DNA of 64,000 nucleotides, taken from the NCBI RefSeq assembly GCF_010686765.1, contig NZ_JAAGWF010000010.1, positions 124,001-188,000 on the forward strand, read 5' to 3'. The stretch is from Geodermatophilus sabuli (GTDB taxonomy: Bacteria > Actinomycetota > Actinomycetes > Mycobacteriales > Geodermatophilaceae). Position numbers and translations under genes: made by a program. Numbering within the stretch: the first letter of the stretch is position 1; each line of letters starts with the position of its first letter. Positions 1 through 64,000 of this stretch are shown here, piece by piece. The notes under the pieces are model-generated. The model had not been told where the DNA came from. It did not search any database and saw only the letters and a program-made list of their open reading frames with translations.

Positions 1-1154
1 TTGGCGGCGGCGACGGCGGTGTCGAACAGCGTCGTCCCCGAGGTGAGGGTGCGGCGGAACGCCTCCTCCTCGGCGTAGGCGACGCTGGAGATGCGGGCGA
101 AGTCGGTGGCCAGCTCGGGGTAGCTGGCACTCATCGCGTCCCGGGACACCGGCAGCAGTGCGGGCAGCGTGGCCTCGTCGACGCCGAGCAGCTTCATCGA
201 CCGGACGGCGCGGCGCAGCAGCCGGCGCAGGATGTACCCGCGGCCCTCGTTGCCCGGCGTCACGCCGTCCCCGATCAGCATCAGCCCACTGCGCACGTGG
301 TCGGCCACGACCCGCAGCCGGACGTCGGCCTCGTGATCGCGGCCGTAGCGCACCCCGGCGATCTCGGCGGCCCGGTGCAGCACCGGGGCGACCTCGTCGA
401 TCTCGTAGAGGTTGTCGACGCCCTGCAGCAGGTAGGCGACCCGCTCCAGGCCCATGCCGGTGTCGATGTTCTTCTTCGGCAGCTCGCCGACGATCTGGAA
501 CTCCTCCTTGCTCCGTACGTCGGTGAGCTCGTACTGCATGAAGACGAGGTTCCAGATCTCCAGGAACCGGTCACCGGCCGTGTCGACCAGCGGGCCGCCG
601 TCCGGGCCGAACTGCGGGCCCCGGTCGAAGTAGATCTCGCTGCACGGGCCGCCCGGGCCGGGCTGCCCCGTGTGCCAGTAGTTGTCCTTCTTGCCCAGCC
701 GCTGGATCCGCTCGACCGGCAGGCCCGCGATCCGGTGCCAGGCCTCGGCGGCCTCGTCGTCGTCCAGGTAGACGGTGACCCAGATCCGATCCGGGTCGAA
801 GCCGAGCCCGCCGGCGTCGACCGGCCCGGTGACCAGCTCCCAGGCGTGCGCGATCGCCCCCTCCTTGAAGTAGTCACCGAAGGAGAAGTTGCCGTTCATC
901 TGGAAGAACGTGCCGTGGCGGGTGGTCTTGCCCACCTCCTCGATGTCGAGGGTGCGCACGCACTTCTGCACGCTGGTGGCCCGCGGGTAGGGCGCGGGCT
1001 CGCGGCCGGTCAGGTACGGGATGAACGGCACCATGCCGGCGACGGTGAACAGCAGCGACGGGTCGGGGGAGACCAGCGAGGCGCTGGGCACGACGGTGTG
1101 GCCGCGGGAGGCGAAGTGCTCCAGGAAGCGGCGGCGGATCTCGGCGGTCTGCAT
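1..1154 (-). CDS. alaS: alanyl-tRNA synthetase, N-terminal part (cut by window edge)
   Basis: This is class II alanyl-tRNA synthetase, which charges tRNA-Ala in the cytoplasm. The 384 visible codons cover the N-terminal aminoacylation domain, beginning [19 protein letters not shown]. Family motifs in view include the segment around [22 protein letters not shown], then [16 protein letters not shown], then [12 protein letters not shown] and NTGMGLER-like [11 protein letters not shown]. The C-terminal editing and oligomerisation domains lie outside the window. It follows the DUF6167-type gene by 60 bases on the same strand, and rarA-DUF948-DUF6167-alaS is a usual order in high-GC actinobacteria. 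Confidence 0.97.
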
Positions 1155-1214
1155 GGTCCTACTCGGGGGTCTGGAGGAGGGCGGAGCGGCGTCCTCCGGC
1201 GGGTGGCGAGGTGG

Positions 1215-1502
1215 TCAGCGGTCGGCGGCGTGCGCGCCACGCCGGCCGGGCAGCTGCACCTGGTCCGGGCTGGGCAGCGGGGCGTCCAGGCCGGTGCCGG
1301 CGCGCAGTTCCTGCTCGCGCTCGGTCATGGCCTCGCGCACGTCGGCACCGAAGTCGCCGATCGCGTCGGCGAGGTCGCGCAGGCCCTCGGCGATGGAGGC
1401 ACCGATGCCCGAGGGGGTCAGCCGCTCGGCGGCCGCGGACAGCTTGCGGACCACGAGGACGCCGATCGTCACCCCCATCGCCAGCCAGAACAGCCGGCGC
1501 AT
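1215..1502 (-). CDS. small membrane-anchored protein, DUF6167 type
   Basis: A 95-residue protein of unknown function. Residues 1-20 (MRRLFWLAMGVTIGVLVVRK) form one hydrophobic segment with a basic edge, followed by a predicted amphipathic helix (GLRDLADAIGDFGADVREAMTEREQEL) and a proline-rich tail. Proteins of this size and shape lie between DUF948 proteins and alaS in many actinobacteria, which is the basis for the family call. Its ATG shares one base with the stop of the DUF948 gene (TGATG), so the two are probably translationally coupled. Confidence 0.75.
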   Translation of the reverse strand: MRRLFWLAMGVTIGVLVVRKLSAAAERLTPSGIGASIAEGLRDLADAIGDFGADVREAMTEREQELRAGTGLDAPLPSPDQVQLPGRRGAHAADR

Positions 1503-1927
1503 CAGGCGGCCCGCCGTGCGGCGCGGCGTTCCCGGCGCGCGGCCTTGTCCCGGGCGGCGGCCTCGGCGAGCGCCTGGCCCTCCCGCTTCTTGCGCGCGGC
1601 GCTGCGGACGCCGTAGCTGAAGGCGGCCACCTTGATCAGCGGGCTGCCGACGGTGGCGGCCACGACGCTGGTGAGGGCCGCGACGTTGCTGGACACGTTG
1701 GCGGCGTTGCCGGTGATGTCGTCGACCCGCTCGAGGTTGCTGTTGACGTGCGCCACGGTCGTCGAGGCCTGGCTCAGGATCGGCCCGCTCTGCTCCCGGG
1801 CCTGGCGGATGGTCAGCGTCGCCTCGTCCAGCGTGCGACCCAGCTTGAGGATCGGGACGGCGAGCAGCACCACCAGCAGCACCAGCGCCAGCGCGGCGAT
1901 CAATCCGGCCCACTCTCCTGCGGTCAC
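1502..1927 (-). CDS. DUF948 family membrane protein
   Basis: A 141-residue protein with an N-terminal transmembrane helix (GLIAALALVLLVVLLAVPI) and then a long helical region with heptad-like pattern (LDEATLTIRQAREQSGPIL, VAHVNSNLERVDDI), ending in a basic Arg/Ala/Lys tail. DUF948 members are predicted to be membrane-tethered coiled-coil proteins; their function is not established. I chose the GTG at 1927 because AGGAG lies eight bases upstream of it; an in-frame ATG at 1972 has no comparable site. It is downstream of rarA and coupled to the DUF6167-type gene. Confidence 0.8.
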   Translation of the reverse strand: MTAGEWAGLIAALALVLLVVLLAVPILKLGRTLDEATLTIRQAREQSGPILSQASTTVAHVNSNLERVDDITGNAANVSSNVAALTSVVAATVGSPLIKVAAFSYGVRSAARKKREGQALAEAAARDKAARRERRAARRAA

Positions 1928-2086
1928 GCGCAGTTCTCCTGTTCGTCGTTCGGGCACGCGGCGCGCGGACACGCGGCCGGGCGCCGACCCTCGGGCGACT
2001 GCCCGGCGTGGTCACAGTAGTCGCGGGCACCGGCGACCGTCCGTGCCCCGCCGGGAGTCAGCGGCCGCGCCGGACGACGCCCTCGG

Positions 2087-3463
2087 TCAGACCCCGCTCC
2101 CCGGGCTGCCGGTGCTGCGATGCCCCCGCGGCTGTCGTCTGACGATCGCCCGCAGCTTGGCCAGGCGGGCGCCGATCGGACCCTCGGCGCCCCTGCTGGT
2201 GGGCCGGTAGTAGTCCCGGCCGACCAGGGCGTCGGGCGGGTACTGCTGCGCCAGGATCCCGTCGGGGGCGTCGTGCGGATAGCGGTAGGCGGCCCCGTGG
2301 CCCAGCTTCTCCGCCCCGGCGTAGTGCGCGTCGCGCAGCCCCGGCGGCACCGGCCCGGCCAGGCCGGCGCGCACGTCGGCCATCGACTCGCCGATGCCCA
2401 CGGTGAGGGCGTTGGACTTGGGTGCCGTGGCCAGGTGCACCACGGCCTGCGCCAGGGGGAAGTGGCCCTCGGGCATGCCGATGAAGGCCACCGCGTCGGC
2501 CGCGGCGACCGCGGTGAGCAGCGCGGTCGGATCGGCCATGCCGATGTCCTCGCTGGCGGAGATGACCAGCCGGCGGGCGATGAACCGGGGGTCCTCCCCC
2601 GCCGCGACCATCCGGGCCAGGTAGTGCATCGCGGCGTCGACGTCGCTGCCGCGGATGCTCTTGATCAGCGCGCTGGCCACGTCGTAGTGCTGGTCACCCT
2701 GCCGGTCGTAGCGCACCGCGGCCTGCGCGACGGCGGTCTCCAGCGTGGCCAGGTCCAGCACGTCGACACCCGCGGCCTGCGCGGCGCCCGCGCCGGACTC
2801 CAGGGCGGTGAGGGCCTTGCGGGCGTCGCCGCCGGCGATCCGGAGCAGGTGCTCCTCCGCCTCGGCGGTCAGCGTGACGGCACCGTCGAGCCCGCGGTCG
2901 CTGGTCAGCGCACGGCGGAGGACGGCCCGGATGTCGTCGTCGGACAGCGGCTGCAGCGCGAGCACGAGACTGCGCGAGAGCAGCGGGCTGACCACGGAGA
3001 AGAACGGGTTCTCGGTGGTGGCCGCGATCAGGCTGACGATCCGGTCCTCCACCGCCGACAGCAGGGAGTCCTGCTGGGTCTTGGAGAACCGGTGCACCTC
3101 GTCGATGAACAGCACGGTGCGCCGGCCGGCGTAGGTGAGCTCGCGCTTGGCGCTCTGGATGACCGCCCGCACCTCCTTGACGCCGGCGTCGAGGGCGGAG
3201 AGCTGCACGAACTGCCGCTTGGTGGCCAGGGAGATGACGTGCGCCAGCGTCGTCTTGCCGGTGCCGGGCGGGCCGTAGAGGACCAGCGACATCGGCTCGT
3301 CGGACTCCACCAGCCGGCGCAGGGGGGCGCGCGGGCCGAGCAGGTGGGTCTGACCGACCACCTCGTCGAGGCCCCGCGGCCGCATCCGCACGGCCAGCGG
3401 CGCACCGGTGTCCACCACGGCGCCACCGGCGTCGGGCGCCGGGTCGTCGAACAGCGACGTCAC
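2087..3463 (-). CDS. rarA: replication-associated recombination protein A (AAA+ ATPase)
   Basis: RarA (MgsA) is a clamp-loader-like AAA+ ATPase that acts at stalled replication forks. The 458-residue protein shows Walker A GPPGTGKT (about 64-71), Walker B VLFIDE (about 117-122) followed by VHRF, and the sensor segment AATTENP (about 147-153). The C-terminal part contains RYPHD, QQYPP and DYYRPT, as in the MgsA C-terminal domain. Length is normal for the family. It is divergent from the aldo/keto reductase, with a 76-base gap, and lies upstream of the DUF948-alaS genes on the same strand. Confidence 0.95.
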
Positions 3464-3539
3464 GATCGCACCTGCCCGAGCACGGTTGCGACGCTACCCG
3501 CGGGGCACGACGCAACCGTCGGTCCACGAGGAGGAGCCC

Positions 3540-4412
3540 GTGCAGCAGCGCACCATCGGCAACGACACCGTCGGCCGCGTCCAGGTCAGCGCCATCGGCC
3601 TGGGCGCCATGCCGCTGTCGACCAAGGACCCCCGGCCCGCCCCCGAGGACGCGCGGGCCGTCGTCCACGCGGCGCTCGACGCCGGGGTGACGCTGATCGA
3701 CACCGCCGACGCCTACTCCCGGGACGAGGGGGAGTTCGGCCACAACGAGTCGCTCGTGGCCGCTGCACTGGCCTCGTGGGGCGGCGACACCTCCGGCGTG
3801 CTGGTCGCGACCAAGGGTGGGCACACCCGGCGCGGCGCGGACTGGGCGCTCGACGGGTCGCCGGCGTACCTGCGCCGGGCCTGCGAGGAGTCGCTGCGCC
3901 GGCTCGGCGGCGACGCGATCGGCCTGTACCAGTTCCACCGGCCCGACCCCGACACCCCGTGGGAGGAGTCGATGGGCGCGCTGCGCTCGCTGGCCGACGA
4001 CGGGCTGGTGCGCATGGTCGGCATCTCCAACGCCGACGTCGCGCAGATCGACGTCGCCCGGTCGATCGTCGGCCCGGCGCTGGTGAGCGTGCAGAACCAG
4101 TTCTCCCCCGGCTGGCGGTCCTCCGCCGACGAGCTGGCGCACTGCGGCGAGCACGGGCTGGCCTTCCTGCCCTGGAGTCCGTTCGGCGGGGTGTCCGCGG
4201 CAGGATCCCTTGACGCCACCGCGCCCGCCTTCGCCGAGGTGGCCGGGGAGCTGGACGTGTCGGTGTACCAGGTGACCCTCGCCTGGCACCTGGCCCAGTC
4301 CGACGTCGTCGTCCCGATCCCCGGGGCGTCCCGGCCGGCGTCGATCGTCGACTCCGCGGCCGCGGCGGACCTGCGGCTGACCCCGGAGCAGCTCGCCCGG
4401 CTGGACGGCTGA
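3540..4412 (+). CDS. aldo/keto reductase
   Basis: An NAD(P)H-dependent carbonyl reductase with a TIM-barrel fold, 290 residues. Visible family residues are the N-terminal VSAIGLGAMPLS strand, the catalytic Asp-Tyr pair in IDTADAYS, Lys in VATKGG, and the YQFHRPDP segment with the active-site His. The cofactor-binding end VVPIPGASRPASIVD is present. I chose the GTG at 3540 because GAGGAG stands six bases upstream (3530-3535) and the usual strand-1 motif begins shortly after; the open frame extends upstream into rarA's promoter but has no family sequence there. The substrate is unknown. Confidence 0.9.
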   Translation: MQQRTIGNDTVGRVQVSAIGLGAMPLSTKDPRPAPEDARAVVHAALDAGVTLIDTADAYSRDEGEFGHNESLVAAALASWGGDTSGVLVATKGGHTRRGADWALDGSPAYLRRACEESLRRLGGDAIGLYQFHRPDPDTPWEESMGALRSLADDGLVRMVGISNADVAQIDVARSIVGPALVSVQNQFSPGWRSSADELAHCGEHGLAFLPWSPFGGVSAAGSLDATAPAFAEVAGELDVSVYQVTLAWHLAQSDVVVPIPGASRPASIVDSAAAADLRLTPEQLARLDG

Positions 4413-4515
4413 TCCCGGCGGCCGAGCGAGTCGGGACGACGGATCCACCACCCCTGCCCGCGACGCGCTGCGGTTTCCGTTGACCGGGCACTCGAAGCGA
4501 TGGTGAGGTCAGGGC

Positions 4516-5553
4516 ATGCCGCGCTACGGGGCCCAGTACGGGCCCGACGTCACCTTCCTCGGCATCGACCGGTGCGACCTCGACGACCCGGGGTCGTTCG
4601 CCGGTGCCGACGTCGTCGTCCTCGGCGCGCCGTTCGACGGGGGGACGTCGCACCGGCCGGGCACCCGCTTCGGCCCGCAGGCGATCCGGACCACCGACTA
4701 CCTGGGGCACGACGGCTCCCGGCCCAGCCTCGCGCTGCGCACCGACGGGCTGCGCGACCTGCGGGTGCTCGACGCCGGGGACGTCGAGATGTTCTCCGGC
4801 GACATCGAGGCCGCGCTCCCCGCGCTGCGGGCGGCGGTGGCCACGGTCGCCCGGGCCGGCGCCATCCCGGTCGTGCTCGGCGGGGACCACTCGATCACCT
4901 ACGCCGACGCCTCCGGCGTGGCCGACGCCTTCGGGGCCGGCCGGGTGTCGATGCTGCACTTCGACGCGCACGCGGACACCGGCGACATCGAGTTCGGCTC
5001 GCTCTGGGGACACGGCCAGCCCATGCGGCGGCTCATCGAGTCGGGTGCGCTGCGCGGCGACCGGTTCCTGCAGATCGGCCTGCGCGGGTACTGGCCGCCG
5101 CCGGAGACGCTGGACTGGATGGCCGCGCAGCGGATGCGCTCCTACGAGATGTCCGAGATCGGCGCCCGGGGCCTGCCGGCCTGCCTCACCGAGGCCTCCG
5201 GCATCGCCACCGACGGGTGCGAGGGCGTCTTCCTCTCCGTCGACATCGACGTCTGCGATCCCGGGCACGCCCCGGGCACCGGCACCCCGGAGCCCGGCGG
5301 GCTGACCGCCCGCGAGCTGCTGGACTCCGTCCGCCGCATCTGCCTGGAGCTGCCGGTCGTGGGGGTCGACGTGGTGGAGGTCAGCCCGCCCTACGACTCC
5401 GCCGACGTCACCGCGGCGCTGGCCAACCGGGTGGTGCTGGAGGCCCTCTCCGCGATCGCGCGCCGCCGGCGCGACGCGCGGCACGGGACCCGCTGGGACC
5501 CGGCGCTCCCCCTGCTCGCCGACCGTCCCGACGTCGTGGAGGACCCCGCATGA
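4516..5553 (+). CDS. speB: agmatinase / ureohydrolase family protein
   Basis: A 345-residue binuclear manganese hydrolase of the arginase/agmatinase fold, which releases urea from a guanidino compound. All three metal-binding signatures are visible: GGDHS, FDAHADT, and SVDIDVCDPGHAPGTG followed by TPEPGG. The agmatinase-like motif RFGPQAIR is also present. The next gene is a copper amine oxidase that overlaps it by four bases (ATGA), which suggests agmatine to putrescine to aminoaldehyde. Guanidinobutyrase or guanidinopropionase remain possible. TTGACC at 4480-4485 could be the -35 of its promoter, but the -10 is weak. Confidence 0.85.
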   Translation: MPRYGAQYGPDVTFLGIDRCDLDDPGSFAGADVVVLGAPFDGGTSHRPGTRFGPQAIRTTDYLGHDGSRPSLALRTDGLRDLRVLDAGDVEMFSGDIEAALPALRAAVATVARAGAIPVVLGGDHSITYADASGVADAFGAGRVSMLHFDAHADTGDIEFGSLWGHGQPMRRLIESGALRGDRFLQIGLRGYWPPPETLDWMAAQRMRSYEMSEIGARGLPACLTEASGIATDGCEGVFLSVDIDVCDPGHAPGTGTPEPGGLTARELLDSVRRICLELPVVGVDVVEVSPPYDSADVTAALANRVVLEALSAIARRRRDARHGTRWDPALPLLADRPDVVEDPA

Positions 5554-7430
5554 CCGCGCACCCGCTGGACCCCCTGAGCGCCGACGAGTTCCGCGCCGCC
5601 GCCGGCATCCTGCGCCGGGACCGGGGCGTGGACGAGCGCTGGCGGTTCGCCTCGATCGAGCTGCGCGAGCCGGCCAAGGACGTCGTCCGTGCGTTCGCCC
5701 CCGGCGACCCCATCCGGCGCGAGGCCCGGGTGACCTGCTGGAGCCGCGACGAGGGGACGCCGCACAAGGCGGTGGTGTCGCTGACCGACGACGCCGTCCT
5801 CTCCTGGGAGGCGGTGCCCGGTGAGCAGGCCAACATGACCCTGGACGAGTGGCACGAGGCGCACGAGGCCCTGATCGTCCACCCGGCGGTGGTCGAGGCG
5901 CTGGCCCGGCGCGGCATCACCGACCTGGACCTGGTGCTCATCGACACCTGGGCCTACGGGCACTCCCTCATCCCGGAGGGCCTGCAGGACCGGCGGGTCG
6001 GCTGGACCGACGTGTGGCGGCGGTCGGTGCCCGGGGGCAACCCCTACGCCAACCCGGTCGACGGCCTGCACTTCGTCGTCGACCTGAACTCGATGGAGCT
6101 GCTCCAGGTCGAGGACACCCCACCCCCGGCGCCGTCCGCCGTCATGGGCGAGTACGTGCCGGCGCTCGTGCCGGGCCTCCGGCAGCGCACGGACCTGCGG
6201 CCGGTCGAGATCACCCAGCCCGAGGGCGTCTCGTTCACCCTCGAGGGCTCCGAGCTGCGCTGGCAGAACTGGGCGATCCGGCTGGGCTTCAACCACCGCG
6301 AGGGCCTGGTCCTGCACCGGGTGTCCTACGACGGCCGCCCGATCGCGCACCGGATGTCCTTCGCCGAGATGGTCGTGCCCTACCGCGACCCGAGCCCCGA
6401 CCACCACCGGCGCACCGCCTTCGACATCGGCGAGTGGGGCCTGGGCTTCATGACGACGTCGCTGGAGCTGGGCTGCGACTGCCTGGGCGAGATCACCTAC
6501 GTCGACGCCGTCCTGCACGACTCCCGCGGCGAGCCCTACGAGGTCCGCAACGCGATCTGCCTGCACGAGGAGGATGACGGCGTCCTCTGGAAGCACGTGG
6601 ACGAGCACGCCGGCGCCGAGGTGCGGCGATCCCGGCGGATGGTCGTGTCGTTCCACGCGACCGTCGCCAACTACGAGTACCTCGTCTACTGGCGCTTCTA
6701 CCAGGACGGCAGCATCCAGTGCGAGGTCCGCGCCACCGGGATCATGGTGACCAGCCGGTTCGCCGGCGCTCCCCCGCCCTACGGCACGGTGGTCGACGAG
6801 CGCACCTACGCCCCGCACCACCAGCACTTCATCGTGGCCCGCCTGGACATGGAGGTCGACGGCCCGGAGAACACCGTGCTGGTCTCCGAGAGCGAGGCGG
6901 TCCCGATCTCGCCGGCCAACCCGCACGGCCTGGGACTGGTGCAGCGCACCCGCCCGCTGCTGACCGAGTCCGAGGGCCGGCAGGACCTCGACTGGGCCGG
7001 CCAGCGCACCTGGAAGGTCGTCAACCGCGGCCGCCTCAACCGGCTCGGCTCGCCGACCGGCTACCAGCTCCTTACGCCCGGGGCCATCCCCGCGCTGGCC
7101 GATCCGAGCTCACCGATCCTCCGGCGGGCCGAGGTGATCGACCACCCGCTGTGGGTGACCCGGTTCGACGAGGACGAGCGCTGGCCCGCCGGCGAGTTCT
7201 GCAACCAGAGCCGCGGGGACGCCGGGCTGCCCGACTGGACACGGGCCGACCGCCCGATCGCCGACACCGACATCGTGCTGTGGCACGTCTTCGGCATCCA
7301 CCACGTCCCCCGCCCCGAGGACTGGCCGGTCATGCCGGTGGACACGGTCTCCTTCTCCCTGGCGCCGAGCGGCTTCTTCGACCGCAACCCCGCCCTCGAC
7401 GTCCCCCCGACCCCCGGGCGCTGCCACTGA
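5550..7430 (+). CDS. copper-containing primary amine oxidase
   Basis: This 626-residue protein oxidatively deaminates a primary amine to an aldehyde, H2O2 and ammonia. The topaquinone precursor is the Tyr of N-Y-E (Tyr375 in NYEYLVYW), and the probable catalytic base is Asp292 in AFDIGEWG. Copper-ligand histidines are visible in PHHQHF and in the C-terminal GIHHVPRPEDWPVMP motif. N2/N3 domains precede the catalytic domain. It starts within the last four bases of the agmatinase gene, so the two are co-translated; putrescine or the aminoaldehyde precursor of GABA is a reasonable product link. No signal peptide is visible, so it is probably cytoplasmic. Confidence 0.93.
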   Translation: MTAHPLDPLSADEFRAAAGILRRDRGVDERWRFASIELREPAKDVVRAFAPGDPIRREARVTCWSRDEGTPHKAVVSLTDDAVLSWEAVPGEQANMTLDEWHEAHEALIVHPAVVEALARRGITDLDLVLIDTWAYGHSLIPEGLQDRRVGWTDVWRRSVPGGNPYANPVDGLHFVVDLNSMELLQVEDTPPPAPSAVMGEYVPALVPGLRQRTDLRPVEITQPEGVSFTLEGSELRWQNWAIRLGFNHREGLVLHRVSYDGRPIAHRMSFAEMVVPYRDPSPDHHRRTAFDIGEWGLGFMTTSLELGCDCLGEITYVDAVLHDSRGEPYEVRNAICLHEEDDGVLWKHVDEHAGAEVRRSRRMVVSFHATVANYEYLVYWRFYQDGSIQCEVRATGIMVTSRFAGAPPPYGTVVDERTYAPHHQHFIVARLDMEVDGPENTVLVSESEAVPISPANPHGLGLVQRTRPLLTESEGRQDLDWAGQRTWKVVNRGRLNRLGSPTGYQLLTPGAIPALADPSSPILRRAEVIDHPLWVTRFDEDERWPAGEFCNQSRGDAGLPDWTRADRPIADTDIVLWHVFGIHHVPRPEDWPVMPVDTVSFSLAPSGFFDRNPALDVPPTPGRCH

Positions 7431-7432
7431 GG

Positions 7433-7490
7433 GAGGACCCCCTGCCCCCCACCGCTCGCAGGCTCGCGGCGGGGCCCTGCAGGGGGCCTC
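7433..7490. terminator. bidirectional hairpin terminator between amine oxidase and Lrp genes
   Basis: Arms GAGGACCCCCTGC (7433-7445) and GCAGGGGGCCTC (7479-7490) pair with one bulged A. The 33-base loop holds an inner GC stem (CCGC/GCGG). It lies between convergent genes. There is no U-tract, which is common in high-GC actinobacteria. Confidence 0.7.
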
Positions 7491-7983
7491 AGGCGTCCGG
7501 CTGGGGGGCCGGCAGGGGCGGGCGGCGGGTGCCCCAGGCGTAGGTCTGCTTGCGCAGCCCCAGGTACAGGTGCGTCTCGGTGGACAGCACGCCCTCCACC
7601 GCGCGGATGCGGGTGACGGTCTCGAGCAGCTGGTCGTCGTCCTCGCAGACCACCTCGACGAGCAGGTCGACCGAGCCGGCGGTGATGACGACGTAGTCGA
7701 CCTCGGCGAAGTCGGCGATCCGGTCGGCCACCTCCCGGGCGTCCCCGCCGGTGCGGACGGCGACCATCGCCTGACGGGAGAAGCCCACCTGCAGCGGGTC
7801 GGTGACCGCGACGATCTGCATCACCCCCGCGTCCACCAGCCGCTGCACGCGCTGGCGGACGGCGGCCTCCGACAGACCCACCGCGGTCGCGATCCGCGCG
7901 TAGGGACGCCGGCCGTCCTGCTGGAGCTGTTCGATGATCGCGCGGGACACGTCGTCCAGCACGAAGGTCCCCCGGGTGGTCAT
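7489..7983 (-). CDS. Lrp/AsnC family transcriptional regulator
   Basis: A 164-residue regulator. Residues 10-60 form the winged helix-turn-helix (LDDVSRAIIEQLQQDGRR, then GLSEAAVRQRVQRLVDAGV), and residues 70-150 form the RAM effector-binding domain (VAVRTGGDAREVADRIADF, AGSVDLLVEVVCEDDDQLL). It is divergent from the class III aminotransferase gene with 105 bases between the starts, where two inverted repeats lie. Family practice and position suggest that it controls that aminotransferase and itself; the effector is probably an amino acid or amine. Confidence 0.92.
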   Translation of the reverse strand: MTTRGTFVLDDVSRAIIEQLQQDGRRPYARIATAVGLSEAAVRQRVQRLVDAGVMQIVAVTDPLQVGFSRQAMVAVRTGGDAREVADRIADFAEVDYVVITAGSVDLLVEVVCEDDDQLLETVTRIRAVEGVLSTETHLYLGLRKQTYAWGTRRPPLPAPQPDA

Positions 7984-8012
7984 GCCCGGATCGTATCGGC
8001 GCAGTCGGCTGC

Positions 8013-8051
8013 CGGACTCGTCAGTCCGACCCGGGAATAGCTACGATTCCC
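8013..8051. promoter_or_regulatory. two inverted repeats in the lrp-aminotransferase intergenic region
   Basis: CGGACT-CGTC-AGTCCG lies at 8013-8028, and GGGAAT-AGCTACG-ATTCCC at 8033-8051. Both sit between the divergent starts at 7983 and 8089 and are candidate binding sites for the Lrp-type regulator. The second is less GC-rich than its surroundings. Confidence 0.45.
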
Positions 8052-8088
8052 TGGTCCAGACTTCCCCCCGACGACGGGATCCGTGGTC

Positions 8089-9480
8089 ATGACCACCACC
8101 GAGCAGGCCGTCGCAGCCCCCGGCTCCGCCGCCGGCGGCGACGCCGCCGCCAACCTCTGGCTGCACTTCTCCCGCATGGGCGCCTACCGCGACACCCCGC
8201 CGCCGGTCATCGTGCGCGGCGAGGGCGCCGCCATCTACGACGACCGCGGCCGGCGCTACCTCGACGGCCTGGCGGGGCTCTTCGTGGTGCAGGCCGGGCA
8301 CGGCCGCCGGGTGCTGGCCGAGGCGGCCGCGAAGCAGGCCGGCGAGCTGGCCTACTTCCCGCTGTGGTCCTACGCGCACCCGGCGGCGATCGAGCTGTCG
8401 CAGCGGCTGGCCGCGGCCGCGCCCGGGGACCTGAACCGGGTCTTCTTCACGACCGGTGGGGGCGAGGCGGTGGAGACGGCGTGGAAGGCGGCCAAGCAGT
8501 ACTTCAAGCTGACCGGCAAGCCGATGAAGACCAAGGTCATCAGCCGGGCGGTGGCCTACCACGGCACCACCCAGGGAGCGCTGTCGATCACCGGCCTGCC
8601 GGCGCTCAAGGAGGTCTTCGAGCCACTGGTCCCCGGCACGTTCCGGGTGCCCAACACCAACTACTACCGCGCCCCGGTGTTCGGGGACGACCCCAAGGCC
8701 TTCGGGCGCTGGGCCGCCGACCAGATCGAGCAGCAGATCCTGTTCGAGGGCCCCGACAGCGTCGCGGCGGTCTTCCTCGAGCCGGTGCAGAACGCCGGCG
8801 GCTGCTTCCCGCCCCCGCCCGGCTACTTCGACCGGGTGCGCGAGATCTGCGACCGGTACGACGTCCTGCTCGTGAGCGACGAGGTGATCTGCGCCTTCGG
8901 CCGGCTGGGCACCACGTTCGCGTGCGACAAGTTCGGCTACGTGCCCGACATGATCACCTGCGCGAAGGGGATGACGTCGGGCTACTCCCCCATCGGCGCG
9001 ATGATCGCCTCCGACCGGGTCATGGAGCCGTTCCTGCAGGGGGCGACGACCTTCGCGCACGGCTACACCTTCGGTGGGCACCCGGTCAGCTCGGCCGTCG
9101 CGCTGGCCAACCTCGACCTGGTCGAGGAGGAGGGCCTCGACGCGCACGTCCTGGAGGCCGAGGGCGCGTTCCGCTCGACACTGGAGCGGCTGCTGGACCT
9201 GCCGATCGTCGGGGACGTCCGTGGTGACGGGTTCTTCTACGGGATCGAACTGGTGAAGGACAAGGCGACCAAGGAGACGTTCGACGCGGCGGAGTCCGAG
9301 CGGCTGCTGCGGGGGTTCCTCTCCGGCGCGCTGTTCGACGCCGGCCTGTACTGCCGCGCCGACGACCGCGGTGACCCCGTCGTCCAGCTGGCCCCGCCGC
9401 TGATCTGCGGCCAGGCCGAGTTCGACGAGATGGAGCAGATCCTGCGGTCGGTGCTGACCGAGGCCTGGACCCGGCTGTAG
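8089..9480 (+). CDS. class III (PLP-dependent) aminotransferase, omega-amine type
   Basis: A 463-residue fold-type I aminotransferase of the class III group, which moves an amino group from an omega-amine (putrescine, beta-alanine or similar) to pyruvate or 2-oxoglutarate. The PLP lysine is Lys293 in TCAKGMTSGYSP; the DE pair is in LLVSDEVICAFGR; FFTTGGGEAVETAWK and the YHG motif are also present. The ATG at 8089 is preceded in frame by a GTG at 8083; neither has a strong ribosome site. Position beside agmatinase, amine oxidase and an Lrp regulator suggests polyamine use, but the substrate is not shown by sequence alone. Confidence 0.88.
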   Translation: MTTTEQAVAAPGSAAGGDAAANLWLHFSRMGAYRDTPPPVIVRGEGAAIYDDRGRRYLDGLAGLFVVQAGHGRRVLAEAAAKQAGELAYFPLWSYAHPAAIELSQRLAAAAPGDLNRVFFTTGGGEAVETAWKAAKQYFKLTGKPMKTKVISRAVAYHGTTQGALSITGLPALKEVFEPLVPGTFRVPNTNYYRAPVFGDDPKAFGRWAADQIEQQILFEGPDSVAAVFLEPVQNAGGCFPPPPGYFDRVREICDRYDVLLVSDEVICAFGRLGTTFACDKFGYVPDMITCAKGMTSGYSPIGAMIASDRVMEPFLQGATTFAHGYTFGGHPVSSAVALANLDLVEEEGLDAHVLEAEGAFRSTLERLLDLPIVGDVRGDGFFYGIELVKDKATKETFDAAESERLLRGFLSGALFDAGLYCRADDRGDPVVQLAPPLICGQAEFDEMEQILRSVLTEAWTRL

Positions 9481-9505
9481 CGGTCCTCGCCCGGCCCGGG
9501 GCCCC

Positions 9506-9931
9506 CTACTCGCCGGCCGTGCCTGCGGGGACGCACAGCACCGGCCGGTCGGAGATCTGCAGCAGCTTGTGCGGCACCGAGCCGAGGATGGCGCCGCGCA
9601 GCGGGCTCTCCCCGCTGGTGCCGACGACGATCACCCGCGCGTCGTGCCGGTCGGCCGCGTCGACCAGCGCCTGGGCGGGCTTGGCGTCGAGCACCTCGAC
9701 GACCGTCCGCACCCCGGCGGCGTCGGCCTCGGCCATGGCGTGCTCGACCGCCGCCCGGCCCATCTCGGCCAGCGCCCGCTGGTGCGCGCGGAACTCCTCG
9801 CCCAGGCCACCGGGGGGTTCGGCGCCGTAGACCAGGACCAGCGGCTCGTCGAAGCGGACCGCCAGCGAGACGGCCACGGCCAGCGCAGGGCGTGAGCCCG
9901 GCGACTCGTCGTACCCCAGGACGATGCTCAC
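9506..9931 (-). CDS. universal stress protein (UspA family)
   Basis: A single-domain Usp protein of 141 residues. It begins VSIVLGYDESPGSRPAL and carries the ATP-binding motif G-x2-G-x9-G-S as GTSG...GS near residue 113. The GTG start overlaps the stop of the upstream APC permease gene (GTGA), so the pair is one transcription and translation unit. Permease-Usp pairs are common in actinobacteria; the role may be to tune the transporter, but this is inference. Confidence 0.9.
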   Translation of the reverse strand: MSIVLGYDESPGSRPALAVAVSLAVRFDEPLVLVYGAEPPGGLGEEFRAHQRALAEMGRAAVEHAMAEADAAGVRTVVEVLDAKPAQALVDAADRHDARVIVVGTSGESPLRGAILGSVPHKLLQISDRPVLCVPAGTAGE

Positions 9932-11436
9932 CGCAGCTCCTCGTCGACCACGATGCGGTCGCCGGCGATCCCGGGCCGCTCCTGCCAGTACCTGCCGTCC
10001 CGGCTCCGCCAGACGAGCATCAGCACGACACCCAGCAGGAAGATGCCGACGCCGATGACCAGTGGCGGCCCGACTCCCAGCCAGGCCTGCCCGGTGTAGG
10101 AGTTCGCCGGGTCGGAGATGTCGCGGATCGCGAGCACCAGCAGCCAGATCAGCAGCCCCGCGCCCACCAGCGGGCCGAGGCCGATGAGCAGGAACGCCGA
10201 CGCGCTGCGGGTCAGCTGCCGCCGGTGGTAGACCGCGCAGGCGATGCCGGTCAGCGCGTAGTAGAAGGCGATCAGCAGGGACAGCGCGGTGATCGAGTCG
10301 AACAGCGCGTTCTCGCTGAGCAGGCTGACGACGACGAACCAGACGCTGGCGATGCCGCCCACCCACCAGGTCGACACGTCCGGGGTGCGGTGCCGCGGCG
10401 AGATGTGGCCGAAGCGGCGGGGGAACGCGTGCCGCCGCGCCATCGACAGCCCGGTGCGCGAGGCCGGGAGGATCGTCGTCTGGGTCGAGGCGATGGCGGC
10501 GGTGGCCACGGCCAGGAGGACCACCCAGTCCCAGCCGCCCATGACCTCGGTGGACAGCAGCGCGAAGATCGCCTCCTCCTCGTCGGCGTTGTCCGCGAGG
10601 AAGTCGGTGCCGGCGAAGGCGAGGACGGCGATGGCGACGCCGACGTAGGTGACCAGCAGGACGACCGTCGAGGCGATCGCGGCCCGGCCGGGGGTGGACG
10701 TCGAGTCGCGGGTCTCCTCGGTGAGGTTGACCGCCGACTCCCAGCCCCAGTAGGCGAACACACCGAGCAGCAGCCCGCCGGACAGCGCCGCCCCGCCGGC
10801 GCCGAACGGGTTGAGCCAGCTCCAGCTCGGGTCCAGCCCGCCGAGCGGGCTGTCACCGGTCACGCCGCGGACGATCGCCACCGCCGCGAACACCAGGAGG
10901 GCGACGGTCTGGGCGAGGATCAGACCGTTCTGCAGCCGCGCGGACAGCTCGGTGCCCAGCACGCAGATCCAGGTCATCAGCAGGATCAGCCCCACGGTGA
11001 GCACCGTGACCAGCAGCTGGTTCTCCGCCAGCGAGTCCAGGTTGAGCGTCCGCAGCGTGAAGACCACGCCCACGTTGGCCAGCGAGCCGATGATCAGGAC
11101 GCCGGTCATCGTGATCGCCCAGCCGCCGATCCAGCCGAACCACGGCCCCATCGCCCGGGTGACCCAGGAGAACGTCGTCCCGCAGTCGGGGTCGACCCGG
11201 TTGAGCGCGGCGAAGGCGGCCGCGATGAGGAGCATCGGCACGAACGAGGCCAGCAGGACGCCGGGGGTGTTGACGCCCACCAGGCCGACCAGGGCGCCGA
11301 TGATGGCCGCCAGCGAGTAGGCCGGCGAGGTCGAGGCCAGCCCGATCACGAGGGCGTCGACGAAGCCGATCGCACCCGGCCGGAGGGTCGGCTCCGCGGC
11401 CGATTCGGCGACGGGATCTACGGGGTCCGCGCTCAT
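9928..11436 (-). CDS. APC family amino acid/amine permease
   Basis: A 502-residue integral membrane transporter with about 12 hydrophobic helices. The first-helix motif GLASTSPAYSLAA and the DCGTTFSW segment after helix 2 are typical of APC-superfamily amino acid or polyamine permeases in actinobacteria. The C-terminus is cytoplasmic (RSRDGRYWQERP). It is cotranscribed with the stress protein downstream, and divergent from the saccharopine-dehydrogenase-like gene. Location within an amine/GABA block suggests uptake of an amino acid, GABA or polyamine. Confidence 0.88.
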   Translation of the reverse strand: MSADPVDPVAESAAEPTLRPGAIGFVDALVIGLASTSPAYSLAAIIGALVGLVGVNTPGVLLASFVPMLLIAAAFAALNRVDPDCGTTFSWVTRAMGPWFGWIGGWAITMTGVLIIGSLANVGVVFTLRTLNLDSLAENQLLVTVLTVGLILLMTWICVLGTELSARLQNGLILAQTVALLVFAAVAIVRGVTGDSPLGGLDPSWSWLNPFGAGGAALSGGLLLGVFAYWGWESAVNLTEETRDSTSTPGRAAIASTVVLLVTYVGVAIAVLAFAGTDFLADNADEEEAIFALLSTEVMGGWDWVVLLAVATAAIASTQTTILPASRTGLSMARRHAFPRRFGHISPRHRTPDVSTWWVGGIASVWFVVVSLLSENALFDSITALSLLIAFYYALTGIACAVYHRRQLTRSASAFLLIGLGPLVGAGLLIWLLVLAIRDISDPANSYTGQAWLGVGPPLVIGVGIFLLGVVLMLVWRSRDGRYWQERPGIAGDRIVVDEELR

Positions 11437-11470
11437 GCGACGGTTATCGCAGTCCAGGGGCCGGACGGCA

Positions 11471-11521
11471 AGGGTTTGGCGCTCCCAACCCTGGTCCGGC
11501 GACGGAACTCGTCGCTAGGGT
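11471..11521. promoter_or_regulatory. hairpin operator candidate and -10 element before the saccharopine-dehydrogenase-like gene
   Basis: Inverted repeat AGGGTTTGG (11471-11479) and CCCAACCCT (11484-11492) has one mismatch and a four-base loop. GTCGCTAG follows at 11511-11518 and overlaps a TAGGGT -10-like hexamer (11516-11521), 23 bases before the ATG at 11545. The GTCGCTAG half-site matches the motif found in the catabolic region further on, but no second half is visible here. Confidence 0.4.
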
Positions 11522-11544
11522 GACCGCCACCGTTGGAGGTCCCC

Positions 11545-12753
11545 ATGCGCATCCTGCTCGTCGGCGCCGGAGGCGTCGGCAGCGCGGTGGCCGCGATCGC
11601 CGCGCGCCGCCCCTTCGTCGAACGACTCGTCGTCAGTGACTACGACCCGGCTCGCGCCGAGAAGGCGGTCGCCGCGACCGGCGACCCACGCTTCGTGGCC
11701 GCCCGGGTGGACGCGAGCGACGAGGCCGCCGTCCGGGCGCTGCTCGCCGAGCACCGCTGCGAGGTCCTGCTCAACGCCACCGACCCGCGGTTCGTCATGC
11801 CGCTGTTCCGTGCCGCGCTGGCCGCCGGCGTGGACTACCTGGACATGGCGATGTCGCTGTCGCGTCCGCACCCCGAGCAGCCCTGGTCGAAGACCGGCGT
11901 CAAGCTCGGCGACGAGCAGTTCGCGCTGGCCGGCGAGTGGGCGGCGGCCGGGCGGCTCGCGCTGGTCGGCATCGGGGTCGAGCCGGGCCTGTCCGACGTC
12001 TTCGCCCGCTACGCCGCCGACCACCTGTTCTCCGAGATCGACGAGCTCGGCGTGCGCGACGGGTCGGACCTGACCGTGCGGGGCCACGACTTCGCGCCGT
12101 CCTTCTCCATCTGGACGACGATCGAGGAGTGCCTCAACCCACCGGTCGTGTGGGAGCGGGAGCGCGGCTGGTACACGACCGAGCCGTTCAGCGAGCCCGA
12201 GGTCTTCGACTTCCCCGAGGGCATCGGGCCGGTGGAGTGCGTGAACGTGGAGCACGAGGAGGTGCTCCTCATGCCGCGATGGGTCGACGCCCGCCGGGTG
12301 ACGTTCAAGTACGGCCTGGGCTCGCACTTCATCGAGATCCTCAAGGTGCTGCACGAGACCGGCCTGGACTCGACGACGCCGGTGCGGGTCGGCGACGTCG
12401 AGGTCTCCCCGCGTGACGTGGTCGCCGCGGCGCTGCCCGACCCGGCCGGGCTGGGCGAGCTCATGACCGGCAGGACCTGCGCCGGGTTGTGGGTGAGCGG
12501 CACGGGCACCGACGGCCGGCCGCGGCAGGTCTACCTCTACCACGTGGTGGACAACGCCTGGTCGATGGCCGAGTACGGCGCCCAGGCCGTCGTCTGGCAG
12601 ACCGCGGTCAACCCCGTGGTCGCCCTGGAGCTGCTGGCGACCGGGCAGTGGCGGGGCAGCGGCGTCCTCGGCCCCGAGGCGTTCGACGCGGTGCCCTTCC
12701 TCGAGCTGCTGACCGCCTACGGCTCCCCCTGGGGCCTGCGCGACGGCGGCTGA
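11545..12753 (+). CDS. saccharopine dehydrogenase-like NAD(P)-dependent oxidoreductase
   Basis: A 402-residue protein with an N-terminal Rossmann domain: MRILLVGAGGVGSAVAAIA (GxGxxG) and a strand-2 acid at SDYDPARA. The catalytic domain follows, with GIGVEPGLSDVFARYAAD. Saccharopine-dehydrogenase-like proteins act on amino acid/2-oxo acid adducts; the substrate here is unknown. The ATG at 11545 has GGAGG six bases upstream. It is convergent with gabT and separated from it by a hairpin. A link to lysine or GABA metabolism is inferred from its neighbours. Confidence 0.85.
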   Translation: MRILLVGAGGVGSAVAAIAARRPFVERLVVSDYDPARAEKAVAATGDPRFVAARVDASDEAAVRALLAEHRCEVLLNATDPRFVMPLFRAALAAGVDYLDMAMSLSRPHPEQPWSKTGVKLGDEQFALAGEWAAAGRLALVGIGVEPGLSDVFARYAADHLFSEIDELGVRDGSDLTVRGHDFAPSFSIWTTIEECLNPPVVWERERGWYTTEPFSEPEVFDFPEGIGPVECVNVEHEEVLLMPRWVDARRVTFKYGLGSHFIEILKVLHETGLDSTTPVRVGDVEVSPRDVVAAALPDPAGLGELMTGRTCAGLWVSGTGTDGRPRQVYLYHVVDNAWSMAEYGAQAVVWQTAVNPVVALELLATGQWRGSGVLGPEAFDAVPFLELLTAYGSPWGLRDGG

Positions 12754-12757
12754 AGGA

Positions 12758-12799
12758 GGACCCCTCGCTCTGCTCGGGCCGGGCCCCTGCGAGGGGGCC
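12758..12799. terminator. bidirectional hairpin terminator before gabT end
   Basis: Arms GGACCCCTCGC (12758-12768) and GCGAGGGGGCC (12789-12799) pair with one mismatch around a 20-base loop. It sits between convergent genes and resembles the hairpin at 7433-7490 in its GGAGGACCCC left side. Confidence 0.65.
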
Positions 12800-12801
12800 G
12801 C

Positions 12802-14160
12802 TCAGCCGGCCGGGGCGTGGGCGGCGAAGGCGGCGTCCAGGACGTCGAGGGCGTCGGCCAGCAGCTCCTGGCCGATGACCAGCGGGGGCAGGAAGCGCAG
12901 CACGTTGCCGAACGTGCCGGCGGTCAGGGTGATGACGCCCTCGGCGTGGCAGGCCTTCGAGATGGCGGCGGTCAGCCCGGCGTCCGGCTCGGTCGTACCG
13001 GGCCGGACGATCTCGGCGGCCAGCATGGCGCCTCGCCCCCGGACGTCCCCGATCACGCCGGTGCGCTCCTGCAGGGCCCGCAGCCGCGGCAGCATGGCGG
13101 CCTCGATGGCGCGGGCGGCACCGGCGAGGTCCTGCTCGCGCATGGTCGCGATGGTGGCCAGCGCGGCGGCGCAGGCCACCGGGTTGCCGCCGTAGGTGCC
13201 GCCGAGACCGCCGGTGTGGACGGCGTCGAGCAGCTCGGCCCGGCCGGTCAGCCCCGCCAGTGGCAGGCCGCCGGCCATGCCCTTGGCGGTCGTCACCAGG
13301 TCGGGCACGACCCCCTCGTGCTCGGCGGCGAACCAGGCGCCGGTGCGGCAGAAGCCGGTCTGCACCTCGTCGGCGATGAACACCGCGCCGGAGCGGGCGC
13401 ACCAGTCGGCCAGGGCGGGCAGGAAGCCCGGCGCCGGGACGACGAAGCCGCCCTCCCCCTGGATCGGCTCGATCAGCACCGCGGCGACGTTCTCCCCGCC
13501 GACCTGCGTCTCGACGAGGGCCAGCGCCCGCGCGGCGGCCTGCTCCCCCGTCATCCCCGGCTCGTCCCGAAAGGGATAGGACATCGGGACCCGGTAGACC
13601 TCACCGGCGAAGGGCCCGAACCCGTTCTTGTAGGGCATGTTCTTGGCGGTCAGCGCCATCGTGAGGTTGGTGCGGCCGTGGTAGGCGTGGTCGAAGACGA
13701 CGACGGCCGAGCGGCGGGTGGCCACGCGGGCCACCTTGACCGCGTTCTCCACGGCCTCGGCGCCGGAGTTGAACAGCGCCGTCCGCTTCTCGTGGTCGCC
13801 GGGGGTGAGCCGGGCCAGCTCCTCGCTGACGGCCACGTAGCCCTCGTACGGCCCGACCATGAAACAGGTGTGGGTGAAGGCGGCGACCTGCGCCTGCACG
13901 GCGGCCACGACCTCCGGCGCGGCGTGGCCGACGCTGGTCACGGCGATCCCGGAGCCGAGGTCGATGAAGGAGTTGCCGTCGACGTCGACGACCACGGCGC
14001 CGCCGGCGCGCTCGACGTACACGGGCAGGACGCTGCCCACGGCCGAGGTGACCGCACCCGCCCGGCGGGCGGCCAGTTCGCGGGACCGGGGGCCGGGCAC
14101 CTCGGTGACGAGCCGCCGCTCCTGGGTCACGGCGTCGGTTCGGGCGAGCACGTCGGTCAT
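12802..14160 (-). CDS. gabT: 4-aminobutyrate aminotransferase
   Basis: A class III aminotransferase of 452 residues that converts GABA and 2-oxoglutarate to succinate semialdehyde and glutamate. The PLP lysine is Lys293 in TTAKGMAGGLPLAG; FIADEVQTGFCRTG, NSGAEAVENAVK and FDHAYHGRT are all GabT-like. GAGGAG precedes the ATG by about nine bases. No succinate-semialdehyde dehydrogenase is seen in the window. It is divergent from a PucR-type regulator, a common pairing in which the regulator controls gabT. Confidence 0.92.
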   Translation of the reverse strand: MTDVLARTDAVTQERRLVTEVPGPRSRELAARRAGAVTSAVGSVLPVYVERAGGAVVVDVDGNSFIDLGSGIAVTSVGHAAPEVVAAVQAQVAAFTHTCFMVGPYEGYVAVSEELARLTPGDHEKRTALFNSGAEAVENAVKVARVATRRSAVVVFDHAYHGRTNLTMALTAKNMPYKNGFGPFAGEVYRVPMSYPFRDEPGMTGEQAAARALALVETQVGGENVAAVLIEPIQGEGGFVVPAPGFLPALADWCARSGAVFIADEVQTGFCRTGAWFAAEHEGVVPDLVTTAKGMAGGLPLAGLTGRAELLDAVHTGGLGGTYGGNPVACAAALATIATMREQDLAGAARAIEAAMLPRLRALQERTGVIGDVRGRGAMLAAEIVRPGTTEPDAGLTAAISKACHAEGVITLTAGTFGNVLRFLPPLVIGQELLADALDVLDAAFAAHAPAG

Positions 14161-14257
14161 GTCTCCAGCTCCTCGCAGCCCGGCCACCCCCGTCGGGGCA
14201 GACCCTCCGCTCAGCGTGGGCCTCCCGGCGCCCCGTCGGTACCGTCCACCACGGCGT

Positions 14258-14273
14258 CCCGGGGGCGCCCGGG
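14258..14273. promoter_or_regulatory. inverted repeat upstream of pucR-type gene
   Basis: CCCGGG-GGCG-CCCGGG lies 25 bases before the regulator's GTG at 14298, in the 137-base divergent region shared with gabT. It could be an operator, but such GC palindromes arise easily in this composition. Confidence 0.25.
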
Positions 14274-14297
14274 TGTCCACATCGTCGGAGGTCTGCC

Positions 14298-15815
14298 GTG
14301 CCGGTCACCGTCGCGACGCTGCTGGACACCGCCGCACTGGAGCTGACGCTGCACACCTCCGCCGCCGCCGCCGACCGTCCCGTCTCCTGGGTGCACGTGA
14401 GCGAGCTGGCCGACCCGACCCCCTTCCTCGAGGGCGGCGAGCTGCTGCTCAGCACCGGGTTGACCCTCCCGGCCGACGCGGCGGGACAGCGGGACTACGT
14501 CCGGCGGCTGGCCGGGGCCGGCGTGGTCGCCCTCGGGCTGGGCACCGGCCTGAGCCTCGCGAAGGTGCCGGAGGAGCTGGTGGCCGCGGCCGACGCGCAC
14601 GGACTCGCCGTGCTGGAGGTGCCGCGGCAGACGCCGTTCATCGCGCTCTCGCGGGCGGTCTCCAGCGCGCTCGCGGCCGAGGAGTACGCGGCCGTCGCGC
14701 GCGCGTCGGCGGTCCAGCAGGAGCTGACCCGCGCCGCCGTCGCCCCCGGTGCACCGGCCACCCTCGTCGACCGGCTGGCCCGGCACCTCGGCGGGTGGGC
14801 GCTGCTCACCGACGCCGCCGGGACGCCGGTGGAGGCGGCGCCGCCCGGTGCACGGGCCCGCGCCGGCACCCTCGCACCCGCGCTCGACCGGCTGCGCGGC
14901 ACGCGCTCCCCGGCCGGGGCAGCGCTCACCCGTCCCGACGAGACGGTGCTGCTGCAGTCACTGGGCACCGGGACGCGCACGCGCGGGTTCCTCGCCGTCG
15001 GGCGCCCGGGGTCGTTCCCGGCCGCCGACCGGCACGTGGTCAACGCGGCCGCCCTGCTGCTGACCCTGCGGCTGGAGCAGTCCCGGGCGCTCGACAGCGC
15101 CACGGCCGCGCTGCGGGCCGCGTTGCTGCGGCTGCTGCTGGCCGGGGAGGAGGCGTCGGTGGTCCCCGCGGTCGCCGCGCTGGGCGAGCGGCTGCCGACC
15201 GAGCCGGTGCGCCCGCTGGTCCTCCTCGGCAGCGCGGAGCAGCGGGCGGCCGCCGTCGACGTGGCCGCCGACGCCGCGGCGCAGGACCGCGAGCCGGTGT
15301 TCGCCGCGGAGCTGGAGAGCGCGCTGGTCGTCCTGGTCGCCGCCGACGGGCCGCTGGACCGGCGGCTGGCCGTCCTGCCCGAGCGGGTGCGCGGAGCCGT
15401 CGTCGGGACGGCGCCCCCGGTGTCGTGGGACCGGCTGGCCGAGGGCGTCCGGCAGGCCCGCCAGGCCGCCGAGCACGGCCGCGCGACCGGCCGCCCGGTC
15501 ACCGGCTCCGCCGACGTCGCGGGCCAGGGCCTGGCCGCGCTGCTCGACCCGGACGCCACGGCCGCGTTCGCCGAGGCGGCGCTCGCCCCGCTGGTCGCCG
15601 CCGACCGGGCCGGGCCGGGCGAGCTGGTCGAGTCGCTGCGGGCGTGGCTGGCCGCGCACGGCCAGTGGGAGCCCGCGGCCGCCCGCCTCGGCGTCCACCG
15701 GCACACGCTGCGCAAGCGCATCCACCGGGTCCAGGAGCTGCTGGGCCGCGACCTGGACTCCCCCGGCGTCCGGGCCGAACTGTGGGTGGCCCTGCACCCT
15801 CCGGCTCGTCCCTAG
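14298..15815 (+). CDS. PucR family transcriptional regulator
   Basis: A 505-residue regulator with the PucR N-terminal ligand domain (about 1-130; SWVHVSELADPTPFLEGGELLLSTG is split by family-typical residues) and a C-terminal PucR helix-turn-helix of the HTH_30 type (WLAAHGQWEPAAARLGVHRH then TLRKRIHRVQELLGRDL). GGAGG lies upstream of the GTG start. Members often activate purine or GABA catabolic genes. Divergence from gabT makes gabT the likely target; whether it also acts on the large catabolic region that follows is open. Confidence 0.92.
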   Translation: MPVTVATLLDTAALELTLHTSAAAADRPVSWVHVSELADPTPFLEGGELLLSTGLTLPADAAGQRDYVRRLAGAGVVALGLGTGLSLAKVPEELVAAADAHGLAVLEVPRQTPFIALSRAVSSALAAEEYAAVARASAVQQELTRAAVAPGAPATLVDRLARHLGGWALLTDAAGTPVEAAPPGARARAGTLAPALDRLRGTRSPAGAALTRPDETVLLQSLGTGTRTRGFLAVGRPGSFPAADRHVVNAAALLLTLRLEQSRALDSATAALRAALLRLLLAGEEASVVPAVAALGERLPTEPVRPLVLLGSAEQRAAAVDVAADAAAQDREPVFAAELESALVVLVAADGPLDRRLAVLPERVRGAVVGTAPPVSWDRLAEGVRQARQAAEHGRATGRPVTGSADVAGQGLAALLDPDATAAFAEAALAPLVAADRAGPGELVESLRAWLAAHGQWEPAAARLGVHRHTLRKRIHRVQELLGRDLDSPGVRAELWVALHPPARP

Positions 15816-15865
15816 CGGCTTGGGGCGGCTCCAGCGGCGCGCCGGCGCGCGCCCGCCCGGTGGGC

Positions 15866-17077
15866 TCAGCCGGGCACCCGGAGGCCCGGGACGGCGACCC
15901 GCCGGTGCACCAGGACGAAGCAGACCGCGCTGCCGGCGAGCGCGACCGCGCAGCCGCCCCAGGACAGCGCGTACCCGCCCGTGAGGTCGGCGGCCAGCCC
16001 GAACGCCCAGGGCGCGACCAGCGCGCCGAGGAAGTAGCCGGTGGACATGAGGGCGATCGCCCGGCCCACCGCCCACGGCGCCCGGTCGACGACGACCGCG
16101 TGGATCGTGCTGGCCCCGGCCAGGTTGCCGAAGAGGCCGACGACCGCGCCGACGACCACCAGGACCAGCGGGCTGCCCGCCGTCGACCACAGCAGCAGCA
16201 CGCCGAGCAGCGCGAGGCCCGCCAGCCCGGCCGCGACCAGCGCCCGCCGCGGCGGCCCGACCCGGTCGGACAGCCGGGCCACGAGCACCATGGCCACCAC
16301 CCCGGCGCCGGTGCCGGCCGCGGAGACCGCACCGGCCGTGGCCGTCCCGACCCCCGCATCGGTCAGCGAGAGCACCAGCCAGGACAGCAGCGGCTGGGAG
16401 CCGGCGATGAACAGGAACGCGGCCAGGGGCAGCAGCGCGAACCCGGGCGGCAGCGGCCGGTCCGGCTCCGCCGTCGCGGCGACGCCCCGGCCGCGGGCGG
16501 CGGGACGGGCCGGCAGCAGCAGCCCCCCGGCGACGGCGGTGGCCGCCGCGACGACCGCGAGGGCCAGGGCCACCCCCTCCCAGCCGACGGAGCGCGCCAC
16601 CGCCGGCCCGGCGAGGGCGAGCACCGTCGCCATGAGCGGTACGCCGGCGGTCTTGACGGTGAGGTCCCGCCCGGCGCGTCCCGCCGGCGCCGTCGCGGCC
16701 ACCGCCATGCTCGTCCCCGCGTTGCCCAGCGCGTAGCCCACGCCCGCGACGCCGGCGGCCAGGCCCAGCACCAGCGCCGAGGGGAAGGCCACCGACGCCA
16801 GCAGGCAGCCGGCCACCACCACCTGGTCCACGACGATGCAGCGCCGGGCACCCCAGGGCTGGGCGACCCGCGCGGCCACCAGCGAGCCCAGGCCGGTGAG
16901 GCCGTAGAACAGGCCGATCAGCAGGCCGAGGCCACCGCGCGAGAGGTCGAGGTCGGCCCGGATCTCGGGACCCAGGTAGCCGTAGAGGAACGCCGGCGCC
17001 GTGCCCGCGCCCATGGCCGCGGTGCAGACGGCGACGACCGCGGCCCGCCGGCCCACCACCGAGCTGGGGTCCGCCAT
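15866..17077 (-). CDS. MFS transporter
   Basis: A 403-residue major facilitator protein with about 12 transmembrane helices. The loop after helix 2 shows GLGSLVAARVAQPWGARR, the degenerate A-motif. Helix-rich Ala/Gly/Leu segments continue to the end. I chose the ATG at 17077 (MADPSSVVGRRAAVV) because the first helix follows it; an upstream start at 17164 would add a polar proline-rich tail. It is divergent from the TIM-barrel/SDR/luciferase-like operon and has its own plausible promoter. The substrate is unknown, but it may import the compound degraded by the neighbouring genes. Confidence 0.85.
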   Translation of the reverse strand: MADPSSVVGRRAAVVAVCTAAMGAGTAPAFLYGYLGPEIRADLDLSRGGLGLLIGLFYGLTGLGSLVAARVAQPWGARRCIVVDQVVVAGCLLASVAFPSALVLGLAAGVAGVGYALGNAGTSMAVAATAPAGRAGRDLTVKTAGVPLMATVLALAGPAVARSVGWEGVALALAVVAAATAVAGGLLLPARPAARGRGVAATAEPDRPLPPGFALLPLAAFLFIAGSQPLLSWLVLSLTDAGVGTATAGAVSAAGTGAGVVAMVLVARLSDRVGPPRRALVAAGLAGLALLGVLLLWSTAGSPLVLVVVGAVVGLFGNLAGASTIHAVVVDRAPWAVGRAIALMSTGYFLGALVAPWAFGLAADLTGGYALSWGGCAVALAGSAVCFVLVHRRVAVPGLRVPG

Positions 17078-17134
17078 CCGCGCCCGCCCATCGCCACCAC
17101 CGGCCGGACCCCGGGCGGCCGGGCGGGTGGACCG

Positions 17135-17164
17135 ACCGTAGGTGAGACCCGGAGCACAACTCAA
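17135..17164 (-). promoter_or_regulatory. promoter of the MFS transporter gene
   Basis: Reading on the minus strand, -35 TTGAGT (17164-17159), an 18-base spacer and -10 TACGGT (17140-17135). The 20-base operator at 17171-17190 lies six bases upstream of this -35. Confidence 0.5.
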
Positions 17165-17170
17165 GCTTCC

Positions 17171-17196
17171 GTCGCTGGTGCTCTAGCGACTACGGT
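17171..17196. promoter_or_regulatory. 20-base inverted-repeat operator with adjacent -10 (leaderless start)
   Basis: GTCGCTG-GTGCTC-TAGCGAC (17171-17190) has matching six-base arms GTCGCT/AGCGAC. TACGGT directly follows at 17191-17196 and is seven bases before the GTG at 17204, so the plus-strand mRNA may be leaderless. One of a set of repeats described in the findings. Confidence 0.6.
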
Positions 17197-17203
17197 CAGC
17201 CGG

Positions 17204-17992
17204 GTGACGGCCGGCCGGGTGGTGTCCCTGTCCGCCGGCACCGTGCTCGACGCGCGACCCGACGACGCCCTCGACGCCGCGGCGGCCGCGGGCTTCGACG
17301 CCTTCGGCACCCGGTGGGACCCCGAGCACGCGATCGGCTCGCTGCGGCGCCGGATCGACGACAGCGGCCTGGCCCTGCTCGACCTGGAGGTGGTGCGGCT
17401 GGGCCCCGGGACGCCGGTCGGGCACCACCGCCCCTGGGTGGACGCCGCCGCGGAGCTCGGCGCCCGCTTCCTGCTGGTGGTGAGCTCGCACGACGACCCC
17501 GCCCGCACGGCCGACGAGCTGGCCACGCTGGCCGGCTGGTGCGCGCCCGCGGGGGTCACCGTGGCGCTGGAGTTCATGCGGTTCACCGCCGTCCCCACCC
17601 TGCACGCCGCCGGCGAGCTGGTGCGGGCCGCCGGCGGCACGGGCCTGACCGTCCTCGTCGACGTCCTGCACCTGCAGCGCGGCGGGGAGACCCCGGCCGA
17701 CCTCACCCGGCCCGGCGCCCCACCGGTCGGCTACCTCCAGCTGTGCGACGCGCCCGCCGACCCGCCCGGCGACCTGGCGGCGCTGGCCGAGGAGGCACGG
17801 CACGGGCGGCTGTTCCCCGGCGACGGCGAGCTGCCGCTGGCCGACGTCCTCGCCGCCCTGCCGGCCGACCTGCCCGTCTGCGTCGAGGTGCAGTCCGACA
17901 CCTGGTCGCGGCAGCTCGACGTGCCCGCGCGGGCGCGGCGGGCGATGGACAGCGTCCGCGGCCTGCTGGGTGCGCCGCACCCGGCGCACTGA
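17204..17992 (+). CDS. sugar phosphate isomerase/epimerase-like TIM-barrel protein
   Basis: A 262-residue protein of the xylose-isomerase-like TIM-barrel group (IolE/IolI-like). Seen are SLSAGTVLDARPDDALDAA (strand 1), VALEFMRF (metal-ligand Glu), VLVDVLHLQRGGE (Asp and His), YLQLCDAP, and the terminal VCVEVQS with a Glu near the last strand. The metal-ligand pattern Glu/Asp/His/Glu seems kept, so it is probably active. The GTG at 17204 is seven bases after a -10-like TACGGT, so no leader is expected. First gene of a three-gene operon with an SDR and a luciferase-like enzyme. Its substrate may be a non-sugar intermediate. Confidence 0.82.
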   Translation: MTAGRVVSLSAGTVLDARPDDALDAAAAAGFDAFGTRWDPEHAIGSLRRRIDDSGLALLDLEVVRLGPGTPVGHHRPWVDAAAELGARFLLVVSSHDDPARTADELATLAGWCAPAGVTVALEFMRFTAVPTLHAAGELVRAAGGTGLTVLVDVLHLQRGGETPADLTRPGAPPVGYLQLCDAPADPPGDLAALAEEARHGRLFPGDGELPLADVLAALPADLPVCVEVQSDTWSRQLDVPARARRAMDSVRGLLGAPHPAH

Positions 17993-18016
17993 CCCGCACG
18001 ACGACGAGGAGGGCAC

Positions 18017-18700
18017 GTGCCTGCAGTCCTGGTGACCGGAGGCGGATCGGGCATCGGCGCGGAGGTCTGCCGGGTGCTCGCTGCCGCGGGCTGGCAGGTG
18101 GCCGCCGCCGACCTGCGGCCCCCGGAGGGCGGGCACGAGCTCGACACCACCGACGAGGCCGGCTGGGAGCGGGTGCTGGACGCCGTCTGGCCGCTGGACG
18201 GGCTGGTCAACTGCGCCGGCATCCGGGACCGGGCGCCGCTCGAGGAGCTGGAGCTGGCGGCGTTCGAGCGGATGATGGCCGTGCACGTCACCGGGTGCTT
18301 CCTCGGCACCCGCGGGGTCGCCCGGCGGTGGCGCACCGAGGAGCGCTCCGGCGCGGTCGTCAACATCTCCTCGGTCACCGCCACCCACGCCGTCGCCGGA
18401 CAGGTCCACTACGTCACCGCCAAGGGCGCGATCGCCGCGCTGACCCGGGCGGCGGCGGTGGAGCTCGGGCCCACGGGCACCCGGGTCAACGCGATCGCGC
18501 CCGGGATCATCCGCACCCCCATGACCGCCGACCGCCTCGGGGACCCGGACCAGACGGCGTGGCTGCTGTCCCGCGTGCCGGCGGGCCGGGTCGGCGAGCC
18601 GGCCGAGATCGCCTCGGCGGTGCAGTTCCTGCTCTCCGACGCGGCGTCCTACGTCAACGGCGTGCTGCTGCCCGTCGACGGCGGCTGGGCGGCGGGCTGA
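18017..18700 (+). CDS. SDR family oxidoreductase
   Basis: A 227-residue short-chain dehydrogenase. The cofactor motif is TGGGSGIG (about 7-14), and the catalytic Ser-Tyr-Lys set is seen in NISSV...VHYVTAKG. The C-terminal end VNGVLLPVDGGWAAG is classical. GAGGAGGG precedes the GTG start. It sits 24 bases after the TIM-barrel gene, and its stop shares one base with the next start (TGATG). It probably oxidises a secondary alcohol in the same pathway. Confidence 0.92.
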   Translation: MPAVLVTGGGSGIGAEVCRVLAAAGWQVAAADLRPPEGGHELDTTDEAGWERVLDAVWPLDGLVNCAGIRDRAPLEELELAAFERMMAVHVTGCFLGTRGVARRWRTEERSGAVVNISSVTATHAVAGQVHYVTAKGAIAALTRAAAVELGPTGTRVNAIAPGIIRTPMTADRLGDPDQTAWLLSRVPAGRVGEPAEIASAVQFLLSDAASYVNGVLLPVDGGWAAG

Positions 18701-19716
18701 TGGCCGGCCGGCGCACCGTCGGCCTCGGGCTGTTCACCGGCCAGCGCCCTCCGGGGGTCGCGCACCCGCCGTACGGGGACGCGGTGCTGCTCGCCCGTGC
18801 CGCGGAGGACGCCGGCTTCGACGCGTTCTGGGTCAGCGAGCACCACGGGATGCCCGACGGCTACCTGCCCTCCCCGCTGGTGCTGCTCGGCGCGCTGGCC
18901 GCCGCGACCGACCGGCTCACGCTCGGCAGTGGCGTCGCCCTCGCGCCGCTGCACCACCCGCTGCGGCTGGCCGAGGACGCGGCGGTCCTCGACCACCTGT
19001 CCGGAGGGCGCCTGGTCCTGGGTCTCGGCCTGGGCTACGCCGAGCACGAGTACGCCGCCTTCGGCGTGGACCCCACCCGCCGCGGGGCGCTGATGTCCGA
19101 CCTCGTGCCGTTCCTGCGCCGGGCCTGGACCGGGGAGGCGTTCGACTGGAGCGGCCCCGCGTACGCCGGCCAGGGCCTGCGCGTCACCCCGGCCCCGCTG
19201 CGGGACGGCATCCCGGTGTGGCTGGGCGGGTACGCCCCGGCCGCCCTGCAGCGGGCCCGCCGCGTCGCCGACGGCTACCTGGTGGGCCGCGCGGACGACG
19301 CCATCCTCGACCGGGTGCTCCCGGCGTTCGCCGAGCCGGTCGGGCGCCCGTTCACGATCGCGGTCAACGCCCTCGTCCTGCTCACCGACGACCCCGCCGA
19401 CGCCGACGCCGCCCGGCGGGGCTACGCCGCCACGCAGACGGCGTACGAGGCGATGCAGGCCGGCGGCATCGCGCACGCCGGGATCGTCGCGCCCGACCCG
19501 GAGGCGCCCGTCACGGCCGGGTCGGTCGACCGCTACTTCCAGGCCGTCGGACCGGCCGGCGCCGTCGTCGCCCGGCTGCGCGAACTGCTGGACCGGCTGC
19601 CGGCCTGGGCCGACGCCCACCTGGTGCTGCGGGTGCTCTTCCCCGAGCCGGACGCGCGGCGCCAGGCCGACCGCGTGGCGCGGCTGGGCCGGGACGTGCT
19701 GCCCGGGCTGCGCTGA
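18700..19716 (+). CDS. LLM class flavin-dependent oxidoreductase
   Basis: A 338-residue luciferase-like monooxygenase or F420-dependent reductase. Seen are VGLGLFTGQRP (strand 1), ARAAEDAGFDAFWVSEHHG with the paired His, LGSGVALAPLHHPLRLAEDAAVLDHLS split by family-typical residues, and GLGLGYAEHEYAAFGVD. The WVSEHH pattern is typical for FMN-using members. It ends the three-gene operon and is only three bases from the convergent amidohydrolase gene. The substrate is unknown. Confidence 0.88.
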   Translation: MAGRRTVGLGLFTGQRPPGVAHPPYGDAVLLARAAEDAGFDAFWVSEHHGMPDGYLPSPLVLLGALAAATDRLTLGSGVALAPLHHPLRLAEDAAVLDHLSGGRLVLGLGLGYAEHEYAAFGVDPTRRGALMSDLVPFLRRAWTGEAFDWSGPAYAGQGLRVTPAPLRDGIPVWLGGYAPAALQRARRVADGYLVGRADDAILDRVLPAFAEPVGRPFTIAVNALVLLTDDPADADAARRGYAATQTAYEAMQAGGIAHAGIVAPDPEAPVTAGSVDRYFQAVGPAGAVVARLRELLDRLPAWADAHLVLRVLFPEPDARRQADRVARLGRDVLPGLR

Positions 19717-19719
19717 CCC

Positions 19720-21126
19720 TCAGGCCTTGGACAGCTCGCGCATCTGGTCGTCGGACAGCACGTCGCCCTCCCGGGCCGCCTGGGCCAGGCGGGTGTCCTC
19801 CAGGGCGAAGGCACGGGTGAGCGGGCAGGCGGCCAGGAAGCTCACCTTCTCCCCCGACCGGGGACGCCGCTCGGGCAGCGGCCGGGACAGGTCGATCCGG
19901 CGGCCCTCCTTGACCACCTCCACGATCGCCCCCTCGCGGGTCAGGACGGTGATGTCGGCCAGCGGGTCACCGTCGACCACGAGGACGTCGGCGACGTAGC
20001 CCTCGCGGACCGCGCCGAGGCTGCCCTCCATCTTGATCGCCCAGGCCGCCTGCGAGGTCGCCGCGGTGATCGCCTCCATCGGCGAGAACCCGGCGTACTG
20101 GACGAGCATGTCGAGCTCCCGCGCGTGCCACTCGCCGCACGGGGTGATCGCGAACCCCGTCTCCGAGCCGGTGATGACCCGCACGCCGGCCCGGTGCGCC
20201 TTGTCGATCATGACGCCGGTGACGTCGAGCTCGGCCTTGAAGACGTCGAGCAGCTCGGGGGCGGTGCCGACCTTCTCGCCGTACTCGACGAGGTTGCCCA
20301 GCAGCGTGAACGTCGGGCACAGCGCCGAGCCGTTCTCGACGACCGCCTCGAGCGCCTCGTCGTCCATGTAGGACGAGTGGTAGATCAGGTCCATGCCGGC
20401 CTCGGCCGACTCCTTGGTGCTGATCGAGTTGCGGCAGTGACCCACCACGGGGGTGTTGAGCTCGTGCGCCGCGTCGACGACCGCCTGGATCTCGCGCTTG
20501 TTCCAGACCTTGACCTCCGGCCCCTTCACCGAGGGGATCAGCCCGGTGACCATCACCTTGATCCAGTCGACGCCGTGCTTGATCTGCCGGCGCACCTCAC
20601 GCTGGATGCCGTTGGCGTCGTGGACGACGGTGGCGTAGCCGGTGGTGCCCTCGTCCCTGATCAGCCGCCCGGCGGTGCCGCCCAGCATCGTCATGAGGGC
20701 GTTGCCCCCGGCGCGCATCCGCGGGCCCTCGACGAAGCCGGACTCGATCGCGTCGCGCAGCTCCACGCCGATGTTCCACAGGCAGTCGGCGTCGAGCACG
20801 CTGGTGACGCCGGCCCGCAGCACCTTCTGGGCGTTGTGCGCCGACAGCATCGAGCTGAACGCCTCGGTGCGGTGGAAGAACAGCTCGTCGTTGCCGGTGG
20901 GCTCGCCGAAGGACAGGTGGGTGTGGGCGTCGATCAGCCCCGGCATGACCGTGCGGCCGGTGGCGTCGATCCGGGTCAGGCCGGGGAGGTCCACGGCCTG
21001 CGCCTCGGCGGCCGCACCAAGCGCGGCGATCCGGCCGTCGCGGATGAGCACGGCCTCGCCGGGCCGGGCGTCGGCCCCGGTGCCGTCGACCACCGTGCCG
21101 CCGGTGATGAGGATCGGCTCGGACAT
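19720..21126 (-). CDS. amidohydrolase family protein (imidazolonepropionase/prolidase-like)
   Basis: A 468-residue metal-dependent hydrolase. The HxH metal motif is in MPGLIDAHTHLSFGE; later ligands are His in VVGHCRNS, His in LIYHSSYMDD and Asp/Glu near VITGSETGF. The N- and C-terminal beta-sandwich ends (TGGTVVDGTGA; GYVADVLVVDGDPLADI) are typical of cyclic-amide hydrolases. The extra C-terminal 50 residues (FLAACPLTRAFALED onward) are unusual. It is transcribed alone from a promoter at about 21.2 kb that shares elements with the Liv-operon promoters. A cyclic amide or lactone substrate is possible. Confidence 0.88.
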   Translation of the reverse strand: MSEPILITGGTVVDGTGADARPGEAVLIRDGRIAALGAAAEAQAVDLPGLTRIDATGRTVMPGLIDAHTHLSFGEPTGNDELFFHRTEAFSSMLSAHNAQKVLRAGVTSVLDADCLWNIGVELRDAIESGFVEGPRMRAGGNALMTMLGGTAGRLIRDEGTTGYATVVHDANGIQREVRRQIKHGVDWIKVMVTGLIPSVKGPEVKVWNKREIQAVVDAAHELNTPVVGHCRNSISTKESAEAGMDLIYHSSYMDDEALEAVVENGSALCPTFTLLGNLVEYGEKVGTAPELLDVFKAELDVTGVMIDKAHRAGVRVITGSETGFAITPCGEWHARELDMLVQYAGFSPMEAITAATSQAAWAIKMEGSLGAVREGYVADVLVVDGDPLADITVLTREGAIVEVVKEGRRIDLSRPLPERRPRSGEKVSFLAACPLTRAFALEDTRLAQAAREGDVLSDDQMRELSKA

Positions 21127-21170
21127 CTGCGCTCCCTCCAGGGACGGCGGGGCGCGCCGAGTCCGGCGGA

Positions 21171-21239
21171 GTGGCCCGCGTCACGTCGCCGTCGCCCATC
21201 GTCGGCGGGCGTCCCCATAGTGTCAAGCACAGTAACGAC
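21171..21239 (-). promoter_or_regulatory. promoter of the amidohydrolase gene with two operator-like sites
   Basis: On the minus strand: -35 TTGACA (21226-21221), 18 bases, weak -10 ACGATG (21202-21197). A degenerate 20-base repeat (21220-21239, intact half TAACGAC on the plus strand) covers the -35. GTGG-CCCGCG-TCAC (21171-21184, plus strand) is 12 bases past the -10 and is one base from the GTGA-N6-TCAC palindromes of the Liv promoters. Confidence 0.45.
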
Positions 21240-21306
21240 GGGCGCCGGGAGGTGGCGACGGGTTCCCGAGCGAGGTGACGACGGGCGCCGGGGTGGGTGG
21301 CGACGG
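21235..21306. repeat. imperfect direct repeat, 43-base period
   Basis: Copy 1 (21235-21261) and copy 2 (21278-21306) share the 15-base start ACGACGGGCGCCGGG and the end TGGCGACGG, with a two-base length difference. It lies between the amidohydrolase promoter and the SDR stop. No gene is seen in it. Confidence 0.6.
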
Positions 21307-21311
21307 TGCCC

Positions 21312-22073
21312 TCAGGCGTTGGTGACCCCCAGCGCGAGGCCGCCGTCCACGGTCAGGATGCTGCCGGTCACCCACTCGGCCCCCGCGAGGTAGGCCACCG
21401 CCTCGGCGACCTCCTCGACCGTCCCGATCCGGCCCAGCGCATGGGCGGCGCCGAGGGACTGCAGCCGGGCGTGGGCCTCCTCGGGGGTGCCGAGCCCGGC
21501 CCGTTCGTTGATCTCGGTGTAGACGGCACCGGGCCGGATGCAGTTGACCCGCACCTGCTGCGGTCCCAGCTCCGCGGCCAGGACGCCGGTGAGGGCCTCC
21601 AGCGCCCCCTTCGTCGCCGCGTAGGGCGAGGCGCCGGGGAAGGCCCGTTGGGTGTGCACGGACCCGAAGAAGACGATGGAGCCGCGGCGGGCCCGCAGCT
21701 CCGGCAGCGCCAGCCCCGACAGCTGCACCGGGCCCACCACGTTGGCGTGGTAGAGGTCGAGCACCTGCTGCTCGTCCAGTGCGTCGAGCGCGCCGCGGTA
21801 CATGTTCCCGGCGGCGTTGACGAGGGTGTCCAGTCCGCCCCCGTGCCCGACGGCGGCGGCGAGCAGGCGCTCCCGGTCACCGGCGGCCGTGACGTCGGCC
21901 GGGACGGCGAGGCAGGCCGCGCCCAGCTCGTCGGCCACCGCCTGCACCTTGTCCGCCCGCCGTCCCGACACCGTCACCCGGGCACCCCGCTCGACCAGGT
22001 GCCGGGCGACCCCGGCGCCGATGCCCGATCCCCCGCCGGTCACCAGCACCGACGAGCCCGCCAGTTCGCGCAT
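21312..22073 (-). CDS. SDR family oxidoreductase
   Basis: A 253-residue short-chain dehydrogenase: cofactor motif TGGGSGIG (about 12-19), NAAG-like NAAGNMY, catalytic segment IVFFGSVHT...PYAATKG (Ser, Tyr, Lys), and C-terminal SILTVDGGLALG. It follows the flavoprotein gene by 36 bases on the same strand; both are likely transcribed with the TrmB-type regulator. The CGGCGG-rich DNA downstream includes a direct repeat. Confidence 0.92.
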   Translation of the reverse strand: MRELAGSSVLVTGGGSGIGAGVARHLVERGARVTVSGRRADKVQAVADELGAACLAVPADVTAAGDRERLLAAAVGHGGGLDTLVNAAGNMYRGALDALDEQQVLDLYHANVVGPVQLSGLALPELRARRGSIVFFGSVHTQRAFPGASPYAATKGALEALTGVLAAELGPQQVRVNCIRPGAVYTEINERAGLGTPEEAHARLQSLGAAHALGRIGTVEEVAEAVAYLAGAEWVTGSILTVDGGLALGVTNA

Positions 22074-22109
22074 GCCGCACGTCCTCCTCGTGGATGGTCC
22101 CCGCCGGGC

Positions 22110-23555
22110 TCAGCCGGCCAGGGCGCACTCCGCCGCGATCTGCCCGAAGCACAGCGCCTCGGACAGGTTGCTGCCGTCGGCCGGGTACAGCAGGCCGCTG
22201 GCCTGCCCGAGCTCGCCGGCCGCGTACAGCCCCGGGATGACGTCGCCGAAGACGTCCAGCACCTGCGCCCGGGCGTCCCGGCGGGGTCCGCCGGTGGTGT
22301 TCGAGCCGCCCGGGTACAGCGGCACGCAGTAGTAGGGCGGGGTGTCCAGCGGCACGAGCGTCTCCGCCGGACGGCCCAGGGGGTCACTGCCCGTGGCGCA
22401 GCCGGCGTTGTACGCGGCCACGGTGGCCGCGGCCGCCTCCGGGTCGGCGACGCCGGCCGCGCGGGCGGCGTCGGCCACGGTCGCGCCCTGGTGGACCCAG
22501 CCGCGCTCGATCTCGGCCCGGTTGTCGGGGCTCCACGTGTACAGGCCGACCGCGCCGGCGCCGAGGTGCGGGAAGGTGAGCGGGCCGGCCGCGCGCCGCC
22601 GGTCGTCGAAGAACCAGTAGCAGGGCACCCGCGGGTGGCCTCCGGTCGCCGGGTCGATGCCGAGCAGTTCGTAGTAGAAGCCGTGCAGGAGGCGGGCCTG
22701 CTGGCTCTCGTCGGCGAAGCGCCGTCCCGCGCCGTCGGTGATGACGTAGCCGGGCGGGTCGATGCCGATGATCAGGTTGAGCCGGCTGCCGTCGGGCATC
22801 GGGAAGCTCCCGATCGCGCGGCCCACCATCTGGTTCATGTGCCACAGGTCGGCCCCCAGCGCCTGCGCCATCCGGACGCCGTCCCCGGTGTTGCCGGGGT
22901 TGCCGTAGAAGTACACCGGCGCCGCCCGGAGGTGGTCGAGCTTGAGCGCCTCGTCGAACTCGTAGCCCCCGCACGCGAGGACCACGCCGGACCGGGACCG
23001 GACGACGGTGCCGTCGTCGTCCCCCACGCGGACACCGGTGACCATCCCGGCGTCGTCCCGGAGCAGCCGCGCCGCGGGGCTGGACCACCGCAGCTGCACG
23101 CCGGTGCCGGCGACGGCGGTGGTGAGGGCGGCGTAGAGGTCCGTCCCCGCGCCGCCCCGGGCGTCGAGGCGGTAGCGCGCCTCCCCCGGCTGCCCGACGA
23201 CGATGCCCTCCGCCCCGGGCAGCTCCGGGTGCTCGGCACCGCCGATCGCGGTCATCGGCAGCCCGCGGGCGGCCAGCCAGTCGAACAGCCCCCCGGCCCG
23301 CTCTGCCCACCGCGCGCTGACGTCGCGCGGCACCATGCCGCCGGCGCACCGGTCCAGGTACTCCGTCGCCGCGGGCACGTCGGTGACGCCCATGACGAGG
23401 CCCCCCGACATCCGCGTGCTCGGCGTGTGCCGGTCGGCCGGCTGCTTCTCCAGCACGACGACGGAGGCACCGGCCCGGGCGGCGGTGAGAGAGGCGGCCG
23501 CGCCGGCCGCCCCGAACCCGACGACGAGCAGGTCGCAGTCGGGGGTGGGCGGCAC
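22110..23555 (-). CDS. FAD-dependent oxidoreductase, fumarate reductase/ketosteroid dehydrogenase-like
   Basis: A 481-residue FAD_binding_2 flavoprotein. The FAD motif VVGFGAAGAAASL lies at about 10-22, followed by VVVLEKQPA. Conserved GG-rich end segments ASGLLYPADGSNLSEALCFG and LYAAGELGQ are visible. Such proteins introduce or reduce C=C bonds next to carbonyls. It is in a run with a TrmB-type regulator and an SDR. A second flavoprotein of the same class is at 37.1-38.5 kb. Confidence 0.88.
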   Translation of the reverse strand: MPPTPDCDLLVVGFGAAGAAASLTAARAGASVVVLEKQPADRHTPSTRMSGGLVMGVTDVPAATEYLDRCAGGMVPRDVSARWAERAGGLFDWLAARGLPMTAIGGAEHPELPGAEGIVVGQPGEARYRLDARGGAGTDLYAALTTAVAGTGVQLRWSSPAARLLRDDAGMVTGVRVGDDDGTVVRSRSGVVLACGGYEFDEALKLDHLRAAPVYFYGNPGNTGDGVRMAQALGADLWHMNQMVGRAIGSFPMPDGSRLNLIIGIDPPGYVITDGAGRRFADESQQARLLHGFYYELLGIDPATGGHPRVPCYWFFDDRRRAAGPLTFPHLGAGAVGLYTWSPDNRAEIERGWVHQGATVADAARAAGVADPEAAAATVAAYNAGCATGSDPLGRPAETLVPLDTPPYYCVPLYPGGSNTTGGPRRDARAQVLDVFGDVIPGLYAAGELGQASGLLYPADGSNLSEALCFGQIAAECALAG

Positions 23556-23601
23556 GGTTCCTCCTGCGGGTCGGGACCGGGCCGGGCCCGGGGACGGGCG
23601 G

Positions 23602-24504
23602 TCAGCTGGCCGAGCGGCCCCGGCGCGCGCGCCGGGCGGGGATGCGGTCGCGCCCGCTCTGCTCGGCGGCCTGCAGCGTGGCCGCGGGCAGTCCGCGGTC
23701 GGCGCGCAGGCGGTTCATGTCGGGGTCCTCCTGCCAGAACGCCCGGATCTGCTCGGCGTCGAAGTGGTCGCCCATGAGCTGGATGGCGATGTCGTGCCGG
23801 ATGTACTCGACCGACAGCAGGACGACGGCCGGGTTGTCCGTGTAGACCCCCCAGGCCCCGGTCTCGGTGAAGCCGCCGATCACGGCCTCCTGCCGGTCGC
23901 CGACGACGGTGAGCATCCGGCAGCCGAGGTTCTCCATGACGACCTCGGGCGTGGACAGCTCGTGCTGGTAGGTGCGCCCCACCGGGTCGCCGAGGTCGCC
24001 GAAGGCGATGGAGGTGACCGCCACCGAGCGCGCCTCGGCCGCCGTCACGCTGTCGCGCAGGGCGGCCATCTCCTCGGGCCAGATGGAGAGGAACAGCTCC
24101 CGCCGGGCGCCGGAGACCACGTCGCGGGCCCGGTCGAGCAGGGCCGCGGCGCCGGACAGGTTGTGGATCAGGTGCACGGTGGGCGGCGCGGCGATCGCCG
24201 GCAGCATCGCGTCCAGTGCGGCCAGGGACTCGGAGTAGTCGCGGCCGAGCCGGTTGAGCAACGCCTTCGCCGGCAGGGGCAGGTAGTCCACGGCGTCCCC
24301 GGCGCCCCGCACCTCGAAGGCCGCGCCGCGCGCGACGAGCTTGGCGAGGGTCTCGTACACCGTGCTGCGGGGCACGCCCGACCGCTTGGCCACCTCGTAG
24401 CCGTTGAGCGGCTCCCCCGCGCCGACCAGCGCCAGGTACGTCTTGGCCTCGTAGCCGGACATGCCCAGGTGCTGCAGCCGCTCGATCACGTCTTCGTAGG
24501 TCAC
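23602..24504 (-). CDS. TrmB family transcriptional regulator
   Basis: A 300-residue regulator. The N-terminal winged helix is TrmB-like: DVIERLQHLGMSGYEAKTY, then GYEVAKRSGVPRSTVYETL. A predicted helical linker and a ligand-binding domain follow (ELFLSIWPEEMAALRDSV), with an Arg-rich tail. The GTG at 24504 has GGAGGAGGG upstream and is clearly preferred. The 83 bases between it and the E1-beta gene contain an inverted repeat (24542-24562), consistent with autoregulation. TrmB-family proteins sense sugars or small metabolites; here the target is probably the flanking catabolic genes. Confidence 0.88.
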   Translation of the reverse strand: MTYEDVIERLQHLGMSGYEAKTYLALVGAGEPLNGYEVAKRSGVPRSTVYETLAKLVARGAAFEVRGAGDAVDYLPLPAKALLNRLGRDYSESLAALDAMLPAIAAPPTVHLIHNLSGAAALLDRARDVVSGARRELFLSIWPEEMAALRDSVTAAEARSVAVTSIAFGDLGDPVGRTYQHELSTPEVVMENLGCRMLTVVGDRQEAVIGGFTETGAWGVYTDNPAVVLLSVEYIRHDIAIQLMGDHFDAEQIRAFWQEDPDMNRLRADRGLPAATLQAAEQSGRDRIPARRARRGRSAS

Positions 24505-24541
24505 TGCCCGTACCCCTCCTCCCGGGGTGCCATCGGCACCG

Positions 24542-24562
24542 TCGTGAGCATGCCAGTCACGA
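24542..24562. promoter_or_regulatory. candidate TrmB operator
   Basis: Perfect six-base arms TCGTGA (24542-24547) and TCACGA (24557-24562) are separated by nine bases, 38 bases upstream of the regulator's GTG. It could serve autoregulation. Confidence 0.45.
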
Positions 24563-24587
24563 TCGGCCGCCACCTCGTTCCCATGGG

Positions 24588-25586
24588 TCAGTACCCGAAC
24601 GTGCGGTCGACGGCGTCGAGGACCCGGTCGAGGTCGGGGAGGAAGTCCTCCTCGACCCGGCTCGGGGGGTACGGGACGTCGTAGCCCGTCACCCGCTGCA
24701 CCGGCGCCTCCAGCTCGTAGAAGCAGGCGTCGGCCAGCTCCGCCGCGATCTCCGCCCCGAGCCCGAGCGTCCGCGGCGCCTCGTGGACGACGACCACGCG
24801 CCGGGTGCGGCGGGCGGAGTCGACCAGCGTGGGCAGGTCCAGCGGCGAGAGCGAGCGCAGGTCCACCACCTCCAGGGAGCGTCCCTCCGCCCGTGCCGCC
24901 TCCGCGGCGTCGAGGGCGACCCGGACCATCGCGCCGTGGGCGACCACGGTCGCGTCGGTGCCGGGCCGCACCACCCGCGCCCGGTGCAGCGGCAGGTCGT
25001 CGGCGGCCGGGCCGAGCCGGACCGGGCCCTTCTCCCAGTAGCGGCGCTTGGGCTCGTAGAAGACGACCGGGTCGTCGCTGCGGACGGCCTCCTGGATCAT
25101 CCGGTAGCCGTCGGCCGGCGAGGAGCAGGCGACCACGCGCAGCCCGGCCGTGTGCACGAAGTAGGACTCGTTGGACTCGCTGTGGTGCTCGACGGCGCCG
25201 ATGCCCCCGCCGTACGGGATGCGGATGACCACCGGCATGGCCAGCGTGCCGCCGGAGCGGGTGCGCAGCTTGGCCAGCTGGCTGACCACCTGGTCGAACG
25301 CCGGGTAGACGAACCCGTCGAACTGGATCTCGCACACCGGCCGGTAGCCCCGGACGGCCAGCCCGATCGCGGCGCCGACGATCCCGGACTCGGCCAGCGG
25401 CGTGTCCACGACCCGGTCGCCGCCGAAGTCCTTCTGGAGCCCGTCGGTGACCCGGAAGACGCCGCCGAGCCGCCCGACGTCCTCACCCAGGACCAGCACC
25501 CTCGGATCGTCGTCCATCGCCTGGCGCAGGCCGGCGTTGATCGCCGCGCCCAGCGCCAGGGTCGTCGTCCCGCCCGGTTCGCTCAC
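24588..25586 (-). CDS. 2-oxoacid dehydrogenase E1 component, beta subunit
   Basis: A 332-residue TPP-enzyme beta subunit. Seen are VLVLGEDVGRLGGVFRVTDGL, DTPLAESGIVGAAIGLAVRG (the Glu that activates TPP lies in this segment), and the transketolase C-domain VVVVHEAPRTLGLGAEIAAEL. Its GTG overlaps the alpha-subunit stop (GTGA). No E2 acyltransferase or E3 is nearby, unlike pyruvate or branched-chain complexes, so the pair may use another acceptor or borrow an E2, as acetoin-type enzymes do with their own. The substrate is not fixed. Confidence 0.9.
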   Translation of the reverse strand: MSEPGGTTTLALGAAINAGLRQAMDDDPRVLVLGEDVGRLGGVFRVTDGLQKDFGGDRVVDTPLAESGIVGAAIGLAVRGYRPVCEIQFDGFVYPAFDQVVSQLAKLRTRSGGTLAMPVVIRIPYGGGIGAVEHHSESNESYFVHTAGLRVVACSSPADGYRMIQEAVRSDDPVVFYEPKRRYWEKGPVRLGPAADDLPLHRARVVRPGTDATVVAHGAMVRVALDAAEAARAEGRSLEVVDLRSLSPLDLPTLVDSARRTRRVVVVHEAPRTLGLGAEIAAELADACFYELEAPVQRVTGYDVPYPPSRVEEDFLPDLDRVLDAVDRTFGY

Positions 25587-26686
25587 CCCGGCTCCCGGGG
25601 GCCGGTGAAGGAGGCGAGGTGCGCGGCCAGCTCCGCCTGCTGCCGCGCCATGGCCGGGTGGGGCTCGGCGTAGACGAGGTCGAACACGGCCAGTGGGTCG
25701 GTGTCCGGCAGGGCGCGAGCGCCGGAGCGGATGCCCTCGGCGAGGTCGTCGGCCTCCGCGCCGAGGTCGTCGAACCAGGCGTCCCCGACGCCCTCGGCCC
25801 GCAGGTACCGCTCCACCCGCAGCAGCGGGTCGCGCGCCCGCCACTGGTCCACCTCGGCCGCGTCGCGGTAGCGACTGGGGTCGTCGGAGGTCGTGTGGGC
25901 GGCCATCCGGTAGGTGAAGGCCTCGATCAGCGTGGGCCCGCCGCCGGCCCGGGCCTGCGCCAGCGCGGCGCGGGTGACCGCCAGGACGGCGAGCACGTCG
26001 TTGCCGTCCACCCGCACGCCCGGGAACCCGAAGCCGTGCGCCCGCTGCCACAGCGGGACGCGGGTCTGCCGGCTCAGCGGCTCGGAGATCGCCCACTGGT
26101 TGTTCTGGCAGAAGAAGACGACCGGCGCCGAGGACACCGCGGCGAAGGTGAACGCCTCGGCGACGTCGCCCTGGCTGGTCGCGCCGTCCCCGAAGAACGC
26201 CATCGCGGCGGCGTCGGCGCCGTCGCGCTGGATGCCCATCGCGTAGCCCACCGCGTGCAGCGCCTGCGCCCCGATGATCACGGTGTAGTTGCCCATGCCG
26301 GCGGCCCGCGGGTCCCAGCCGCCGTGGGCGCTGCCGCGCCAGAACCGCAGCATCTGCGTCGGCCGGATGCCGCGGCACCACGCCACCCCGTGCTCGCGGT
26401 AGCTGGTGAAGGCGAAGTCCGCCGGTGCCAGCGCCCGCCCCGCCCCGACCTGTGCGGCCTCCTGGCCGAGGCAGCTGGCCCACAGCCCCAGCTCGCCCTG
26501 CCGCTGCAGCGCGGTGGCCTCGCTGTCGAAGCGGCGCAGCAGCGTCATGTCCCGCAGCAGCCCCTGCACGGTGGGCAGGTCGACGTCCAGGGGGTGCCCG
26601 GGGTCGGCCACCCGCCGGCCTCCGGGGGTGAGCAGCTGGACGCCGGGGTCGTCCTGGCCCGGCGGGTCGATGAGCGGCTGGCTCAT
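25583..26686 (-). CDS. 2-oxoacid dehydrogenase E1 component, alpha subunit
   Basis: A 367-residue TPP-binding subunit. The TPP motif begins FFGDGATSQGDVAEAF and ends FFCQNNQWAIS (GDG...NN). The catalytic-loop end YRMAAHTTSDDPSRYR is also seen, as in E1-alpha of PdhA/BkdA1/AcoA type. It forms a heterotetramer with the beta subunit downstream. Its ATG overlaps the SDR stop by four bases. Upstream lie the SDR and P450, so this is a P450-SDR-E1alpha-E1beta operon; a diketone or 2-oxo acid made by the first two enzymes is a plausible substrate. Confidence 0.9.
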   Translation of the reverse strand: MSQPLIDPPGQDDPGVQLLTPGGRRVADPGHPLDVDLPTVQGLLRDMTLLRRFDSEATALQRQGELGLWASCLGQEAAQVGAGRALAPADFAFTSYREHGVAWCRGIRPTQMLRFWRGSAHGGWDPRAAGMGNYTVIIGAQALHAVGYAMGIQRDGADAAAMAFFGDGATSQGDVAEAFTFAAVSSAPVVFFCQNNQWAISEPLSRQTRVPLWQRAHGFGFPGVRVDGNDVLAVLAVTRAALAQARAGGGPTLIEAFTYRMAAHTTSDDPSRYRDAAEVDQWRARDPLLRVERYLRAEGVGDAWFDDLGAEADDLAEGIRSGARALPDTDPLAVFDLVYAEPHPAMARQQAELAAHLASFTGPREPG

Positions 26687-27453
26687 CGGTCGCCCACGGA
26701 GTCGACGCTCTTGGGCCGGGACAGGCCCAGCATCGCGGCCTTGGTCAGCCCGCCGTCGACGGCGAGGGTCTGAGCGGTCACGTACCCGGCCTTGTCCGAG
26801 GCGAGGAACAGCACGGCGGCGGCGACGTCGTCGGCGGAACCGAGGCTGCCCAGCGGCACCTTGCCCTGCCGCAGCTCACGGATCTCCGGATCGGCGTAGA
26901 TGGGGTCGGACATGCCGGCCAGGATCAGTCCGGGGGCGACCGCGTTCACCCGGATGCCGAGCGGAGCCCACTCGAGCGCCATCTGCTCGGTGAGCATGAG
27001 GATCGCGGCCTTGGTGGCGGTGTAGGCGCCGGCGTTGGGTGCGGCGGCGATCCCGTTGACCGAGGAGATGTTGACGATCGCGCCGCCGCCGGCCTCCCCC
27101 ATGCGCCGCGCCGCGGCCCGCGACACCAGGAACGTGCCGGTGAGGTTGACGGTGAGGACGTCGGTCCAGTCGTCGGCGCTGAGGGACAGCAGCGGGCCGA
27201 AGCGCACCTGGCCGGCGTTGTTGACCACGAGGCCGGGCGCCTCCGGGAGCGCGGCGAACCCCGCCTCGATCGAGGCCTCGTCACCCACGTCGACGGTGGC
27301 GGCGACGGCGGCGTCCCCCAGCTCGGCCGCGACGGCGTCGGCCGCGGCCCGGTCGACGTCCCAGACCGCGACCCGGTACCCCTCCTTGACGGCGTGCCGG
27401 GCGATGACCGCACCGATCCCCCGGCCCGCTCCGGTGACGACTGCCCAGCTCAT
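26683..27453 (-). CDS. SDR family oxidoreductase
   Basis: A 256-residue short-chain dehydrogenase: TGAGRGIG (about 7-14), NNAG at about 87-90, catalytic ISSVNG...AYTATKAA, and C-terminal TLAVDGGLTKA. A non-standard tail (MLGLSRPKSVDSVGDR) follows. It lies between P450 (43 bases upstream) and the E1-alpha gene (four-base overlap), so it probably acts on the product of the P450. Confidence 0.92.
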   Translation of the reverse strand: MSWAVVTGAGRGIGAVIARHAVKEGYRVAVWDVDRAAADAVAAELGDAAVAATVDVGDEASIEAGFAALPEAPGLVVNNAGQVRFGPLLSLSADDWTDVLTVNLTGTFLVSRAAARRMGEAGGGAIVNISSVNGIAAAPNAGAYTATKAAILMLTEQMALEWAPLGIRVNAVAPGLILAGMSDPIYADPEIRELRQGKVPLGSLGSADDVAAAVLFLASDKAGYVTAQTLAVDGGLTKAAMLGLSRPKSVDSVGDR

Positions 27454-27496
27454 CTGCTTCTCCTACGGGACGGTGACCGACGCGGCCGGCCGGGGT

Positions 27497-28717
27497 TCAG
27501 GACGGGTCGAACAGGACCGGGTAGGTGCCGAAGTGGTCGCGCTTGGAGTGCGGGTCCTTCGTCGGTGGGTGGTCGGGGTCGGGCCGGACGCCGTGCCGCA
27601 GCAGCTCGCGCACCATGAGCGGCACGGTGCCCAGCACGTGGTCGGGGCCGCCGCCGGCCTCGTCGCGGGGAACGGTGCCGCCGTCGAGCTCCATGCCGAT
27701 GCAGGCGTGCATGCCGCCGCCGAAGGTGTGCCCCCACGGGGGGACGCCGTCGGGCACGGTCCGCAGCGGGTCGAACTCCTCGGCGTCGGCGCCGAACACC
27801 TCCGGGTCGCGGTTGGCCGCCCGGATGTCCATCACCACGACCGTCCCCGCCGGCACCACCCGCCCGTCGCGGAGGGTCACGTCGGCCAGCGCGCGCCGCT
27901 CGGCCACCGGGCTGGCCGGGTGCAGCCGGAACACCTCGTGCACGCAGCGCTGCACGAACCGGTCGTCGCCCAGCCGGCCGGCCAGGTCCGGGTGGCGCTG
28001 CCGCCAGCGCAGGATCTCGTCGGCGGCGTGGGTGAACGCGTCGGAGGTGCTGTGCGAGCCGGCCTGCAGGTAGAAGGCGACCTCGCGGAGCATCACCGTG
28101 CGGTCGGCGCCCAGCTCGTCGGCGTTGCGCACCATCGCCATCAGCACGTCGCGGGGCAGCTCGTCCTCGGGGACGGCGGGGTCGGCGGCCAGGGCCCGCC
28201 GGCGCTCGTAGGACGGGGTGAAGAACATGGCGTCGAAGCGGCCCAGGGCCTCCTCGACCTCGGCCCGCACCTGCGCGTGGTCCCGGGTGCTGTGCACCAG
28301 GGTGGCGCCCTCGCTGAACGTGACGGCGAACTGCTGCAGGGCGTCGGTCTCCTCGACCGAGCCGGTCGGGTGGTCGGCGCCGGCCACCCGCGCGGTCAGG
28401 TTCATCGTCGTCCGGTACCCGAGCTGGACCAGGTCCCCCCGCCCCGCGCGCAGGCTCGGGGCGAACGCCTCGTCGATGATCCGCGGGACCAGCTCGTCCT
28501 CCCAGAACCGGAAGGTGCCGCGGCGGAACAGCCGGTTCTCCACCCGCCGCCGGAGCTTGTGGGCGTCGCCGTGGAGGTCGAGGAGGGCGTCGCGCATGAC
28601 CACGCCGCCGGCGTCGTAGAGCCGCTGGCGGAGGTCGCGCTGCCGGAAGCCGTCCCAGAGCTCGGCGAAGGTGCTCAGCGTCAGCTGCGGTGTCTCCGTC
28701 AGCTGGTCGGCGGACAT
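27497..28717 (-). CDS. cytochrome P450
   Basis: A 406-residue soluble bacterial P450. The haem motif FGGGMHACIG holds Cys339. The I-helix region is AGSHSTSDAF, with Ser-Thr where AGxxT is usual. The K-helix ExxR pair is in EVFRLHP. It heads the operon with SDR and E1 alpha/beta. A ferredoxin and ferredoxin reductase elsewhere in the window (31.1 and 56 kb) could supply electrons. The overlapping divergent promoter region carries the 20-base operator at 28760-28779. A near relative is at 31.2-32.5 kb. Confidence 0.93.
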   Translation of the reverse strand: MSADQLTETPQLTLSTFAELWDGFRQRDLRQRLYDAGGVVMRDALLDLHGDAHKLRRRVENRLFRRGTFRFWEDELVPRIIDEAFAPSLRAGRGDLVQLGYRTTMNLTARVAGADHPTGSVEETDALQQFAVTFSEGATLVHSTRDHAQVRAEVEEALGRFDAMFFTPSYERRRALAADPAVPEDELPRDVLMAMVRNADELGADRTVMLREVAFYLQAGSHSTSDAFTHAADEILRWRQRHPDLAGRLGDDRFVQRCVHEVFRLHPASPVAERRALADVTLRDGRVVPAGTVVVMDIRAANRDPEVFGADAEEFDPLRTVPDGVPPWGHTFGGGMHACIGMELDGGTVPRDEAGGGPDHVLGTVPLMVRELLRHGVRPDPDHPPTKDPHSKRDHFGTYPVLFDPS

Positions 28718-28759
28718 GCGGCCTCCTCCGTTCGCGGGGACGACCGCGTCTCGGCATGC

Positions 28760-28787
28760 GGCGTCATACGCCTAACGACGCTAGTGT
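28760..28787. promoter_or_regulatory. 20-base inverted-repeat operator between P450 and amidohydrolase genes
   Basis: GGCGTCA-TACGCC-TAACGAC (28760-28779), intact half TAACGAC, other half one base off. TAGTGT at 28782-28787 is a -10-like hexamer for the plus-strand amidohydrolase gene. The P450 gene diverges from here. Confidence 0.5.
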
Positions 28788-28863
28788 GTCCCACGTCTCA
28801 CGTCCATGCCCTCGGCCCGTGAGGGTGCCGCACCGGGCCGTCCCCTGCAGCCCGAGGAGATCC

Positions 28864-29874
28864 ATGGCCGCCGACCCCGCCGCCCCGGTCATCGACGTCC
28901 ACGCGCACGCCGTCCTGCCCATGAGCCTGGGCGCGGCGGGAGCGGCCGGCCCCGAGCTCGGGACGGCGCCCGACGGGACGCCCTTCTACCGGGTGGGCGA
29001 CTACGTGCTGCGGGGCGTGCGGTACGAGGGCAGCGCCTTCATGGACGTCGACGTGCGGATCGCCGCGATGGACGCCGCCGGGATCGACGTCCAGCTGCTG
29101 TCCCCCAACCCGATCACCTACTTCGGCGACCTCGAGCCGGCCGCCGCGGCGGCGTACGCCCGGTCGCACAACGACGCCCTCGCCGAACTCGTCCGCGCCC
29201 ACCCGGGGCGGCTGCTGGGCGCCGCGCAGCTGCCGATGCAGGACCTCGACGCGGCGATCGGCGAGCTGGAGCGCTCGGTGCGCGAGGTCGGCCTGTCGGC
29301 GGCCTACGTCGACACCGACCCCGGCCGGACGCTCGACGACCCCGCCCTGGACGCCTTCTACGAGGCGGTGGTCGACCTCGACGTCCCGCTGTTCGTGCAC
29401 CCCTCGCCGCTGGGCAGCACCGGCCCGGCCGACGACCCGCGGCTGCGTCGCTTCGACCTCGACCTGCTGCTGGGCTTCGCCTACGACGAGACCCTCGCCG
29501 TCGCCGCGCTCGTCTTCGGCGGGGTGCTGGAGCGCCACCCGCGGCTGGACGTGTGCCTGTCCCACGGCGGCGGCGTCACCGCCTACGTGGCGGGCCGCTT
29601 CGGGCGGGCCGCGGCGGTCCCCCGCGCCTGGGTGCCGGAGTTCCTCCGCGAGCACGGGGTGGAGCACTACCTGCGCCGGCTGTGGCTGGACACCCACGTG
29701 CACAGCCGCGAATCCCTCGACCTGCTCACCGGGGTGGCCGGCACCGACCGGCTGGTGTTCGGCACCAACTTCGCCGGCTGGGACGCCGGCGGCGCCCACG
29801 CTGTGGAGGAGGTGGCGCACCTGGCCCCGGTGCTGTCGGCCAACGCCCGCCGGCTGCTGCGCCTGGACCGCTGA
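28864..29874 (+). CDS. amidohydrolase_2 family protein (ACMSD-like decarboxylase/hydrolase)
   Basis: A 336-residue TIM-barrel metalloenzyme. The metal motif HxH is in IDVHAHAVLP; later ligand positions are VHPSPLG (His), CLSHGGGV (His) and FGTNFAGWD (Asp, with N in place of the usual D in FGSD). Sequences of this type include aminocarboxymuconate-semialdehyde decarboxylase and aromatic carboxylate decarboxylases. GAGGAG precedes the ATG at 28864. It is alone on its strand between the two P450 operons and ends in a hairpin shared with the convergent SDR. Confidence 0.86.
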   Translation: MAADPAAPVIDVHAHAVLPMSLGAAGAAGPELGTAPDGTPFYRVGDYVLRGVRYEGSAFMDVDVRIAAMDAAGIDVQLLSPNPITYFGDLEPAAAAAYARSHNDALAELVRAHPGRLLGAAQLPMQDLDAAIGELERSVREVGLSAAYVDTDPGRTLDDPALDAFYEAVVDLDVPLFVHPSPLGSTGPADDPRLRRFDLDLLLGFAYDETLAVAALVFGGVLERHPRLDVCLSHGGGVTAYVAGRFGRAAAVPRAWVPEFLREHGVEHYLRRLWLDTHVHSRESLDLLTGVAGTDRLVFGTNFAGWDAGGAHAVEEVAHLAPVLSANARRLLRLDR

Positions 29875-29908
29875 CCCGGGGGCAGACACGGGCGTCCCTG
29901 CCCCCGGG
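29875..29908. terminator. bidirectional hairpin terminator
   Basis: Arms CCCGGGGGCAG (29875-29885) and CTGCCCCCGGG (29898-29908) match perfectly over 11 bases around a 12-base loop, between convergent stops. Confidence 0.75.
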
Positions 29909-29910
29909 GG

Positions 29911-30657
29911 TCAGAGCAGGCCCTGGTGGACGCCGCCGTCGACGGGCAGCGCGACCCCGGTGACGTACCGGGCGGGTTCGGAGCAGAGGAAGGCGACCGC
30001 CGCGCCGAAGTCCTCGGGGCGACCCAGTGCCCGGGCCGGGATGGACTCGACCTGCGCGGCCAGGCCCTCCCCGTAGACCGCCTCCACCCGCTCGGTCTCG
30101 TGCAGGCCGGGCTGGATGCTGTTGACCGTCACCCCGTCCGCGGCGACCTCGCGGGCGAGGGTCTTGAGGAAGCCCGTGGCGCCGGCCCGCGCGGTGTTGG
30201 ACAGGATCAGCGTGCCGATCGGCTGGCGGACCGCGATCGAGGTGATCGCGACGACCCGCCCCCACCCCCGCTCGCGCATGGCCGGGACGGCGGCCAGGCA
30301 CATCCGAACGACCGACAGCAGGTTGAGGTCCAGGGCGGCCGGATAGTCCTCGGCCCGCGCGGTGGCGAACGTGCCCGGCGGGGGGCCGGGGGCGTTGGCC
30401 ACCAGGACGTCGACCCCGCCCATGACCTCCTGGGCGTCGCGCACGAAGCGCTCGGCGCCGTCCGGGTCGGACAGGTCGGCGACCACCCACGACGCGCCGG
30501 CGCCCAGGCGGTCGGCCGCGGCCTCCGCGCGTCCGGCGTCGCTGCCGCAGATGGTGACCGTGGCGCCCTCGGCCAGCAGGGCCGCCGCACTGGCGAACCC
30601 CAGCCCGCTGGTGGCGGCGGCGACGGCCGCCCGCCGGCCGTGCAGTCCGAGGTCCAC
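29911..30657 (-). CDS. SDR family oxidoreductase
   Basis: A 248-residue short-chain dehydrogenase with an atypical cofactor loop (AAATSGLGFASA in place of TGxxxGIG). The catalytic segment AITSIAVRQ...LSNTARAG has Asn-Thr where Tyr would be expected, so the classical Tyr-x3-Lys is not obvious. It resembles the SDR subgroup that includes 3-oxoacyl-ACP-reductase-like proteins with such changes. The C-terminus GVALPVDGGVHQGLL is regular. The GTG at 30657 is five bases after the Dabb gene stop. Activity should not be assumed. Confidence 0.8.
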   Translation of the reverse strand: MDLGLHGRRAAVAAATSGLGFASAAALLAEGATVTICGSDAGRAEAAADRLGAGASWVVADLSDPDGAERFVRDAQEVMGGVDVLVANAPGPPPGTFATARAEDYPAALDLNLLSVVRMCLAAVPAMRERGWGRVVAITSIAVRQPIGTLILSNTARAGATGFLKTLAREVAADGVTVNSIQPGLHETERVEAVYGEGLAAQVESIPARALGRPEDFGAAVAFLCSEPARYVTGVALPVDGGVHQGLL

Positions 30658-30662
30658 GCGGA

Positions 30663-30956
30663 CTACAGCTCGTGCTGGACGGCGCAGCGCCGCTCGAGGA
30701 TCGGCCGCACGTGGTCCCGGAGCGCGGCCAGGTGCCGCTCGTCGGCGGCGTAGGCGGCGTAGGTCTCCCGGTCGGGGAGGTCGACGACGACGACCGCGTT
30801 CCCGTTGCCCTCGGCCAGGCCGGCGTCCACGCCGAGGGTCAGGGTGCCGTACTCGCGGCAGTCCTCCCCCCACTGCCGCAGCGCCGCGAGGGCTCCCTCG
30901 CGCTGCTCGGGGGTGGACTCGGAGGTCCAGGTGAACACCACGACGTGACGGAACAC
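30663..30956 (-). CDS. Dabb (stress-responsive A/B barrel) domain protein
   Basis: A 97-residue protein with the Dabb ferredoxin-like fold: MFRHVVVFTWTSESTPEQRE at the start, LTLGVDAGLAEGN in the middle and YAAYAADERHLAALRDHVRPI split by conserved residues at the end. Family members include polyketide cyclases and proteins of unknown function. It is between ferredoxin (42 bases upstream) and SDR (5 bases downstream) in a P450 operon, so an accessory role on a P450 product is possible. Confidence 0.85.
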   Translation of the reverse strand: MFRHVVVFTWTSESTPEQREGALAALRQWGEDCREYGTLTLGVDAGLAEGNGNAVVVVDLPDRETYAAYAADERHLAALRDHVRPILERRCAVQHEL

Positions 30957-30998
30957 GGGACGAGGACTCCTCGGCTCGGGGACGGGCGGGCGGCGCGC

Positions 30999-31220
30999 TC
31001 AGTCGAGGTCGATCGGCTCGCCCTGTCCGCCGTACACCGTGATGGCGCCCGAGGGGCAGTTGCGCGCCACGGCGACCAGGAACCCGTCGTCCACCGTCGG
31101 CGTCGGGTCCACCGCCTCGGCGAGCTCGTCGTCGTCGAACCGGAACACCGCGGGGGCGTCGGCGACGCACTTGCCGGAGCTGATGCAGATCTCCTTGTCC
31201 ACGGACACGGTGTGCGGCAT
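30999..31220 (-). CDS. 3Fe-4S type ferredoxin
   Basis: A 73-residue ferredoxin with Cys12, Cys18 and Cys55 (C-x5-C-x36-C-P), the three-cysteine pattern of actinobacterial P450-associated 3Fe-4S ferredoxins. The usual central Cys of a 4Fe-4S motif is replaced (CISSGKC). It lies 13 bases downstream of a P450 gene and should pass electrons to one or both P450s. The likely reductase is at 55.9-57.1 kb. Confidence 0.93.
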   Translation of the reverse strand: MPHTVSVDKEICISSGKCVADAPAVFRFDDDELAEAVDPTPTVDDGFLVAVARNCPSGAITVYGGQGEPIDLD

Positions 31221-31233
31221 CGGGTCCCTCCCG

Positions 31234-32457
31234 TCAGCCCGCGCGGCCCAGGAGCACCGGGTAGGTGCCCCAGTAGGGCCGGGCGGTGTTGGCGTCGCGC
31301 TGCGGCGGATCGGCCGGGTCGCGCCGCACCCCCTCGGTGAACATCCGCTGCACCGCACCGGTGACCAGGCCGAACAGGTGGGTGTCCGGGTCGACCTCGC
31401 CCAGGGGGACGACGCCGGCGGCCAGGTCCTGCCCGATGCAGACGTGCATGCCGCCGCCGAAGCTCAGCCCGAACGGCCCGACGCCGGAGGGCAGCGCCCG
31501 GTACGGGTCGAACTCCGCCGCGGTCGGGCCGAAGACCGCCGGGTCGCGGTTGACCGCGGCCAGGTCGATGACCAGCTTGCCGCCCTTGGGGACGTGCACC
31601 CCGGACTTGAGCGTCACGTCCTCGAGCGCCCAGCGCATCCCGATCGGGCTGGAGGGGTTGAGCCGCACCGTCTCGTGGATGCAGCGCTGCACGAACAGCG
31701 GGTCGCCCACGACCCTTCCGGCGTCCTCGGGGTGGGCCTCCACCCAGGACAGGATGTGGTCGATCGAGCGCACGAACGCCGTCGCGCTGGTGTGCGCCCC
31801 GGCGAGCAGCACGAAGGCGATCTCCCGGCGCAGGACCTCGTGGGGCAGCCGCAGCTCGCCCTCGGAGCGCAGCAGCACGGTCAGGACGTCGCGCGGCACC
31901 TCGCTCTCGGGGATCTCCCCCGCGGCCAGGCGGGCCAGCGCCTCGCGGCGGCGGGCGACCGACGGCGCGAGGAACTCCTCGTCCCACTCGAGCAGGCCGG
32001 CGGCGATGGCCTGCCGCTGCACGTCCTTGTCCCGGGTGGAGTGCGCGAGGGTGGCGCCCTCGATGAACACCATCATGTAGTCGTAGAGCCGCGCGGTCTC
32101 CTCCGCGGTGCCCTGCGGCCGGTCCACGCCCGCGGTCAGCGCGGCCAGGTTGAGCATCAGCTCGTGCCCGAGGTGGACCAGGTCGACCCGTCCGGCGGCC
32201 ACGTGCGGCGCCAGCGTCTGGTCGGTGACGGCCGGGAAGAGCTCGCGCTCGTAGTGGTCGAAGGTCTCCCGGCGGAAGCTGCGGTTCTCCACCCGGCGCC
32301 GGGCGCGGTGCTCGTCCCCGTGCAGGTTGACGAGGACGTCGGCCATGATCACCTCGCCCTCGTCGTACAGGGCCTGCCGCAGGTCCTTCTGGCGGTAGGC
32401 GTCCTTGGCGTCGGCGAAGGTCTGGATCGTCACGACGTCCAGCGCGGGTGCAGCCAT
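31234..32457 (-). CDS. cytochrome P450
   Basis: A 407-residue soluble P450. The haem motif FGGGMHVCIG holds Cys340, the I-helix is LLAGAHTSATAF (AGxHT), and ExxR is in HETVRLNP. Overall it resembles the P450 at 27.5 kb (both share FRRxTF and LVHLGHEL/LVQLGYRT positions), so a duplication within the region is likely. It heads an operon with ferredoxin, Dabb protein and SDR. Confidence 0.94.
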   Translation of the reverse strand: MAAPALDVVTIQTFADAKDAYRQKDLRQALYDEGEVIMADVLVNLHGDEHRARRRVENRSFRRETFDHYERELFPAVTDQTLAPHVAAGRVDLVHLGHELMLNLAALTAGVDRPQGTAEETARLYDYMMVFIEGATLAHSTRDKDVQRQAIAAGLLEWDEEFLAPSVARRREALARLAAGEIPESEVPRDVLTVLLRSEGELRLPHEVLRREIAFVLLAGAHTSATAFVRSIDHILSWVEAHPEDAGRVVGDPLFVQRCIHETVRLNPSSPIGMRWALEDVTLKSGVHVPKGGKLVIDLAAVNRDPAVFGPTAAEFDPYRALPSGVGPFGLSFGGGMHVCIGQDLAAGVVPLGEVDPDTHLFGLVTGAVQRMFTEGVRRDPADPPQRDANTARPYWGTYPVLLGRAG

Positions 32458-32499
32458 CGGGACTCCTCGGGTGTGACCTGCGTCGCTTCCCAGCCTGTA

Positions 32500-32519
32500 G
32501 TAGTTAGTCTTCTCACGTC
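32500..32519. promoter_or_regulatory. degenerate 20-base operator between P450 and ThuA genes
   Basis: GTAGTTA-GTCTTC-TCACGTC resembles the 54289 copy (13 of 20 bases). TAGTCT at 32505-32510 is a -10-like hexamer for the plus-strand ThuA gene, which starts at 32535. Confidence 0.35.
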
Positions 32520-32534
32520 AAGGAGGAGGCGTTC

Positions 32535-33257
32535 GTGGACGGTCAGCAGCTCGGGCCCGCGGTCATCGTCTCCGGAGGGGTGGCGCACGACTTCCCGGCC
32601 ACCTCGGCGGAGCTGGCGCGGGTCCTCACCGGGGCCGGGTTCACCCCCACGGTCACCGAGGACGTCGAGGCCGCGCTCACCGGGCTGGCCGGCGGAGGTC
32701 CCCGCCCGCTGCTCGTGCTCGACCTGCTCCGCTGGACCATGCAGGTGGAGCGCTACGCCCACCTGCGCGAGCAGTGGTCCATCTCGCTGTCCACGGAGGC
32801 GCGCGCGGCGCTCAGCGGGCACGTGCACGCCGGGGGCGGGTTGCTGGCCATGCACGGAGCCAGCATCTGCTTCGACGACTGGCCGGGGTGGCGGGACCTG
32901 CTCGGCGGCGTGTGGCGGTGGGACCGGTCCACGCACCCGCCCCTGGACGGCCCGGTACGGGTCACGGTCGCCACCGACCGCCATCCGCTCGTCGCCGGGA
33001 TCGCGGACTTCGACGTCGTGGACGAGGTCTACGGGTTCCTCGACCGGACCGACGACGTGGTGGGCTTGGCCTCCTCGCCGCACGGCGGCACCGACCACCC
33101 GCTGCTGTGGGCCCGGGAGGTGGGCGCCGGCCGGGTGGTCTACGACGCGCTCGGTCACCACGTGCCCTCGTACGCCGTCCCGGAGCACCGCCGGATCGTG
33201 GCGCGAGCCGCGCGCTGGGCGGTGGGCGCTCAGCCGGACGGCGGCCCGCTCGGCTGA
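32535..33257 (+). CDS. ThuA domain protein (glutamine amidotransferase-like fold)
   Basis: A 240-residue ThuA-like protein. Seen are VIVSGGVAHDFPAT, GGGLLAMHGA (nucleophile-elbow position with His rather than Cys) and VDEVYGFLDR; this domain occurs in trehalose utilisation proteins and in sugar-oxidation clusters beside Gfo/Idh/MocA oxidoreductases. AGGAGGAGG precedes the GTG. Its 3' end overlaps the convergent Gfo/Idh/MocA gene by 28 bases. The reaction is not known. Confidence 0.85.
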   Translation: MDGQQLGPAVIVSGGVAHDFPATSAELARVLTGAGFTPTVTEDVEAALTGLAGGGPRPLLVLDLLRWTMQVERYAHLREQWSISLSTEARAALSGHVHAGGGLLAMHGASICFDDWPGWRDLLGGVWRWDRSTHPPLDGPVRVTVATDRHPLVAGIADFDVVDEVYGFLDRTDDVVGLASSPHGGTDHPLLWAREVGAGRVVYDALGHHVPSYAVPEHRRIVARAARWAVGAQPDGGPLG

Positions 33258-34342
33258 CCCCCGTCGACGGCGTCGGCCAGCTCCAGCAGCCGCAGCCCGT
33301 CGGCGAACGTCGGCAGCTGCGCGCGGGCGGCGGCCGCGGCCGGGTCCCCGCCGTCGAGGAGCACCCCGGCCAGCCGGCGCACCAGCCGGGCGAAGGGCAG
33401 GGTCGCGGCGTCGGGGGCCAGCTCGGGGAGGTCGTCGCCGGGGCCGGGCCGCGGGCGGATCTCGACCAGCTCGGCGTCCTCGGCGCGGGCGCCGGCCAGC
33501 CGCACCGGGAAGTGCCCGGTGTGCCCGGCCGCCGTCGCCACGAGGGCACCGGCGCTGCCGTAGGCGGCCAGCCGCCAGCCCGAGCCGTGCCAGGCCACCC
33601 ACGAGGTGTGCACCGAGACCACCGCGCCGCCGGGCAGCCGGCCGGTGAACGCCACGCTGTCCCGGCTGGTCGCCGCGAGCTCGCCCTCGGGCGTCGGCCA
33701 CACCGGACGGCGGGTGGCCGCGGTGCCCTGCACGCCGGAGAGCTCCCCGAACAGCCACTGCACCAGGTCGACGGAGTGCAGGCCGTGGATCCGCAGGCTG
33801 CTGGCGCCGGACCCCGCGTCCGCGCACCACAGGGACGACGGCACGCGCTCGGGCCGGGTGAACGTCGGGTAGAAGGCGCGCACCTCGACGTTCTCCAGCG
33901 TCCCGAGGAACCCCTCGTCGACCAGCCGGCGGAACTCGGCCAGGCCGGGCCAGAACCGCGACTGCATGTCGACCAGGCCCAGGCGGCCGGCCCGCTGCGC
34001 GGCGGCGGCCATCGCCGCGCCGTCGGCCACCGACGCGGCCAGGGGTGCCTCGCACAGGACGTGCTTGCCCGCCGCCAGCGCCGCCTCCGCCATGCCGCGG
34101 TGCCGGCTGGGCCGGGTGGCGACGTCGACGAGGTCCACCTCCGGGTCGGCGCACAGCCGTTCGAAGCCGACGTGTGCCCGTGGCACGCCGAAGCGCCGCG
34201 CGACGGCCTCGGCGGTCTCGGCGTGCGCGGTCGCGACCGCCACGACCTCGACCTCGGGCAGCGCCGCGTAGGCCGGCAGGTGGGTGCCGGCCGCGTAGCT
34301 GGCCCCCACGACCCCGATCCGCAGCCGCGGGCCCCCGGTCAC
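33230..34342 (-). CDS. Gfo/Idh/MocA family oxidoreductase
   Basis: A 370-residue NAD(P)-dependent oxidoreductase. The Rossmann motif IGVVGASYAAGTHLPAY lies near 10-25, the EKP motif is changed to CEAPLA (Glu-Ala-Pro, so the usual Lys is missing), and the substrate domain follows with HGLHSVDLVQWLFG. Loss of the EKP lysine may change or abolish the usual hydride-transfer chemistry. It is the last gene of a nine-gene operon, its GTG overlapping the preceding luciferase-like gene (GTGA). Confidence 0.88.
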   Translation of the reverse strand: MTGGPRLRIGVVGASYAAGTHLPAYAALPEVEVVAVATAHAETAEAVARRFGVPRAHVGFERLCADPEVDLVDVATRPSRHRGMAEAALAAGKHVLCEAPLAASVADGAAMAAAAQRAGRLGLVDMQSRFWPGLAEFRRLVDEGFLGTLENVEVRAFYPTFTRPERVPSSLWCADAGSGASSLRIHGLHSVDLVQWLFGELSGVQGTAATRRPVWPTPEGELAATSRDSVAFTGRLPGGAVVSVHTSWVAWHGSGWRLAAYGSAGALVATAAGHTGHFPVRLAGARAEDAELVEIRPRPGPGDDLPELAPDAATLPFARLVRRLAGVLLDGGDPAAAAARAQLPTFADGLRLLELADAVDGGQPSGPPSG

Positions 34343-35352
34343 GCGACCGGTGCGGCCGCGACAGCCGGGGCGACCTCGGCCGCGAACAGCTCCATCGCGG
34401 CCAGGACCGACTCGTGCGAGGGGCCGGTCGGGTAGCGGAAGACCAGGAGGAAGTCGTCGACGCCCACCTCGTCGGTGAACCGGCGGATCGTCTGCGCGCA
34501 CTCCTCCGGCGTCCCGAAGACGAAGCGGTCCCGGACGAACTCCGCGAGCGTGATCTGGTCGGCCGAGGTGACGCCGGGGAGGTCGGTGATCGCGCCGTAG
34601 TCGAACAGCGTCCGTGCCATGGCCAGTGCCGTGGCGCCGAACTCGGCCTCGGCCCGCTCCCGGTCGTGGGACGGCCAGCAGAACCGGATGGAGGTCACGT
34701 GCGGGGTGCGGCCGGCCTCCCGCGCGGCGGCCCGGTAGGTGTCGGCCATGCCCCGCATCGTGTCCAGCGACATCAGCGCGTTGGTGATCCACCCGTCCCC
34801 GAGCCGGCCCGCCCGGCGCAGCCCGCCGGGCGACCAGGCGGCCAGGTGCAGCGGCACCCCGCCGTCCTGCAGCGGGCGCGGGATGACGCTGACGTCGTCG
34901 AAGGCGTACACCTCGCCGCGGAAGGAGAAGCGCTCCTCGGTCCAGGCCGAGCGCAGGATGCGCGCGCTCTCGTCGAACCGCGTCGCCCGCTCCTCCCAGG
35001 GCACGCCGACGGTCGTGTAGTCGACCGGCAGGTAGCCGGCCCCGACCCCGAGCCAGGCCCGGCCGCCGGAGAGCTGGTCGAGGGTGGCGACGTCCTGGGC
35101 CAGCTCCACCGGGTTGTACAGCGGGGAGATCGCGATGGCGGTGCCCACGCGGACCCGCTGGGTGCGGGCCGCGATGGCGAACGACAGCGGGACAGGCGAG
35201 CCGAAGTACTCGTCGGAGTACTTGTGCTCGGTGGTGAGCGCGGCGTCGAAGCCCAGCCGGTCGGCGGCCTCGGCCTGCGCCAGGATCTCCTGGAGGGTCT
35301 GGTGCGGCGGGCCCGTCACCAGGCCCTGCGTGAACAGCACTCCGAAACCCAT
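34339..35352 (-). CDS. LLM class flavin-dependent oxidoreductase
   Basis: A 337-residue luciferase-like monooxygenase: GFGVLFTQGLVTGPPHQ at the N-terminus, DRLGFDAALTTEHKYS (the EH pair of FMN-type enzymes), VRVGTAIAISPLYNPVELAQ, and WLGVGAGYLPVDYTTVGV. Such enzymes insert oxygen into ketones or C=C bonds, given a flavin reductase; none is obvious nearby. It lies between the VOC protein (53 bases upstream) and the Gfo/Idh/MocA gene. Confidence 0.9.
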   Translation of the reverse strand: MGFGVLFTQGLVTGPPHQTLQEILAQAEAADRLGFDAALTTEHKYSDEYFGSPVPLSFAIAARTQRVRVGTAIAISPLYNPVELAQDVATLDQLSGGRAWLGVGAGYLPVDYTTVGVPWEERATRFDESARILRSAWTEERFSFRGEVYAFDDVSVIPRPLQDGGVPLHLAAWSPGGLRRAGRLGDGWITNALMSLDTMRGMADTYRAAAREAGRTPHVTSIRFCWPSHDRERAEAEFGATALAMARTLFDYGAITDLPGVTSADQITLAEFVRDRFVFGTPEECAQTIRRFTDEVGVDDFLLVFRYPTGPSHESVLAAMELFAAEVAPAVAAAPVA

Positions 35353-35405
35353 GACAGCTCCTCGTGTTCGGCGGGTCCCCGGCCCGCGGCGGGCCGGGGT
35401 CGGGC

Positions 35406-35984
35406 TCAGCGACCGGGCATGGCGGACGGGTAGGGGCCGCCGGCGAACCAGGCCTCCAGGGCGGGGCGGCGGGCGGCGTCGACCAGCTCGACCAGCGGAC
35501 CGGTCGGCAGCCGGTGGTAGACGAACCGGGCCGCGCCGCCGCTGCCGTCGTCGAAGGTGAGCACCCGGGGGTGTCCCGCGGCGACCAGCTCGTCCGACGC
35601 CGCGGCGAGGTCCTCGGCCCACACGCCGACGTGGTGCGCGGCCCCGGCCCCCGACGACGGCTGGACCGGCCGCTCCCACACCGTGCCCGGCACCGGCTCC
35701 AGCAGCTCCAGCCGGCACGGCCCGCTCCGGGAGTAGACGAACCGCAGCCGCGCGGTCAGCGGGCCGTCCGGGGTCACGACCGGCAGCTCGTGCTCCTCGA
35801 CCGGGGTCCAGGCGAGGCCGAGGACCGCGCTGAGATCGGCCATCGCCGCCTCGAGGTCCTCGACCACGAGGCCGGTGTGGAAGATCTCGCCGAACGACCG
35901 CATCGGCGCTCCCCGGTCCACGAGGGCCGGCGCGACGCCACCGACCGGGGCGTCGGTGTGCGGGGTGGGCGGGGCACCGGTCAT
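35406..35984 (-). CDS. VOC family protein (glyoxalase/epimerase-like)
   Basis: A 192-residue vicinal-oxygen-chelate protein. Two beta-alpha-beta-beta-beta modules are visible: FHTGLVVEDLEAAMADLSAV... and AHHVGVWAEDLAAASDEL..., with metal-ligand candidates His in FHTG, His in AHHVGVW and Glu in VELVD. This matches methylmalonyl-CoA epimerase-like or dioxygenase-like VOC proteins. AGGAAGGA precedes the ATG at 35984. Part of the nine-gene operon; isomerisation or ring cleavage of an intermediate is possible. Confidence 0.85.
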   Translation of the reverse strand: MTGAPPTPHTDAPVGGVAPALVDRGAPMRSFGEIFHTGLVVEDLEAAMADLSAVLGLAWTPVEEHELPVVTPDGPLTARLRFVYSRSGPCRLELLEPVPGTVWERPVQPSSGAGAAHHVGVWAEDLAAASDELVAAGHPRVLTFDDGSGGAARFVYHRLPTGPLVELVDAARRPALEAWFAGGPYPSAMPGR

Positions 35985-36039
35985 GACGGTCCTTCCTGGC
36001 GGGGGCCCGTCCCGCGTCGCGGGGACGGCGGGGACGTGG

Positions 36040-37059
36040 TCACGTCGGGGAGAGCTCGACGAGCACCTTGGCGGTGCCGGCCGGGTCGTCGTGTGCCTGG
36101 GCGAAGGCCGCCGCGACGTCGGCCAGGGGGAAGCGGTGGCTGACCATCCGCGCCGTCTCCGCGGGGAGCCGCGCGACGACGTCCACGGCCTCGCGGAAGA
36201 GCCCGGCGCGGGACCCGGTGACCCGGACACCCTCGAAGAGCAGCCGCGGGACCGGCACGCGCAGGTCCCCCTCCCCCAGCCCCACGACGACCACCGTCCC
36301 GCCCCGCCCGGCCAGCTCGACCGCGCCGTCCAGGGCCCGCGGCGAGCCGCTGGCCTCCACGACGGCCTCGGCCCCGGCGCCGCCGGTCCACTCCGCGACG
36401 GCGGCGGCCGGGGCGACGGTGGAGACGTCGACGGTGACGTCGGCACCCAGGGCCCGGGCCAGCTCCAGCCGAGCGGGCAGCACGTCGGTGACCAGCACGC
36501 CGACGCCGGCCACCCGGGCGCACAGGACGAGGCCGAGCCCGATCGGGCCGGCGCCCAGCACGACGAGGCGGTCCCCGGCCCGGACGCCGGAACGCTGCAG
36601 CGCCATCGCGGCGACCGAGACCGGTTCGACCAGCGCGGCGACGTCGGGCCCGACGCCGGGCACCGGGTGCAGGTGGTCGCCGGGCACGGCCATCAGGTCG
36701 GTGAGGCCTCCGGGGCGGGCCACCCCGTAGGCGGTGAAGGCGGCGCAGGCCGGCCACGCGCCGCGCCGGCACACCGCGCAGGCACCGCAGGGGAACGACG
36801 GGTCGACGGCGACGACGTCCCCCACCGCGAGGTGCGCCGCCGAGCCGTCGGCCGGGAGGTCGGTGACCACCGCGCCGATCTCGTGGCCCTGGCGCAGCGG
36901 GAACCCGACGCCGGCCCGCTCGCCGGCCCACATGTGCAGGTCCGTGCCGCACAGGCCGACGGCGGCCACGCGGACCAGCGCCTCCCCGGGCGCGGGCTCC
37001 GGCGGTGGCACGTCGCGCACCGCGATCGCGCACCGGTCGACGGTGACCGCCGCGCGCAC
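36040..37059 (-). CDS. zinc-dependent alcohol dehydrogenase (MDR family)
   Basis: A 339-residue medium-chain dehydrogenase. The catalytic zinc ligand Cys is in VGLCGTDLHMW, with GHEIGAV following; structural zinc cysteines are in FPCGACAVCRRGAWPAC. The cofactor motif VLGAGPIGLGLVL is seen, and the end resembles butanediol or threonine dehydrogenases. It is 13 bases from the flavoprotein gene upstream and 55 bases before the VOC gene. It probably oxidises a (diol-derived) alcohol in the pathway. Confidence 0.92.
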   Translation of the reverse strand: MRAAVTVDRCAIAVRDVPPPEPAPGEALVRVAAVGLCGTDLHMWAGERAGVGFPLRQGHEIGAVVTDLPADGSAAHLAVGDVVAVDPSFPCGACAVCRRGAWPACAAFTAYGVARPGGLTDLMAVPGDHLHPVPGVGPDVAALVEPVSVAAMALQRSGVRAGDRLVVLGAGPIGLGLVLCARVAGVGVLVTDVLPARLELARALGADVTVDVSTVAPAAAVAEWTGGAGAEAVVEASGSPRALDGAVELAGRGGTVVVVGLGEGDLRVPVPRLLFEGVRVTGSRAGLFREAVDVVARLPAETARMVSHRFPLADVAAAFAQAHDDPAGTAKVLVELSPT

Positions 37060-37072
37060 CGCCGGCCCCCGC

Positions 37073-38527
37073 TCAGGCGCCGGGCAGGTGGACCAGGGCG
37101 AGCTTGGTGTCCACCATGCTCGGCAGGTGGGCCCCCTGCACGGTCCCGTGGTCGCCGTCGTCGGTCGTGCCGCGGGCGGCGGCGCGGCCGGCGACCCGGC
37201 CCAGCGTGAAGCCGCCGGAGATCCGGATGCCGCCGAGGTCGGAGACCGGGTTGAGCCCGCCCACGGTGTCCCCGGCGGCGTACAGGCCGGGGATCGACCG
37301 GCCGTACACGTCGATGACCTGCATCGAGGTGGTGACGCGGAACCCGCCGGAGCAGAAGTTCACCCCGACCACCATCGGCACGGCGGTGAAGGGCGCGGTG
37401 GCGGCGGTCCGCCGGCCGGGCGGGAGCACCACGCGGCCGAAGGCGGGGTCGGTGGTCTCCCGGGTGTCGGCGAGCCAGGAGTTCCAGGTCCCGACCGTCC
37501 GCTCCAGGGCCTCGGCGGGCACGCCGATCACGCCGGCGAGCTCGGCCAGGGAGCCGGCGTGGACGGCCGGCTGCGGCATCTGGGCGACCAGCGCCCGCTT
37601 CTCCTCGGCGACGACGGCGTCGAAGACGTACCAGCCCCGTCGTCCGGGCTGGGCCAGCAGCGCGGCCACCCGGTCCTCGTACGGGCCCGCCTCGTCGTGG
37701 AACCGCTCGCCCGCCTCGTTGACCGCGATCGCGTCCTCGACCAGCGAGGACGAGACGATGACCAGCGGCGGGACGAAGGTCATGTTCACCAGGTCCCCGC
37801 CGGCCGCGGACCCCATGAGGTGGCCGTCCCCGCGGCAGGTGTCCACGCCCAGGTACGGCCCGCGGGCCAGGTGCTCGGGCATGTACCGCTGCCGCAGCAG
37901 GTGGTTGGACTGGTAGCCGCCGGTCGCGAGGACGACGCCGGTGCGGGCCCGGATCTCGACCGGCTGCGAGCTCCCGTCGGCGTCCCGCCGCTGCGCGAGC
38001 ACCCCGACCACGCGCCCGTCGCCGTCGGTGCGCAGCCGGGTGGCCGTCGTCCGGTAGAGGGCGGTCACCGAGGGCAGCTCGAAGTCGGCGGAGAAGGCCC
38101 GCAGGAACATCCAGGGGTCCTCGACGGCGGCCATGCGGTCGATCGTGTGCTGCGCGGGCCGCGGGATGAACCGGCTGAACCGGACCCCGCGCGCGGTCAG
38201 CAGGTCGTAGGTCTCGGCGCTCTCCCGGGCGAACAGGCGGACCAGGTCCTCGTCCCACACCAGCCCGTAGTCGTCCTCGGCCAGCTCGACCATGTGGGCG
38301 GCGTCCCGGACGAAGGTGTCCTCGTCGTCGACGATGCCCTGCTCGGCCTGCATCGCCGAGTTGACGAAGGCCAGGTAGCCGGTGGACCAGACGCAGTTGC
38401 CACCGATGTGGTCCAGGGCCTCCACCGCCACCACGGAGGCACCCTCGGCCGCGGCCGCCGCCACCGCGGCCATGCCGCCGGGGCCGGCACCGAGGACGAC
38501 GACGTCGGCCTCCAGCTGCTCGGTCAC
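37073..38527 (-). CDS. FAD-dependent oxidoreductase, FAD_binding_2 type
   Basis: A 484-residue flavoprotein: FAD motif VVVLGAGPGGMAAVAAAAAEG, then VVAVEALDHIGGNC, and the C-terminal GLYAAGDTVGGLNP with GGIRISGGFTLGRVAG. These match fumarate reductase / 3-ketosteroid dehydrogenase-like proteins, which dehydrogenate or reduce bonds alpha,beta to a carbonyl. The GTG overlaps the FAD-subunit gene's stop (GTGA). Similar in class to the flavoprotein at 22.1-23.6 kb. Confidence 0.9.
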   Translation of the reverse strand: MTEQLEADVVVLGAGPGGMAAVAAAAAEGASVVAVEALDHIGGNCVWSTGYLAFVNSAMQAEQGIVDDEDTFVRDAAHMVELAEDDYGLVWDEDLVRLFARESAETYDLLTARGVRFSRFIPRPAQHTIDRMAAVEDPWMFLRAFSADFELPSVTALYRTTATRLRTDGDGRVVGVLAQRRDADGSSQPVEIRARTGVVLATGGYQSNHLLRQRYMPEHLARGPYLGVDTCRGDGHLMGSAAGGDLVNMTFVPPLVIVSSSLVEDAIAVNEAGERFHDEAGPYEDRVAALLAQPGRRGWYVFDAVVAEEKRALVAQMPQPAVHAGSLAELAGVIGVPAEALERTVGTWNSWLADTRETTDPAFGRVVLPPGRRTAATAPFTAVPMVVGVNFCSGGFRVTTSMQVIDVYGRSIPGLYAAGDTVGGLNPVSDLGGIRISGGFTLGRVAGRAAARGTTDDGDHGTVQGAHLPSMVDTKLALVHLPGA

Positions 38528-39357
38528 GACCCGGCGCCCGCCGTGGTCAGCGCCTTGGCGGTGAGCACCTGCGCGAGGTGCGCCCGGTAGGCGGAGTCGC
38601 CCCGCAGGTCCGACGGCGGCGCGGCGCCCTCGGCGGCGTGCCCCGCGGCCTCCGGGACGGCGGCGCCGGAGCGCAGGGCGTCCTCGACCGGCGACGCCCG
38701 CCACGGCACCGGCGCCATGTTGACCAGCCCGACGGCGTGCTCCCCGTCGGCGGTCTCCTGGACGGCGACGCCGACGGTGGCCCAGTCCTGGCTGCGCTGG
38801 CGGAACTTCTCGAACGCCCACCGGCGCCCCGGCAGCGCCGGCACCACGATCTCGACCAGCACCTCGTCGAGGCCGCAGGCGGTCTCCCAGAAGTCGACGA
38901 AGAACTCCGCCGCCGAGAGCTCCCGCTCGCCGGCCGGACCGCGCAGCACGAGGGTCGCGTCGAGGGTCACCAGGACCGCGGGGATGTCGGCCGCCGGGTC
39001 GCCGTGGACGACGGTCCCCCCGACGGTGGCACGGGCCCGCACCTGCCGGTCGCCGACCGAGGCGGCCGCCGCGGCCAGCAGCGGGACCTGCTCGCGCACC
39101 ACCGGGGACAGCTCCAGGTCGCGGATGCGCAGCCCGGCACCGAGCCGCAGGTGGCCGTCGGACGGGCGCAGCGTGCGCAGCTCCGGCAACCGGCTGATGT
39201 CGACCAGCACCGAGGGCGCGGCCAGCCGGAACTTCATGAGCGGGATCAGCGAGTGCCCGCCGGCCAGCAGCTTGGCCTCGTCGCCGTGCTCGCCGAGCAG
39301 CCGCAGGGCGTCCTCGAGCGAGGACGCCGCCACGTAGTCGAACTCGGCGGGGATCAC
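38524..39357 (-). CDS. molybdenum hydroxylase FAD-binding (medium) subunit
   Basis: A 277-residue CoxM/CutM-like subunit. It carries the FAD-binding AGGHSLIPLMKFRLA (AGGxSL) and TVGGTVVHGDPAADIP motif, then the CO_deh_flav_C domain (VPALPGRRWAFEKFRQR). It should carry electrons from the 2Fe-2S subunit to an acceptor. Its GTG overlaps the small-subunit stop. Order in the operon is large, small, medium. Confidence 0.93.
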   Translation of the reverse strand: MIPAEFDYVAASSLEDALRLLGEHGDEAKLLAGGHSLIPLMKFRLAAPSVLVDISRLPELRTLRPSDGHLRLGAGLRIRDLELSPVVREQVPLLAAAAASVGDRQVRARATVGGTVVHGDPAADIPAVLVTLDATLVLRGPAGERELSAAEFFVDFWETACGLDEVLVEIVVPALPGRRWAFEKFRQRSQDWATVGVAVQETADGEHAVGLVNMAPVPWRASPVEDALRSGAAVPEAAGHAAEGAAPPSDLRGDSAYRAHLAQVLTAKALTTAGAGS

Positions 39358-39872
39358 GGCGTCCCCGCCTCGGTGCGCGAGCGGTGCGCCTCCGCCACGG
39401 CGCCGGGGCCACCGTGGTCGGCCGCCCACCGGACCGACTCGACGATCATCTGGTAGCCGGTGCAGCGGCAGAGGTTGCCCTCCAGCCCCTCCCGGATCTC
39501 CTCGGGCGAGGGGTCCGGCCGGTCGAGCAGCAGCCCCGTCGCCGAGACCACCATGCCCGGCGTGCAGTAGCCGCACTGCAGCCCGTGGCACTGGCGGAAG
39601 CCCTCCTGCACCGGCGTGAGCTGCCCGTCCTGGGCCAGGCCCTCGACGGTCAGGACCTCCCCGCCGTCGGCGGCGACGGTGAACACCGTGCAGGACTTCA
39701 CCGCCACGCCGTCGAGCAGGACGGTGCAGGCGCCGCAGTTGGAGGTGTCGCAGCCGACGTGGGTGCCGGTGAGCCCGAGCGTCTCGCGGAGGTGGTGGAC
39801 CAGCAGTTGCCGCGACTCCACGGTGTGCCGGTTGACCACCCCGTTCACGCGGAGCGTCACGTCGTGCCTCAT
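39354..39872 (-). CDS. molybdenum hydroxylase 2Fe-2S (small) subunit
   Basis: A 172-residue CoxS-like subunit with two [2Fe-2S] clusters. The plant-type cluster is bound by Cys41, Cys46, Cys49 and Cys61; the helical cluster by Cys100, Cys103, Cys135 and Cys137 (CGYCTPGMV and LCRCTGYQ). It overlaps the large-subunit stop by four bases (ATGA) and the medium-subunit start by four (GTGA). Confidence 0.96.
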   Translation of the reverse strand: MRHDVTLRVNGVVNRHTVESRQLLVHHLRETLGLTGTHVGCDTSNCGACTVLLDGVAVKSCTVFTVAADGGEVLTVEGLAQDGQLTPVQEGFRQCHGLQCGYCTPGMVVSATGLLLDRPDPSPEEIREGLEGNLCRCTGYQMIVESVRWAADHGGPGAVAEAHRSRTEAGTP

Positions 39873-42322
39873 GGGGTGACCTTCCAGGTGTCGTCGCCGT
39901 CCGCCGGCGGGGTCGGCATGCCGTCCGGGGGTGGGGGCGCGGCCGGGTCGGGCCGCATCGCCTCGGGCGGGGGTCCGGTCCCGTCGCTCGCCGCGGCGGC
40001 GCGGCCCTCCTCGGCGGCGCGCATCGCCGTCCAGACCCGGAAGGGGGTCAGCGGCATGTCGAGGTCGCGGACGCCGAGGTGCGACAGCGCGTCCACGACG
40101 GCGTTGACCACGGCCTGCGGCGCGGCCGTCGCCCCGGACTCGCCGAGCCCCTTGGCCCCCAGCGGGTTGAAGCTGGTCCTGACCTCGACGTGGTGGGTCT
40201 CCATGCCGGGGACGTCGGGCGCACCGGGGACCTGGTAGTCGATGAGGGACGACGTGACCGGCTGCCCCTCGCCGTCGTAGACGACCTCCTCGAGCAGCGC
40301 CTGGGCGATGCCCTGCGCGAGTCCGCCCTCCACCTGGCCGCGCGCGGTCAGCGGGTTGATGACCGTGCCGCAGTCGTCGACCGCGACGTAGCGCAGCACG
40401 CTGACCTGGCCGGTGGCACGGTCGACCTCCACCACGCAGGCGTGCGCCCCGCTGGGGTAGCTGAGGTTGGTCGGCTCGTAGTAGTCCATCACCTGCAGCC
40501 CGATCTCCATCCCCTCGGGCAGCTTGTGCGGCTTGTACGCGGTGAGCGCGACCTCGGCGACCGTGACCTCGGCGCCCGGCGTCCCCCGGACGGCGAACCG
40601 CTCGCCGTCCTGCTCGATGTCGTCCTCGCTGGCCTCCAGCAGGTGGGCGGCGATCTGCAGGAGCTTCTGGCGCACCTTGTCGCTGGAGCGCTGCACCGCG
40701 GGGCCGCAGACCGGGATCGCCCGGCTGCCCATGGTGCCGATCCCCTCCTGGATGGTCTGGGTGTCGCCGTGGCGCACCGTGATCCGCTCCATCGGGATCC
40801 CGCCCAGGGCGTCGGAGGCGATCTGCGCGAACGCCGTCTCGTGGCCCTGGCCGTGCGGGCTGGTGCCGACCGAGACGACCACGGAGCCGTCCGGGTTCAT
40901 CCGCACGGTGGAGGACTCCCACCCGCCGATGTAGCCGAACTGCTCGAACAGCGGGGACGGCCCGAAGCCGCCCATCTCGACGAAGGTCGAGAACCCGATG
41001 CCGAGCAGCGGCCGCTGCGGGTCCCGGCGGCGCTCCTCGGCCTCCCGCTTGAGCGCCTCGTAGTCCAGGTGCTCCAGCAGGGTGTCCAGCAGCCGCGGGT
41101 AGTCGCTCTCGTCGTAGACGATGCCCGGCCACTGGGTGGCGAAGGGCATCTCGCCGGGCTGGATGAGGTTCACCCGGCGCACGTCGACCGGGTCGCGGCC
41201 GAGCTCGTCGGCGACCACGTCGACGACCCGCTCGATCAGGTAAGCCGCCTCGGGCCGGCCCGCGCCCCGGTAGGCGGCGACGGGCGTGGTGTTCGTCGTG
41301 ACGCTGCGGAAGGAGGCGGCGATCGTGCCGACCTTGTAGCAGCCGCCGGACATGAAGATGGTCAGCGTCGGCAGGCCCGCCCCGGTGGCGTCCGGCCAGG
41401 CCCCGCAGTCCTGCACGATGGCCACCCGCATCGCCAGCAGCCGGCCCTCGTCGTCGAAGCCGACGTCGATGTCCTGCAGCTGGGCCCGGCCGTGGGTCAT
41501 CGAGACGAGGTTCTCGCTCCGGGTCTCGACGAACTTGACCGGCCGGCCCAGCCGCCGGGACAGCTCCGCGGTGAGGATGAACTCCGGGTAGAAGCTCGCC
41601 TTGGCCCCGAAGCCGCCGCCCACGTCGGGGGCGACCACGCGGACCTCGTGCTGCGGCAGGCCGAACATCACCGCCAGCTCGTTGCGCACCGGGTGCGGCG
41701 CCTGCACCGTCGCGTACAGCGTGAGGCCGGTGCTGTCCCAGCTGGCGACGCAGCCACCCGGCTCGATCGGCACGGCGGCCAGGCGCTGGTTGCGGATGCG
41801 CAGGCTGGTGCGGTGCGGGGCGGCGGCCAGCTCGGCCTCGGCGTCACCCTCGGTCAGGGGCTGGTCCATGACGACGTTGCTGGCCTGCCCGGGCACGATC
41901 GGCGCGGCGCCCTCGGCCATGGCCTGCTCGATGGTGGCCAGCACGGGCAGCGGCTCGTAGTCCACGACCACGGCGGCCGCGGCGTCCGCCGCCAGGTACC
42001 GGTCCTGCGCGGCGACGACGGCGACGGGCTCCCCGACGAAGCGGACGGTGTCCGACGCCAGGCACGGCCGCTCCATCCCGGGGATGGACCGGGTGGCCGG
42101 CAGCCCCTCGAGGTCGGCCGCCGTCCACACCCCGAGGACGCCGGGCAGCTGCCGCGCGGCCTCCGTGTCGATGGCGGTGACCCGGGCGTGCGCCTGGTGG
42201 CTGCGGACGAAGGCCATGGAAACCGCGCCCGGCAGCTGGATGTCGTCGACGTAGCGGCCGCGCCCGGTCAGCAGGGCGGGGTCCTCCTTGCGGACGACGG
42301 TGGCCCCGACCATCGACGCCAT
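39869..42322 (-). CDS. molybdenum hydroxylase large (molybdopterin-binding) subunit, form II CoxL-like
   Basis: An 817-residue xanthine dehydrogenase-family large subunit. It has an N-terminal Ald_Xan_dh_C domain (LLTGRGRYVDDIQLPGAV) and MoCo-binding motifs GGGFGAK (about 235-241), active-loop AYRGAGRPE (about 350-358) and the C-terminal GLGESG with the catalytic Glu. The loop AYRGAGR marks form II; true CO dehydrogenases have AYRCSFR, so CO oxidation is unlikely. Hydroxylation of an aldehyde or N-heterocycle is more plausible. The last 60 residues are proline- and acid-rich and not conserved. Starts within the SDR stop (TGATG). Confidence 0.94.
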   Translation of the reverse strand: MASMVGATVVRKEDPALLTGRGRYVDDIQLPGAVSMAFVRSHQAHARVTAIDTEAARQLPGVLGVWTAADLEGLPATRSIPGMERPCLASDTVRFVGEPVAVVAAQDRYLAADAAAAVVVDYEPLPVLATIEQAMAEGAAPIVPGQASNVVMDQPLTEGDAEAELAAAPHRTSLRIRNQRLAAVPIEPGGCVASWDSTGLTLYATVQAPHPVRNELAVMFGLPQHEVRVVAPDVGGGFGAKASFYPEFILTAELSRRLGRPVKFVETRSENLVSMTHGRAQLQDIDVGFDDEGRLLAMRVAIVQDCGAWPDATGAGLPTLTIFMSGGCYKVGTIAASFRSVTTNTTPVAAYRGAGRPEAAYLIERVVDVVADELGRDPVDVRRVNLIQPGEMPFATQWPGIVYDESDYPRLLDTLLEHLDYEALKREAEERRRDPQRPLLGIGFSTFVEMGGFGPSPLFEQFGYIGGWESSTVRMNPDGSVVVSVGTSPHGQGHETAFAQIASDALGGIPMERITVRHGDTQTIQEGIGTMGSRAIPVCGPAVQRSSDKVRQKLLQIAAHLLEASEDDIEQDGERFAVRGTPGAEVTVAEVALTAYKPHKLPEGMEIGLQVMDYYEPTNLSYPSGAHACVVEVDRATGQVSVLRYVAVDDCGTVINPLTARGQVEGGLAQGIAQALLEEVVYDGEGQPVTSSLIDYQVPGAPDVPGMETHHVEVRTSFNPLGAKGLGESGATAAPQAVVNAVVDALSHLGVRDLDMPLTPFRVWTAMRAAEEGRAAAASDGTGPPPEAMRPDPAAPPPPDGMPTPPADGDDTWKVTP

Positions 42323-43164
42323 CAGCGGGTCGCCTGGCCGCAGTCGACGTGCAGCACGTGGCCGGTGACCATCCGGGCGTTGTCCGAGGCGAGGAAGAGC
42401 ACCGCGTCGGTGATGTCCTGCGCCTGCGCCCGCCAGTGCTCCCCGGGGAGGTTGCCCTGGGCGGAGAAGACCTCGAAGGCCTCGTCCGGGTCCATCCCCA
42501 TGGCGCCCGACAGCCCGGTGACCATCCCCGAGCCGTGCCGGTCGGGCCCCGGCTTGATCGTCGCCGGGGCGATCGCGTTGACGTTGATGTCGAACTCGGC
42601 GAGCTCGGTGGCCCAGGACCGCGTCAGCCCGACCACGCCGTGCTTGCTGGCCACGTAGTGCGACAGCATCGCGTGCCCGCTGCCGATGACCGCGGACGAG
42701 ATGTTGATGATCTTGCCCGCCCGGCGGCCGATCATCTGCGGCACGACGAACTTCGCGACGTGCATCGGCCCCTTGAGGTTGGTGTCGATGACCGCGTCGA
42801 GCGTCGCCGCGCTCATGTCGTGGATGGTGTCCAGTGCGGCCATGCCCGCGTTGTTGACCAGCACGTCGATCCGCCCGAACTCCGCCAGCGCGGCCTCGAC
42901 GGCGGCCTGCACCTCGGCCTCGTCCCGGACGTCGGCGGTGAGGCCGAGCGCCCGGCGGCCGTGCTCCTCGACCTGCTTCACCGTCAGCGCCAGGTCGTCG
43001 GCCGAGGCGGTGTCGTACAGCCCCTCGATGGGCCGGCAGATGTCGACGGCCGCCACGTCGCACCCGGCGCGGGCGAACTCCCGCGCGTGGTTGGCCCCCT
43101 GACCCCGTCCGGCCCCCGTGATGAGGACGACCTTGCCCTCGAGCCCGCGTAGTTCGACGCCCAT
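42322..43164 (-). CDS. mycofactocin-type (carveol dehydrogenase-like) SDR oxidoreductase
   Basis: A 280-residue SDR. The cofactor segment TGAGRGQGANHAREFA with AGCDVAAVDIC matches the G-x-x-x-G-Q-G...D-I-C pattern of mycofactocin-coupled SDRs, which hold NAD tightly and pass electrons to the peptide-derived cofactor mycofactocin. Catalytic Ser and Tyr-x3-Lys lie in NISSAV and YVASKHG. Carveol dehydrogenase belongs to this group. GAGGTGG precedes the ATG. First gene of the nine-gene operon, divergent from the epoxide-hydrolase-like gene, with an operator between them. The mft genes are not in the window. Confidence 0.88.
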   Translation of the reverse strand: MGVELRGLEGKVVLITGAGRGQGANHAREFARAGCDVAAVDICRPIEGLYDTASADDLALTVKQVEEHGRRALGLTADVRDEAEVQAAVEAALAEFGRIDVLVNNAGMAALDTIHDMSAATLDAVIDTNLKGPMHVAKFVVPQMIGRRAGKIINISSAVIGSGHAMLSHYVASKHGVVGLTRSWATELAEFDINVNAIAPATIKPGPDRHGSGMVTGLSGAMGMDPDEAFEVFSAQGNLPGEHWRAQAQDITDAVLFLASDNARMVTGHVLHVDCGQATR

Positions 43165-43252
43165 GTGCCCACCTCGTTGTGTGACCCAGCCGACAGCGTG
43201 CAGGGCCTTCCTACGGCACGGCCCGAGGTCCGGGCAACGGCTTGTCGCACTA

Positions 43253-43272
43253 GTCGTTGGTGTGGTAACGAC
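43253..43272. promoter_or_regulatory. 20-base inverted-repeat operator
   Basis: GTCGTTG-GTGTGG-TAACGAC, with perfect six-base arms GTCGTT/AACGAC. It lies between the divergent SDR operon (start 43164) and the epoxide-hydrolase-like gene (start 43308). I cannot make out convincing -35 and -10 elements here. Confidence 0.6.
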
Positions 43273-43307
43273 TGCAGCACGAGCACATCCGGCGGCCGAG
43301 GAGTGGC

Positions 43308-44189
43308 ATGGACGACGTCGACCCGGCAGCCGCCCTCGCCGGACTCCGCGACCGGGCCGCGATCGCCGACGTGCTGGCCGCGTTCTGCGAGCGGGTCGAC
43401 GAGTACGACATCGCCGGCCTGGACACGGTCTTCACCGCCGACTGCGCCACCGACTACGGGCCCGGCCGGGGCGGCCCCGTCTCGGGGCTGGCGGCCGTCC
43501 AGGCCCGGATCGGCCGGGGGCAGGCCGAGTTCCGCCGCACCCACCACCAGCTGGGCCAGAGCCGGGTGCGCCTCGACGGCGACACCGCCGAGGCCGCCAC
43601 CTACGTGACCGCCACCCACGAGCACCGGGACGGCGCGCGCTCGCGGGTGCACCTGCGCTACCTCGACCGGCTGCGGCGGACCCCCGCCGGGTGGCGGATC
43701 GCCGCGCGCACGGTGGCCGCGACGGTCGTCGAGGGGATGCCGGGCACCGCCTGGGTCTGGGTGCCGCGGGGCGAGCCGGGACCCGCCGGCTCGGTCGCCG
43801 CCGCCGTCCGGCGCTTCCTGGACGCGGTGGAGAGCCGGGACCCCGACGCGGTCGCCGCCTGCTTCACGGTCGACGCCCGCTACGCCAACGTGCCGCACCC
43901 GCCCGCCGTGGGCCCGGCCGCCATCCGGTCGGTCTTCGCCCGCATCCTGTCGCGGTGCGAGCGGGTCCGCTGGGACGTGGTCAGCACCGCCGCCGACGGG
44001 GACCGCGCCTGGCTGGAGCGGGTCGACCGGTTCTGGATCGGCGGAAGGGAGTACGCCATCGAGTGCAACGGCGTCTACACCGTGGACCCGGCGAGCGGGC
44101 TGCTGGCCGAGGTGCGCGACTACGTCGACCTCGCCACCTGGCGCGAGCGGCTCGGCGACGTGCTGGACCGGCCGGACGCGGCGCCGTGA
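43308..44189 (+). CDS. SnoaL-like domain fused to limonene-1,2-epoxide hydrolase-like domain
   Basis: A 293-residue protein with two NTF2-like folds. Residues 1-140 are SnoaL_4-like (RAAIADVLAAFCERVDEYD). Residues 163-285 resemble limonene-1,2-epoxide hydrolase; that enzyme's five catalytic residues have counterparts here: Tyr192 and Asn194 (Y-A-N), Arg238 and Asp240 (R-V-D), and Asp271 (V-R-D-Y). An epoxide-opening reaction is therefore a strong prediction. Usual hydrolases of this type are single-domain and about 150 residues. It overlaps the next luciferase-like gene by four bases and diverges from the carveol-type SDR. The role of the N-terminal domain is unknown. Confidence 0.85.
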   Translation: MDDVDPAAALAGLRDRAAIADVLAAFCERVDEYDIAGLDTVFTADCATDYGPGRGGPVSGLAAVQARIGRGQAEFRRTHHQLGQSRVRLDGDTAEAATYVTATHEHRDGARSRVHLRYLDRLRRTPAGWRIAARTVAATVVEGMPGTAWVWVPRGEPGPAGSVAAAVRRFLDAVESRDPDAVAACFTVDARYANVPHPPAVGPAAIRSVFARILSRCERVRWDVVSTAADGDRAWLERVDRFWIGGREYAIECNGVYTVDPASGLLAEVRDYVDLATWRERLGDVLDRPDAAP

Positions 44190-45133
44190 GCATCCCCTTC
44201 CGGTTCGGCGTCCTGGCGATGCGGCCGGCCGCGACGCGCACCGAGTGGCTGGACCGCGCGCGCCGTGCCGAGGACGACGGCTTCGGCACCTTCCAGGTGA
44301 GCGACCACTTCGACCGGTCCCCCGCCTCGCCGCTGCTCACGCTGGCCGCCGTCGCCCAGGCCACGTCCTCCATCCGGCTGGGCACGCTGGTGCTGGACAA
44401 CGACTTCCGGCACCCCGCGGTGCTGGGCAAGGAGCTCGCGACCCTCGACGTGCTGTGCGACGGGCGGCTGGAGGTCGGCATCGGCGCCGGCTGGATGCCC
44501 GCTGACTACGCCGTCTCCGGCCTGCCGTTCGACCCGCCGGGTCTGCGCGTGGACCGCCTGGCGGAGACCCTCGCCGTGCTCGACGCCGTCCTGGGGAGCC
44601 CGGAGCCGGTCACCTGGACCGGCGAGCACACCCGCGTCACCGGTCTGCGCAGCGTCCCCGCGCCGCGTCAGCAGCCCCGCCCCCCACTGCTGGTCGGCGG
44701 CGCCCGCCCGCGGGTGCTGGGGCTGGCCGGCCGGCTGGCGGACGTGGTCAGCGTGAACATCGACGTCCGGGAGGGGCGGGTGGGCCCGCAGGCCACCCGC
44801 TCGGCCCTCGCCGACGCCGTCGACGAGAAGGTGGGCTGGGTCCGCGCGGCCGCCGCGGGGCGGCCGGTCGCCCCCGAGCTGCACCTGGTGGCCTACTGGG
44901 CCGAGGTGACCGAGCGACCCGAGGAGGCGGCGGCGCGGCGGATCGCGGCGGCCGGCCTCGACCTGGCCCCGCGGGAGCTGCTCGCCTCCCCGCACTGCCT
45001 GATCGGCCCCCGCGCGCAGGTCACCGAGCGGCTGCTGCAGGCCCGCGAGCGGTGGGGCTTCTCCTACGTGACCGTCTACGACTCCGACGCGGCGTCCCTG
45101 ACCCCGGTCGTGGCCGGGCTCGCCGGGACCTGA
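44186..45133 (+). CDS. LLM class, probably F420-dependent oxidoreductase
   Basis: A 315-residue luciferase-like protein of the kind found in F420-making actinobacteria (TIGR03621-like): FRFGVLAMRPAATRTEWLD at the start, DDGFGTFQVSDHFDR, IRLGTLVLDNDFRHPAVLGKE split by family-typical residues, and VGIGAGWMPADYAVSGL. The GTG overlaps the previous stop (GTGA). Its last 58 bases overlap a convergent hypothetical gene. Partner enzyme of the epoxide hydrolase; whether it makes or reduces a substrate is undecided. Confidence 0.88.
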   Translation: MSIPFRFGVLAMRPAATRTEWLDRARRAEDDGFGTFQVSDHFDRSPASPLLTLAAVAQATSSIRLGTLVLDNDFRHPAVLGKELATLDVLCDGRLEVGIGAGWMPADYAVSGLPFDPPGLRVDRLAETLAVLDAVLGSPEPVTWTGEHTRVTGLRSVPAPRQQPRPPLLVGGARPRVLGLAGRLADVVSVNIDVREGRVGPQATRSALADAVDEKVGWVRAAAAGRPVAPELHLVAYWAEVTERPEEAAARRIAAAGLDLAPRELLASPHCLIGPRAQVTERLLQARERWGFSYVTVYDSDAASLTPVVAGLAGT

Positions 45134-45696
45134 GCGAGCTCGCCCCCGCCGGCCACCGTCCACGTGCAGTGCCCCGACGGGTCGGCCGGCGGGTCCACCC
45201 GCCACCGCTCGCCGCCGTGGTGGGAGATCGTGGCGATGCAGCGGGCGCAGTACCGGGGCCGGCCACCCGGGACCCCCGGCACCTCGCCGTCGGCGACGGT
45301 CGGCGTCTCCGGGTGCTCCCGCCAGTACCGCTGGCCACTGCCGCACCGGTGCCGGAACACCGTGCCGCCGTCCTCCGCCGTGACCGTGCCGGTCGATCCG
45401 TGCGCACGCAGCAGCGCGGCGATCTCCGCCGGGTCGATCCTCGCGTCGACGAGCGTGTCGAGCGACACCCGGGTGCCCGCCAGCAGCCGGTCGACCACCT
45501 CGCGCACCGGCCGCCCGTCGTCGGCGGCCACGTCGAGCAGCGCGGCGATCAGGCCGACCAGCCGGTCGTGCAGCGTCCGCCACCGGGCGTGCTCGGCCTC
45601 CACCATCGCCAGCACGTCGGGGGACACCGGCGGGTCGAGCCGTCGCAGCCGGTCGGGCAGCGGCTCCAGGTGCAGCTCGCCCGCGGGATCGGGCAC
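45076..45696 (-). CDS. hypothetical protein with Cys/His cluster, end of Liv operon
   Basis: I do not recognise this 206-residue protein. Residues 1-110 are alpha-helical (MVEAEHARWRTLHDRLVGLI, LAGTRVSLDTLVDARIDP). The C-terminal 80 residues carry HRCGSG, then RYCARCIATISHH (C-x2-C with His-His) and GHCTWTV, possibly a metal site. Start is the GTG at 45696, five bases after the livF stop. It is the last gene of the Liv operon and its 3' end overlaps the convergent luciferase-like gene by 58 bases. A role with the importer, or in processing its substrate, can only be guessed. Confidence 0.7.
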   Translation of the reverse strand: MPDPAGELHLEPLPDRLRRLDPPVSPDVLAMVEAEHARWRTLHDRLVGLIAALLDVAADDGRPVREVVDRLLAGTRVSLDTLVDARIDPAEIAALLRAHGSTGTVTAEDGGTVFRHRCGSGQRYWREHPETPTVADGEVPGVPGGRPRYCARCIATISHHGGERWRVDPPADPSGHCTWTVAGGGELAQVPASPATTGVRDAASES

Positions 45697-45701
45697 CGCG
45701 C

Positions 45702-46409
45702 TCAGCCCCGCAGGTAGGACGAGACGAGGTCCTCCGAGCGCAGCAGGTCCGCCGAGGCCCGCTCGAGCTGGTTGCGCCCGTTGCGCAGCACGTAGGTGCG
45801 GTCGGAGATCCGCAGGGCGGCCGCCTGCTGCTCGACGACGAGGAAGGTGACCCCGCCCTCCCGCAGGTCGAGGATGACCTGGAACAGGTCGCTCACGACG
45901 CGCGGCGCCAGGCCGAAGGACAGCTCGTCGACCATGAGCAGCCGCGGGCGGCTCATCACGGCCCGGCCGAGCGCCAGCATCTGCTGCTGCCCGCCCGACA
46001 GCGACGCCGCCTGCGCGTCCAGCCGGCCGGACAGCTCCGGGAACAGGCCCAGCACCCGCTCCTTGTCGCGCCGCCGGTCCTCGGCCGACCCCCGGCCGCT
46101 GACCGTGCCGAGGTCGAGGTTCTCCCCCACCGTGAGCGTCTGGAAGATGCCGCGGCCCTCCGGCAGCTGGCACAGGCCGAGGGCCGCGCGCCGCTCGGAC
46201 ACGGTGCGGCCCAGGGTCGTGCCGTCGAAGGTCACCGACCCCGACCAGGGGTGCAGCGCCCCGGACAGCAGCCGCAGGAGGGTGGTCTTCCCGGTGCCGT
46301 TCGGGCCCAGGACGGTCACGATCTCCCCCTCGGCCACCTGCAGCGAGATGTCGTGCAGGACCTCGAGGCGGCCGTAGCCGGCCGTGACCCCGTCAACCGT
46401 CAACAGCAA
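45702..46409 (-). CDS. livF: branched-chain amino acid-type ABC transporter ATP-binding protein LivF
   Basis: A 235-residue ATPase. Walker A GPNGTGKTT, signature LSGGQQQM, Walker B LLMVDELSFGL and switch His in VVEQQ context are present. The start appears to be TTG at 46409, preceded by GGGAG; this overlaps livG by 17 bases. Second ATPase of the Liv-type importer, energising uptake through LivH/LivM. Substrates of Liv-type systems include branched-chain amino acids, urea, amides and aromatic acids. Confidence 0.93.
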   Translation of the reverse strand: MLLTVDGVTAGYGRLEVLHDISLQVAEGEIVTVLGPNGTGKTTLLRLLSGALHPWSGSVTFDGTTLGRTVSERRAALGLCQLPEGRGIFQTLTVGENLDLGTVSGRGSAEDRRRDKERVLGLFPELSGRLDAQAASLSGGQQQMLALGRAVMSRPRLLMVDELSFGLAPRVVSDLFQVILDLREGGVTFLVVEQQAAALRISDRTYVLRNGRNQLERASADLLRSEDLVSSYLRG

Positions 46410-47181
46410 AGTCCGCTCCCAGGTAGGCCTCGACGACCACGGGGTCGTGCAGGACGTCGTCCGGACGGCCGAACTGGATGATCCGGCCGAAGTGCAGCAC
46501 GGCCACCTGCGGGCACAGCCGCGAGATCAGCCCCAGGTCGTGCTCGATGATCAGGACGGCGCTGTCGGAGGCCGTCACCCACGCGGTCAGCCCGGCGACC
46601 AGGCGCTCGACGTCCTCCGCCCCGAGCCCGGCCGCCGGCTCGTCGAGCAGGGCCACCGCGGGGTCGTTGAGCAGCGCCCGCGCCACCTCGATGATCTTCT
46701 GGGTGCCGATCGGGAAGGAGCCGGCGTCCCGCTCGACGACGTCGCCGAGGCCGAAGGTGGTCAGCAGCTCGCGGGCGCGCTCCTCCTGCCGGCGCTCCTC
46801 GCGCCGGGCCGAGGGCAGGCCGAACAGCTCGGCGAGGTGGCCGTGGCGGAAGTGCCGGTGCGCCCCGACCATGACGTTCGACAGCGCGGAGAGGTTGGGC
46901 ACCAGCCGCGGCGACTGGAAGGTGCGGGACACCCCGAGGGCGGCGATCCGGTGCGGCGGCCGCCCGGTGACCTCCTCCCCGGTCACCCGCACCGTGCCAC
47001 CGTCGGGGCGCAGGTAGCCCGAGATCACGTTGAGACACGTCGTCTTCCCGGCGCCGTTGGGCCCGATCAGCCCGGTGAAGCCCCGCCCGACGGCGAGGTC
47101 GACGCCGTCCAGGACGACGTTGCCGCCGAAGGCGACGCGGATGCCGGCCAGGTCGACGGAGGCGACGGCGGGGTCAGGCAC
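46393..47181 (-). CDS. livG: branched-chain amino acid-type ABC transporter ATP-binding protein LivG
   Basis: A 262-residue ATPase. Walker A is GPNGAGKTT, Walker B VALLDEPAAGLG, and the Q-loop GVSRTFQSPRL. The usual LSGG signature is replaced by FPIGTQKIIE, a change seen in some LivG proteins but worth note. The GTG at 47181 overlaps livM by eight bases. Works with LivF on the LivHM channel. Confidence 0.92.
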   Translation of the reverse strand: MPDPAVASVDLAGIRVAFGGNVVLDGVDLAVGRGFTGLIGPNGAGKTTCLNVISGYLRPDGGTVRVTGEEVTGRPPHRIAALGVSRTFQSPRLVPNLSALSNVMVGAHRHFRHGHLAELFGLPSARREERRQEERARELLTTFGLGDVVERDAGSFPIGTQKIIEVARALLNDPAVALLDEPAAGLGAEDVERLVAGLTAWVTASDSAVLIIEHDLGLISRLCPQVAVLHFGRIIQFGRPDDVLHDPVVVEAYLGADFAVDG

Positions 47182-48244
47182 GGCGCACCGCTCCCTTCCG
47201 GGCGGCCGAGCGGCCGGTGAGTCTGCCCACCAGGCGGGAGTCGCGGACCTCACGGCCCAGCGACACCAGCCCGCCGCGCAGGACGGTGATCGCGAGCATG
47301 AGCGCCAGCCCGTAGGCGATCGCCTGGAAGTCGCCGAGGTCCTGGAAGAGCTCGACCAGCACCACCGCGAAGGCGGCACCGACGATCGGCCCGTAGAGGG
47401 ACCCGGCACCCCCGACGAAGACCATCACGAGGAACGGGACCAGCAGGTTGAAGTCGAACATCGCCGGGAAGATGAACGTCTGCAGCTGGGCGTAGAGGGC
47501 GCCGGCCACCGCGGCGATGCCCCCGGAGATGCCGAAGGCCACGAGCCGGTAGCGCAGCGTCGAGACGCCGAGCGAGCCGGTCAGCGAGCCCAGGTGGCGC
47601 ACCGTCTGCAGCGTCCGGCCGAACCGTCCGTACAGCGCCCGCCGGGCGAGGAGGAACGCGACCAGGGCGATGGTCGCGGTCAGGAAGTACGTCGACGCGC
47701 TGCCCGTGATGCCGGGGATCGTCCAGACGTCGACGGCCTTGCCGGCACCGCCGCCGGTGAGGCCGTCGGCGGCGGTGAGCGCCTCGATGATGACGAACCC
47801 GAAGGCCAGCGTGGCGATGGCGAGGAAGAAGCCGGTGAGCCGGATGGCCGGGAAGCCGATGACCACGGCCATGAGCGCCGCCAGCACCGCGACCAGCGGC
47901 AGGGTGACCAGGAAGGGCATCCCGCGTTCGACCGCGATCGTGCTGCCGAAGGCGCCGACGGCGAACAGCGCGGCGTGCGCCAGCCCGATCTGCCCCGACC
48001 AGCCGATGAGGATGTCGAAGCCGAGCGTGGCGATCGCGTAGACCAGCGTCAGGTTGGCCACGAACAGCACGTAGCTGTTGACGACGAACGGCAGCGCGTA
48101 GAGCGCGACCACCACGACGGCGAGGACGGCGGGGGTGAGCAGCGGGCGCCGCCGGCGGGGCGCCTCGACGGGGGTGGCGACGGTCGCCTCGATGCCCGCC
48201 TCGTCGGCCAGCTCGGCCTCGAGGCGGGTGGACAGCTCAGACAT
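47174..48244 (-). CDS. livM: branched-chain amino acid-type ABC transporter permease LivM
   Basis: A 356-residue permease with about 10 transmembrane helices. Conserved segments are LGFDILIGWSGQIGLAHAALFAVGA (split by family residues) and the cytoplasmic EAA-like loop GRFGRTLQTVRHLGSLTGSLG. N-terminal 45 residues are polar. It overlaps livH by eight bases. Confidence 0.93.
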   Translation of the reverse strand: MSELSTRLEAELADEAGIEATVATPVEAPRRRRPLLTPAVLAVVVVALYALPFVVNSYVLFVANLTLVYAIATLGFDILIGWSGQIGLAHAALFAVGAFGSTIAVERGMPFLVTLPLVAVLAALMAVVIGFPAIRLTGFFLAIATLAFGFVIIEALTAADGLTGGGAGKAVDVWTIPGITGSASTYFLTATIALVAFLLARRALYGRFGRTLQTVRHLGSLTGSLGVSTLRYRLVAFGISGGIAAVAGALYAQLQTFIFPAMFDFNLLVPFLVMVFVGGAGSLYGPIVGAAFAVVLVELFQDLGDFQAIAYGLALMLAITVLRGGLVSLGREVRDSRLVGRLTGRSAARKGAVRRA

Positions 48245-49097
48245 CGCGCAACCTCAATCCCGCGGTGAAACCGGACGGACGGGCCAGCAGCACGAGGACG
48301 ACGGCCAGCAGGGCGACCGCGAACTCGATGCTGGTCGAGATGTAGAGGCCGGCCAGCGACTGGATGAGGCCCAGGGCGAGTCCGCCGAAGAAGGTCCCGA
48401 TGAGCGAGACGAAGCCGCCCATCGTGGCGGCCACGAACCCGTACACGATCAGCGAGGACGCCGAGTGCGTGGAGACCAGCGTGGACTGCGCCTGCAGCAT
48501 CACCGCCAGCGTCGCGATGGCGCCGCCGAGCGCCCAGGCCATGGCCGACACCCGGCCCACCCGGACGCCGATCAGCCGCGCCGTCGCGCGGTTCTCCGCG
48601 ACCGCCCGCATCTGCGCCCCCAGCGAGGTGCGGAAGAAGGACGTGATCGCGATCGCCCCCGCGGCGCCGAGGACGATCGTCACGATCTGCGCGACGCTCA
48701 CCTCGACCCCGCCGATGCTCACGAACGACCCCGACCACGGGGCGTCGAAGCGGCGCGCCTCCTGCCCCCAGATCCGGCCGATCAGCGCGTTGAGCGCCAG
48801 CGACAGCCCGATGGTCATGAGCAGCAGCGGGAAGTGCCCGTGCCCGGCGAGGCGGCGCATCAGCCCGACGTCGATGAGCACCGCCACCACGACCCCGGCC
48901 AGCAGGGTGACGACGACGGCCACCCAGAAGTTCGCGCCGGCCGCCGCGAGCGAGGTCCCGACGTAGGTCGCGACGAGCCCGATCTCGGCCATCGCGAAGT
49001 TCGGCACGTCCGCCGCCTTCATGACGACGACGATGGCCAGCCCCAGCAGGCTGAACCAGCTGCCCGCCTCGAGGCCGCTCAGTATCGACTGGAGCAT
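48237..49097 (-). CDS. livH: branched-chain amino acid-type ABC transporter permease LivH
   Basis: A 286-residue permease with about eight helices: MLQSILSGLEAGSWFSLLGL, FAMAEIGLVATYVG, and MRAVAENRATARLIGVRVGR, the usual EAA-like loop. The ATG at 49097 has AGGAAGG upstream. First gene of livHMGF plus a hypothetical gene. The predicted transcription start is about 190 bases upstream, so the leader is long. Confidence 0.94.
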   Translation of the reverse strand: MLQSILSGLEAGSWFSLLGLAIVVVMKAADVPNFAMAEIGLVATYVGTSLAAAGANFWVAVVVTLLAGVVVAVLIDVGLMRRLAGHGHFPLLLMTIGLSLALNALIGRIWGQEARRFDAPWSGSFVSIGGVEVSVAQIVTIVLGAAGAIAITSFFRTSLGAQMRAVAENRATARLIGVRVGRVSAMAWALGGAIATLAVMLQAQSTLVSTHSASSLIVYGFVAATMGGFVSLIGTFFGGLALGLIQSLAGLYISTSIEFAVALLAVVLVLLARPSGFTAGLRLRDV

Positions 49098-49271
49098 GGG
49101 CCCTTCCTGTCTCGGTGTCCGGGCGACCTCGGGGCGCGACCGGCGGGGACGACCCGGCTCCCCGGGAGGACCGGTGCGCCCGGCGGGCGCCGGGTGGGAG
49201 GAGGGCGGCGGTACCGGCCGCGAGACGGGCCGGCACCCCGGGTCCTGCGCTCCCCGGCCATGGCGGCCTCC

Positions 49272-49339
49272 GTGATCCACGTCACGTCTGTCGTCGCATG
49301 GTAGGGAGGCGGCGCAGGCGTCGTCAATGAGCTAGCGAC
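49272..49339 (-). promoter_or_regulatory. promoter of the livH operon with two operators
   Basis: On the minus strand: -35 TTGACG (49327-49322), 18 bases, -10 TACCAT (49303-49298). The 20-base repeat GTCGTCA-ATGAGC-TAGCGAC (49320-49339, plus strand) covers the -35. Palindrome GTGA-TCCACG-TCAC (49272-49285) is 12 bases past the -10, near the expected start. The leader from about 49291 to 49098 is roughly 190 bases, and I see no gene in it. Confidence 0.65.
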
Positions 49340-49389
49340 GAGCCGGCCGGTGCGTGCGGCGAGGCGGGCACCGGCCGGCTCGTGCGCCG

Positions 49390-50607
49390 TCACTCGGGGG
49401 CCTGGAAGTCCTGCAGCAGCTGCCACGCGCCGTTGGTGTAGACGGCGAGGCCGGCGGACTGGACGCAGGTGTGGCCCTCGGGGAGCGGCCCGCACTCGAT
49501 GTCGGGCACGGTGCCCAGCACGACCGGGTCGTCGGTGAGCGCCTCGGCCGTGGCGTGGAAGTTCTCGTAGGAGAGGTCGTCGCCCATCCGGTCCACCAGC
49601 TCGGCGAACGCGAGCAGGTAGCTGTAGGTCTGCAGCGAGAACCCGCTGGTGCCCTGCTCGCCGTCGTACTGCTCGGCCAGCTCCCGCCACTCGGTGACCT
49701 CGGGGGCGTCGGCCGTCGTCAGGTTCACCTGGAGGCCGCCGATGAAGCCCTCGGCCGCCGCACCCGCGGGGCCCACGGCGCTCGGGCCGCCGGTGCCCGC
49801 ACCGCCCTGGTCGGCGAAGACCGGCACGTTCACGCCGCGGCTGCGCAGCTGCTGGAGGACCAGGGCGACCTGCGTGTTGTCGGTCGCGAGCAGGACGGCG
49901 TCCGGGTTGGCCGCGACGACGTTGTTGACCGCCGACGAGACGTCCGTGCCGCCGGTCTGGGTGACCTCCTGCGCGACGAGCTCCATCTCCGGGTGCTTGG
50001 GGATCTGCTGTTCCAGCGCCTCCTCGGCCGACAGGCCCAGGTCGTTGTCCTGCTGGATGACCGCCAGCCGGGTCGCCCCCTGCGCGGCGAAGTAGTCGAT
50101 CGCCACCTGGTCCTGCGTCGTCCGGGTCGGGCCGAGGAGGTAGACCTCCTCCTGCTGCGGGTCCGACGGCGAGACCGGGCCCCACACCGGCGTCCCGTTC
50201 TCGGCGATGAACGGCCAGGCGCCGGGCAGGCCCTGCGAGCCGGCCGGCGCGACGAGTGCGTAGACGTTGTCCTGCGAGACGAGGCGGCGGACGTTCGTCA
50301 CCACCCGGTCGGGGGTGAAGCCGTCGTCGAGCAGGACGAGCTCCACCTGCCGCCCGCCGATGCCGCCGTCGGCGTTGATCTTGTCCGCGGCGATCCGCAG
50401 CCCGGCCTCCAGGCCCTGGCCGGCGACCGCCGCCGTCCCCGTCAGGGGCAGGGTCGCGCCGAGGGTGATCGTGTCGTCGCTGATGCCCGGTGGCGTCTCG
50501 CCACCGCCGCCGCCGCCTCCCCCGTCGTCGCTGGCGACGTTGCCGCACGCCGTCGCGGTGAGCAGGGCCAGCGCCGCCGCGCTGAGGAGTCGGGTCCGAC
50601 GGGACAT
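49390..50607 (-). CDS. ABC transporter substrate-binding protein, Liv type (lipoprotein)
   Basis: A 405-residue periplasmic-binding-type lipoprotein. The signal MSRRTRLLSAAALALLTA is followed by the lipobox TAC-G, so Cys24 or so would be acylated, then a Gly-rich linker. The domain begins ITLGATLPLTGTAAVAGQG, the Peripla_BP_6 pattern of Liv-type receptors, with YFAAQGATRLAVI and FADQGGAGTGGPS later. GGAGG precedes the ATG at 50607. It is transcribed from its own promoter, closely similar to that of livH, and should deliver substrate to the LivHMGF importer. Confidence 0.94.
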   Translation of the reverse strand: MSRRTRLLSAAALALLTATACGNVASDDGGGGGGGGETPPGISDDTITLGATLPLTGTAAVAGQGLEAGLRIAADKINADGGIGGRQVELVLLDDGFTPDRVVTNVRRLVSQDNVYALVAPAGSQGLPGAWPFIAENGTPVWGPVSPSDPQQEEVYLLGPTRTTQDQVAIDYFAAQGATRLAVIQQDNDLGLSAEEALEQQIPKHPEMELVAQEVTQTGGTDVSSAVNNVVAANPDAVLLATDNTQVALVLQQLRSRGVNVPVFADQGGAGTGGPSAVGPAGAAAEGFIGGLQVNLTTADAPEVTEWRELAEQYDGEQGTSGFSLQTYSYLLAFAELVDRMGDDLSYENFHATAEALTDDPVVLGTVPDIECGPLPEGHTCVQSAGLAVYTNGAWQLLQDFQAPE

Positions 50608-50632
50608 TGCTGGCCTCCAGGGGACTGGTGCG

Positions 50633-50698
50633 GTGATCGCCGTCACAGCTCGAGGCAGGATAGGAGCGCGCCGATTCCGTGGTCAATGAACTAGCGAC
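50633..50698 (-). promoter_or_regulatory. promoter of the Liv substrate-binding protein gene with two operators
   Basis: On the minus strand: -35 TTGACC (50686-50681), 18 bases, -10 TATCCT (50662-50657). The 20-base repeat GTGGTCA-ATGAAC-TAGCGAC (50679-50698, plus strand) covers the -35. Palindrome GTGA-TCGCCG-TCAC (50633-50646) is ten bases past the -10. This is in the 328-base gap between the binding protein and amidohydrolase genes. Confidence 0.65.
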
Positions 50699-50815
50699 GC
50701 TTCGGCGGATAACGATCCGGCGTCGGGGCCGCCGGCGTCTCCGGACGGGCGCGCGGGGACCGTTGCGCACGTCAACGGCGCGGTGCGGCGGTCTCCCACG
50801 GCCAGTCGATCATCC

Positions 50816-50887
50816 GTCGTCAGCCCCCTGACGACGGGTGCTTGACCGGGTATCCACCTCCTCCTACGGTCGGGTGACCGGGGTCAC
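50816..50887 (+). promoter_or_regulatory. promoter of the amidohydrolase gene with two operators
   Basis: On the plus strand: -35 TTGACC (50842-50847), 17 bases, -10 TACGGT (50865-50870). The 20-base repeat GTCGTCA-GCCCCC-TGACGAC (50816-50835) is a perfect inverted repeat; counting flanking C and G, ten-base arms. It lies six bases before the -35. Palindrome GTGA-CCGGGG-TCAC (50874-50887) begins three bases after the -10. Rest of the 50608-50935 gap holds nothing else that I recognise. Confidence 0.65.
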
Positions 50888-50935
50888 ACGGTCCCGGCAC
50901 TCCCATCCCGGTCCGCACTGGAACTCGGAGGAGCC

Positions 50936-52192
50936 ATGACCACACTCGAAGGCCTGTCCATCGGGGCGTCCCGGAGTTCGACGGTCACCTTCCTGCCCGA
51001 ACCCGACCCCCGGCCCCGCCGCTACACCATCGTCTCGGTCGACGACCACCTCGTGGAACCGCCGGACACCTTCGAGGGGCGGCTGCCGCAGCGCTTCGTC
51101 GAGCAGGGCCCGCGGGTCGTCGAGCAGGACGACGGAGGCCAGGTCTGGGTCATGGAGGACCGGGTCATCCCGAACGCCGGCACCAACGCCGTCGCCGGGC
51201 GCCCGCCGTCGGAGTACTCGATGGAGCCGACGCGGTTCGAGCACATGCGCCGCGGCTCCTGGGACCCGCACGCGCGGCTGGCCGACATGGACGTCGCCGG
51301 GGTGTGGGCCTCGCTGTGCTTCCCCTCGATGGTCGCCGGGTTCGCCGGGGCCCGGTTCGCCGAGACCAAGGACCCCGAGCTCGGGCTGGCCGCGATGCGC
51401 GCCTGGAACGACTGGCACCTGGAGTCCTGGTGCGGCGCCGACCCCGAGCGGTTCATCCCCCAGCAGATCACCTGGCTGCGCGATCCCGAGGTCGCCGCTG
51501 CGGAGGTCCGCCGCAACGCCGAGCGCGGGTTCCGGTCGCTGTCGTTCCCGGAGATCCCCGAGCGGCTCCGGCTGCCCAGCATCCACACCGGCTACTGGGA
51601 CCCGGTGCTGCGCGCCTGCGAGGAGACCGACACGACGCTGTCGCTGCACGTGGGTTCCGCGTCCGCGCTGGTCGGCGGTTCCTCGGACGCGCCGCCCGAG
51701 GTGACCACGTCCCTGTTCTTCGTCGGCTCGATCATCACGACGGCCGACTGGCTGTTCTCCAAGGCGGCCCTGCGCTTCCCCGGGCTGCGGATCGCCATCT
51801 CCGAGGGCGGCATCGGCTGGGTGCCCTCGCTGCTCGACCGGGTGGAGCACTGCTTCCGCTACCGCGACTTCACCGGGGGGTGGACCGACGAGGAGATGCA
51901 CCCCAACGACGTGCTGCGGCGCAACTTCTGGTTCTGCGCCCTCGACGACGCGGCGGGCTTCGAGATGCTCGAGCGCATCGGTGAGGACCGCGTCACCGTG
52001 GAGTGCGACTTCCCGCACGCCGACTCCACCTGGCCCGACACCCAGGAGTACATGCACCGGCAGCTGGGCTTCCTGCCCGAGCCGGTCATCGAGAAGCTCA
52101 CCTGGCGCAACGCCTGCGAGCTCTACCGGTTCGACCTGGCCGAGCGGGCCGCCTCGCGCGCCTGGCACCGGGAGGTCGCGGCACCGCAGTGA
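50936..52192 (+). CDS. amidohydrolase_2 family protein
   Basis: A 418-residue TIM-barrel metalloenzyme. The N-terminal metal motif is changed: the family's DxHxH is IVSVDDHLVEPP here, as in a group of actinobacterial amidohydrolase_2 proteins. Further positions are LSLHVGSAS (His), RIAISEGGIGW (Glu instead of His) and VECDFPHADSTWPD (Asp). The barrel architecture of decarboxylases and hydrolases is kept. GGAGGAG precedes the ATG. It is divergent from the Liv binding protein gene and shares the twin-operator arrangement, so it may act on the imported compound. Confidence 0.86.
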   Translation: MTTLEGLSIGASRSSTVTFLPEPDPRPRRYTIVSVDDHLVEPPDTFEGRLPQRFVEQGPRVVEQDDGGQVWVMEDRVIPNAGTNAVAGRPPSEYSMEPTRFEHMRRGSWDPHARLADMDVAGVWASLCFPSMVAGFAGARFAETKDPELGLAAMRAWNDWHLESWCGADPERFIPQQITWLRDPEVAAAEVRRNAERGFRSLSFPEIPERLRLPSIHTGYWDPVLRACEETDTTLSLHVGSASALVGGSSDAPPEVTTSLFFVGSIITTADWLFSKAALRFPGLRIAISEGGIGWVPSLLDRVEHCFRYRDFTGGWTDEEMHPNDVLRRNFWFCALDDAAGFEMLERIGEDRVTVECDFPHADSTWPDTQEYMHRQLGFLPEPVIEKLTWRNACELYRFDLAERAASRAWHREVAAPQ

Positions 52193-52204
52193 GCCGCCGG
52201 TGGG

Positions 52205-52232
52205 GGCGGGGCGGCGGACCGGCCGCCCCGCC
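52205..52232. terminator. bidirectional hairpin terminator
   Basis: Arms GGCGGGGCGG (52205-52214) and CCGCCCCGCC (52223-52232) match perfectly around the self-complementary loop CGGACCGG, between convergent stops. Confidence 0.65.
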
Positions 52233-52240
52233 GCCCGCGG

Positions 52241-53425
52241 CTAACCCGGCTTCCCCGCCGGCACCCAGCCGCGGCCGGGACGGACGCAGACCGCAGACGG
52301 GTCGAGGGTGTCCACCCCCGGCCGGCCGATCAGCGCCAGCGTGCGGTCCACCTCGTCGCGCAGCACCTCGAGGAGGCGCTCGACCCCCCGCGGTCCCCCG
52401 GCCGCCAGCGCGTAGAGCCACGGCCGCCCGACCAGGCAGGCCCGGGCACCGAGGGCCAGCGCCTTGACCACGTCGGTGCCCCGGCGCACACCCCCGTCGA
52501 GGAGGACGTCGACCTGCTCGCCGACCGCTGCCACGACCTCGCCGAGCGCGTCGAGGGCCCCCGGCAGCGAGTCGGCCTGCCGGCCGCCGTGGTTGGACAC
52601 CGCCACCCCGGCGCAGCCGACGTCGACCGCCCGCCGCGCGTCCTCGGCGGTCATGAGGCCCTTGAGCAGCACCGGCCCGTCCCACTGCGCGACCATCCAC
52701 GCCAGGTCGTCCCACGTGTGGCCGGGGTTGAGCAGCCCCTGCGTGGCCGCGGCCAGCCCGCTGGTCCCCCGGGCGTCGGGCAGGAGCCCGGCGAAGTTCG
52801 CGAAGGTGACCTTGGGCGAGCGCACCAGCCCGGCCAGCCACCGCGGGTGGCTGAGCACGTCCCACGCGGTGCGCGGGTCCACCCGCGGGGGGACGGTGAG
52901 CCCGTTCCGCAGGTCCTTCTCGCGGGCGCCCACCACCGGGACGTCGACCGTCACCACCATCGTCCGGTACCGGCAGGCACGGGCACGGTCGATGAGGGCC
53001 TCGATCGTGGCCCGGTCGCCCCACGGGTACAGCTGGAACCACTGCGGCACCCGCACGGCGGCGGCGACGTCCTCGAACGACACGCTGGAGCCCGAGCTCA
53101 CCACCGACACGGTGCCGAACAGCTCGGCGGCGACGGCGGCCGCGGCCTCGCCCGCGGGGTGGACCATGCGGGCCAGCCCGGTGGGCCCGAGGACCACCGG
53201 CAGCGCCAGGTCCTGCCCCATCACGCGGACCCCCTGGGGCCGCGCGCTGACGTCGACCAGCACCCGGGGCCGCAGGGCGACGTCGGCGAAGGCCCGACGG
53301 TTCTCGCGCACCGTCGCCTCGTCCTCGGCGCCGCCGTCGACGAAGTCGAACACCATCCGTGGCAGCCGCCGTCGCGCCTGCTCGCGGAGGTCGGCGACCG
53401 TGACCCCCCTCGTCCTGCCGCGCAC
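52241..53425 (-). CDS. FMN-dependent alpha-hydroxy-acid oxidizing protein
   Basis: A 394-residue member of the lactate/glycolate/mandelate dehydrogenase group. The FMN domain shows VLGPTGLARMVHPAGE, WFQLYPW, VTVDVPVVGAREKDLRNG, the active-site SNHGGRQAD (His and Arg) and DGGVRRGTDVVKALALGA. It oxidises 2-hydroxy acids to 2-oxo acids. Start is the GTG at 53425, with a weak ribosome site. It follows the class II aldolase by 35 bases. Aldolase product and hydroxyacid oxidation could be sequential steps. Confidence 0.9.
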   Translation of the reverse strand: MRGRTRGVTVADLREQARRRLPRMVFDFVDGGAEDEATVRENRRAFADVALRPRVLVDVSARPQGVRVMGQDLALPVVLGPTGLARMVHPAGEAAAAVAAELFGTVSVVSSGSSVSFEDVAAAVRVPQWFQLYPWGDRATIEALIDRARACRYRTMVVTVDVPVVGAREKDLRNGLTVPPRVDPRTAWDVLSHPRWLAGLVRSPKVTFANFAGLLPDARGTSGLAAATQGLLNPGHTWDDLAWMVAQWDGPVLLKGLMTAEDARRAVDVGCAGVAVSNHGGRQADSLPGALDALGEVVAAVGEQVDVLLDGGVRRGTDVVKALALGARACLVGRPWLYALAAGGPRGVERLLEVLRDEVDRTLALIGRPGVDTLDPSAVCVRPGRGWVPAGKPG

Positions 53426-53460
53426 GTGCCCGCGTGCCGCCGGGTCCGGGTGGAGCCGGG

Positions 53461-54216
53461 TCAGTCGCGGGCCAGCGCCGCGAACAGATCAGGGTCGCTG
53501 CGCAGCAGTCGCCGGTAGTTGGCCAGCCACATCTGCTCGCGGAAGCCGTACTTCAGGTAGGCGTTGCGGTAGCTGCGCGCGGTGTGGTCGTCCAGGGGCT
53601 TGCCGCCGACGGCCATCGCCGCCAGCTGGTAGCCGGCGCACAGTTCCATGAGCAGGGCCTCGATGGTCGTGTGCTCGAGGGTGTCGCCGACGTGCAGGGA
53701 ACCGTGGTGCCCCATGAGCAGGGCGCGGCGCCCACCGAGGGCGCGCGCCATCATCTCGCCCTCCTCGCTGGGCACGAGGTCGGGGTCGTCCTTCCAGGCC
53801 ACGACCTCGTCGAGGAACAGCGCCGCGTAGTCGTAGTAGACGCCGAAGGGCACGTCGGTCGTCGACAGCACCGCCATGTTCCTCGCGTGGGTGTGGATCA
53901 CGCAGTTGACGTCCGGGCGGGCCTGGTAGATCGACGCGTGGAAGGTGATCCCGACCGACGCCGGCAGCGTGCCCGCCTCGCGGACCTGCATGTCGAAGCC
54001 GACCTTGCTGACGTGCTCGGGCAGCGTCTCGTCGAAGTACTGGAAGGGCGTCACGAGGAACGCGTCCTCCCCCGGCACCCGCAGGCTCACGTGGCCGCCG
54101 ACCTGGCTGTCGAGACCCTCGCGGTGCAGGATCCGGCGCGCCGCGGCGATCTGGAAGCGCGGGTCGCTCTCCGAGACCACGCGGCGGGTGGCGGCGACGT
54201 CCTCGACCAGGCTCAT
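53461..54216 (-). CDS. class II aldolase/adducin family protein
   Basis: A 251-residue zinc-dependent aldolase-like protein: ILHREGLDSQVGGHVSLRVPG at the phosphate-loop region, the zinc ligands HTHARN (His-x-His) and the later HHGSLHVG. The Glu that acts as base would lie near EVVAWKDD; I cannot fix it. Family members cleave sugar phosphates or act as decarboxylases. GGAGGAG precedes the ATG. It diverges from the PanE-like operon over a promoter that carries the 20-base repeat. Confidence 0.88.
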   Translation of the reverse strand: MSLVEDVAATRRVVSESDPRFQIAAARRILHREGLDSQVGGHVSLRVPGEDAFLVTPFQYFDETLPEHVSKVGFDMQVREAGTLPASVGITFHASIYQARPDVNCVIHTHARNMAVLSTTDVPFGVYYDYAALFLDEVVAWKDDPDLVPSEEGEMMARALGGRRALLMGHHGSLHVGDTLEHTTIEALLMELCAGYQLAAMAVGGKPLDDHTARSYRNAYLKYGFREQMWLANYRRLLRSDPDLFAALARD

Positions 54217-54266
54217 CAGGGCTCCTCCGCGGCTGCCGATCGGTCGCCGGCACGACCACTGCCCGG

Positions 54267-54308
54267 AGTGTAGAAGGTCACAGTTTTCGTCGCTAGTGTC
54301 TTCACTAC
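54267..54308. promoter_or_regulatory. promoters and 20-base operator between aldolase and PanE-like genes
   Basis: GTCGCTA-GTGTCT-TCACTAC (54289-54308), left half intact. For the aldolase gene (minus) there is -10 TACACT at 54272-54267, 16 bases from the repeat as in the Liv promoters. For the PanE-like gene (plus) TAGTGT at 54294-54299 may be the -10. Confidence 0.5.
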
Positions 54309-54335
54309 GAACGTCCGCGACGGCGGGGAGGCCAC

Positions 54336-55274
54336 GTGGTGGGGCGCATCGCCGTCCTCGGTGCCGGGGGCATGGGGTCGGCCTTCGCGGCCTTCCTCGC
54401 GCGGGCCGGTGCCGACGTCGTCCTCGTCGGGCGCGGCGGGGCGCACGTCCGCGCCGTGGCCGAGCGGGGCCTGCTGGTGGCGCCGCCCGGGGAGGACGCC
54501 TGGCGGGTCGACGTCCCGGTGGCGGTCACCGCGGCCGACCTGCCGCACGGCTCGGTCGACGTGCTGGTGGTCCTCACCAAGACCTACGATTCCGCCGCGG
54601 CCGTCGCCGGCGCCGCGCCCGCGCTGTCCCCTGCGGGCGTGGCGGTGAGCCTGCAGAACGGCCTGGGCAACGACGCCGTGCTCGCCGGTGCGGTGGGCGG
54701 CCGCCGCGCGCTCGTCGGCGTCACGACGGTGGGCGCCACCGTGCAGTCCCCCGGCGCGATCAGCATCACCGGGTCGACCGCAGCCCGGCGGTCCCTCACC
54801 CACGTCGGCGCCACGGGGCAGGCACGGGCCGAGGACCGGGCTGACGACGTCGTCGCCGCGCTGGAGGCGGCTGGCCTGCCGGCGCTGCACGCGCGCCCGG
54901 TCGACGTCGCCGTCTGGGAGAAGCTCGCCCTGGCGGTCATGAGCCCGGTGAGCTCCGTGCTGCGGGCGACGGTGGCGACCGTCTGGCGGCATCCGGAGGG
55001 CCGGGCGCTGGTGGAGCGGATGTTCGACGAGGTGGTCGCCGTCGGGCGGGCCCAGGGCGTCGACCTCGACCGCGACGCGGCGTGGGCCCACGCCGCCCGG
55101 GTGTTCGACGGCACCGGCGAGCACCACACGTCGATGTGCAGCGACGTCATGGCCGGGCGCCGCACCGAGTTGTCCGCCATGGCCGGCGCCGTGGCCGGGC
55201 TCGCGGTCCGCGACGGGGTGCCGGTGCCGGTGCACACCACGGTGCTGGCGATGCTGCACGTCATGGGCGCCTGA
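54336..55274 (+). CDS. ketopantoate reductase family protein (PanE/ApbA-like)
   Basis: A 312-residue NADPH-dependent 2-oxo acid reductase-like protein. The Rossmann motif is IAVLGAGGMGSAFAAFLARAG, then LQNGLGND and the C-terminal domain with Lys in VWEKLALAVMSPVSSVLRA and HHTSMCSDVMAGRRTELSAM. Two GTG codons in tandem (54336, 54339) follow GGGGAGG; either may start. It heads a three-gene operon with a CMD protein and a ferredoxin reductase. In this context it more likely handles a pathway 2-oxo acid than pantothenate synthesis. Confidence 0.88.
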   Translation: MVGRIAVLGAGGMGSAFAAFLARAGADVVLVGRGGAHVRAVAERGLLVAPPGEDAWRVDVPVAVTAADLPHGSVDVLVVLTKTYDSAAAVAGAAPALSPAGVAVSLQNGLGNDAVLAGAVGGRRALVGVTTVGATVQSPGAISITGSTAARRSLTHVGATGQARAEDRADDVVAALEAAGLPALHARPVDVAVWEKLALAVMSPVSSVLRATVATVWRHPEGRALVERMFDEVVAVGRAQGVDLDRDAAWAHAARVFDGTGEHHTSMCSDVMAGRRTELSAMAGAVAGLAVRDGVPVPVHTTVLAMLHVMGA

Positions 55275-55297
55275 ACCCACGATCCCGGGAGGTCGGC

Positions 55298-55900
55298 ATG
55301 GCACGGTTGCGCGCGGTGGAGCCGCAGGACTTCACCCCCTCGGTACAGGCCGGGCTCGGGCCCGGCGCGCTCGAGGACCCGCAGGGCCTCGGCCTGCTCC
55401 GCGTCCTGGCCCAGCGGCCGGACCTCACCACCGCGTTCCTGGCGTTCCGCCGGGAGCTGACCGCGGCGTCGTGCCTGCCGCCCCGCCTCGTCGAGCTGGT
55501 CCGGCTGCGGGTGGCCTTCCACAACCAGTGCCGCAGCTGCATGGCGCTGCGGCAGGCCAGCGGCGTGGCCGACGGCGTCACGGAGGCGCTGGTCTGCTCC
55601 CTCGAACGTCCCGAGGAGGCATCCGACCTGACCGCGGCGGAGAAGGCCGCGCTGCACTACGCCGACCTGGTCGCCACCGACCACCTCGCGGTGGACGACG
55701 CGGAGTTCGACCGGCTGCGAGCACACTTCTCCGAGCCGGAGGTCGTCGAACTCGGCGTGCACCTCGCGGTGTTCGTCGGCTTCGGGCGGCTGTCGGCGAC
55801 GTGGGACCTCGTCGACGACCTCCCCGAGCGGTACGCCGACCGCGCCGGCCCGGTGACCCCGTGGGGGGCCGCCGACGCCGTCGTCGCGACGGAGCGCTGA
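55298..55900 (+). CDS. carboxymuconolactone decarboxylase (CMD) family protein
   Basis: A 200-residue AhpD-like/CMD-family protein. The conserved helix is RLVELVRLRVAFHNQCRSCM with the C-x2-C pair (CRSC), followed by a second helix (AEKAALHYADLVATDH). The C-x2-C pattern and helix arrangement are typical of peroxidase-like members (AhpD) rather than true decarboxylases, which lack both cysteines. GGGAGG precedes the ATG. Between the PanE-like and ferredoxin reductase genes; handling of peroxide or of a lactone is possible. Confidence 0.86.
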   Translation: MARLRAVEPQDFTPSVQAGLGPGALEDPQGLGLLRVLAQRPDLTTAFLAFRRELTAASCLPPRLVELVRLRVAFHNQCRSCMALRQASGVADGVTEALVCSLERPEEASDLTAAEKAALHYADLVATDHLAVDDAEFDRLRAHFSEPEVVELGVHLAVFVGFGRLSATWDLVDDLPERYADRAGPVTPWGAADAVVATER

Positions 55901-55907
55901 GGCCGCG

Positions 55908-57101
55908 GTGCGGATCGTCGTCGTGGGGGCGTCGCTGGCCGGCGTCCGCACGGTGCAGGGCCTGCGGCGCCGGGGCAGCGACGCCGAGGTGGTCCTCGTC
56001 GGGGACGAGCCCGGGACCCGCGACGGCGTGGCCGCCGACCGCCCGCCGCTGTCGAAGGAGGTGCTCGCCGACCCGTCCACGGCGCCCACCCCACTGGCCG
56101 GGCCCGGGGCGCTCGCGGACCTGGACGTGCGGCTGGTGACCGCGCGGGCCACCGACCTCGACCTGGGACGCCGGGCCGTGGTGCTGCACGGCGGCGAGGA
56201 GCTGCCCTACGACGCGCTGGTCCTCGCCACGGGCTCGGCGCCGCGGGCCCTGCCCGGCCTGGGACCCCGCCCCGGCGTCCACCTGCTCCGGACCGCCGCG
56301 GACGCCCTCGCCGTCCGCGCCGCCGCCCTCCCCGGTCGGCGCGTGGTGGTCGTGGGCGGTGGGTTCATCGGCACCGAGGTCGCCTGGACCCTGCACGCCG
56401 CCGGCTGCCCGGTCACGCTCGTCGAGCCGCTGCCGGCACTGCTGCTCCGGGGCCTGGGACCCCAGCTGGGTGCCGCCCTGACCCGACGGCACGTCGCCGC
56501 CGGGGTCGACGTCCGGCTGGGGGTGTCGGTCGCCTCGGTCGAGGGCGGCGACGACCGCGTCACCGGCGTCACGCTCACCGACGGCTCCCTCCTGCCGGCC
56601 GACGTCGTCGTGCTCGGCCTCGGCACCGTGCCGGCGACCGACTGGCTGGCCGGCTCGGGGCTCGACCTGCGCGACGGCGTCGTCTGCGACGAGCGGCTCG
56701 CCGCCCGCGGCGCGCGGGACGTCTTCGCCGTGGGCGACCTCGCCCGCTGGCACCACCCGCGCTACGGGGAGGACGTGCGCGTGGAGCACTGGACCAACGC
56801 CGTGGAGACCGCCGGCGTGGTGGCGGCCGGCCTGACCGGGACGCCGACCGTGCACGACGCCGTCCCGTACGTGTGGAGCGACCAGCTCGGCACCCGGGTG
56901 CAGGTGGTCGGGCGGGTGCGGCCCAGCGACGAGGTCCGGGTCGTGCACGGCGACCTCGCCGGCCCCTTCGTCGCGCTCACCGGCGGGGACGGCCGGCTGT
57001 CCGCCGCGGTGGGCGTCGGCGCGGCGCGTGCGCTGCTGCCCTACCGGAAGCTGCTCGCCCGGGGCGCGGCCTGGGACGAGGCGGTCGGCGCCGGCGCCTG
57101 A
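55908..57101 (+). CDS. ferredoxin reductase-type FAD/NAD(P)-dependent oxidoreductase
   Basis: A 397-residue pyridine nucleotide-disulfide-type reductase without redox cysteines. The FAD motif is VVVGASLAGVRTVQGL and the NAD motif VVVVGGGFIGTEVAWTL; YDALVLATGSAPR, DVFAVGDLARW and a reductase C-domain follow. These match ferredoxin reductases that serve P450s or Rieske oxygenases (ThcD/CamA-like). It is the natural partner of the ferredoxin at 31.0 kb. Starts at GTG, seven bases after the CMD gene stop. Confidence 0.92.
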   Translation: MRIVVVGASLAGVRTVQGLRRRGSDAEVVLVGDEPGTRDGVAADRPPLSKEVLADPSTAPTPLAGPGALADLDVRLVTARATDLDLGRRAVVLHGGEELPYDALVLATGSAPRALPGLGPRPGVHLLRTAADALAVRAAALPGRRVVVVGGGFIGTEVAWTLHAAGCPVTLVEPLPALLLRGLGPQLGAALTRRHVAAGVDVRLGVSVASVEGGDDRVTGVTLTDGSLLPADVVVLGLGTVPATDWLAGSGLDLRDGVVCDERLAARGARDVFAVGDLARWHHPRYGEDVRVEHWTNAVETAGVVAAGLTGTPTVHDAVPYVWSDQLGTRVQVVGRVRPSDEVRVVHGDLAGPFVALTGGDGRLSAAVGVGAARALLPYRKLLARGAAWDEAVGAGA

Positions 57102-57149
57102 CCCCGCGCGCCGCCGCCCGTCCCGCTCCTCCCCCGCCGGCCCGTGCGG

Positions 57150-58196
57150 TCAGTCGAAGGCGGGCATCACCTCGTCGTGGATGAGCTGCAACTGCTCCTC
57201 GACGGTGGCCACGCCGGGCAGCTCCCGGCCGGTGAACGTCTTGACGATCGAGGCGTCGGTGATCGCGGCGATCAGGTGGTTCACGCCGGTCGGCTCGATC
57301 TCCTTGATCTTGGCGGTCACCTCCTCCGGCGTCCCGGCGAAGGACAGCTTCTCGGCGATCTCCGGGGTGGTCAGCTCGATGCCCTTGGCGAGGTCCCCAC
57401 CGCCGATGGCGGCGATGATCGGCGTGAGGCTGTCCGGGTCGACGCCGTTGCGTTCCAGCTGCTCGGCGGGCATGGACGAGGCGTAGATGCCCACCATGCT
57501 GCGCGCGGCGTCCTTGGCCGCCGCGGAGTCCCGGCCCACCGCGACGACGACCCAGGCGCCGAAGTCGAGGGTCGTCCAGTCCTTGCCGGCCCGCTCGGCG
57601 CCGATCCGCAGGTGCTGGGCGGCGTACTCGTAGGCCTCTCGGCTGTAGCTGAGCGCGTGGTGGCAGCCGTCGGAGTGCTCCGCGGCGGCCTCGAACGACT
57701 TCGGCCCGCGCATGGCGCCCATCTTCACCGGGAGCCGCTGCTGCACCGGGCGGGCGAAGGTGAACAACCCGTCGTAGGAGAAGAACTCGCCGTCGTAGGT
57801 GATCGCACCGTCGTCGAGGAGGGTGCGGACGACGTGCACGGCCTCGATCACCCGCGACAGCGGCTTGGTCTTCGTCCAGTCCGTCTTGTACTGGGCGAGC
57901 AGGCCGAAGTTGCCGCTGGAGAGGACGACCTCCGCGCGGCCCCCGGTCAGCTCGTCGAGGGTGGCGGCCGCCTGGGCGATGAGGGTGGGCTCGCGCAGGG
58001 TCACCGGCGAGACGCTCGGGCCCATCCGCACCCGCGAGGTCTGGGCGGCCGCGGCGGCGAACAGCAGCCACAGGTCCTTGTGCCAGGTCTCGTCGGCGGA
58101 GTAGACGGCGTGGAAGCCGAGCTCGTCGGCGAGCTTGATCGCCCGCAACGACTCCTCGAGGGAGTAGTCGGGCAGCATCGCGTAGCTGAACTTCAT
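57150..58196 (-). CDS. LLM class F420-dependent oxidoreductase (Mer-like)
   Basis: A 348-residue luciferase-like protein: MKFSYAMLPDYSLEESLRA, ADELGFHAVYSADETWHKD, VRMGPSVSPVTLREPTLIAQ, VVLSSGNFGLLAQY. It resembles F420-dependent methylenetetrahydromethanopterin reductase-like proteins. GAGGAG precedes the ATG, and it overlaps the permease stop by four bases (ATGA). Paired with the permease, it probably reduces or oxidises an imported compound. Confidence 0.88.
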   Translation of the reverse strand: MKFSYAMLPDYSLEESLRAIKLADELGFHAVYSADETWHKDLWLLFAAAAAQTSRVRMGPSVSPVTLREPTLIAQAAATLDELTGGRAEVVLSSGNFGLLAQYKTDWTKTKPLSRVIEAVHVVRTLLDDGAITYDGEFFSYDGLFTFARPVQQRLPVKMGAMRGPKSFEAAAEHSDGCHHALSYSREAYEYAAQHLRIGAERAGKDWTTLDFGAWVVVAVGRDSAAAKDAARSMVGIYASSMPAEQLERNGVDPDSLTPIIAAIGGGDLAKGIELTTPEIAEKLSFAGTPEEVTAKIKEIEPTGVNHLIAAITDASIVKTFTGRELPGVATVEEQLQLIHDEVMPAFD

Positions 58197-59743
58197 CGGA
58201 TCTCCTCACTCGGGGCGGTGGACGACGGTGCGCCGACGGCGCCGCGCCGGATCTGCTGCAGGTGGGCCGCCACCTCGATCGCGTCGCCCTCGGGGACGCC
58301 GTCGGAGTGCCGGTCGGGCCGGGCGATGGACAGGTAGAGCAGGCCGGACACCGCGACGATGGCCACGCCGATGGCGACGATCCACCGGTCGAGGAAGGCA
58401 CCGGTGTCCCCGGGCCGGATGAGCAGGTAGATCGCGATCAGGCCGTAGGCCAGCGCCACGACGTTGACCACCAGGCCCCAGCTGCCGAGGTTCCACAGCC
58501 CCGCCGGCCGCCAGCCCCGGAGCCGCTGGCGCAGCGCCGCCAGCACCACGGCCTGGAAGGAGATGTAGATGCCGCAGACGGCGAAGGCCGTCACCCGGGC
58601 CAGGGTGTCCGGCCGCCAGTAGACGAACAGGCAGATCAGCATGGGCACGACGGTCACGACGACCAGCGCGTTGATCGGGACCGCGTGCCGGGGCGGGAGG
58701 TGCGCCAGCCAGCGGCTGCCGGGGAGCATCCGGTCGCGGCCGAAGGAGTAGAGCAGCCGGCTGCCGGCCGCCTGCAGGGACAGGACGCAGGAGACGAACG
58801 CCGTGACGGTGATGACGAGGAAGACCTTGGACCCGACCGACCCGAGCGTGCTCTCGAGGATCCCGGGGATCGGGTCGGTGTCCTCCCCGGCGACGATCGC
58901 CTCGAGGTCGGGGGCGGCCAGCACGTACCCCGCGTAGGACAGCAGCCCGGAGACGCCGCCGACGAGGATCGTCAGGATCATCGCCCTGGGGATCCGCCGG
59001 GTCGGGTCGGCGACCTCCTCCGCGACGTCGCCGCACGCCTCGAACCCGTAGAACAGGAACAGGCCGGAGAGGGCGGCGGCGAGGAACGTCAGGGAGTACG
59101 CCTGGTCCCCGCCGGCGCCCATGGTGTCGAAGAAGACCGAGAAGGGCTGCTCCCGCTGGAAGAGCAGCAGGTAGAGGCCGAGGACGATGACGCCGATCAG
59201 CTCCGCGGCCAGGCCGATCTTGGCGACGCGGGCGAGCGTCCGGGTGCCGCTGACGTTGGCGACCAGCGCGAGGGCGAGCAGGCCGACGGCCGTGAGCAGG
59301 ACGACGCCGGGCGTGGCCTCGATCCCAAAGAGGGCCGCCACGAAGCCACCGCCGAACTCCGCGACGGCGGTGATCGTGACGATCACCGCCCAGATGTAGA
59401 TCCAGGACACCGTCCAGGCGTACCGCCGGTTCCACAGCCGGCGGGTCCACGGGTAGATGCCGCCGGCCAGCGGGTACTGGGAGACGACCTCGCCGAAGAC
59501 GAGCGCGACCAAGAGCTGGCCGAGGCCCACGATGACGATCCACCAGATGGCCGGCGGTCCGCCGATGGACAGGCTGAACGCGAACAGCGAGTACACGCCC
59601 ACCAGCGGCGAGAGGTAGGTGAAGCCGAGCGCCATGTTGGACCAGAGGCCCATGCTGCGCTCGAACTCCCCGGTGTAGCCGAGGGCGGCGAGCTGTTCCT
59701 CGTCGGCCGACGAGGCCCCGGGATGCTGCGCGGAAGTGGTCAC
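58193..59743 (-). CDS. APC family amino acid permease
   Basis: A 516-residue permease with about 12-13 helices. Motifs are LGFTYLSPLVGVYSLFAF (helix 1), GEVVSQYPLAGGIYPWTRRLW, and GYEACGD-like YGFEACGDVAEEV (helix 6 region). AGGAG stands six bases before the GTG at 59743, so I prefer it over the ATG at 59749 or 59806. It is cotranscribed with the Mer-like enzyme. The operator ACCTAT-N6-ATAGGT lies upstream. Differs clearly from the permease at 9.9-11.4 kb. Confidence 0.88.
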   Translation of the reverse strand: MTTSAQHPGASSADEEQLAALGYTGEFERSMGLWSNMALGFTYLSPLVGVYSLFAFSLSIGGPPAIWWIVIVGLGQLLVALVFGEVVSQYPLAGGIYPWTRRLWNRRYAWTVSWIYIWAVIVTITAVAEFGGGFVAALFGIEATPGVVLLTAVGLLALALVANVSGTRTLARVAKIGLAAELIGVIVLGLYLLLFQREQPFSVFFDTMGAGGDQAYSLTFLAAALSGLFLFYGFEACGDVAEEVADPTRRIPRAMILTILVGGVSGLLSYAGYVLAAPDLEAIVAGEDTDPIPGILESTLGSVGSKVFLVITVTAFVSCVLSLQAAGSRLLYSFGRDRMLPGSRWLAHLPPRHAVPINALVVVTVVPMLICLFVYWRPDTLARVTAFAVCGIYISFQAVVLAALRQRLRGWRPAGLWNLGSWGLVVNVVALAYGLIAIYLLIRPGDTGAFLDRWIVAIGVAIVAVSGLLYLSIARPDRHSDGVPEGDAIEVAAHLQQIRRGAVGAPSSTAPSEEIR

Positions 59744-59819
59744 CGACATCTCCTGATCGGCGGGCTCCGGGTCCCCGTCGGGGGCCGGGGCTGTGCTCCA
59801 GCTCACATGACGCGGCGAA

Positions 59820-59837
59820 ACCTATAGAGCCATAGGT
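59820..59837. promoter_or_regulatory. operator upstream of the second APC permease
   Basis: ACCTAT-AGAGCC-ATAGGT is a perfect six-base inverted repeat. On the minus strand TTGCCC (59850-59845) and TATAGG (59828-59823) could be -35 and -10 with a 16-base spacer, so the site would cover the promoter. It matches a site at 61429-61446. Confidence 0.55.
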
Positions 59838-59884
59838 CTACCGGGCAAGGGGCCACCGAGCGGGTTCTCGCACCGGCCCGGCGG

Positions 59885-60592
59885 TCAGCCGGGGAGGAGG
59901 TCGCCCCCGTCGTCCACGGCGTGCAGCCGCCACGGCACCCCGGCCACCGGCACACCGGGTCCGGGGAGGTCTCCCCCGTGCTGCACGAGGGCGCCGACCA
60001 GCCGCACGGGCGACGTGGAGAGCACCACCCGCCCCTCCTCGTCGACGAGCACGAACGGCGGCGCGGTGGGCCCGAGCCGGCGCAGCAGGTGTCCCTCGAA
60101 CCGGCCGACCGGGACGTCGGCGCCCACGACGCCGAGGAACTGCCCGCCGGCGAGCACGGGCTCGGTGAGCGTGAGCAGGTACCGGCCGGTGCCGTGGACG
60201 TCGACGTAGGGGCCCACCACGTGCCGTCGTCCGGTGCGCCGCGGGACGTCGAACCACTCGGTCGACGGGTAGTCGTAGAACCCGAGACTCGAGGGGCGCA
60301 GGTCGGGGGCCAGCGCCCCCAGCCGCCCGGTCACCGGGTCCACCTGCCACCACAGCAGCCGCAGCCGGAACCCGTCCTCGGCCCGCGGCGCGACGATCAG
60401 GCCGAGGCCGACGGCCAGCTGGCCCGGGCTCAGCAGGGCCTGCGCCGCCTCCTCCAGGCGGGCGGCCGCCGCACCCGAGGGGTCGTGCAGCACCGGCACC
60501 GCGGCCGCCTGCAGCCGGTCCACCTCCGCGAACACCGCCTCGACCACCGCGGCGACGTCAGCGGCCAGGGCCGCCGCTGCCGACGCGGTCAC
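59885..60592 (-). CDS. soluble Cache-domain protein
   Basis: A 235-residue protein with a Cache-like sensor fold: FYDYPSTEWFDVPRRTGRR, VVGPYVDVHGTGRYLLTL, EPVLAGGQFLGVVGADVPVG, and FVLVDEEGRVVLSTSP. Cache domains are usually outside the membrane on chemoreceptors and kinases; here there is no signal peptide or transmembrane helix. Its GTG overlaps the FadR-type regulator stop (GTGA). It could be a cytoplasmic ligand sensor that works with the regulator. I infer this from the arrangement only. Confidence 0.8.
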   Translation of the reverse strand: MTASAAAALAADVAAVVEAVFAEVDRLQAAAVPVLHDPSGAAAARLEEAAQALLSPGQLAVGLGLIVAPRAEDGFRLRLLWWQVDPVTGRLGALAPDLRPSSLGFYDYPSTEWFDVPRRTGRRHVVGPYVDVHGTGRYLLTLTEPVLAGGQFLGVVGADVPVGRFEGHLLRRLGPTAPPFVLVDEEGRVVLSTSPVRLVGALVQHGGDLPGPGVPVAGVPWRLHAVDDGGDLLPG

Positions 60593-61371
60593 CCGGCCGG
60601 CTCCCGCGCGCCGGCGTCCGGCCGCGCCCCCCGCAGCCGGCGCAGGTGCAGGGCCACCGACCAGGCGGTGCGGGTGTCGACGTGCCCGGCGGCGAGCTCG
60701 CGGGCCCGGACGGCGTCCCGCGCCTCGACGGCGTCGACGACGGCGCGGTGGCTGGCGACCACCACCTCGAGCAGCCGCGGCTCGGCAGCCGGCGGCCAGG
60801 GCAGCTGCCCGAGTTCCAGGTGCAGGTCCATCTCCTGCATGGTCAGCCGCACCGACTGGGCACAGGCGGCCAGCTCGACGTAGAAGCGGCCGTCGGCCCG
60901 ACGCTGCCCGGGAGAGGTCGCCTCCTTGGCCAGCCGGTCGACCACGTCGCGCAGGCGCGCCACCTCGCGGACCGACGCCCGGGAGGCCGCCAGGCCGGCG
61001 GCCGCGGCGACGACCGCGCCGTGCACGTCGCCGAGCTCGCGCAGGTCGGCGGTCCCGAGCTCGGCGAGCCGGGCGTCGGCGAGCCCGGCCAGCGCGGCGT
61101 CCCGCAGGCGGACGAAGCTCCCGCCACCCCGGCCGCGCCGGGTCTCGACCAGGCCCAGGGCGCGCAGCTCGGCCAGGGCGTCGCGCAGGGTCACCGTCGA
61201 GACGTTGAGCATGGTGGCCAGGTCGTTCTCCGACGGCAGCTGCTCGCCGTCGCCGAGCAGGCCCAGGGCGATGGCGCTGCCCACCCGGCGGACGACCGCC
61301 TCGCTGCGCAGGGCACCGTCGTGCAGCGGTGCGAACACCGCCCGACGGGCGTCCCCGCTGAGCACCTGCAC
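60589..61371 (-). CDS. GntR family transcriptional regulator, FadR subfamily
   Basis: A 260-residue regulator. The N-terminal winged helix reads LLGDGEQLPSENDLATMLNV then STVTLRDALAELRALGLVET, with wing RRGRGGGSFV. The C-terminal all-helical FCD domain spans about 100-240 (RFYVELAACAQSVRLTMQE, SHRAVVDAVEARD). GGGAGG is eight bases before the GTG at 61371. It diverges from the iron-sulfur protein gene; the operator ACCATT-N6-ATAGGT is in between. Members often sense lactate, glycolate or other organic acids. Confidence 0.92.
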   Translation of the reverse strand: MQVLSGDARRAVFAPLHDGALRSEAVVRRVGSAIALGLLGDGEQLPSENDLATMLNVSTVTLRDALAELRALGLVETRRGRGGGSFVRLRDAALAGLADARLAELGTADLRELGDVHGAVVAAAAGLAASRASVREVARLRDVVDRLAKEATSPGQRRADGRFYVELAACAQSVRLTMQEMDLHLELGQLPWPPAAEPRLLEVVVASHRAVVDAVEARDAVRARELAAGHVDTRTAWSVALHLRRLRGARPDAGAREPAG

Positions 61372-61428
61372 CCGTTCCGCCTCCCGCGCCGTGGGCCGCC
61401 AGTCTGCCCCTCGTACCCCCGGTCCATG

Positions 61429-61461
61429 ACCATTGATCCCATAGGTTTGCGCCGTTAGCGT
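61429..61461 (+). promoter_or_regulatory. promoter of the iron-sulfur gene with operator
   Basis: -35 TTGATC (61433-61438), 17 bases, -10 TAGCGT (61456-61461). Operator ACCATT-GATCCC-ATAGGT (61429-61446) overlaps the -35 and spacer, so binding would block RNA polymerase. It shares ATAGGT and spacing with 59820-59837. Confidence 0.65.
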
Positions 61462-61500
61462 GGCCGCACCCTGCCTCGAACAGTGACGAGGAGCACATCC

Positions 61501-62976
61501 GTGACCCAGGTGCAGCCCGACCGGGTGGACGGCACGGACCCGCTGTCGGTCCCGTTCACGCCCGGCGTCCCGTCCAACCCGCCGGAGCTGGCGGACTACC
61601 CCGAGACCCTCGCCGGGCCCCTGCCCCCGCCACGCACCGACCCGAAGACCGCCGCGTTCGTCGAGCAGTGGCGCAACGCCTCGTACAACTGCTTCTCCTC
61701 GGGCCACAAGTTCTGCCGGGAGGTCTGCCCGGTCACCCAGGTCGAGCGGAACGAGTCGTGGACGCCGACCGCCTTCCACGCCAACGTCGTCGCGATGGAG
61801 CGGGGCGAGCTCGACATCGCCGACGTCGCCGCCGACTACGTCAACTGCACCCAGTGCGGTGCCTGCGAGCTCCGCTGCCCCAACACGCTGTTCACCGGCG
61901 ACTTCTACCGGTTCCGCACCCGGACGGTCGACGTCGTCAAGGCGGTGCGGTCCCTCGCCGTCGAGAGCGGGGTGCACCAGCCGAACTGGCAGATCTGGAA
62001 CGAGCGCACCGACCTCCACACCCACGAGCCGGTCCGGGGCGACGCGCCGGTCGGCCAGGAGGAGGTGCGGGACTGGGCCCAGGGCCTCGACATCCCGATC
62101 GGCGGCGAGACGGTCCTGTTCGTCGACTGCGAGGCGGCGTTCTACCGGACGTCGGTGCCGCGTGCGGTGGCCCAGATGCTGCAGCTGGCCGGCTACGAGT
62201 TCGGCCTGATGGGCGAGCAGTGGTGCTGCGGCGGCCCAGCCGCCGAGATGGGCTACGCCGAGCAGGCCCAGCGCTTCGCCCGCCACAACCTGGACGACTG
62301 GCGGAAGACCGGCACCAAGCGACTGCTGGTGCTCGACCCGCACGACTACATCAGCTTCACCGAGGACTACCCGAAGTACTTCGGCGAGGAGTTCGACATC
62401 GAGGTCGTGCTGGTCATCGAGGTGCTGGCCCAGCTGCTCCGGGAGGGCCGGTTGACCCCGTCGGTGGGAGTGGACCGCGCGATCACCTACCACGACCCGT
62501 GCCGGCTGAACAAGCGCAAGGGCATCTGGGCGGAGCCACGCGAGCTGCTCCGGGCCATCCCCGGCCTGCGGTTCGAGGACGTCGACCGGGTCACCCAGTG
62601 GTCCTACTGCTCCGGCGGTGGCGGCGGGCTGCCGGTCGAGAAGCCGGAGCTCACCGCCAAGATCAGCGCCCTGCGACTGGAGCGGGCCGCGGAACTCGAC
62701 GTCGACACGCTGGTCAGCGCCTGCCCGTGGTCGGAGCGCCCGCTGTCGGAGGCCGGCGACGCGGAGGACATCGACGTCGTCGACCTGCACGAACTGTTCG
62801 CGCAGTCGCTGGGGATCACCGTGGGCGGGTCCCGCGGCGACGTCGGCGACCGCCGGCTGGCGCAGGAGCGGACCGGCGTCCCCGGCCGCGCCCGGCGGAC
62901 CCGCGGCGGTGGCGGTGGCTGCGGGGGCGGCGGCTGCGGCAACGGCTCCGGTGGCTGCGGGTGCGGAGGCCACTGA
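61501..62976 (+). CDS. iron-sulfur CCG-domain (LutA/GlpC-like) oxidoreductase subunit with Cys/Gly-rich tail
   Basis: A 491-residue protein with an N-terminal pair of iron-sulfur motifs: CFSSGHKFCREVCP and CTQCGACELRCP. Two CCG domains follow (GEQWCCGGPAAEMG and QWSYCSGGGGGLP, where the second has SYCSGG in place of CCGxGG), as in GlpC/LutA/HdrD electron-transfer subunits. The last 24 residues are almost only Gly and Cys (five Cys, ending CGCGGH), which is not part of the family. GAGGAG is eight bases before the GTG. The next gene is an FAD-linked oxidase, so the pair probably oxidises a 2-hydroxy acid. Confidence 0.9.
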   Translation: MTQVQPDRVDGTDPLSVPFTPGVPSNPPELADYPETLAGPLPPPRTDPKTAAFVEQWRNASYNCFSSGHKFCREVCPVTQVERNESWTPTAFHANVVAMERGELDIADVAADYVNCTQCGACELRCPNTLFTGDFYRFRTRTVDVVKAVRSLAVESGVHQPNWQIWNERTDLHTHEPVRGDAPVGQEEVRDWAQGLDIPIGGETVLFVDCEAAFYRTSVPRAVAQMLQLAGYEFGLMGEQWCCGGPAAEMGYAEQAQRFARHNLDDWRKTGTKRLLVLDPHDYISFTEDYPKYFGEEFDIEVVLVIEVLAQLLREGRLTPSVGVDRAITYHDPCRLNKRKGIWAEPRELLRAIPGLRFEDVDRVTQWSYCSGGGGGLPVEKPELTAKISALRLERAAELDVDTLVSACPWSERPLSEAGDAEDIDVVDLHELFAQSLGITVGGSRGDVGDRRLAQERTGVPGRARRTRGGGGGCGGGGCGNGSGGCGCGGH

Positions 62977-62978
62977 CC

Positions 62979-64000
62979 ATGACGATGACCGAACCGGCGC
63001 CCTTCACCCGGGAGCCGCTGGACGACGCCGCCCTCACCACGCTGGTGACGGCGCTGCGGCCGGTGCTGGCCGACGACCAGATCCTGCTGGGCAAGGCCGA
63101 CCGCTACAACCGGGCCCGGGTGCCGGCGCCCTTCCCCGTGCACCGGTGGTCGGAGCGGGTGCCCGACGTGGTGGTCATGCCCACCTCCACCGAGCAGGTG
63201 GCCGCGGTCGTGCGGATCGCCAACGACCTGCGGATCCCCGTCGTCCCCCGCGACGGCGGCACCGGGCTCACCGACGGTGCGGTCCCCCACCGCCGCGGCA
63301 TCGTCGTCGACGTCAAGAAGATGAACCAGGTCCACGAGCTGGACCTGGTCAACCGCACCGTCACGGTCGGCACCGGCATCAACATGCTCAAGCTCAACGA
63401 GCGGCTGGCGCAGCACGGGCTGTTCTACCCGGACGACCCGGCGTCCTACCCGTGCTCGCTGGTCGGCGGGCGGATCGGGACCAGCGGCTGGTCCCTCATC
63501 GGCTCCCGGTACGGGCACACCCGCGACCTGGTGCTGAGCTTCGACCACGTGCTGCCCACCGGCGACGTCCTGCACGTCGGCGACGGCATCGGCCACAAGA
63601 TCAGCAAGTCCTCCAGCGGCTACCAGCTCAAGCACCTGTTCATGGGTCACCAGGGCACGCTGGGCATCGCGACCAGGGCGACGCTCAAGCTGTTCCCCAA
63701 GCCGGAGGCCGAGCTCTCCCCGTTCTGGGCGTTCGACTCCTACGACGCGGCGCACGCCTGCACCGGCGCGCTGGCGCGGGCGGGGGTGGCCACGTTCGCC
63801 GGCGCGGTCCTGTTCGACGAGCACAAGGTCGCCTACCTGCGCCGGGACGACGAGGCCTACATCCCGCAGCCGGCCGACGTCCGCGCGCTGGTCTGCGCGG
63901 TCATGTACGGCTACGAGGACGAGGTGCGGGCCGGCGGCAAGCGGCTCTTCCGGATCGCCAAGGAGCACGGCGCCCGCTACCTCGGCGACGAGATCTCCGA
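62979..64000 (+). CDS. FAD-linked oxidase (GlcD/D-lactate dehydrogenase-like), 3' end outside window
   Basis: The first 340 codons of a VAO-fold flavoprotein. The FAD-binding segment PVVPRDGGTGLTDGAVPH and the following VVDVKKMNQVHELD are seen; then PDDPASYPCSLVGGRIGT and GHKISKSSSGYQLKHLFMGHQGT split by conserved residues (FAD domain). ATG at 62979 is two bases after the iron-sulfur gene stop, with GGAGG at 62965-62969. Family substrates are glycolate, D-lactate and other D-2-hydroxy acids. Confidence 0.9.
   Translation, partial: MTMTEPAPFTREPLDDAALTTLVTALRPVLADDQILLGKADRYNRARVPAPFPVHRWSERVPDVVVMPTSTEQVAAVVRIANDLRIPVVPRDGGTGLTDGAVPHRRGIVVDVKKMNQVHELDLVNRTVTVGTGINMLKLNERLAQHGLFYPDDPASYPCSLVGGRIGTSGWSLIGSRYGHTRDLVLSFDHVLPTGDVLHVGDGIGHKISKSSSGYQLKHLFMGHQGTLGIATRATLKLFPKPEAELSPFWAFDSYDAAHACTGALARAGVATFAGAVLFDEHKVAYLRRDDEAYIPQPADVRALVCAVMYGYEDEVRAGGKRLFRIAKEHGARYLGDEIS

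Follow-up and report, generated by a model that had tools for sequence, protein, structure and literature searches.

A symmetric 20-bp inverted repeat, GTCGTYAG-N4-CTRACGAC, recurs between the genes of a 64-kb stretch of the Geodermatophilus sabuli genome (hereafter the window), and it very probably serves as the operator of a TrmB-family protein encoded therein (23602–24504, minus strand, 300 aa), which upon binding would repress a set of uptake and oxidation genes. The pathway in question includes two P450s, a molybdenum hydroxylase, luciferase-like monooxygenases, SDRs and an ABC importer. An initial annotation had described the repeat as GTCGYYA-N6-TRRCGAC, proposed a single regulator for a regulon of about 40 kb and named local PucR and TrmB proteins as candidates for that role. 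The notion of one regulator for a large regulon (~37 kb) is well supported by the presence of the motif before orthologous genes in other genera; of the two candidates, it is TrmB, not PucR, whose distribution follows that of the motif. On these comparative grounds, the TrmB-family protein rather than PucR is most likely the reader of the motif.

The seven principal copies listed in the initial annotation were recovered at their positions with 0–2 mismatches to its pattern, and independent gene calls place each of them between genes; the window has 5.38 kb of non-coding DNA by our own calls. A first weight matrix was built from just seven window sites (the window matrix, used with a cut-off of at least 13 bits), and a second, reciprocal one from 35 sites in 12 other genomes, a test that is not fully independent because those sites had been chosen with the window matrix. 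With the reciprocal matrix, eight intergenic copies score 16.9–24.3 bits, and the best score inside a gene of the window is 9.5 bits. The copy at 17171–17190 (16.9 bits) lies between an MFS transporter gene (15866–17077, −) and a TIM-barrel gene (17219–17992, +), orthologues of the latter being preceded by sites in two other stretches (L099 6224 and L100 3996). That at 28760–28779 (21.1 bits) separates a P450 gene (27497–28717, −) from an amidohydrolase gene (28864–29874, +); the orthologue of the former is preceded by a 14.0-bit site in Pseudonocardia (L056 9926) and that of the latter by a 22.8-bit site in Nonomuraea (L054 6072). The copy at 32500–32519, between a P450 gene (31234–32457, −), whose product matches no solved structure at E ≤ 1e-20, and a ThuA-like gene (32535–33257, +), had been taken for a weak one; instead, its 24.3 bits are the highest score in the window, and orthologues at this locus are likewise preceded by sites (L054 8488 and L099 9534). 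An SDR gene (42322–43164, −) and a SnoaL-like gene (43308–44189, +) flank the copy at 43253–43272 (21.2 bits), just as their orthologues flank a site in another stretch (L144 5824).

Three further copies are associated with the transporter genes and their neighbor: one at 49320–49339 (20.9 bits; orthologous site at L100 9566) upstream of an ABC permease gene (48237–49097, −), one at 50679–50698 (20.4 bits; orthologous sites at L099 4882 and L162 804) upstream of the gene for an ABC substrate-binding protein (49390–50607, −), and one at 50816–50835 (21.1 bits), an exact match to the consensus, upstream of an amidohydrolase gene (50936–52192, +). The first two of these do agree at 19 of 21 bases, as had been reported. 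The last copy, at 54289–54308 (20.6 bits), stands between genes for a class II aldolase (53461–54216, −) and a ketopantoate-reductase-like protein (54339–55274, +), and orthologues of both are preceded by sites in L100. A further copy at 21220–21239, upstream of an amidohydrolase gene (19720–21126, −), is indeed weak in sequence (10.0 bits), as originally described, but orthologues of this gene are preceded by sites in Nonomuraea (L054 11197, 11.6 bits) and Pseudonocardia (L056 417, 16.3 bits); the window copy contains a TTGACA hexamer, and the −10 paired with this hexamer is poor. The half-site proposed at 11511 scores below 9 bits with the reciprocal matrix and is not supported. At up to three mismatches the original pattern matches the window 70 times against 37.1 ± 6.3 in 100 shuffles, an excess that is weak taken alone because many such matches fall in coding DNA.

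The placement of the copies relative to promoters suggests how they might act. At 49320, 50679 and 54289 a −10 (TACCAT, TATCCT and TACACT, respectively) begins 16 bp past the site, and at the first two the site covers the −35, with TTGACG and TTGACC lying within it; the 16-base spacing agrees with the initial annotation. Across 86 arrangements, a TAnnnT element is found exactly at +36, i.e., starting exactly 16 bases past the site, in nine cases (not all of them independent, since orthologous promoters are among them), versus 14 cases for the other 56 offsets between 24 and 80 combined; where the arrangement does not face a gene start, it is found at +36 in 2 of 11. TAnnnT is frequent within the site as well, at offset 5 (17/91), where the motif itself accounts for part of the count. 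Given this spacing, one half-site lies on the −35, which is a near-consensus TTGACG or TTGACC in seven of the nine arrangements, and this suggests repression through blocked RNA polymerase. A TrmB dimer would occupy each copy, each winged helix contacting one half-site. At one type of promoter the downstream half-site would itself be the −35 (TTGACG or TTGACC), and at others the site would lie between the −35 and the −10 or over the −10. The bound protein would exclude RNA polymerase and so keep the uptake and oxidation genes repressed, and it would be released when its C-terminal domain senses a substrate or an intermediate of the pathway.

The same geometry might also be read as that of a TrmB which binds these sites mainly as an activator, since a half-site on the −35 with its centre near −40 is the class II activator position; a −10 placed exactly 16 bp beyond the site, as in the nine arrangements, gives such a centre (with inferred start sites), and archaeal members of the family are reported to be repressors, activators or both (PMC4158304). 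This reading is rather unlikely, for the near-consensus −35 elements should need no activator. Moreover, in the predicted promoters at 17171 and 43253 the site lies in the −35/−10 spacer or over the −10, and a site in Thermus lies downstream of a promoter-like TTGACG/TACGCT pair (as read by eye), both of which favour repression.

The case for TrmB as the binder rests largely on the joint distribution of protein and motif in other genomes. Fifteen stretches from 12 other genomes, each having a TrmB at 41% identity or more, were scanned with the window matrix, yielding 35 sites across 20.9 kb of intergenic sequence versus three across 232.8 kb of coding sequence, i.e., 1.67 versus 0.013 per kb, a difference of about 130-fold (in L131, a miscalled gene over trmB was replaced by hand with the trmB coordinates; the uncorrected count is 34 versus 4). 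Intergenic sites were present in 14 of the 15 stretches and 11 of the 12 genomes. By the criterion of the initial annotation itself, under which even density in coding and unrelated DNA or a lack of conservation would refute its reading, the outcome is favourable. In both Nonomuraea cavernae and Pseudonocardia parietis, sites precede orthologous genes despite shuffled gene order; in the latter, the pathway is split between two loci ~3 Mb apart, both of which have sites, and P. dioxanivorans has two trmB loci with intergenic sites at both. The strong matches in coding DNA (21.2 bits in L007 with the reciprocal matrix, 20.3 in L147 and 19.0 in L060 with the window matrix) indicate that the matrices are not perfectly specific.

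Such co-occurrence could arise if some other regulator, encoded elsewhere in these genomes, bound the sites and TrmB were a mere cargo gene, and some trmB genes do lack an adjoining site. This explanation is nonetheless improbable, because sites also stand immediately ahead of trmB in places where few other genes of the window set were seen (L104, L131, L136 and a Thermus plasmid), and because the P450 clusters L055, L058 and L059, from genomes with no TrmB detected at E ≤ 1e-8, also have no intergenic site. On the other side, two trmB loci at 41% identity or more are without an intergenic site (L105, 45%; L164, 51%, the second copy in P. parietis), and so is one more P450 cluster, L057, though its genome encodes a 46%-identical TrmB elsewhere; L060 and L057 are not clean controls because their genomes share TrmB coordinates with G829 and G638. 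Among more divergent homologues (29–38% identity), an intergenic site of at least 13 bits is found in 5 of 15 stretches and none in the other 10, although different repeats precede trmB in some of these.

Autoregulation is probable as well in a fair share of the relatives. Of 16 trmB genes at 40% identity or above, only 7 have a strong site no more than 250 bp away (L104, L131, L132, L134, L136, L137 and L165), and nine have none in that interval (L054, L056, L105, L133, L135, L138, L162, L163 and L164); on the Thermus thermophilus plasmid the site (20.4 bits) starts 24 bp before a trmB of 41% identity. Below 40%, 5 of 17 trmB upstream regions reach at least 13 bits versus 6 of 221 upstream regions of other genes at the same loci (Fisher p = 3.6e-4). 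This becomes 4/15 (p = 0.0018) without two Bacillus-type plasmid loci that offer no controls, 3/14 (p = 0.012) when two 87%-identical homologues are additionally counted once, and 2/13 versus 6/221 (p = 0.066) when L108/L109 are counted once and L115, L166 and L167 left out, their AT-rich upstream regions scoring too high against a matrix with a high-GC background. The window's own trmB has a weak, possibly autoregulatory copy (24541–24560; 9.9 and 10.8 bits), centred 47 bp upstream of its start. This copy had been overlooked in the initial annotation.

The PucR-family protein (14298–15815, +; PF07905 and PF13556) is encoded in the window, ~1.4 kb from the 17171 site, but as the binder it is highly improbable, failing as it does to co-occur with the motif: 7 of 10 other genomes have no match at E ≤ 1e-20 (one of these, G309, itself being without the motif), the matches that exist are 32–55% identical, the one in P. 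parietis is separated from either motif locus by over 1 Mb, and no orthologue is present in the clusters examined from Nonomuraea and Pseudonocardia.

The original pattern at up to one mismatch occurs at 34 places in the 4.79-Mb genome, six of them in the window where ~0.45 would be expected by length, and its backwards control occurs at 10. A tighter pattern, GTCGYTA-N6-TARCGAC, at up to two mismatches gives 16 places, seven of them in the window, versus 23 for its backwards control, and there is similarly no excess for it in the Nonomuraea (28 versus 43) or Pseudonocardia (27 versus 55) genomes. Genome-wide totals of loose matches thus show no excess, and the signal is in the location of the matches. 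Outside the window, the hits of the two patterns amount to 32 distinct places; 16 of these were inspected in 3-kb loci, and 15 lie inside genes. A search of the whole genome with a sequence-only profile of 33 of the 35 other-genome sites (the two from L101 excluded) scored 150 of the 877 candidates and, at E ≤ 10, recovered just one copy, that at 50816 (E = 3.07), because 20 bases carry too little information; single sites are therefore not significant genome-wide without context, hence the reliance on patterns, matrices and context. The repeats might instead be unrelated promoter elements, or palindromes arising by chance in high-GC DNA, as matches to loose patterns are frequent in a genome so rich in GC, mostly within genes among those inspected, and no more common than the tighter pattern's backwards controls in three genomes, but the ~130-fold density contrast and the conservation before orthologous genes leave it next to no probability. 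Footprinting within the genus failed: among the matches listed from 25 same-genus genomes, the best to the substrate-binding protein had E = 4.0e-28 at 28% identity, compared with 5.0e-266 for its self-match. The gene cluster looks accessory, for which reason distant orthologues were used.

The protein itself has the expected architecture at its N-terminus, where residues 10–67 match the winged helix of PF01978 with 59.4 bits (cut-off 25.6), as do the orthologues in L054 (60.6 bits) and L056 (59.7 bits); this is the family of the archaeal TrmB, TrmBL1 and Tgr proteins of Pyrococcus and Thermococcus. The closest solved structure by sequence is P. furiosus TrmB (3qph, E = 7.6e-05), whose Tyr50, reported to be important for DNA binding (PMC4158304), aligns with a Tyr50 invariant in three orthologues; Asp51, its neighbour in the recognition helix, is replaced by Glu51. 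The family carries a coiled-coil dimerisation helix after the wHTH; a low-confidence model predicted from three sequences (mean pLDDT 58.6) has a helix at 91–104. Unlike in archaeal TrmB, the C-terminal PF11495, an effector domain that part of the family has, is matched over its first part only (profile positions 7–95 of 233) and below the cut-off (20.1 versus 22.2 bits), as in L054 (20.2 bits), while the P. parietis orthologue passes it (27.8 bits). The NCBIfam equivalog scores are far under their cut-offs (41.7 versus 650 bits for TrmBL1, 35.1 versus 600 for TrmB), making it a member of the TrmB family rather than an equivalent of archaeal TrmB or TrmBL1.

As with archaeal TrmB, which has palindromic operators in promoters and is encoded with transporter genes, comparative genomics points to a palindromic operator in the promoters of the regulon. 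The reported archaeal operators, TACT-N3-AGTA and TATCAC-N5-GTGATA (PMC4158304), differ from GTCGTYAG-N4-CTRACGAC; further, the promoters here are bacterial, and the regulated genes encode oxygenases and oxidoreductases as opposed to sugar operons. OxsR of Haloferax volcanii shares the TrmB-family DNA-binding domain and has a motif derived from bound regions, but is reported as a single-domain redox sensor with the motif CGGnCGnGCG (PMC9426492). TrmB proteins are reported to account for ~12% of archaeal versus 0.5% of bacterial transcription factors (PMC9426492). The regulators described so far are mainly archaeal and concerned with sugars, and titles and abstract openings of the open-access literature yielded no operator of an actinobacterial TrmB. 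It is slightly more likely than not that there is a bacterial TrmB clade with one operator code (~GTNGTYA-N6-TRACNAC), common to Actinomycetota and Deinococcota and relaxed in Bacillota, which governs an undescribed actinobacterial multi-oxygenase pathway whose scattered operons can be assembled via the motif. Now that a candidate binder is named, the consensus defined and the target promoters listed, the regulon becomes directly testable, and the motif offers a handle for collecting the dispersed operons of this breakdown pathway: three of five picked whole-genome pattern matches stood before pathway operons new to the analysis, namely, an ABC transporter (G755), an orthologue pair of the 42322 and 43308 genes (G829) and a Mo-enzyme operon (G427).

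The seven main copies of the 20-bp inverted repeat GTCGTYAG-N4-CTRACGAC (at 17171, 43253, 49320, 50679, 50816, 28760 and 54289) lie where the initial annotation had placed them and are all intergenic, even though non-coding DNA makes up only 5.38 kb of the window. Genes were called with our own codon-bias caller (61 in the window, the last two doubtful); the window, with a GC content of 74.7%, belongs to contig C87, and the genome measures 4.79 Mb. The pattern as first proposed, with at most one mismatch, has 34 matches genome-wide, six of them in the window, whereas a tighter pattern, with at most two mismatches, has 16 (seven in the window) against 23 for its backwards control. In Nonomuraea (28 vs 43) and Pseudonocardia (27 vs 55), too, the tighter pattern has fewer matches than its control; thus, loose matching proves nothing by itself, and context is needed. 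Outside the window, both pattern searches together gave 32 distinct places, and 15 of the 16 examined lie inside genes. At 9161 of the stretch L147, an ABC transporter-like gene contains the motif as a perfect inverted repeat (20.3 bits), a warning that motif matches do occur in coding DNA.

The Pfam scan of 40 window proteins gives the picture of a catabolic region: two P450s, a ferredoxin, several short-chain dehydrogenases, luciferase-like monooxygenases and a three-subunit molybdenum hydroxylase, together with amidohydrolases, 2-oxoacid dehydrogenase E1 alpha and beta, a ThuA-like gene, a class II aldolase and an ABC importer of the branched-chain amino acid type. Two of these proteins are regulators: PucR (14298-15815) and a member of the TrmB family (23602-24504, minus strand). 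Judged by the substrate-binding protein alone, for which the best among the matches listed from 25 same-genus genomes had 28% identity (E 4.0e-28), the cluster looks accessory and absent from those genomes. Orthologues are present in Nonomuraea, Pseudonocardia and uncultured bacteria, and horizontal spread of the cluster is possible. The trmB gene adjoins, or lies within about 8 kb of, E1 genes in the window (23602-26686) and at L104, L106, L136 and L165, a neighbourhood that extends to distant genomes, including a Thermus plasmid.

A contig scan with the P450 at 27497-28717 as query yielded 15 relatives, among which Nonomuraea cavernae and Pseudonocardia parietis carry many orthologues, including TrmB (60% and 54% identity, respectively). 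With a matrix built only from the seven window sites, Nonomuraea shows sites before the orthologues of the substrate-binding protein (L099 4882, 24.8 bits), the TIM-barrel gene (L099 6224, 13.8 bits), the second P450 (L099 9534, 15.5 bits), ThuA (L054 8488, 16.5 bits), the 28864 amidohydrolase (L054 6072, 22.8 bits) and, weakly, the 19720 amidohydrolase (L054 11197, 11.6 bits). In P. parietis the pathway genes are split over two loci about 3 Mb apart, both with sites: one between the permease and a ketopantoate-reductase-like gene, and others before the aldolase, the TIM-barrel gene, the P450, the SnoaL-like gene and further genes. Because gene order is shuffled, the sites are conserved with their genes and not as one DNA block, and the repeat does recur in relatives before orthologous genes.

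A search of nine whole genomes for the consensus GTCGTYAG-N4-CTRACGAC, at most two mismatches allowed, gave at least 12 places in the own genome (four in the window) against at least three for the backwards control. Among the matches listed, forward exceeded backwards in eight of the nine, the exception being G829 (4 vs 12). Five matches outside the stretches already examined were picked by eye, most others in these genomes being left out, and three of the five lay ahead of operons of the pathway: ABC transporter genes (G755), a pair orthologous to 42322/43308 (G829) and a molybdenum hydroxylase (G427). The remaining two were intergenic beside a distant SDR (P. parietis, L145) and inside a gene (L147).

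The initial annotation had proposed a single regulator for a regulon of about 40 kb, with PucR and TrmB as local candidates. PucR is very unlikely to be the binder, having no match at E<=1e-20 in seven of ten other genomes. TrmB matches were found in 14 of 396 genomes of the phylum (1e-15, own genome included), in one of 36 of one order and in 13 of 397 of another (both 1e-12). Across 15 stretches from 12 genomes with a TrmB of at least 41% identity, there are 35 intergenic sites of at least 13 bits in 20.9 kb versus three in 232.8 kb of coding DNA, which supports the one-regulator reading and, of the two candidates, TrmB; one of the 12 genomes (L105) has no such intergenic site. Four P450-cluster stretches lacking a nearby trmB have no intergenic site in 4.4 kb; TrmB was not found at E<=1e-8 in three of these genomes, and the fourth (L057) encodes it elsewhere. 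P. dioxanivorans has two trmB loci with sites in both, and the second P. parietis trmB locus (L164) has none. The binder of the repeat is very probably TrmB.

Sites also occur before trmB itself. Among homologues of at least 40% identity, 7 of 16 have a site of at least 13 bits within 250 bp upstream. Below 40%, 5 of 17 trmB upstreams have one vs 6 of 221 other gene upstreams (Fisher p 3.6e-4), with two of the five positives 87% identical and some upstreams AT-rich, which inflates scores. Removing two Bacillus-type plasmid loci without control genes gives 4/15 (p 0.0018), counting the 87%-identical pair once as well gives 3/14 (p 0.012), and dropping the L115 locus too gives 2/13 (p 0.066). 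The single most telling case comes from another phylum: on a Thermus thermophilus plasmid, the gene for a 41%-identical regulator has a 20.4-bit site that starts 24 bp ahead of its start codon, and the genes that follow it encode E1 alpha and beta, neighbours that trmB has in the window as well.

In a survey of 51 sites in 91 site-gene arrangements, 9 of 86 had a TAnnnT beginning exactly 36 bases from the start of the site, some of the nine being orthologous promoters, against 14 for all 56 other offsets (24 to 80) together. The downstream half-site forms a -35, TTGACG or TTGACC, in seven of the nine and is CTAGCG in two. For the copies at 17171 and 43253, the best promoter prediction puts the spacer or the -10 at the site, and in Thermus, as read from the sequence, a TTGACG/TACGCT pair stands immediately upstream of the site. 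TrmB on such predicted sites over the -35, spacer or -10 would block RNA polymerase, and a pathway compound would relieve this. Since the site positions would have that effect, repression relieved by such a compound seems fairly likely, with activation instead of repression the less probable main rival.

Bacillus has a TrmB-like regulator, YrhO, with a predicted regulon; the name was not found among the matches listed in the literature search. What is described here would be a new regulon and operator of a known family, TrmB, and not a new kind of system. The nearest solved structure by sequence is Pyrococcus furiosus TrmB (3qph, E 7.6e-05), whose Tyr50 aligns with Tyr50 of the window protein. 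The C-terminal domain of the window protein shows only a partial match to the effector domain of the archaeal regulators. The operator differs from the archaeal ones reported in PMC4158304, TACT-N3-AGTA and TATCAC-N5-GTGATA. Upstream of more distant trmB homologues (L107, L108, L109, L110, L113, L114 and L115) stand repeats such as TACT-N2-AGTA or TAGTAACT...AGTAGTCACTA, reminiscent of archaeal TACT-N3-AGTA. In L107-L109, TACT-N2-AGTA, read by eye, lies inside a repeat before the own gene and may, as a lead only, link the archaeal and present operator types.

Two further proteins are of note. A 206-aa protein (45076-45696, minus strand), with no match at 1e-5 in Pfam and NCBIfam searches, is encoded alongside the ABC transporter genes in Nonomuraea and two Pseudonocardia species as well, with 58-66% identity. 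Three genomes (L134 5607-9074, L137 10321-13908, L099 9688-13188) share a protein of 1155-1195 aa that is 51-63% identical among them and has no counterpart among the window genes. Its start recalls indolepyruvate ferredoxin oxidoreductase, which is another 2-oxoacid enzyme; the operator stands at the promoter of its gene in L134 and L137.
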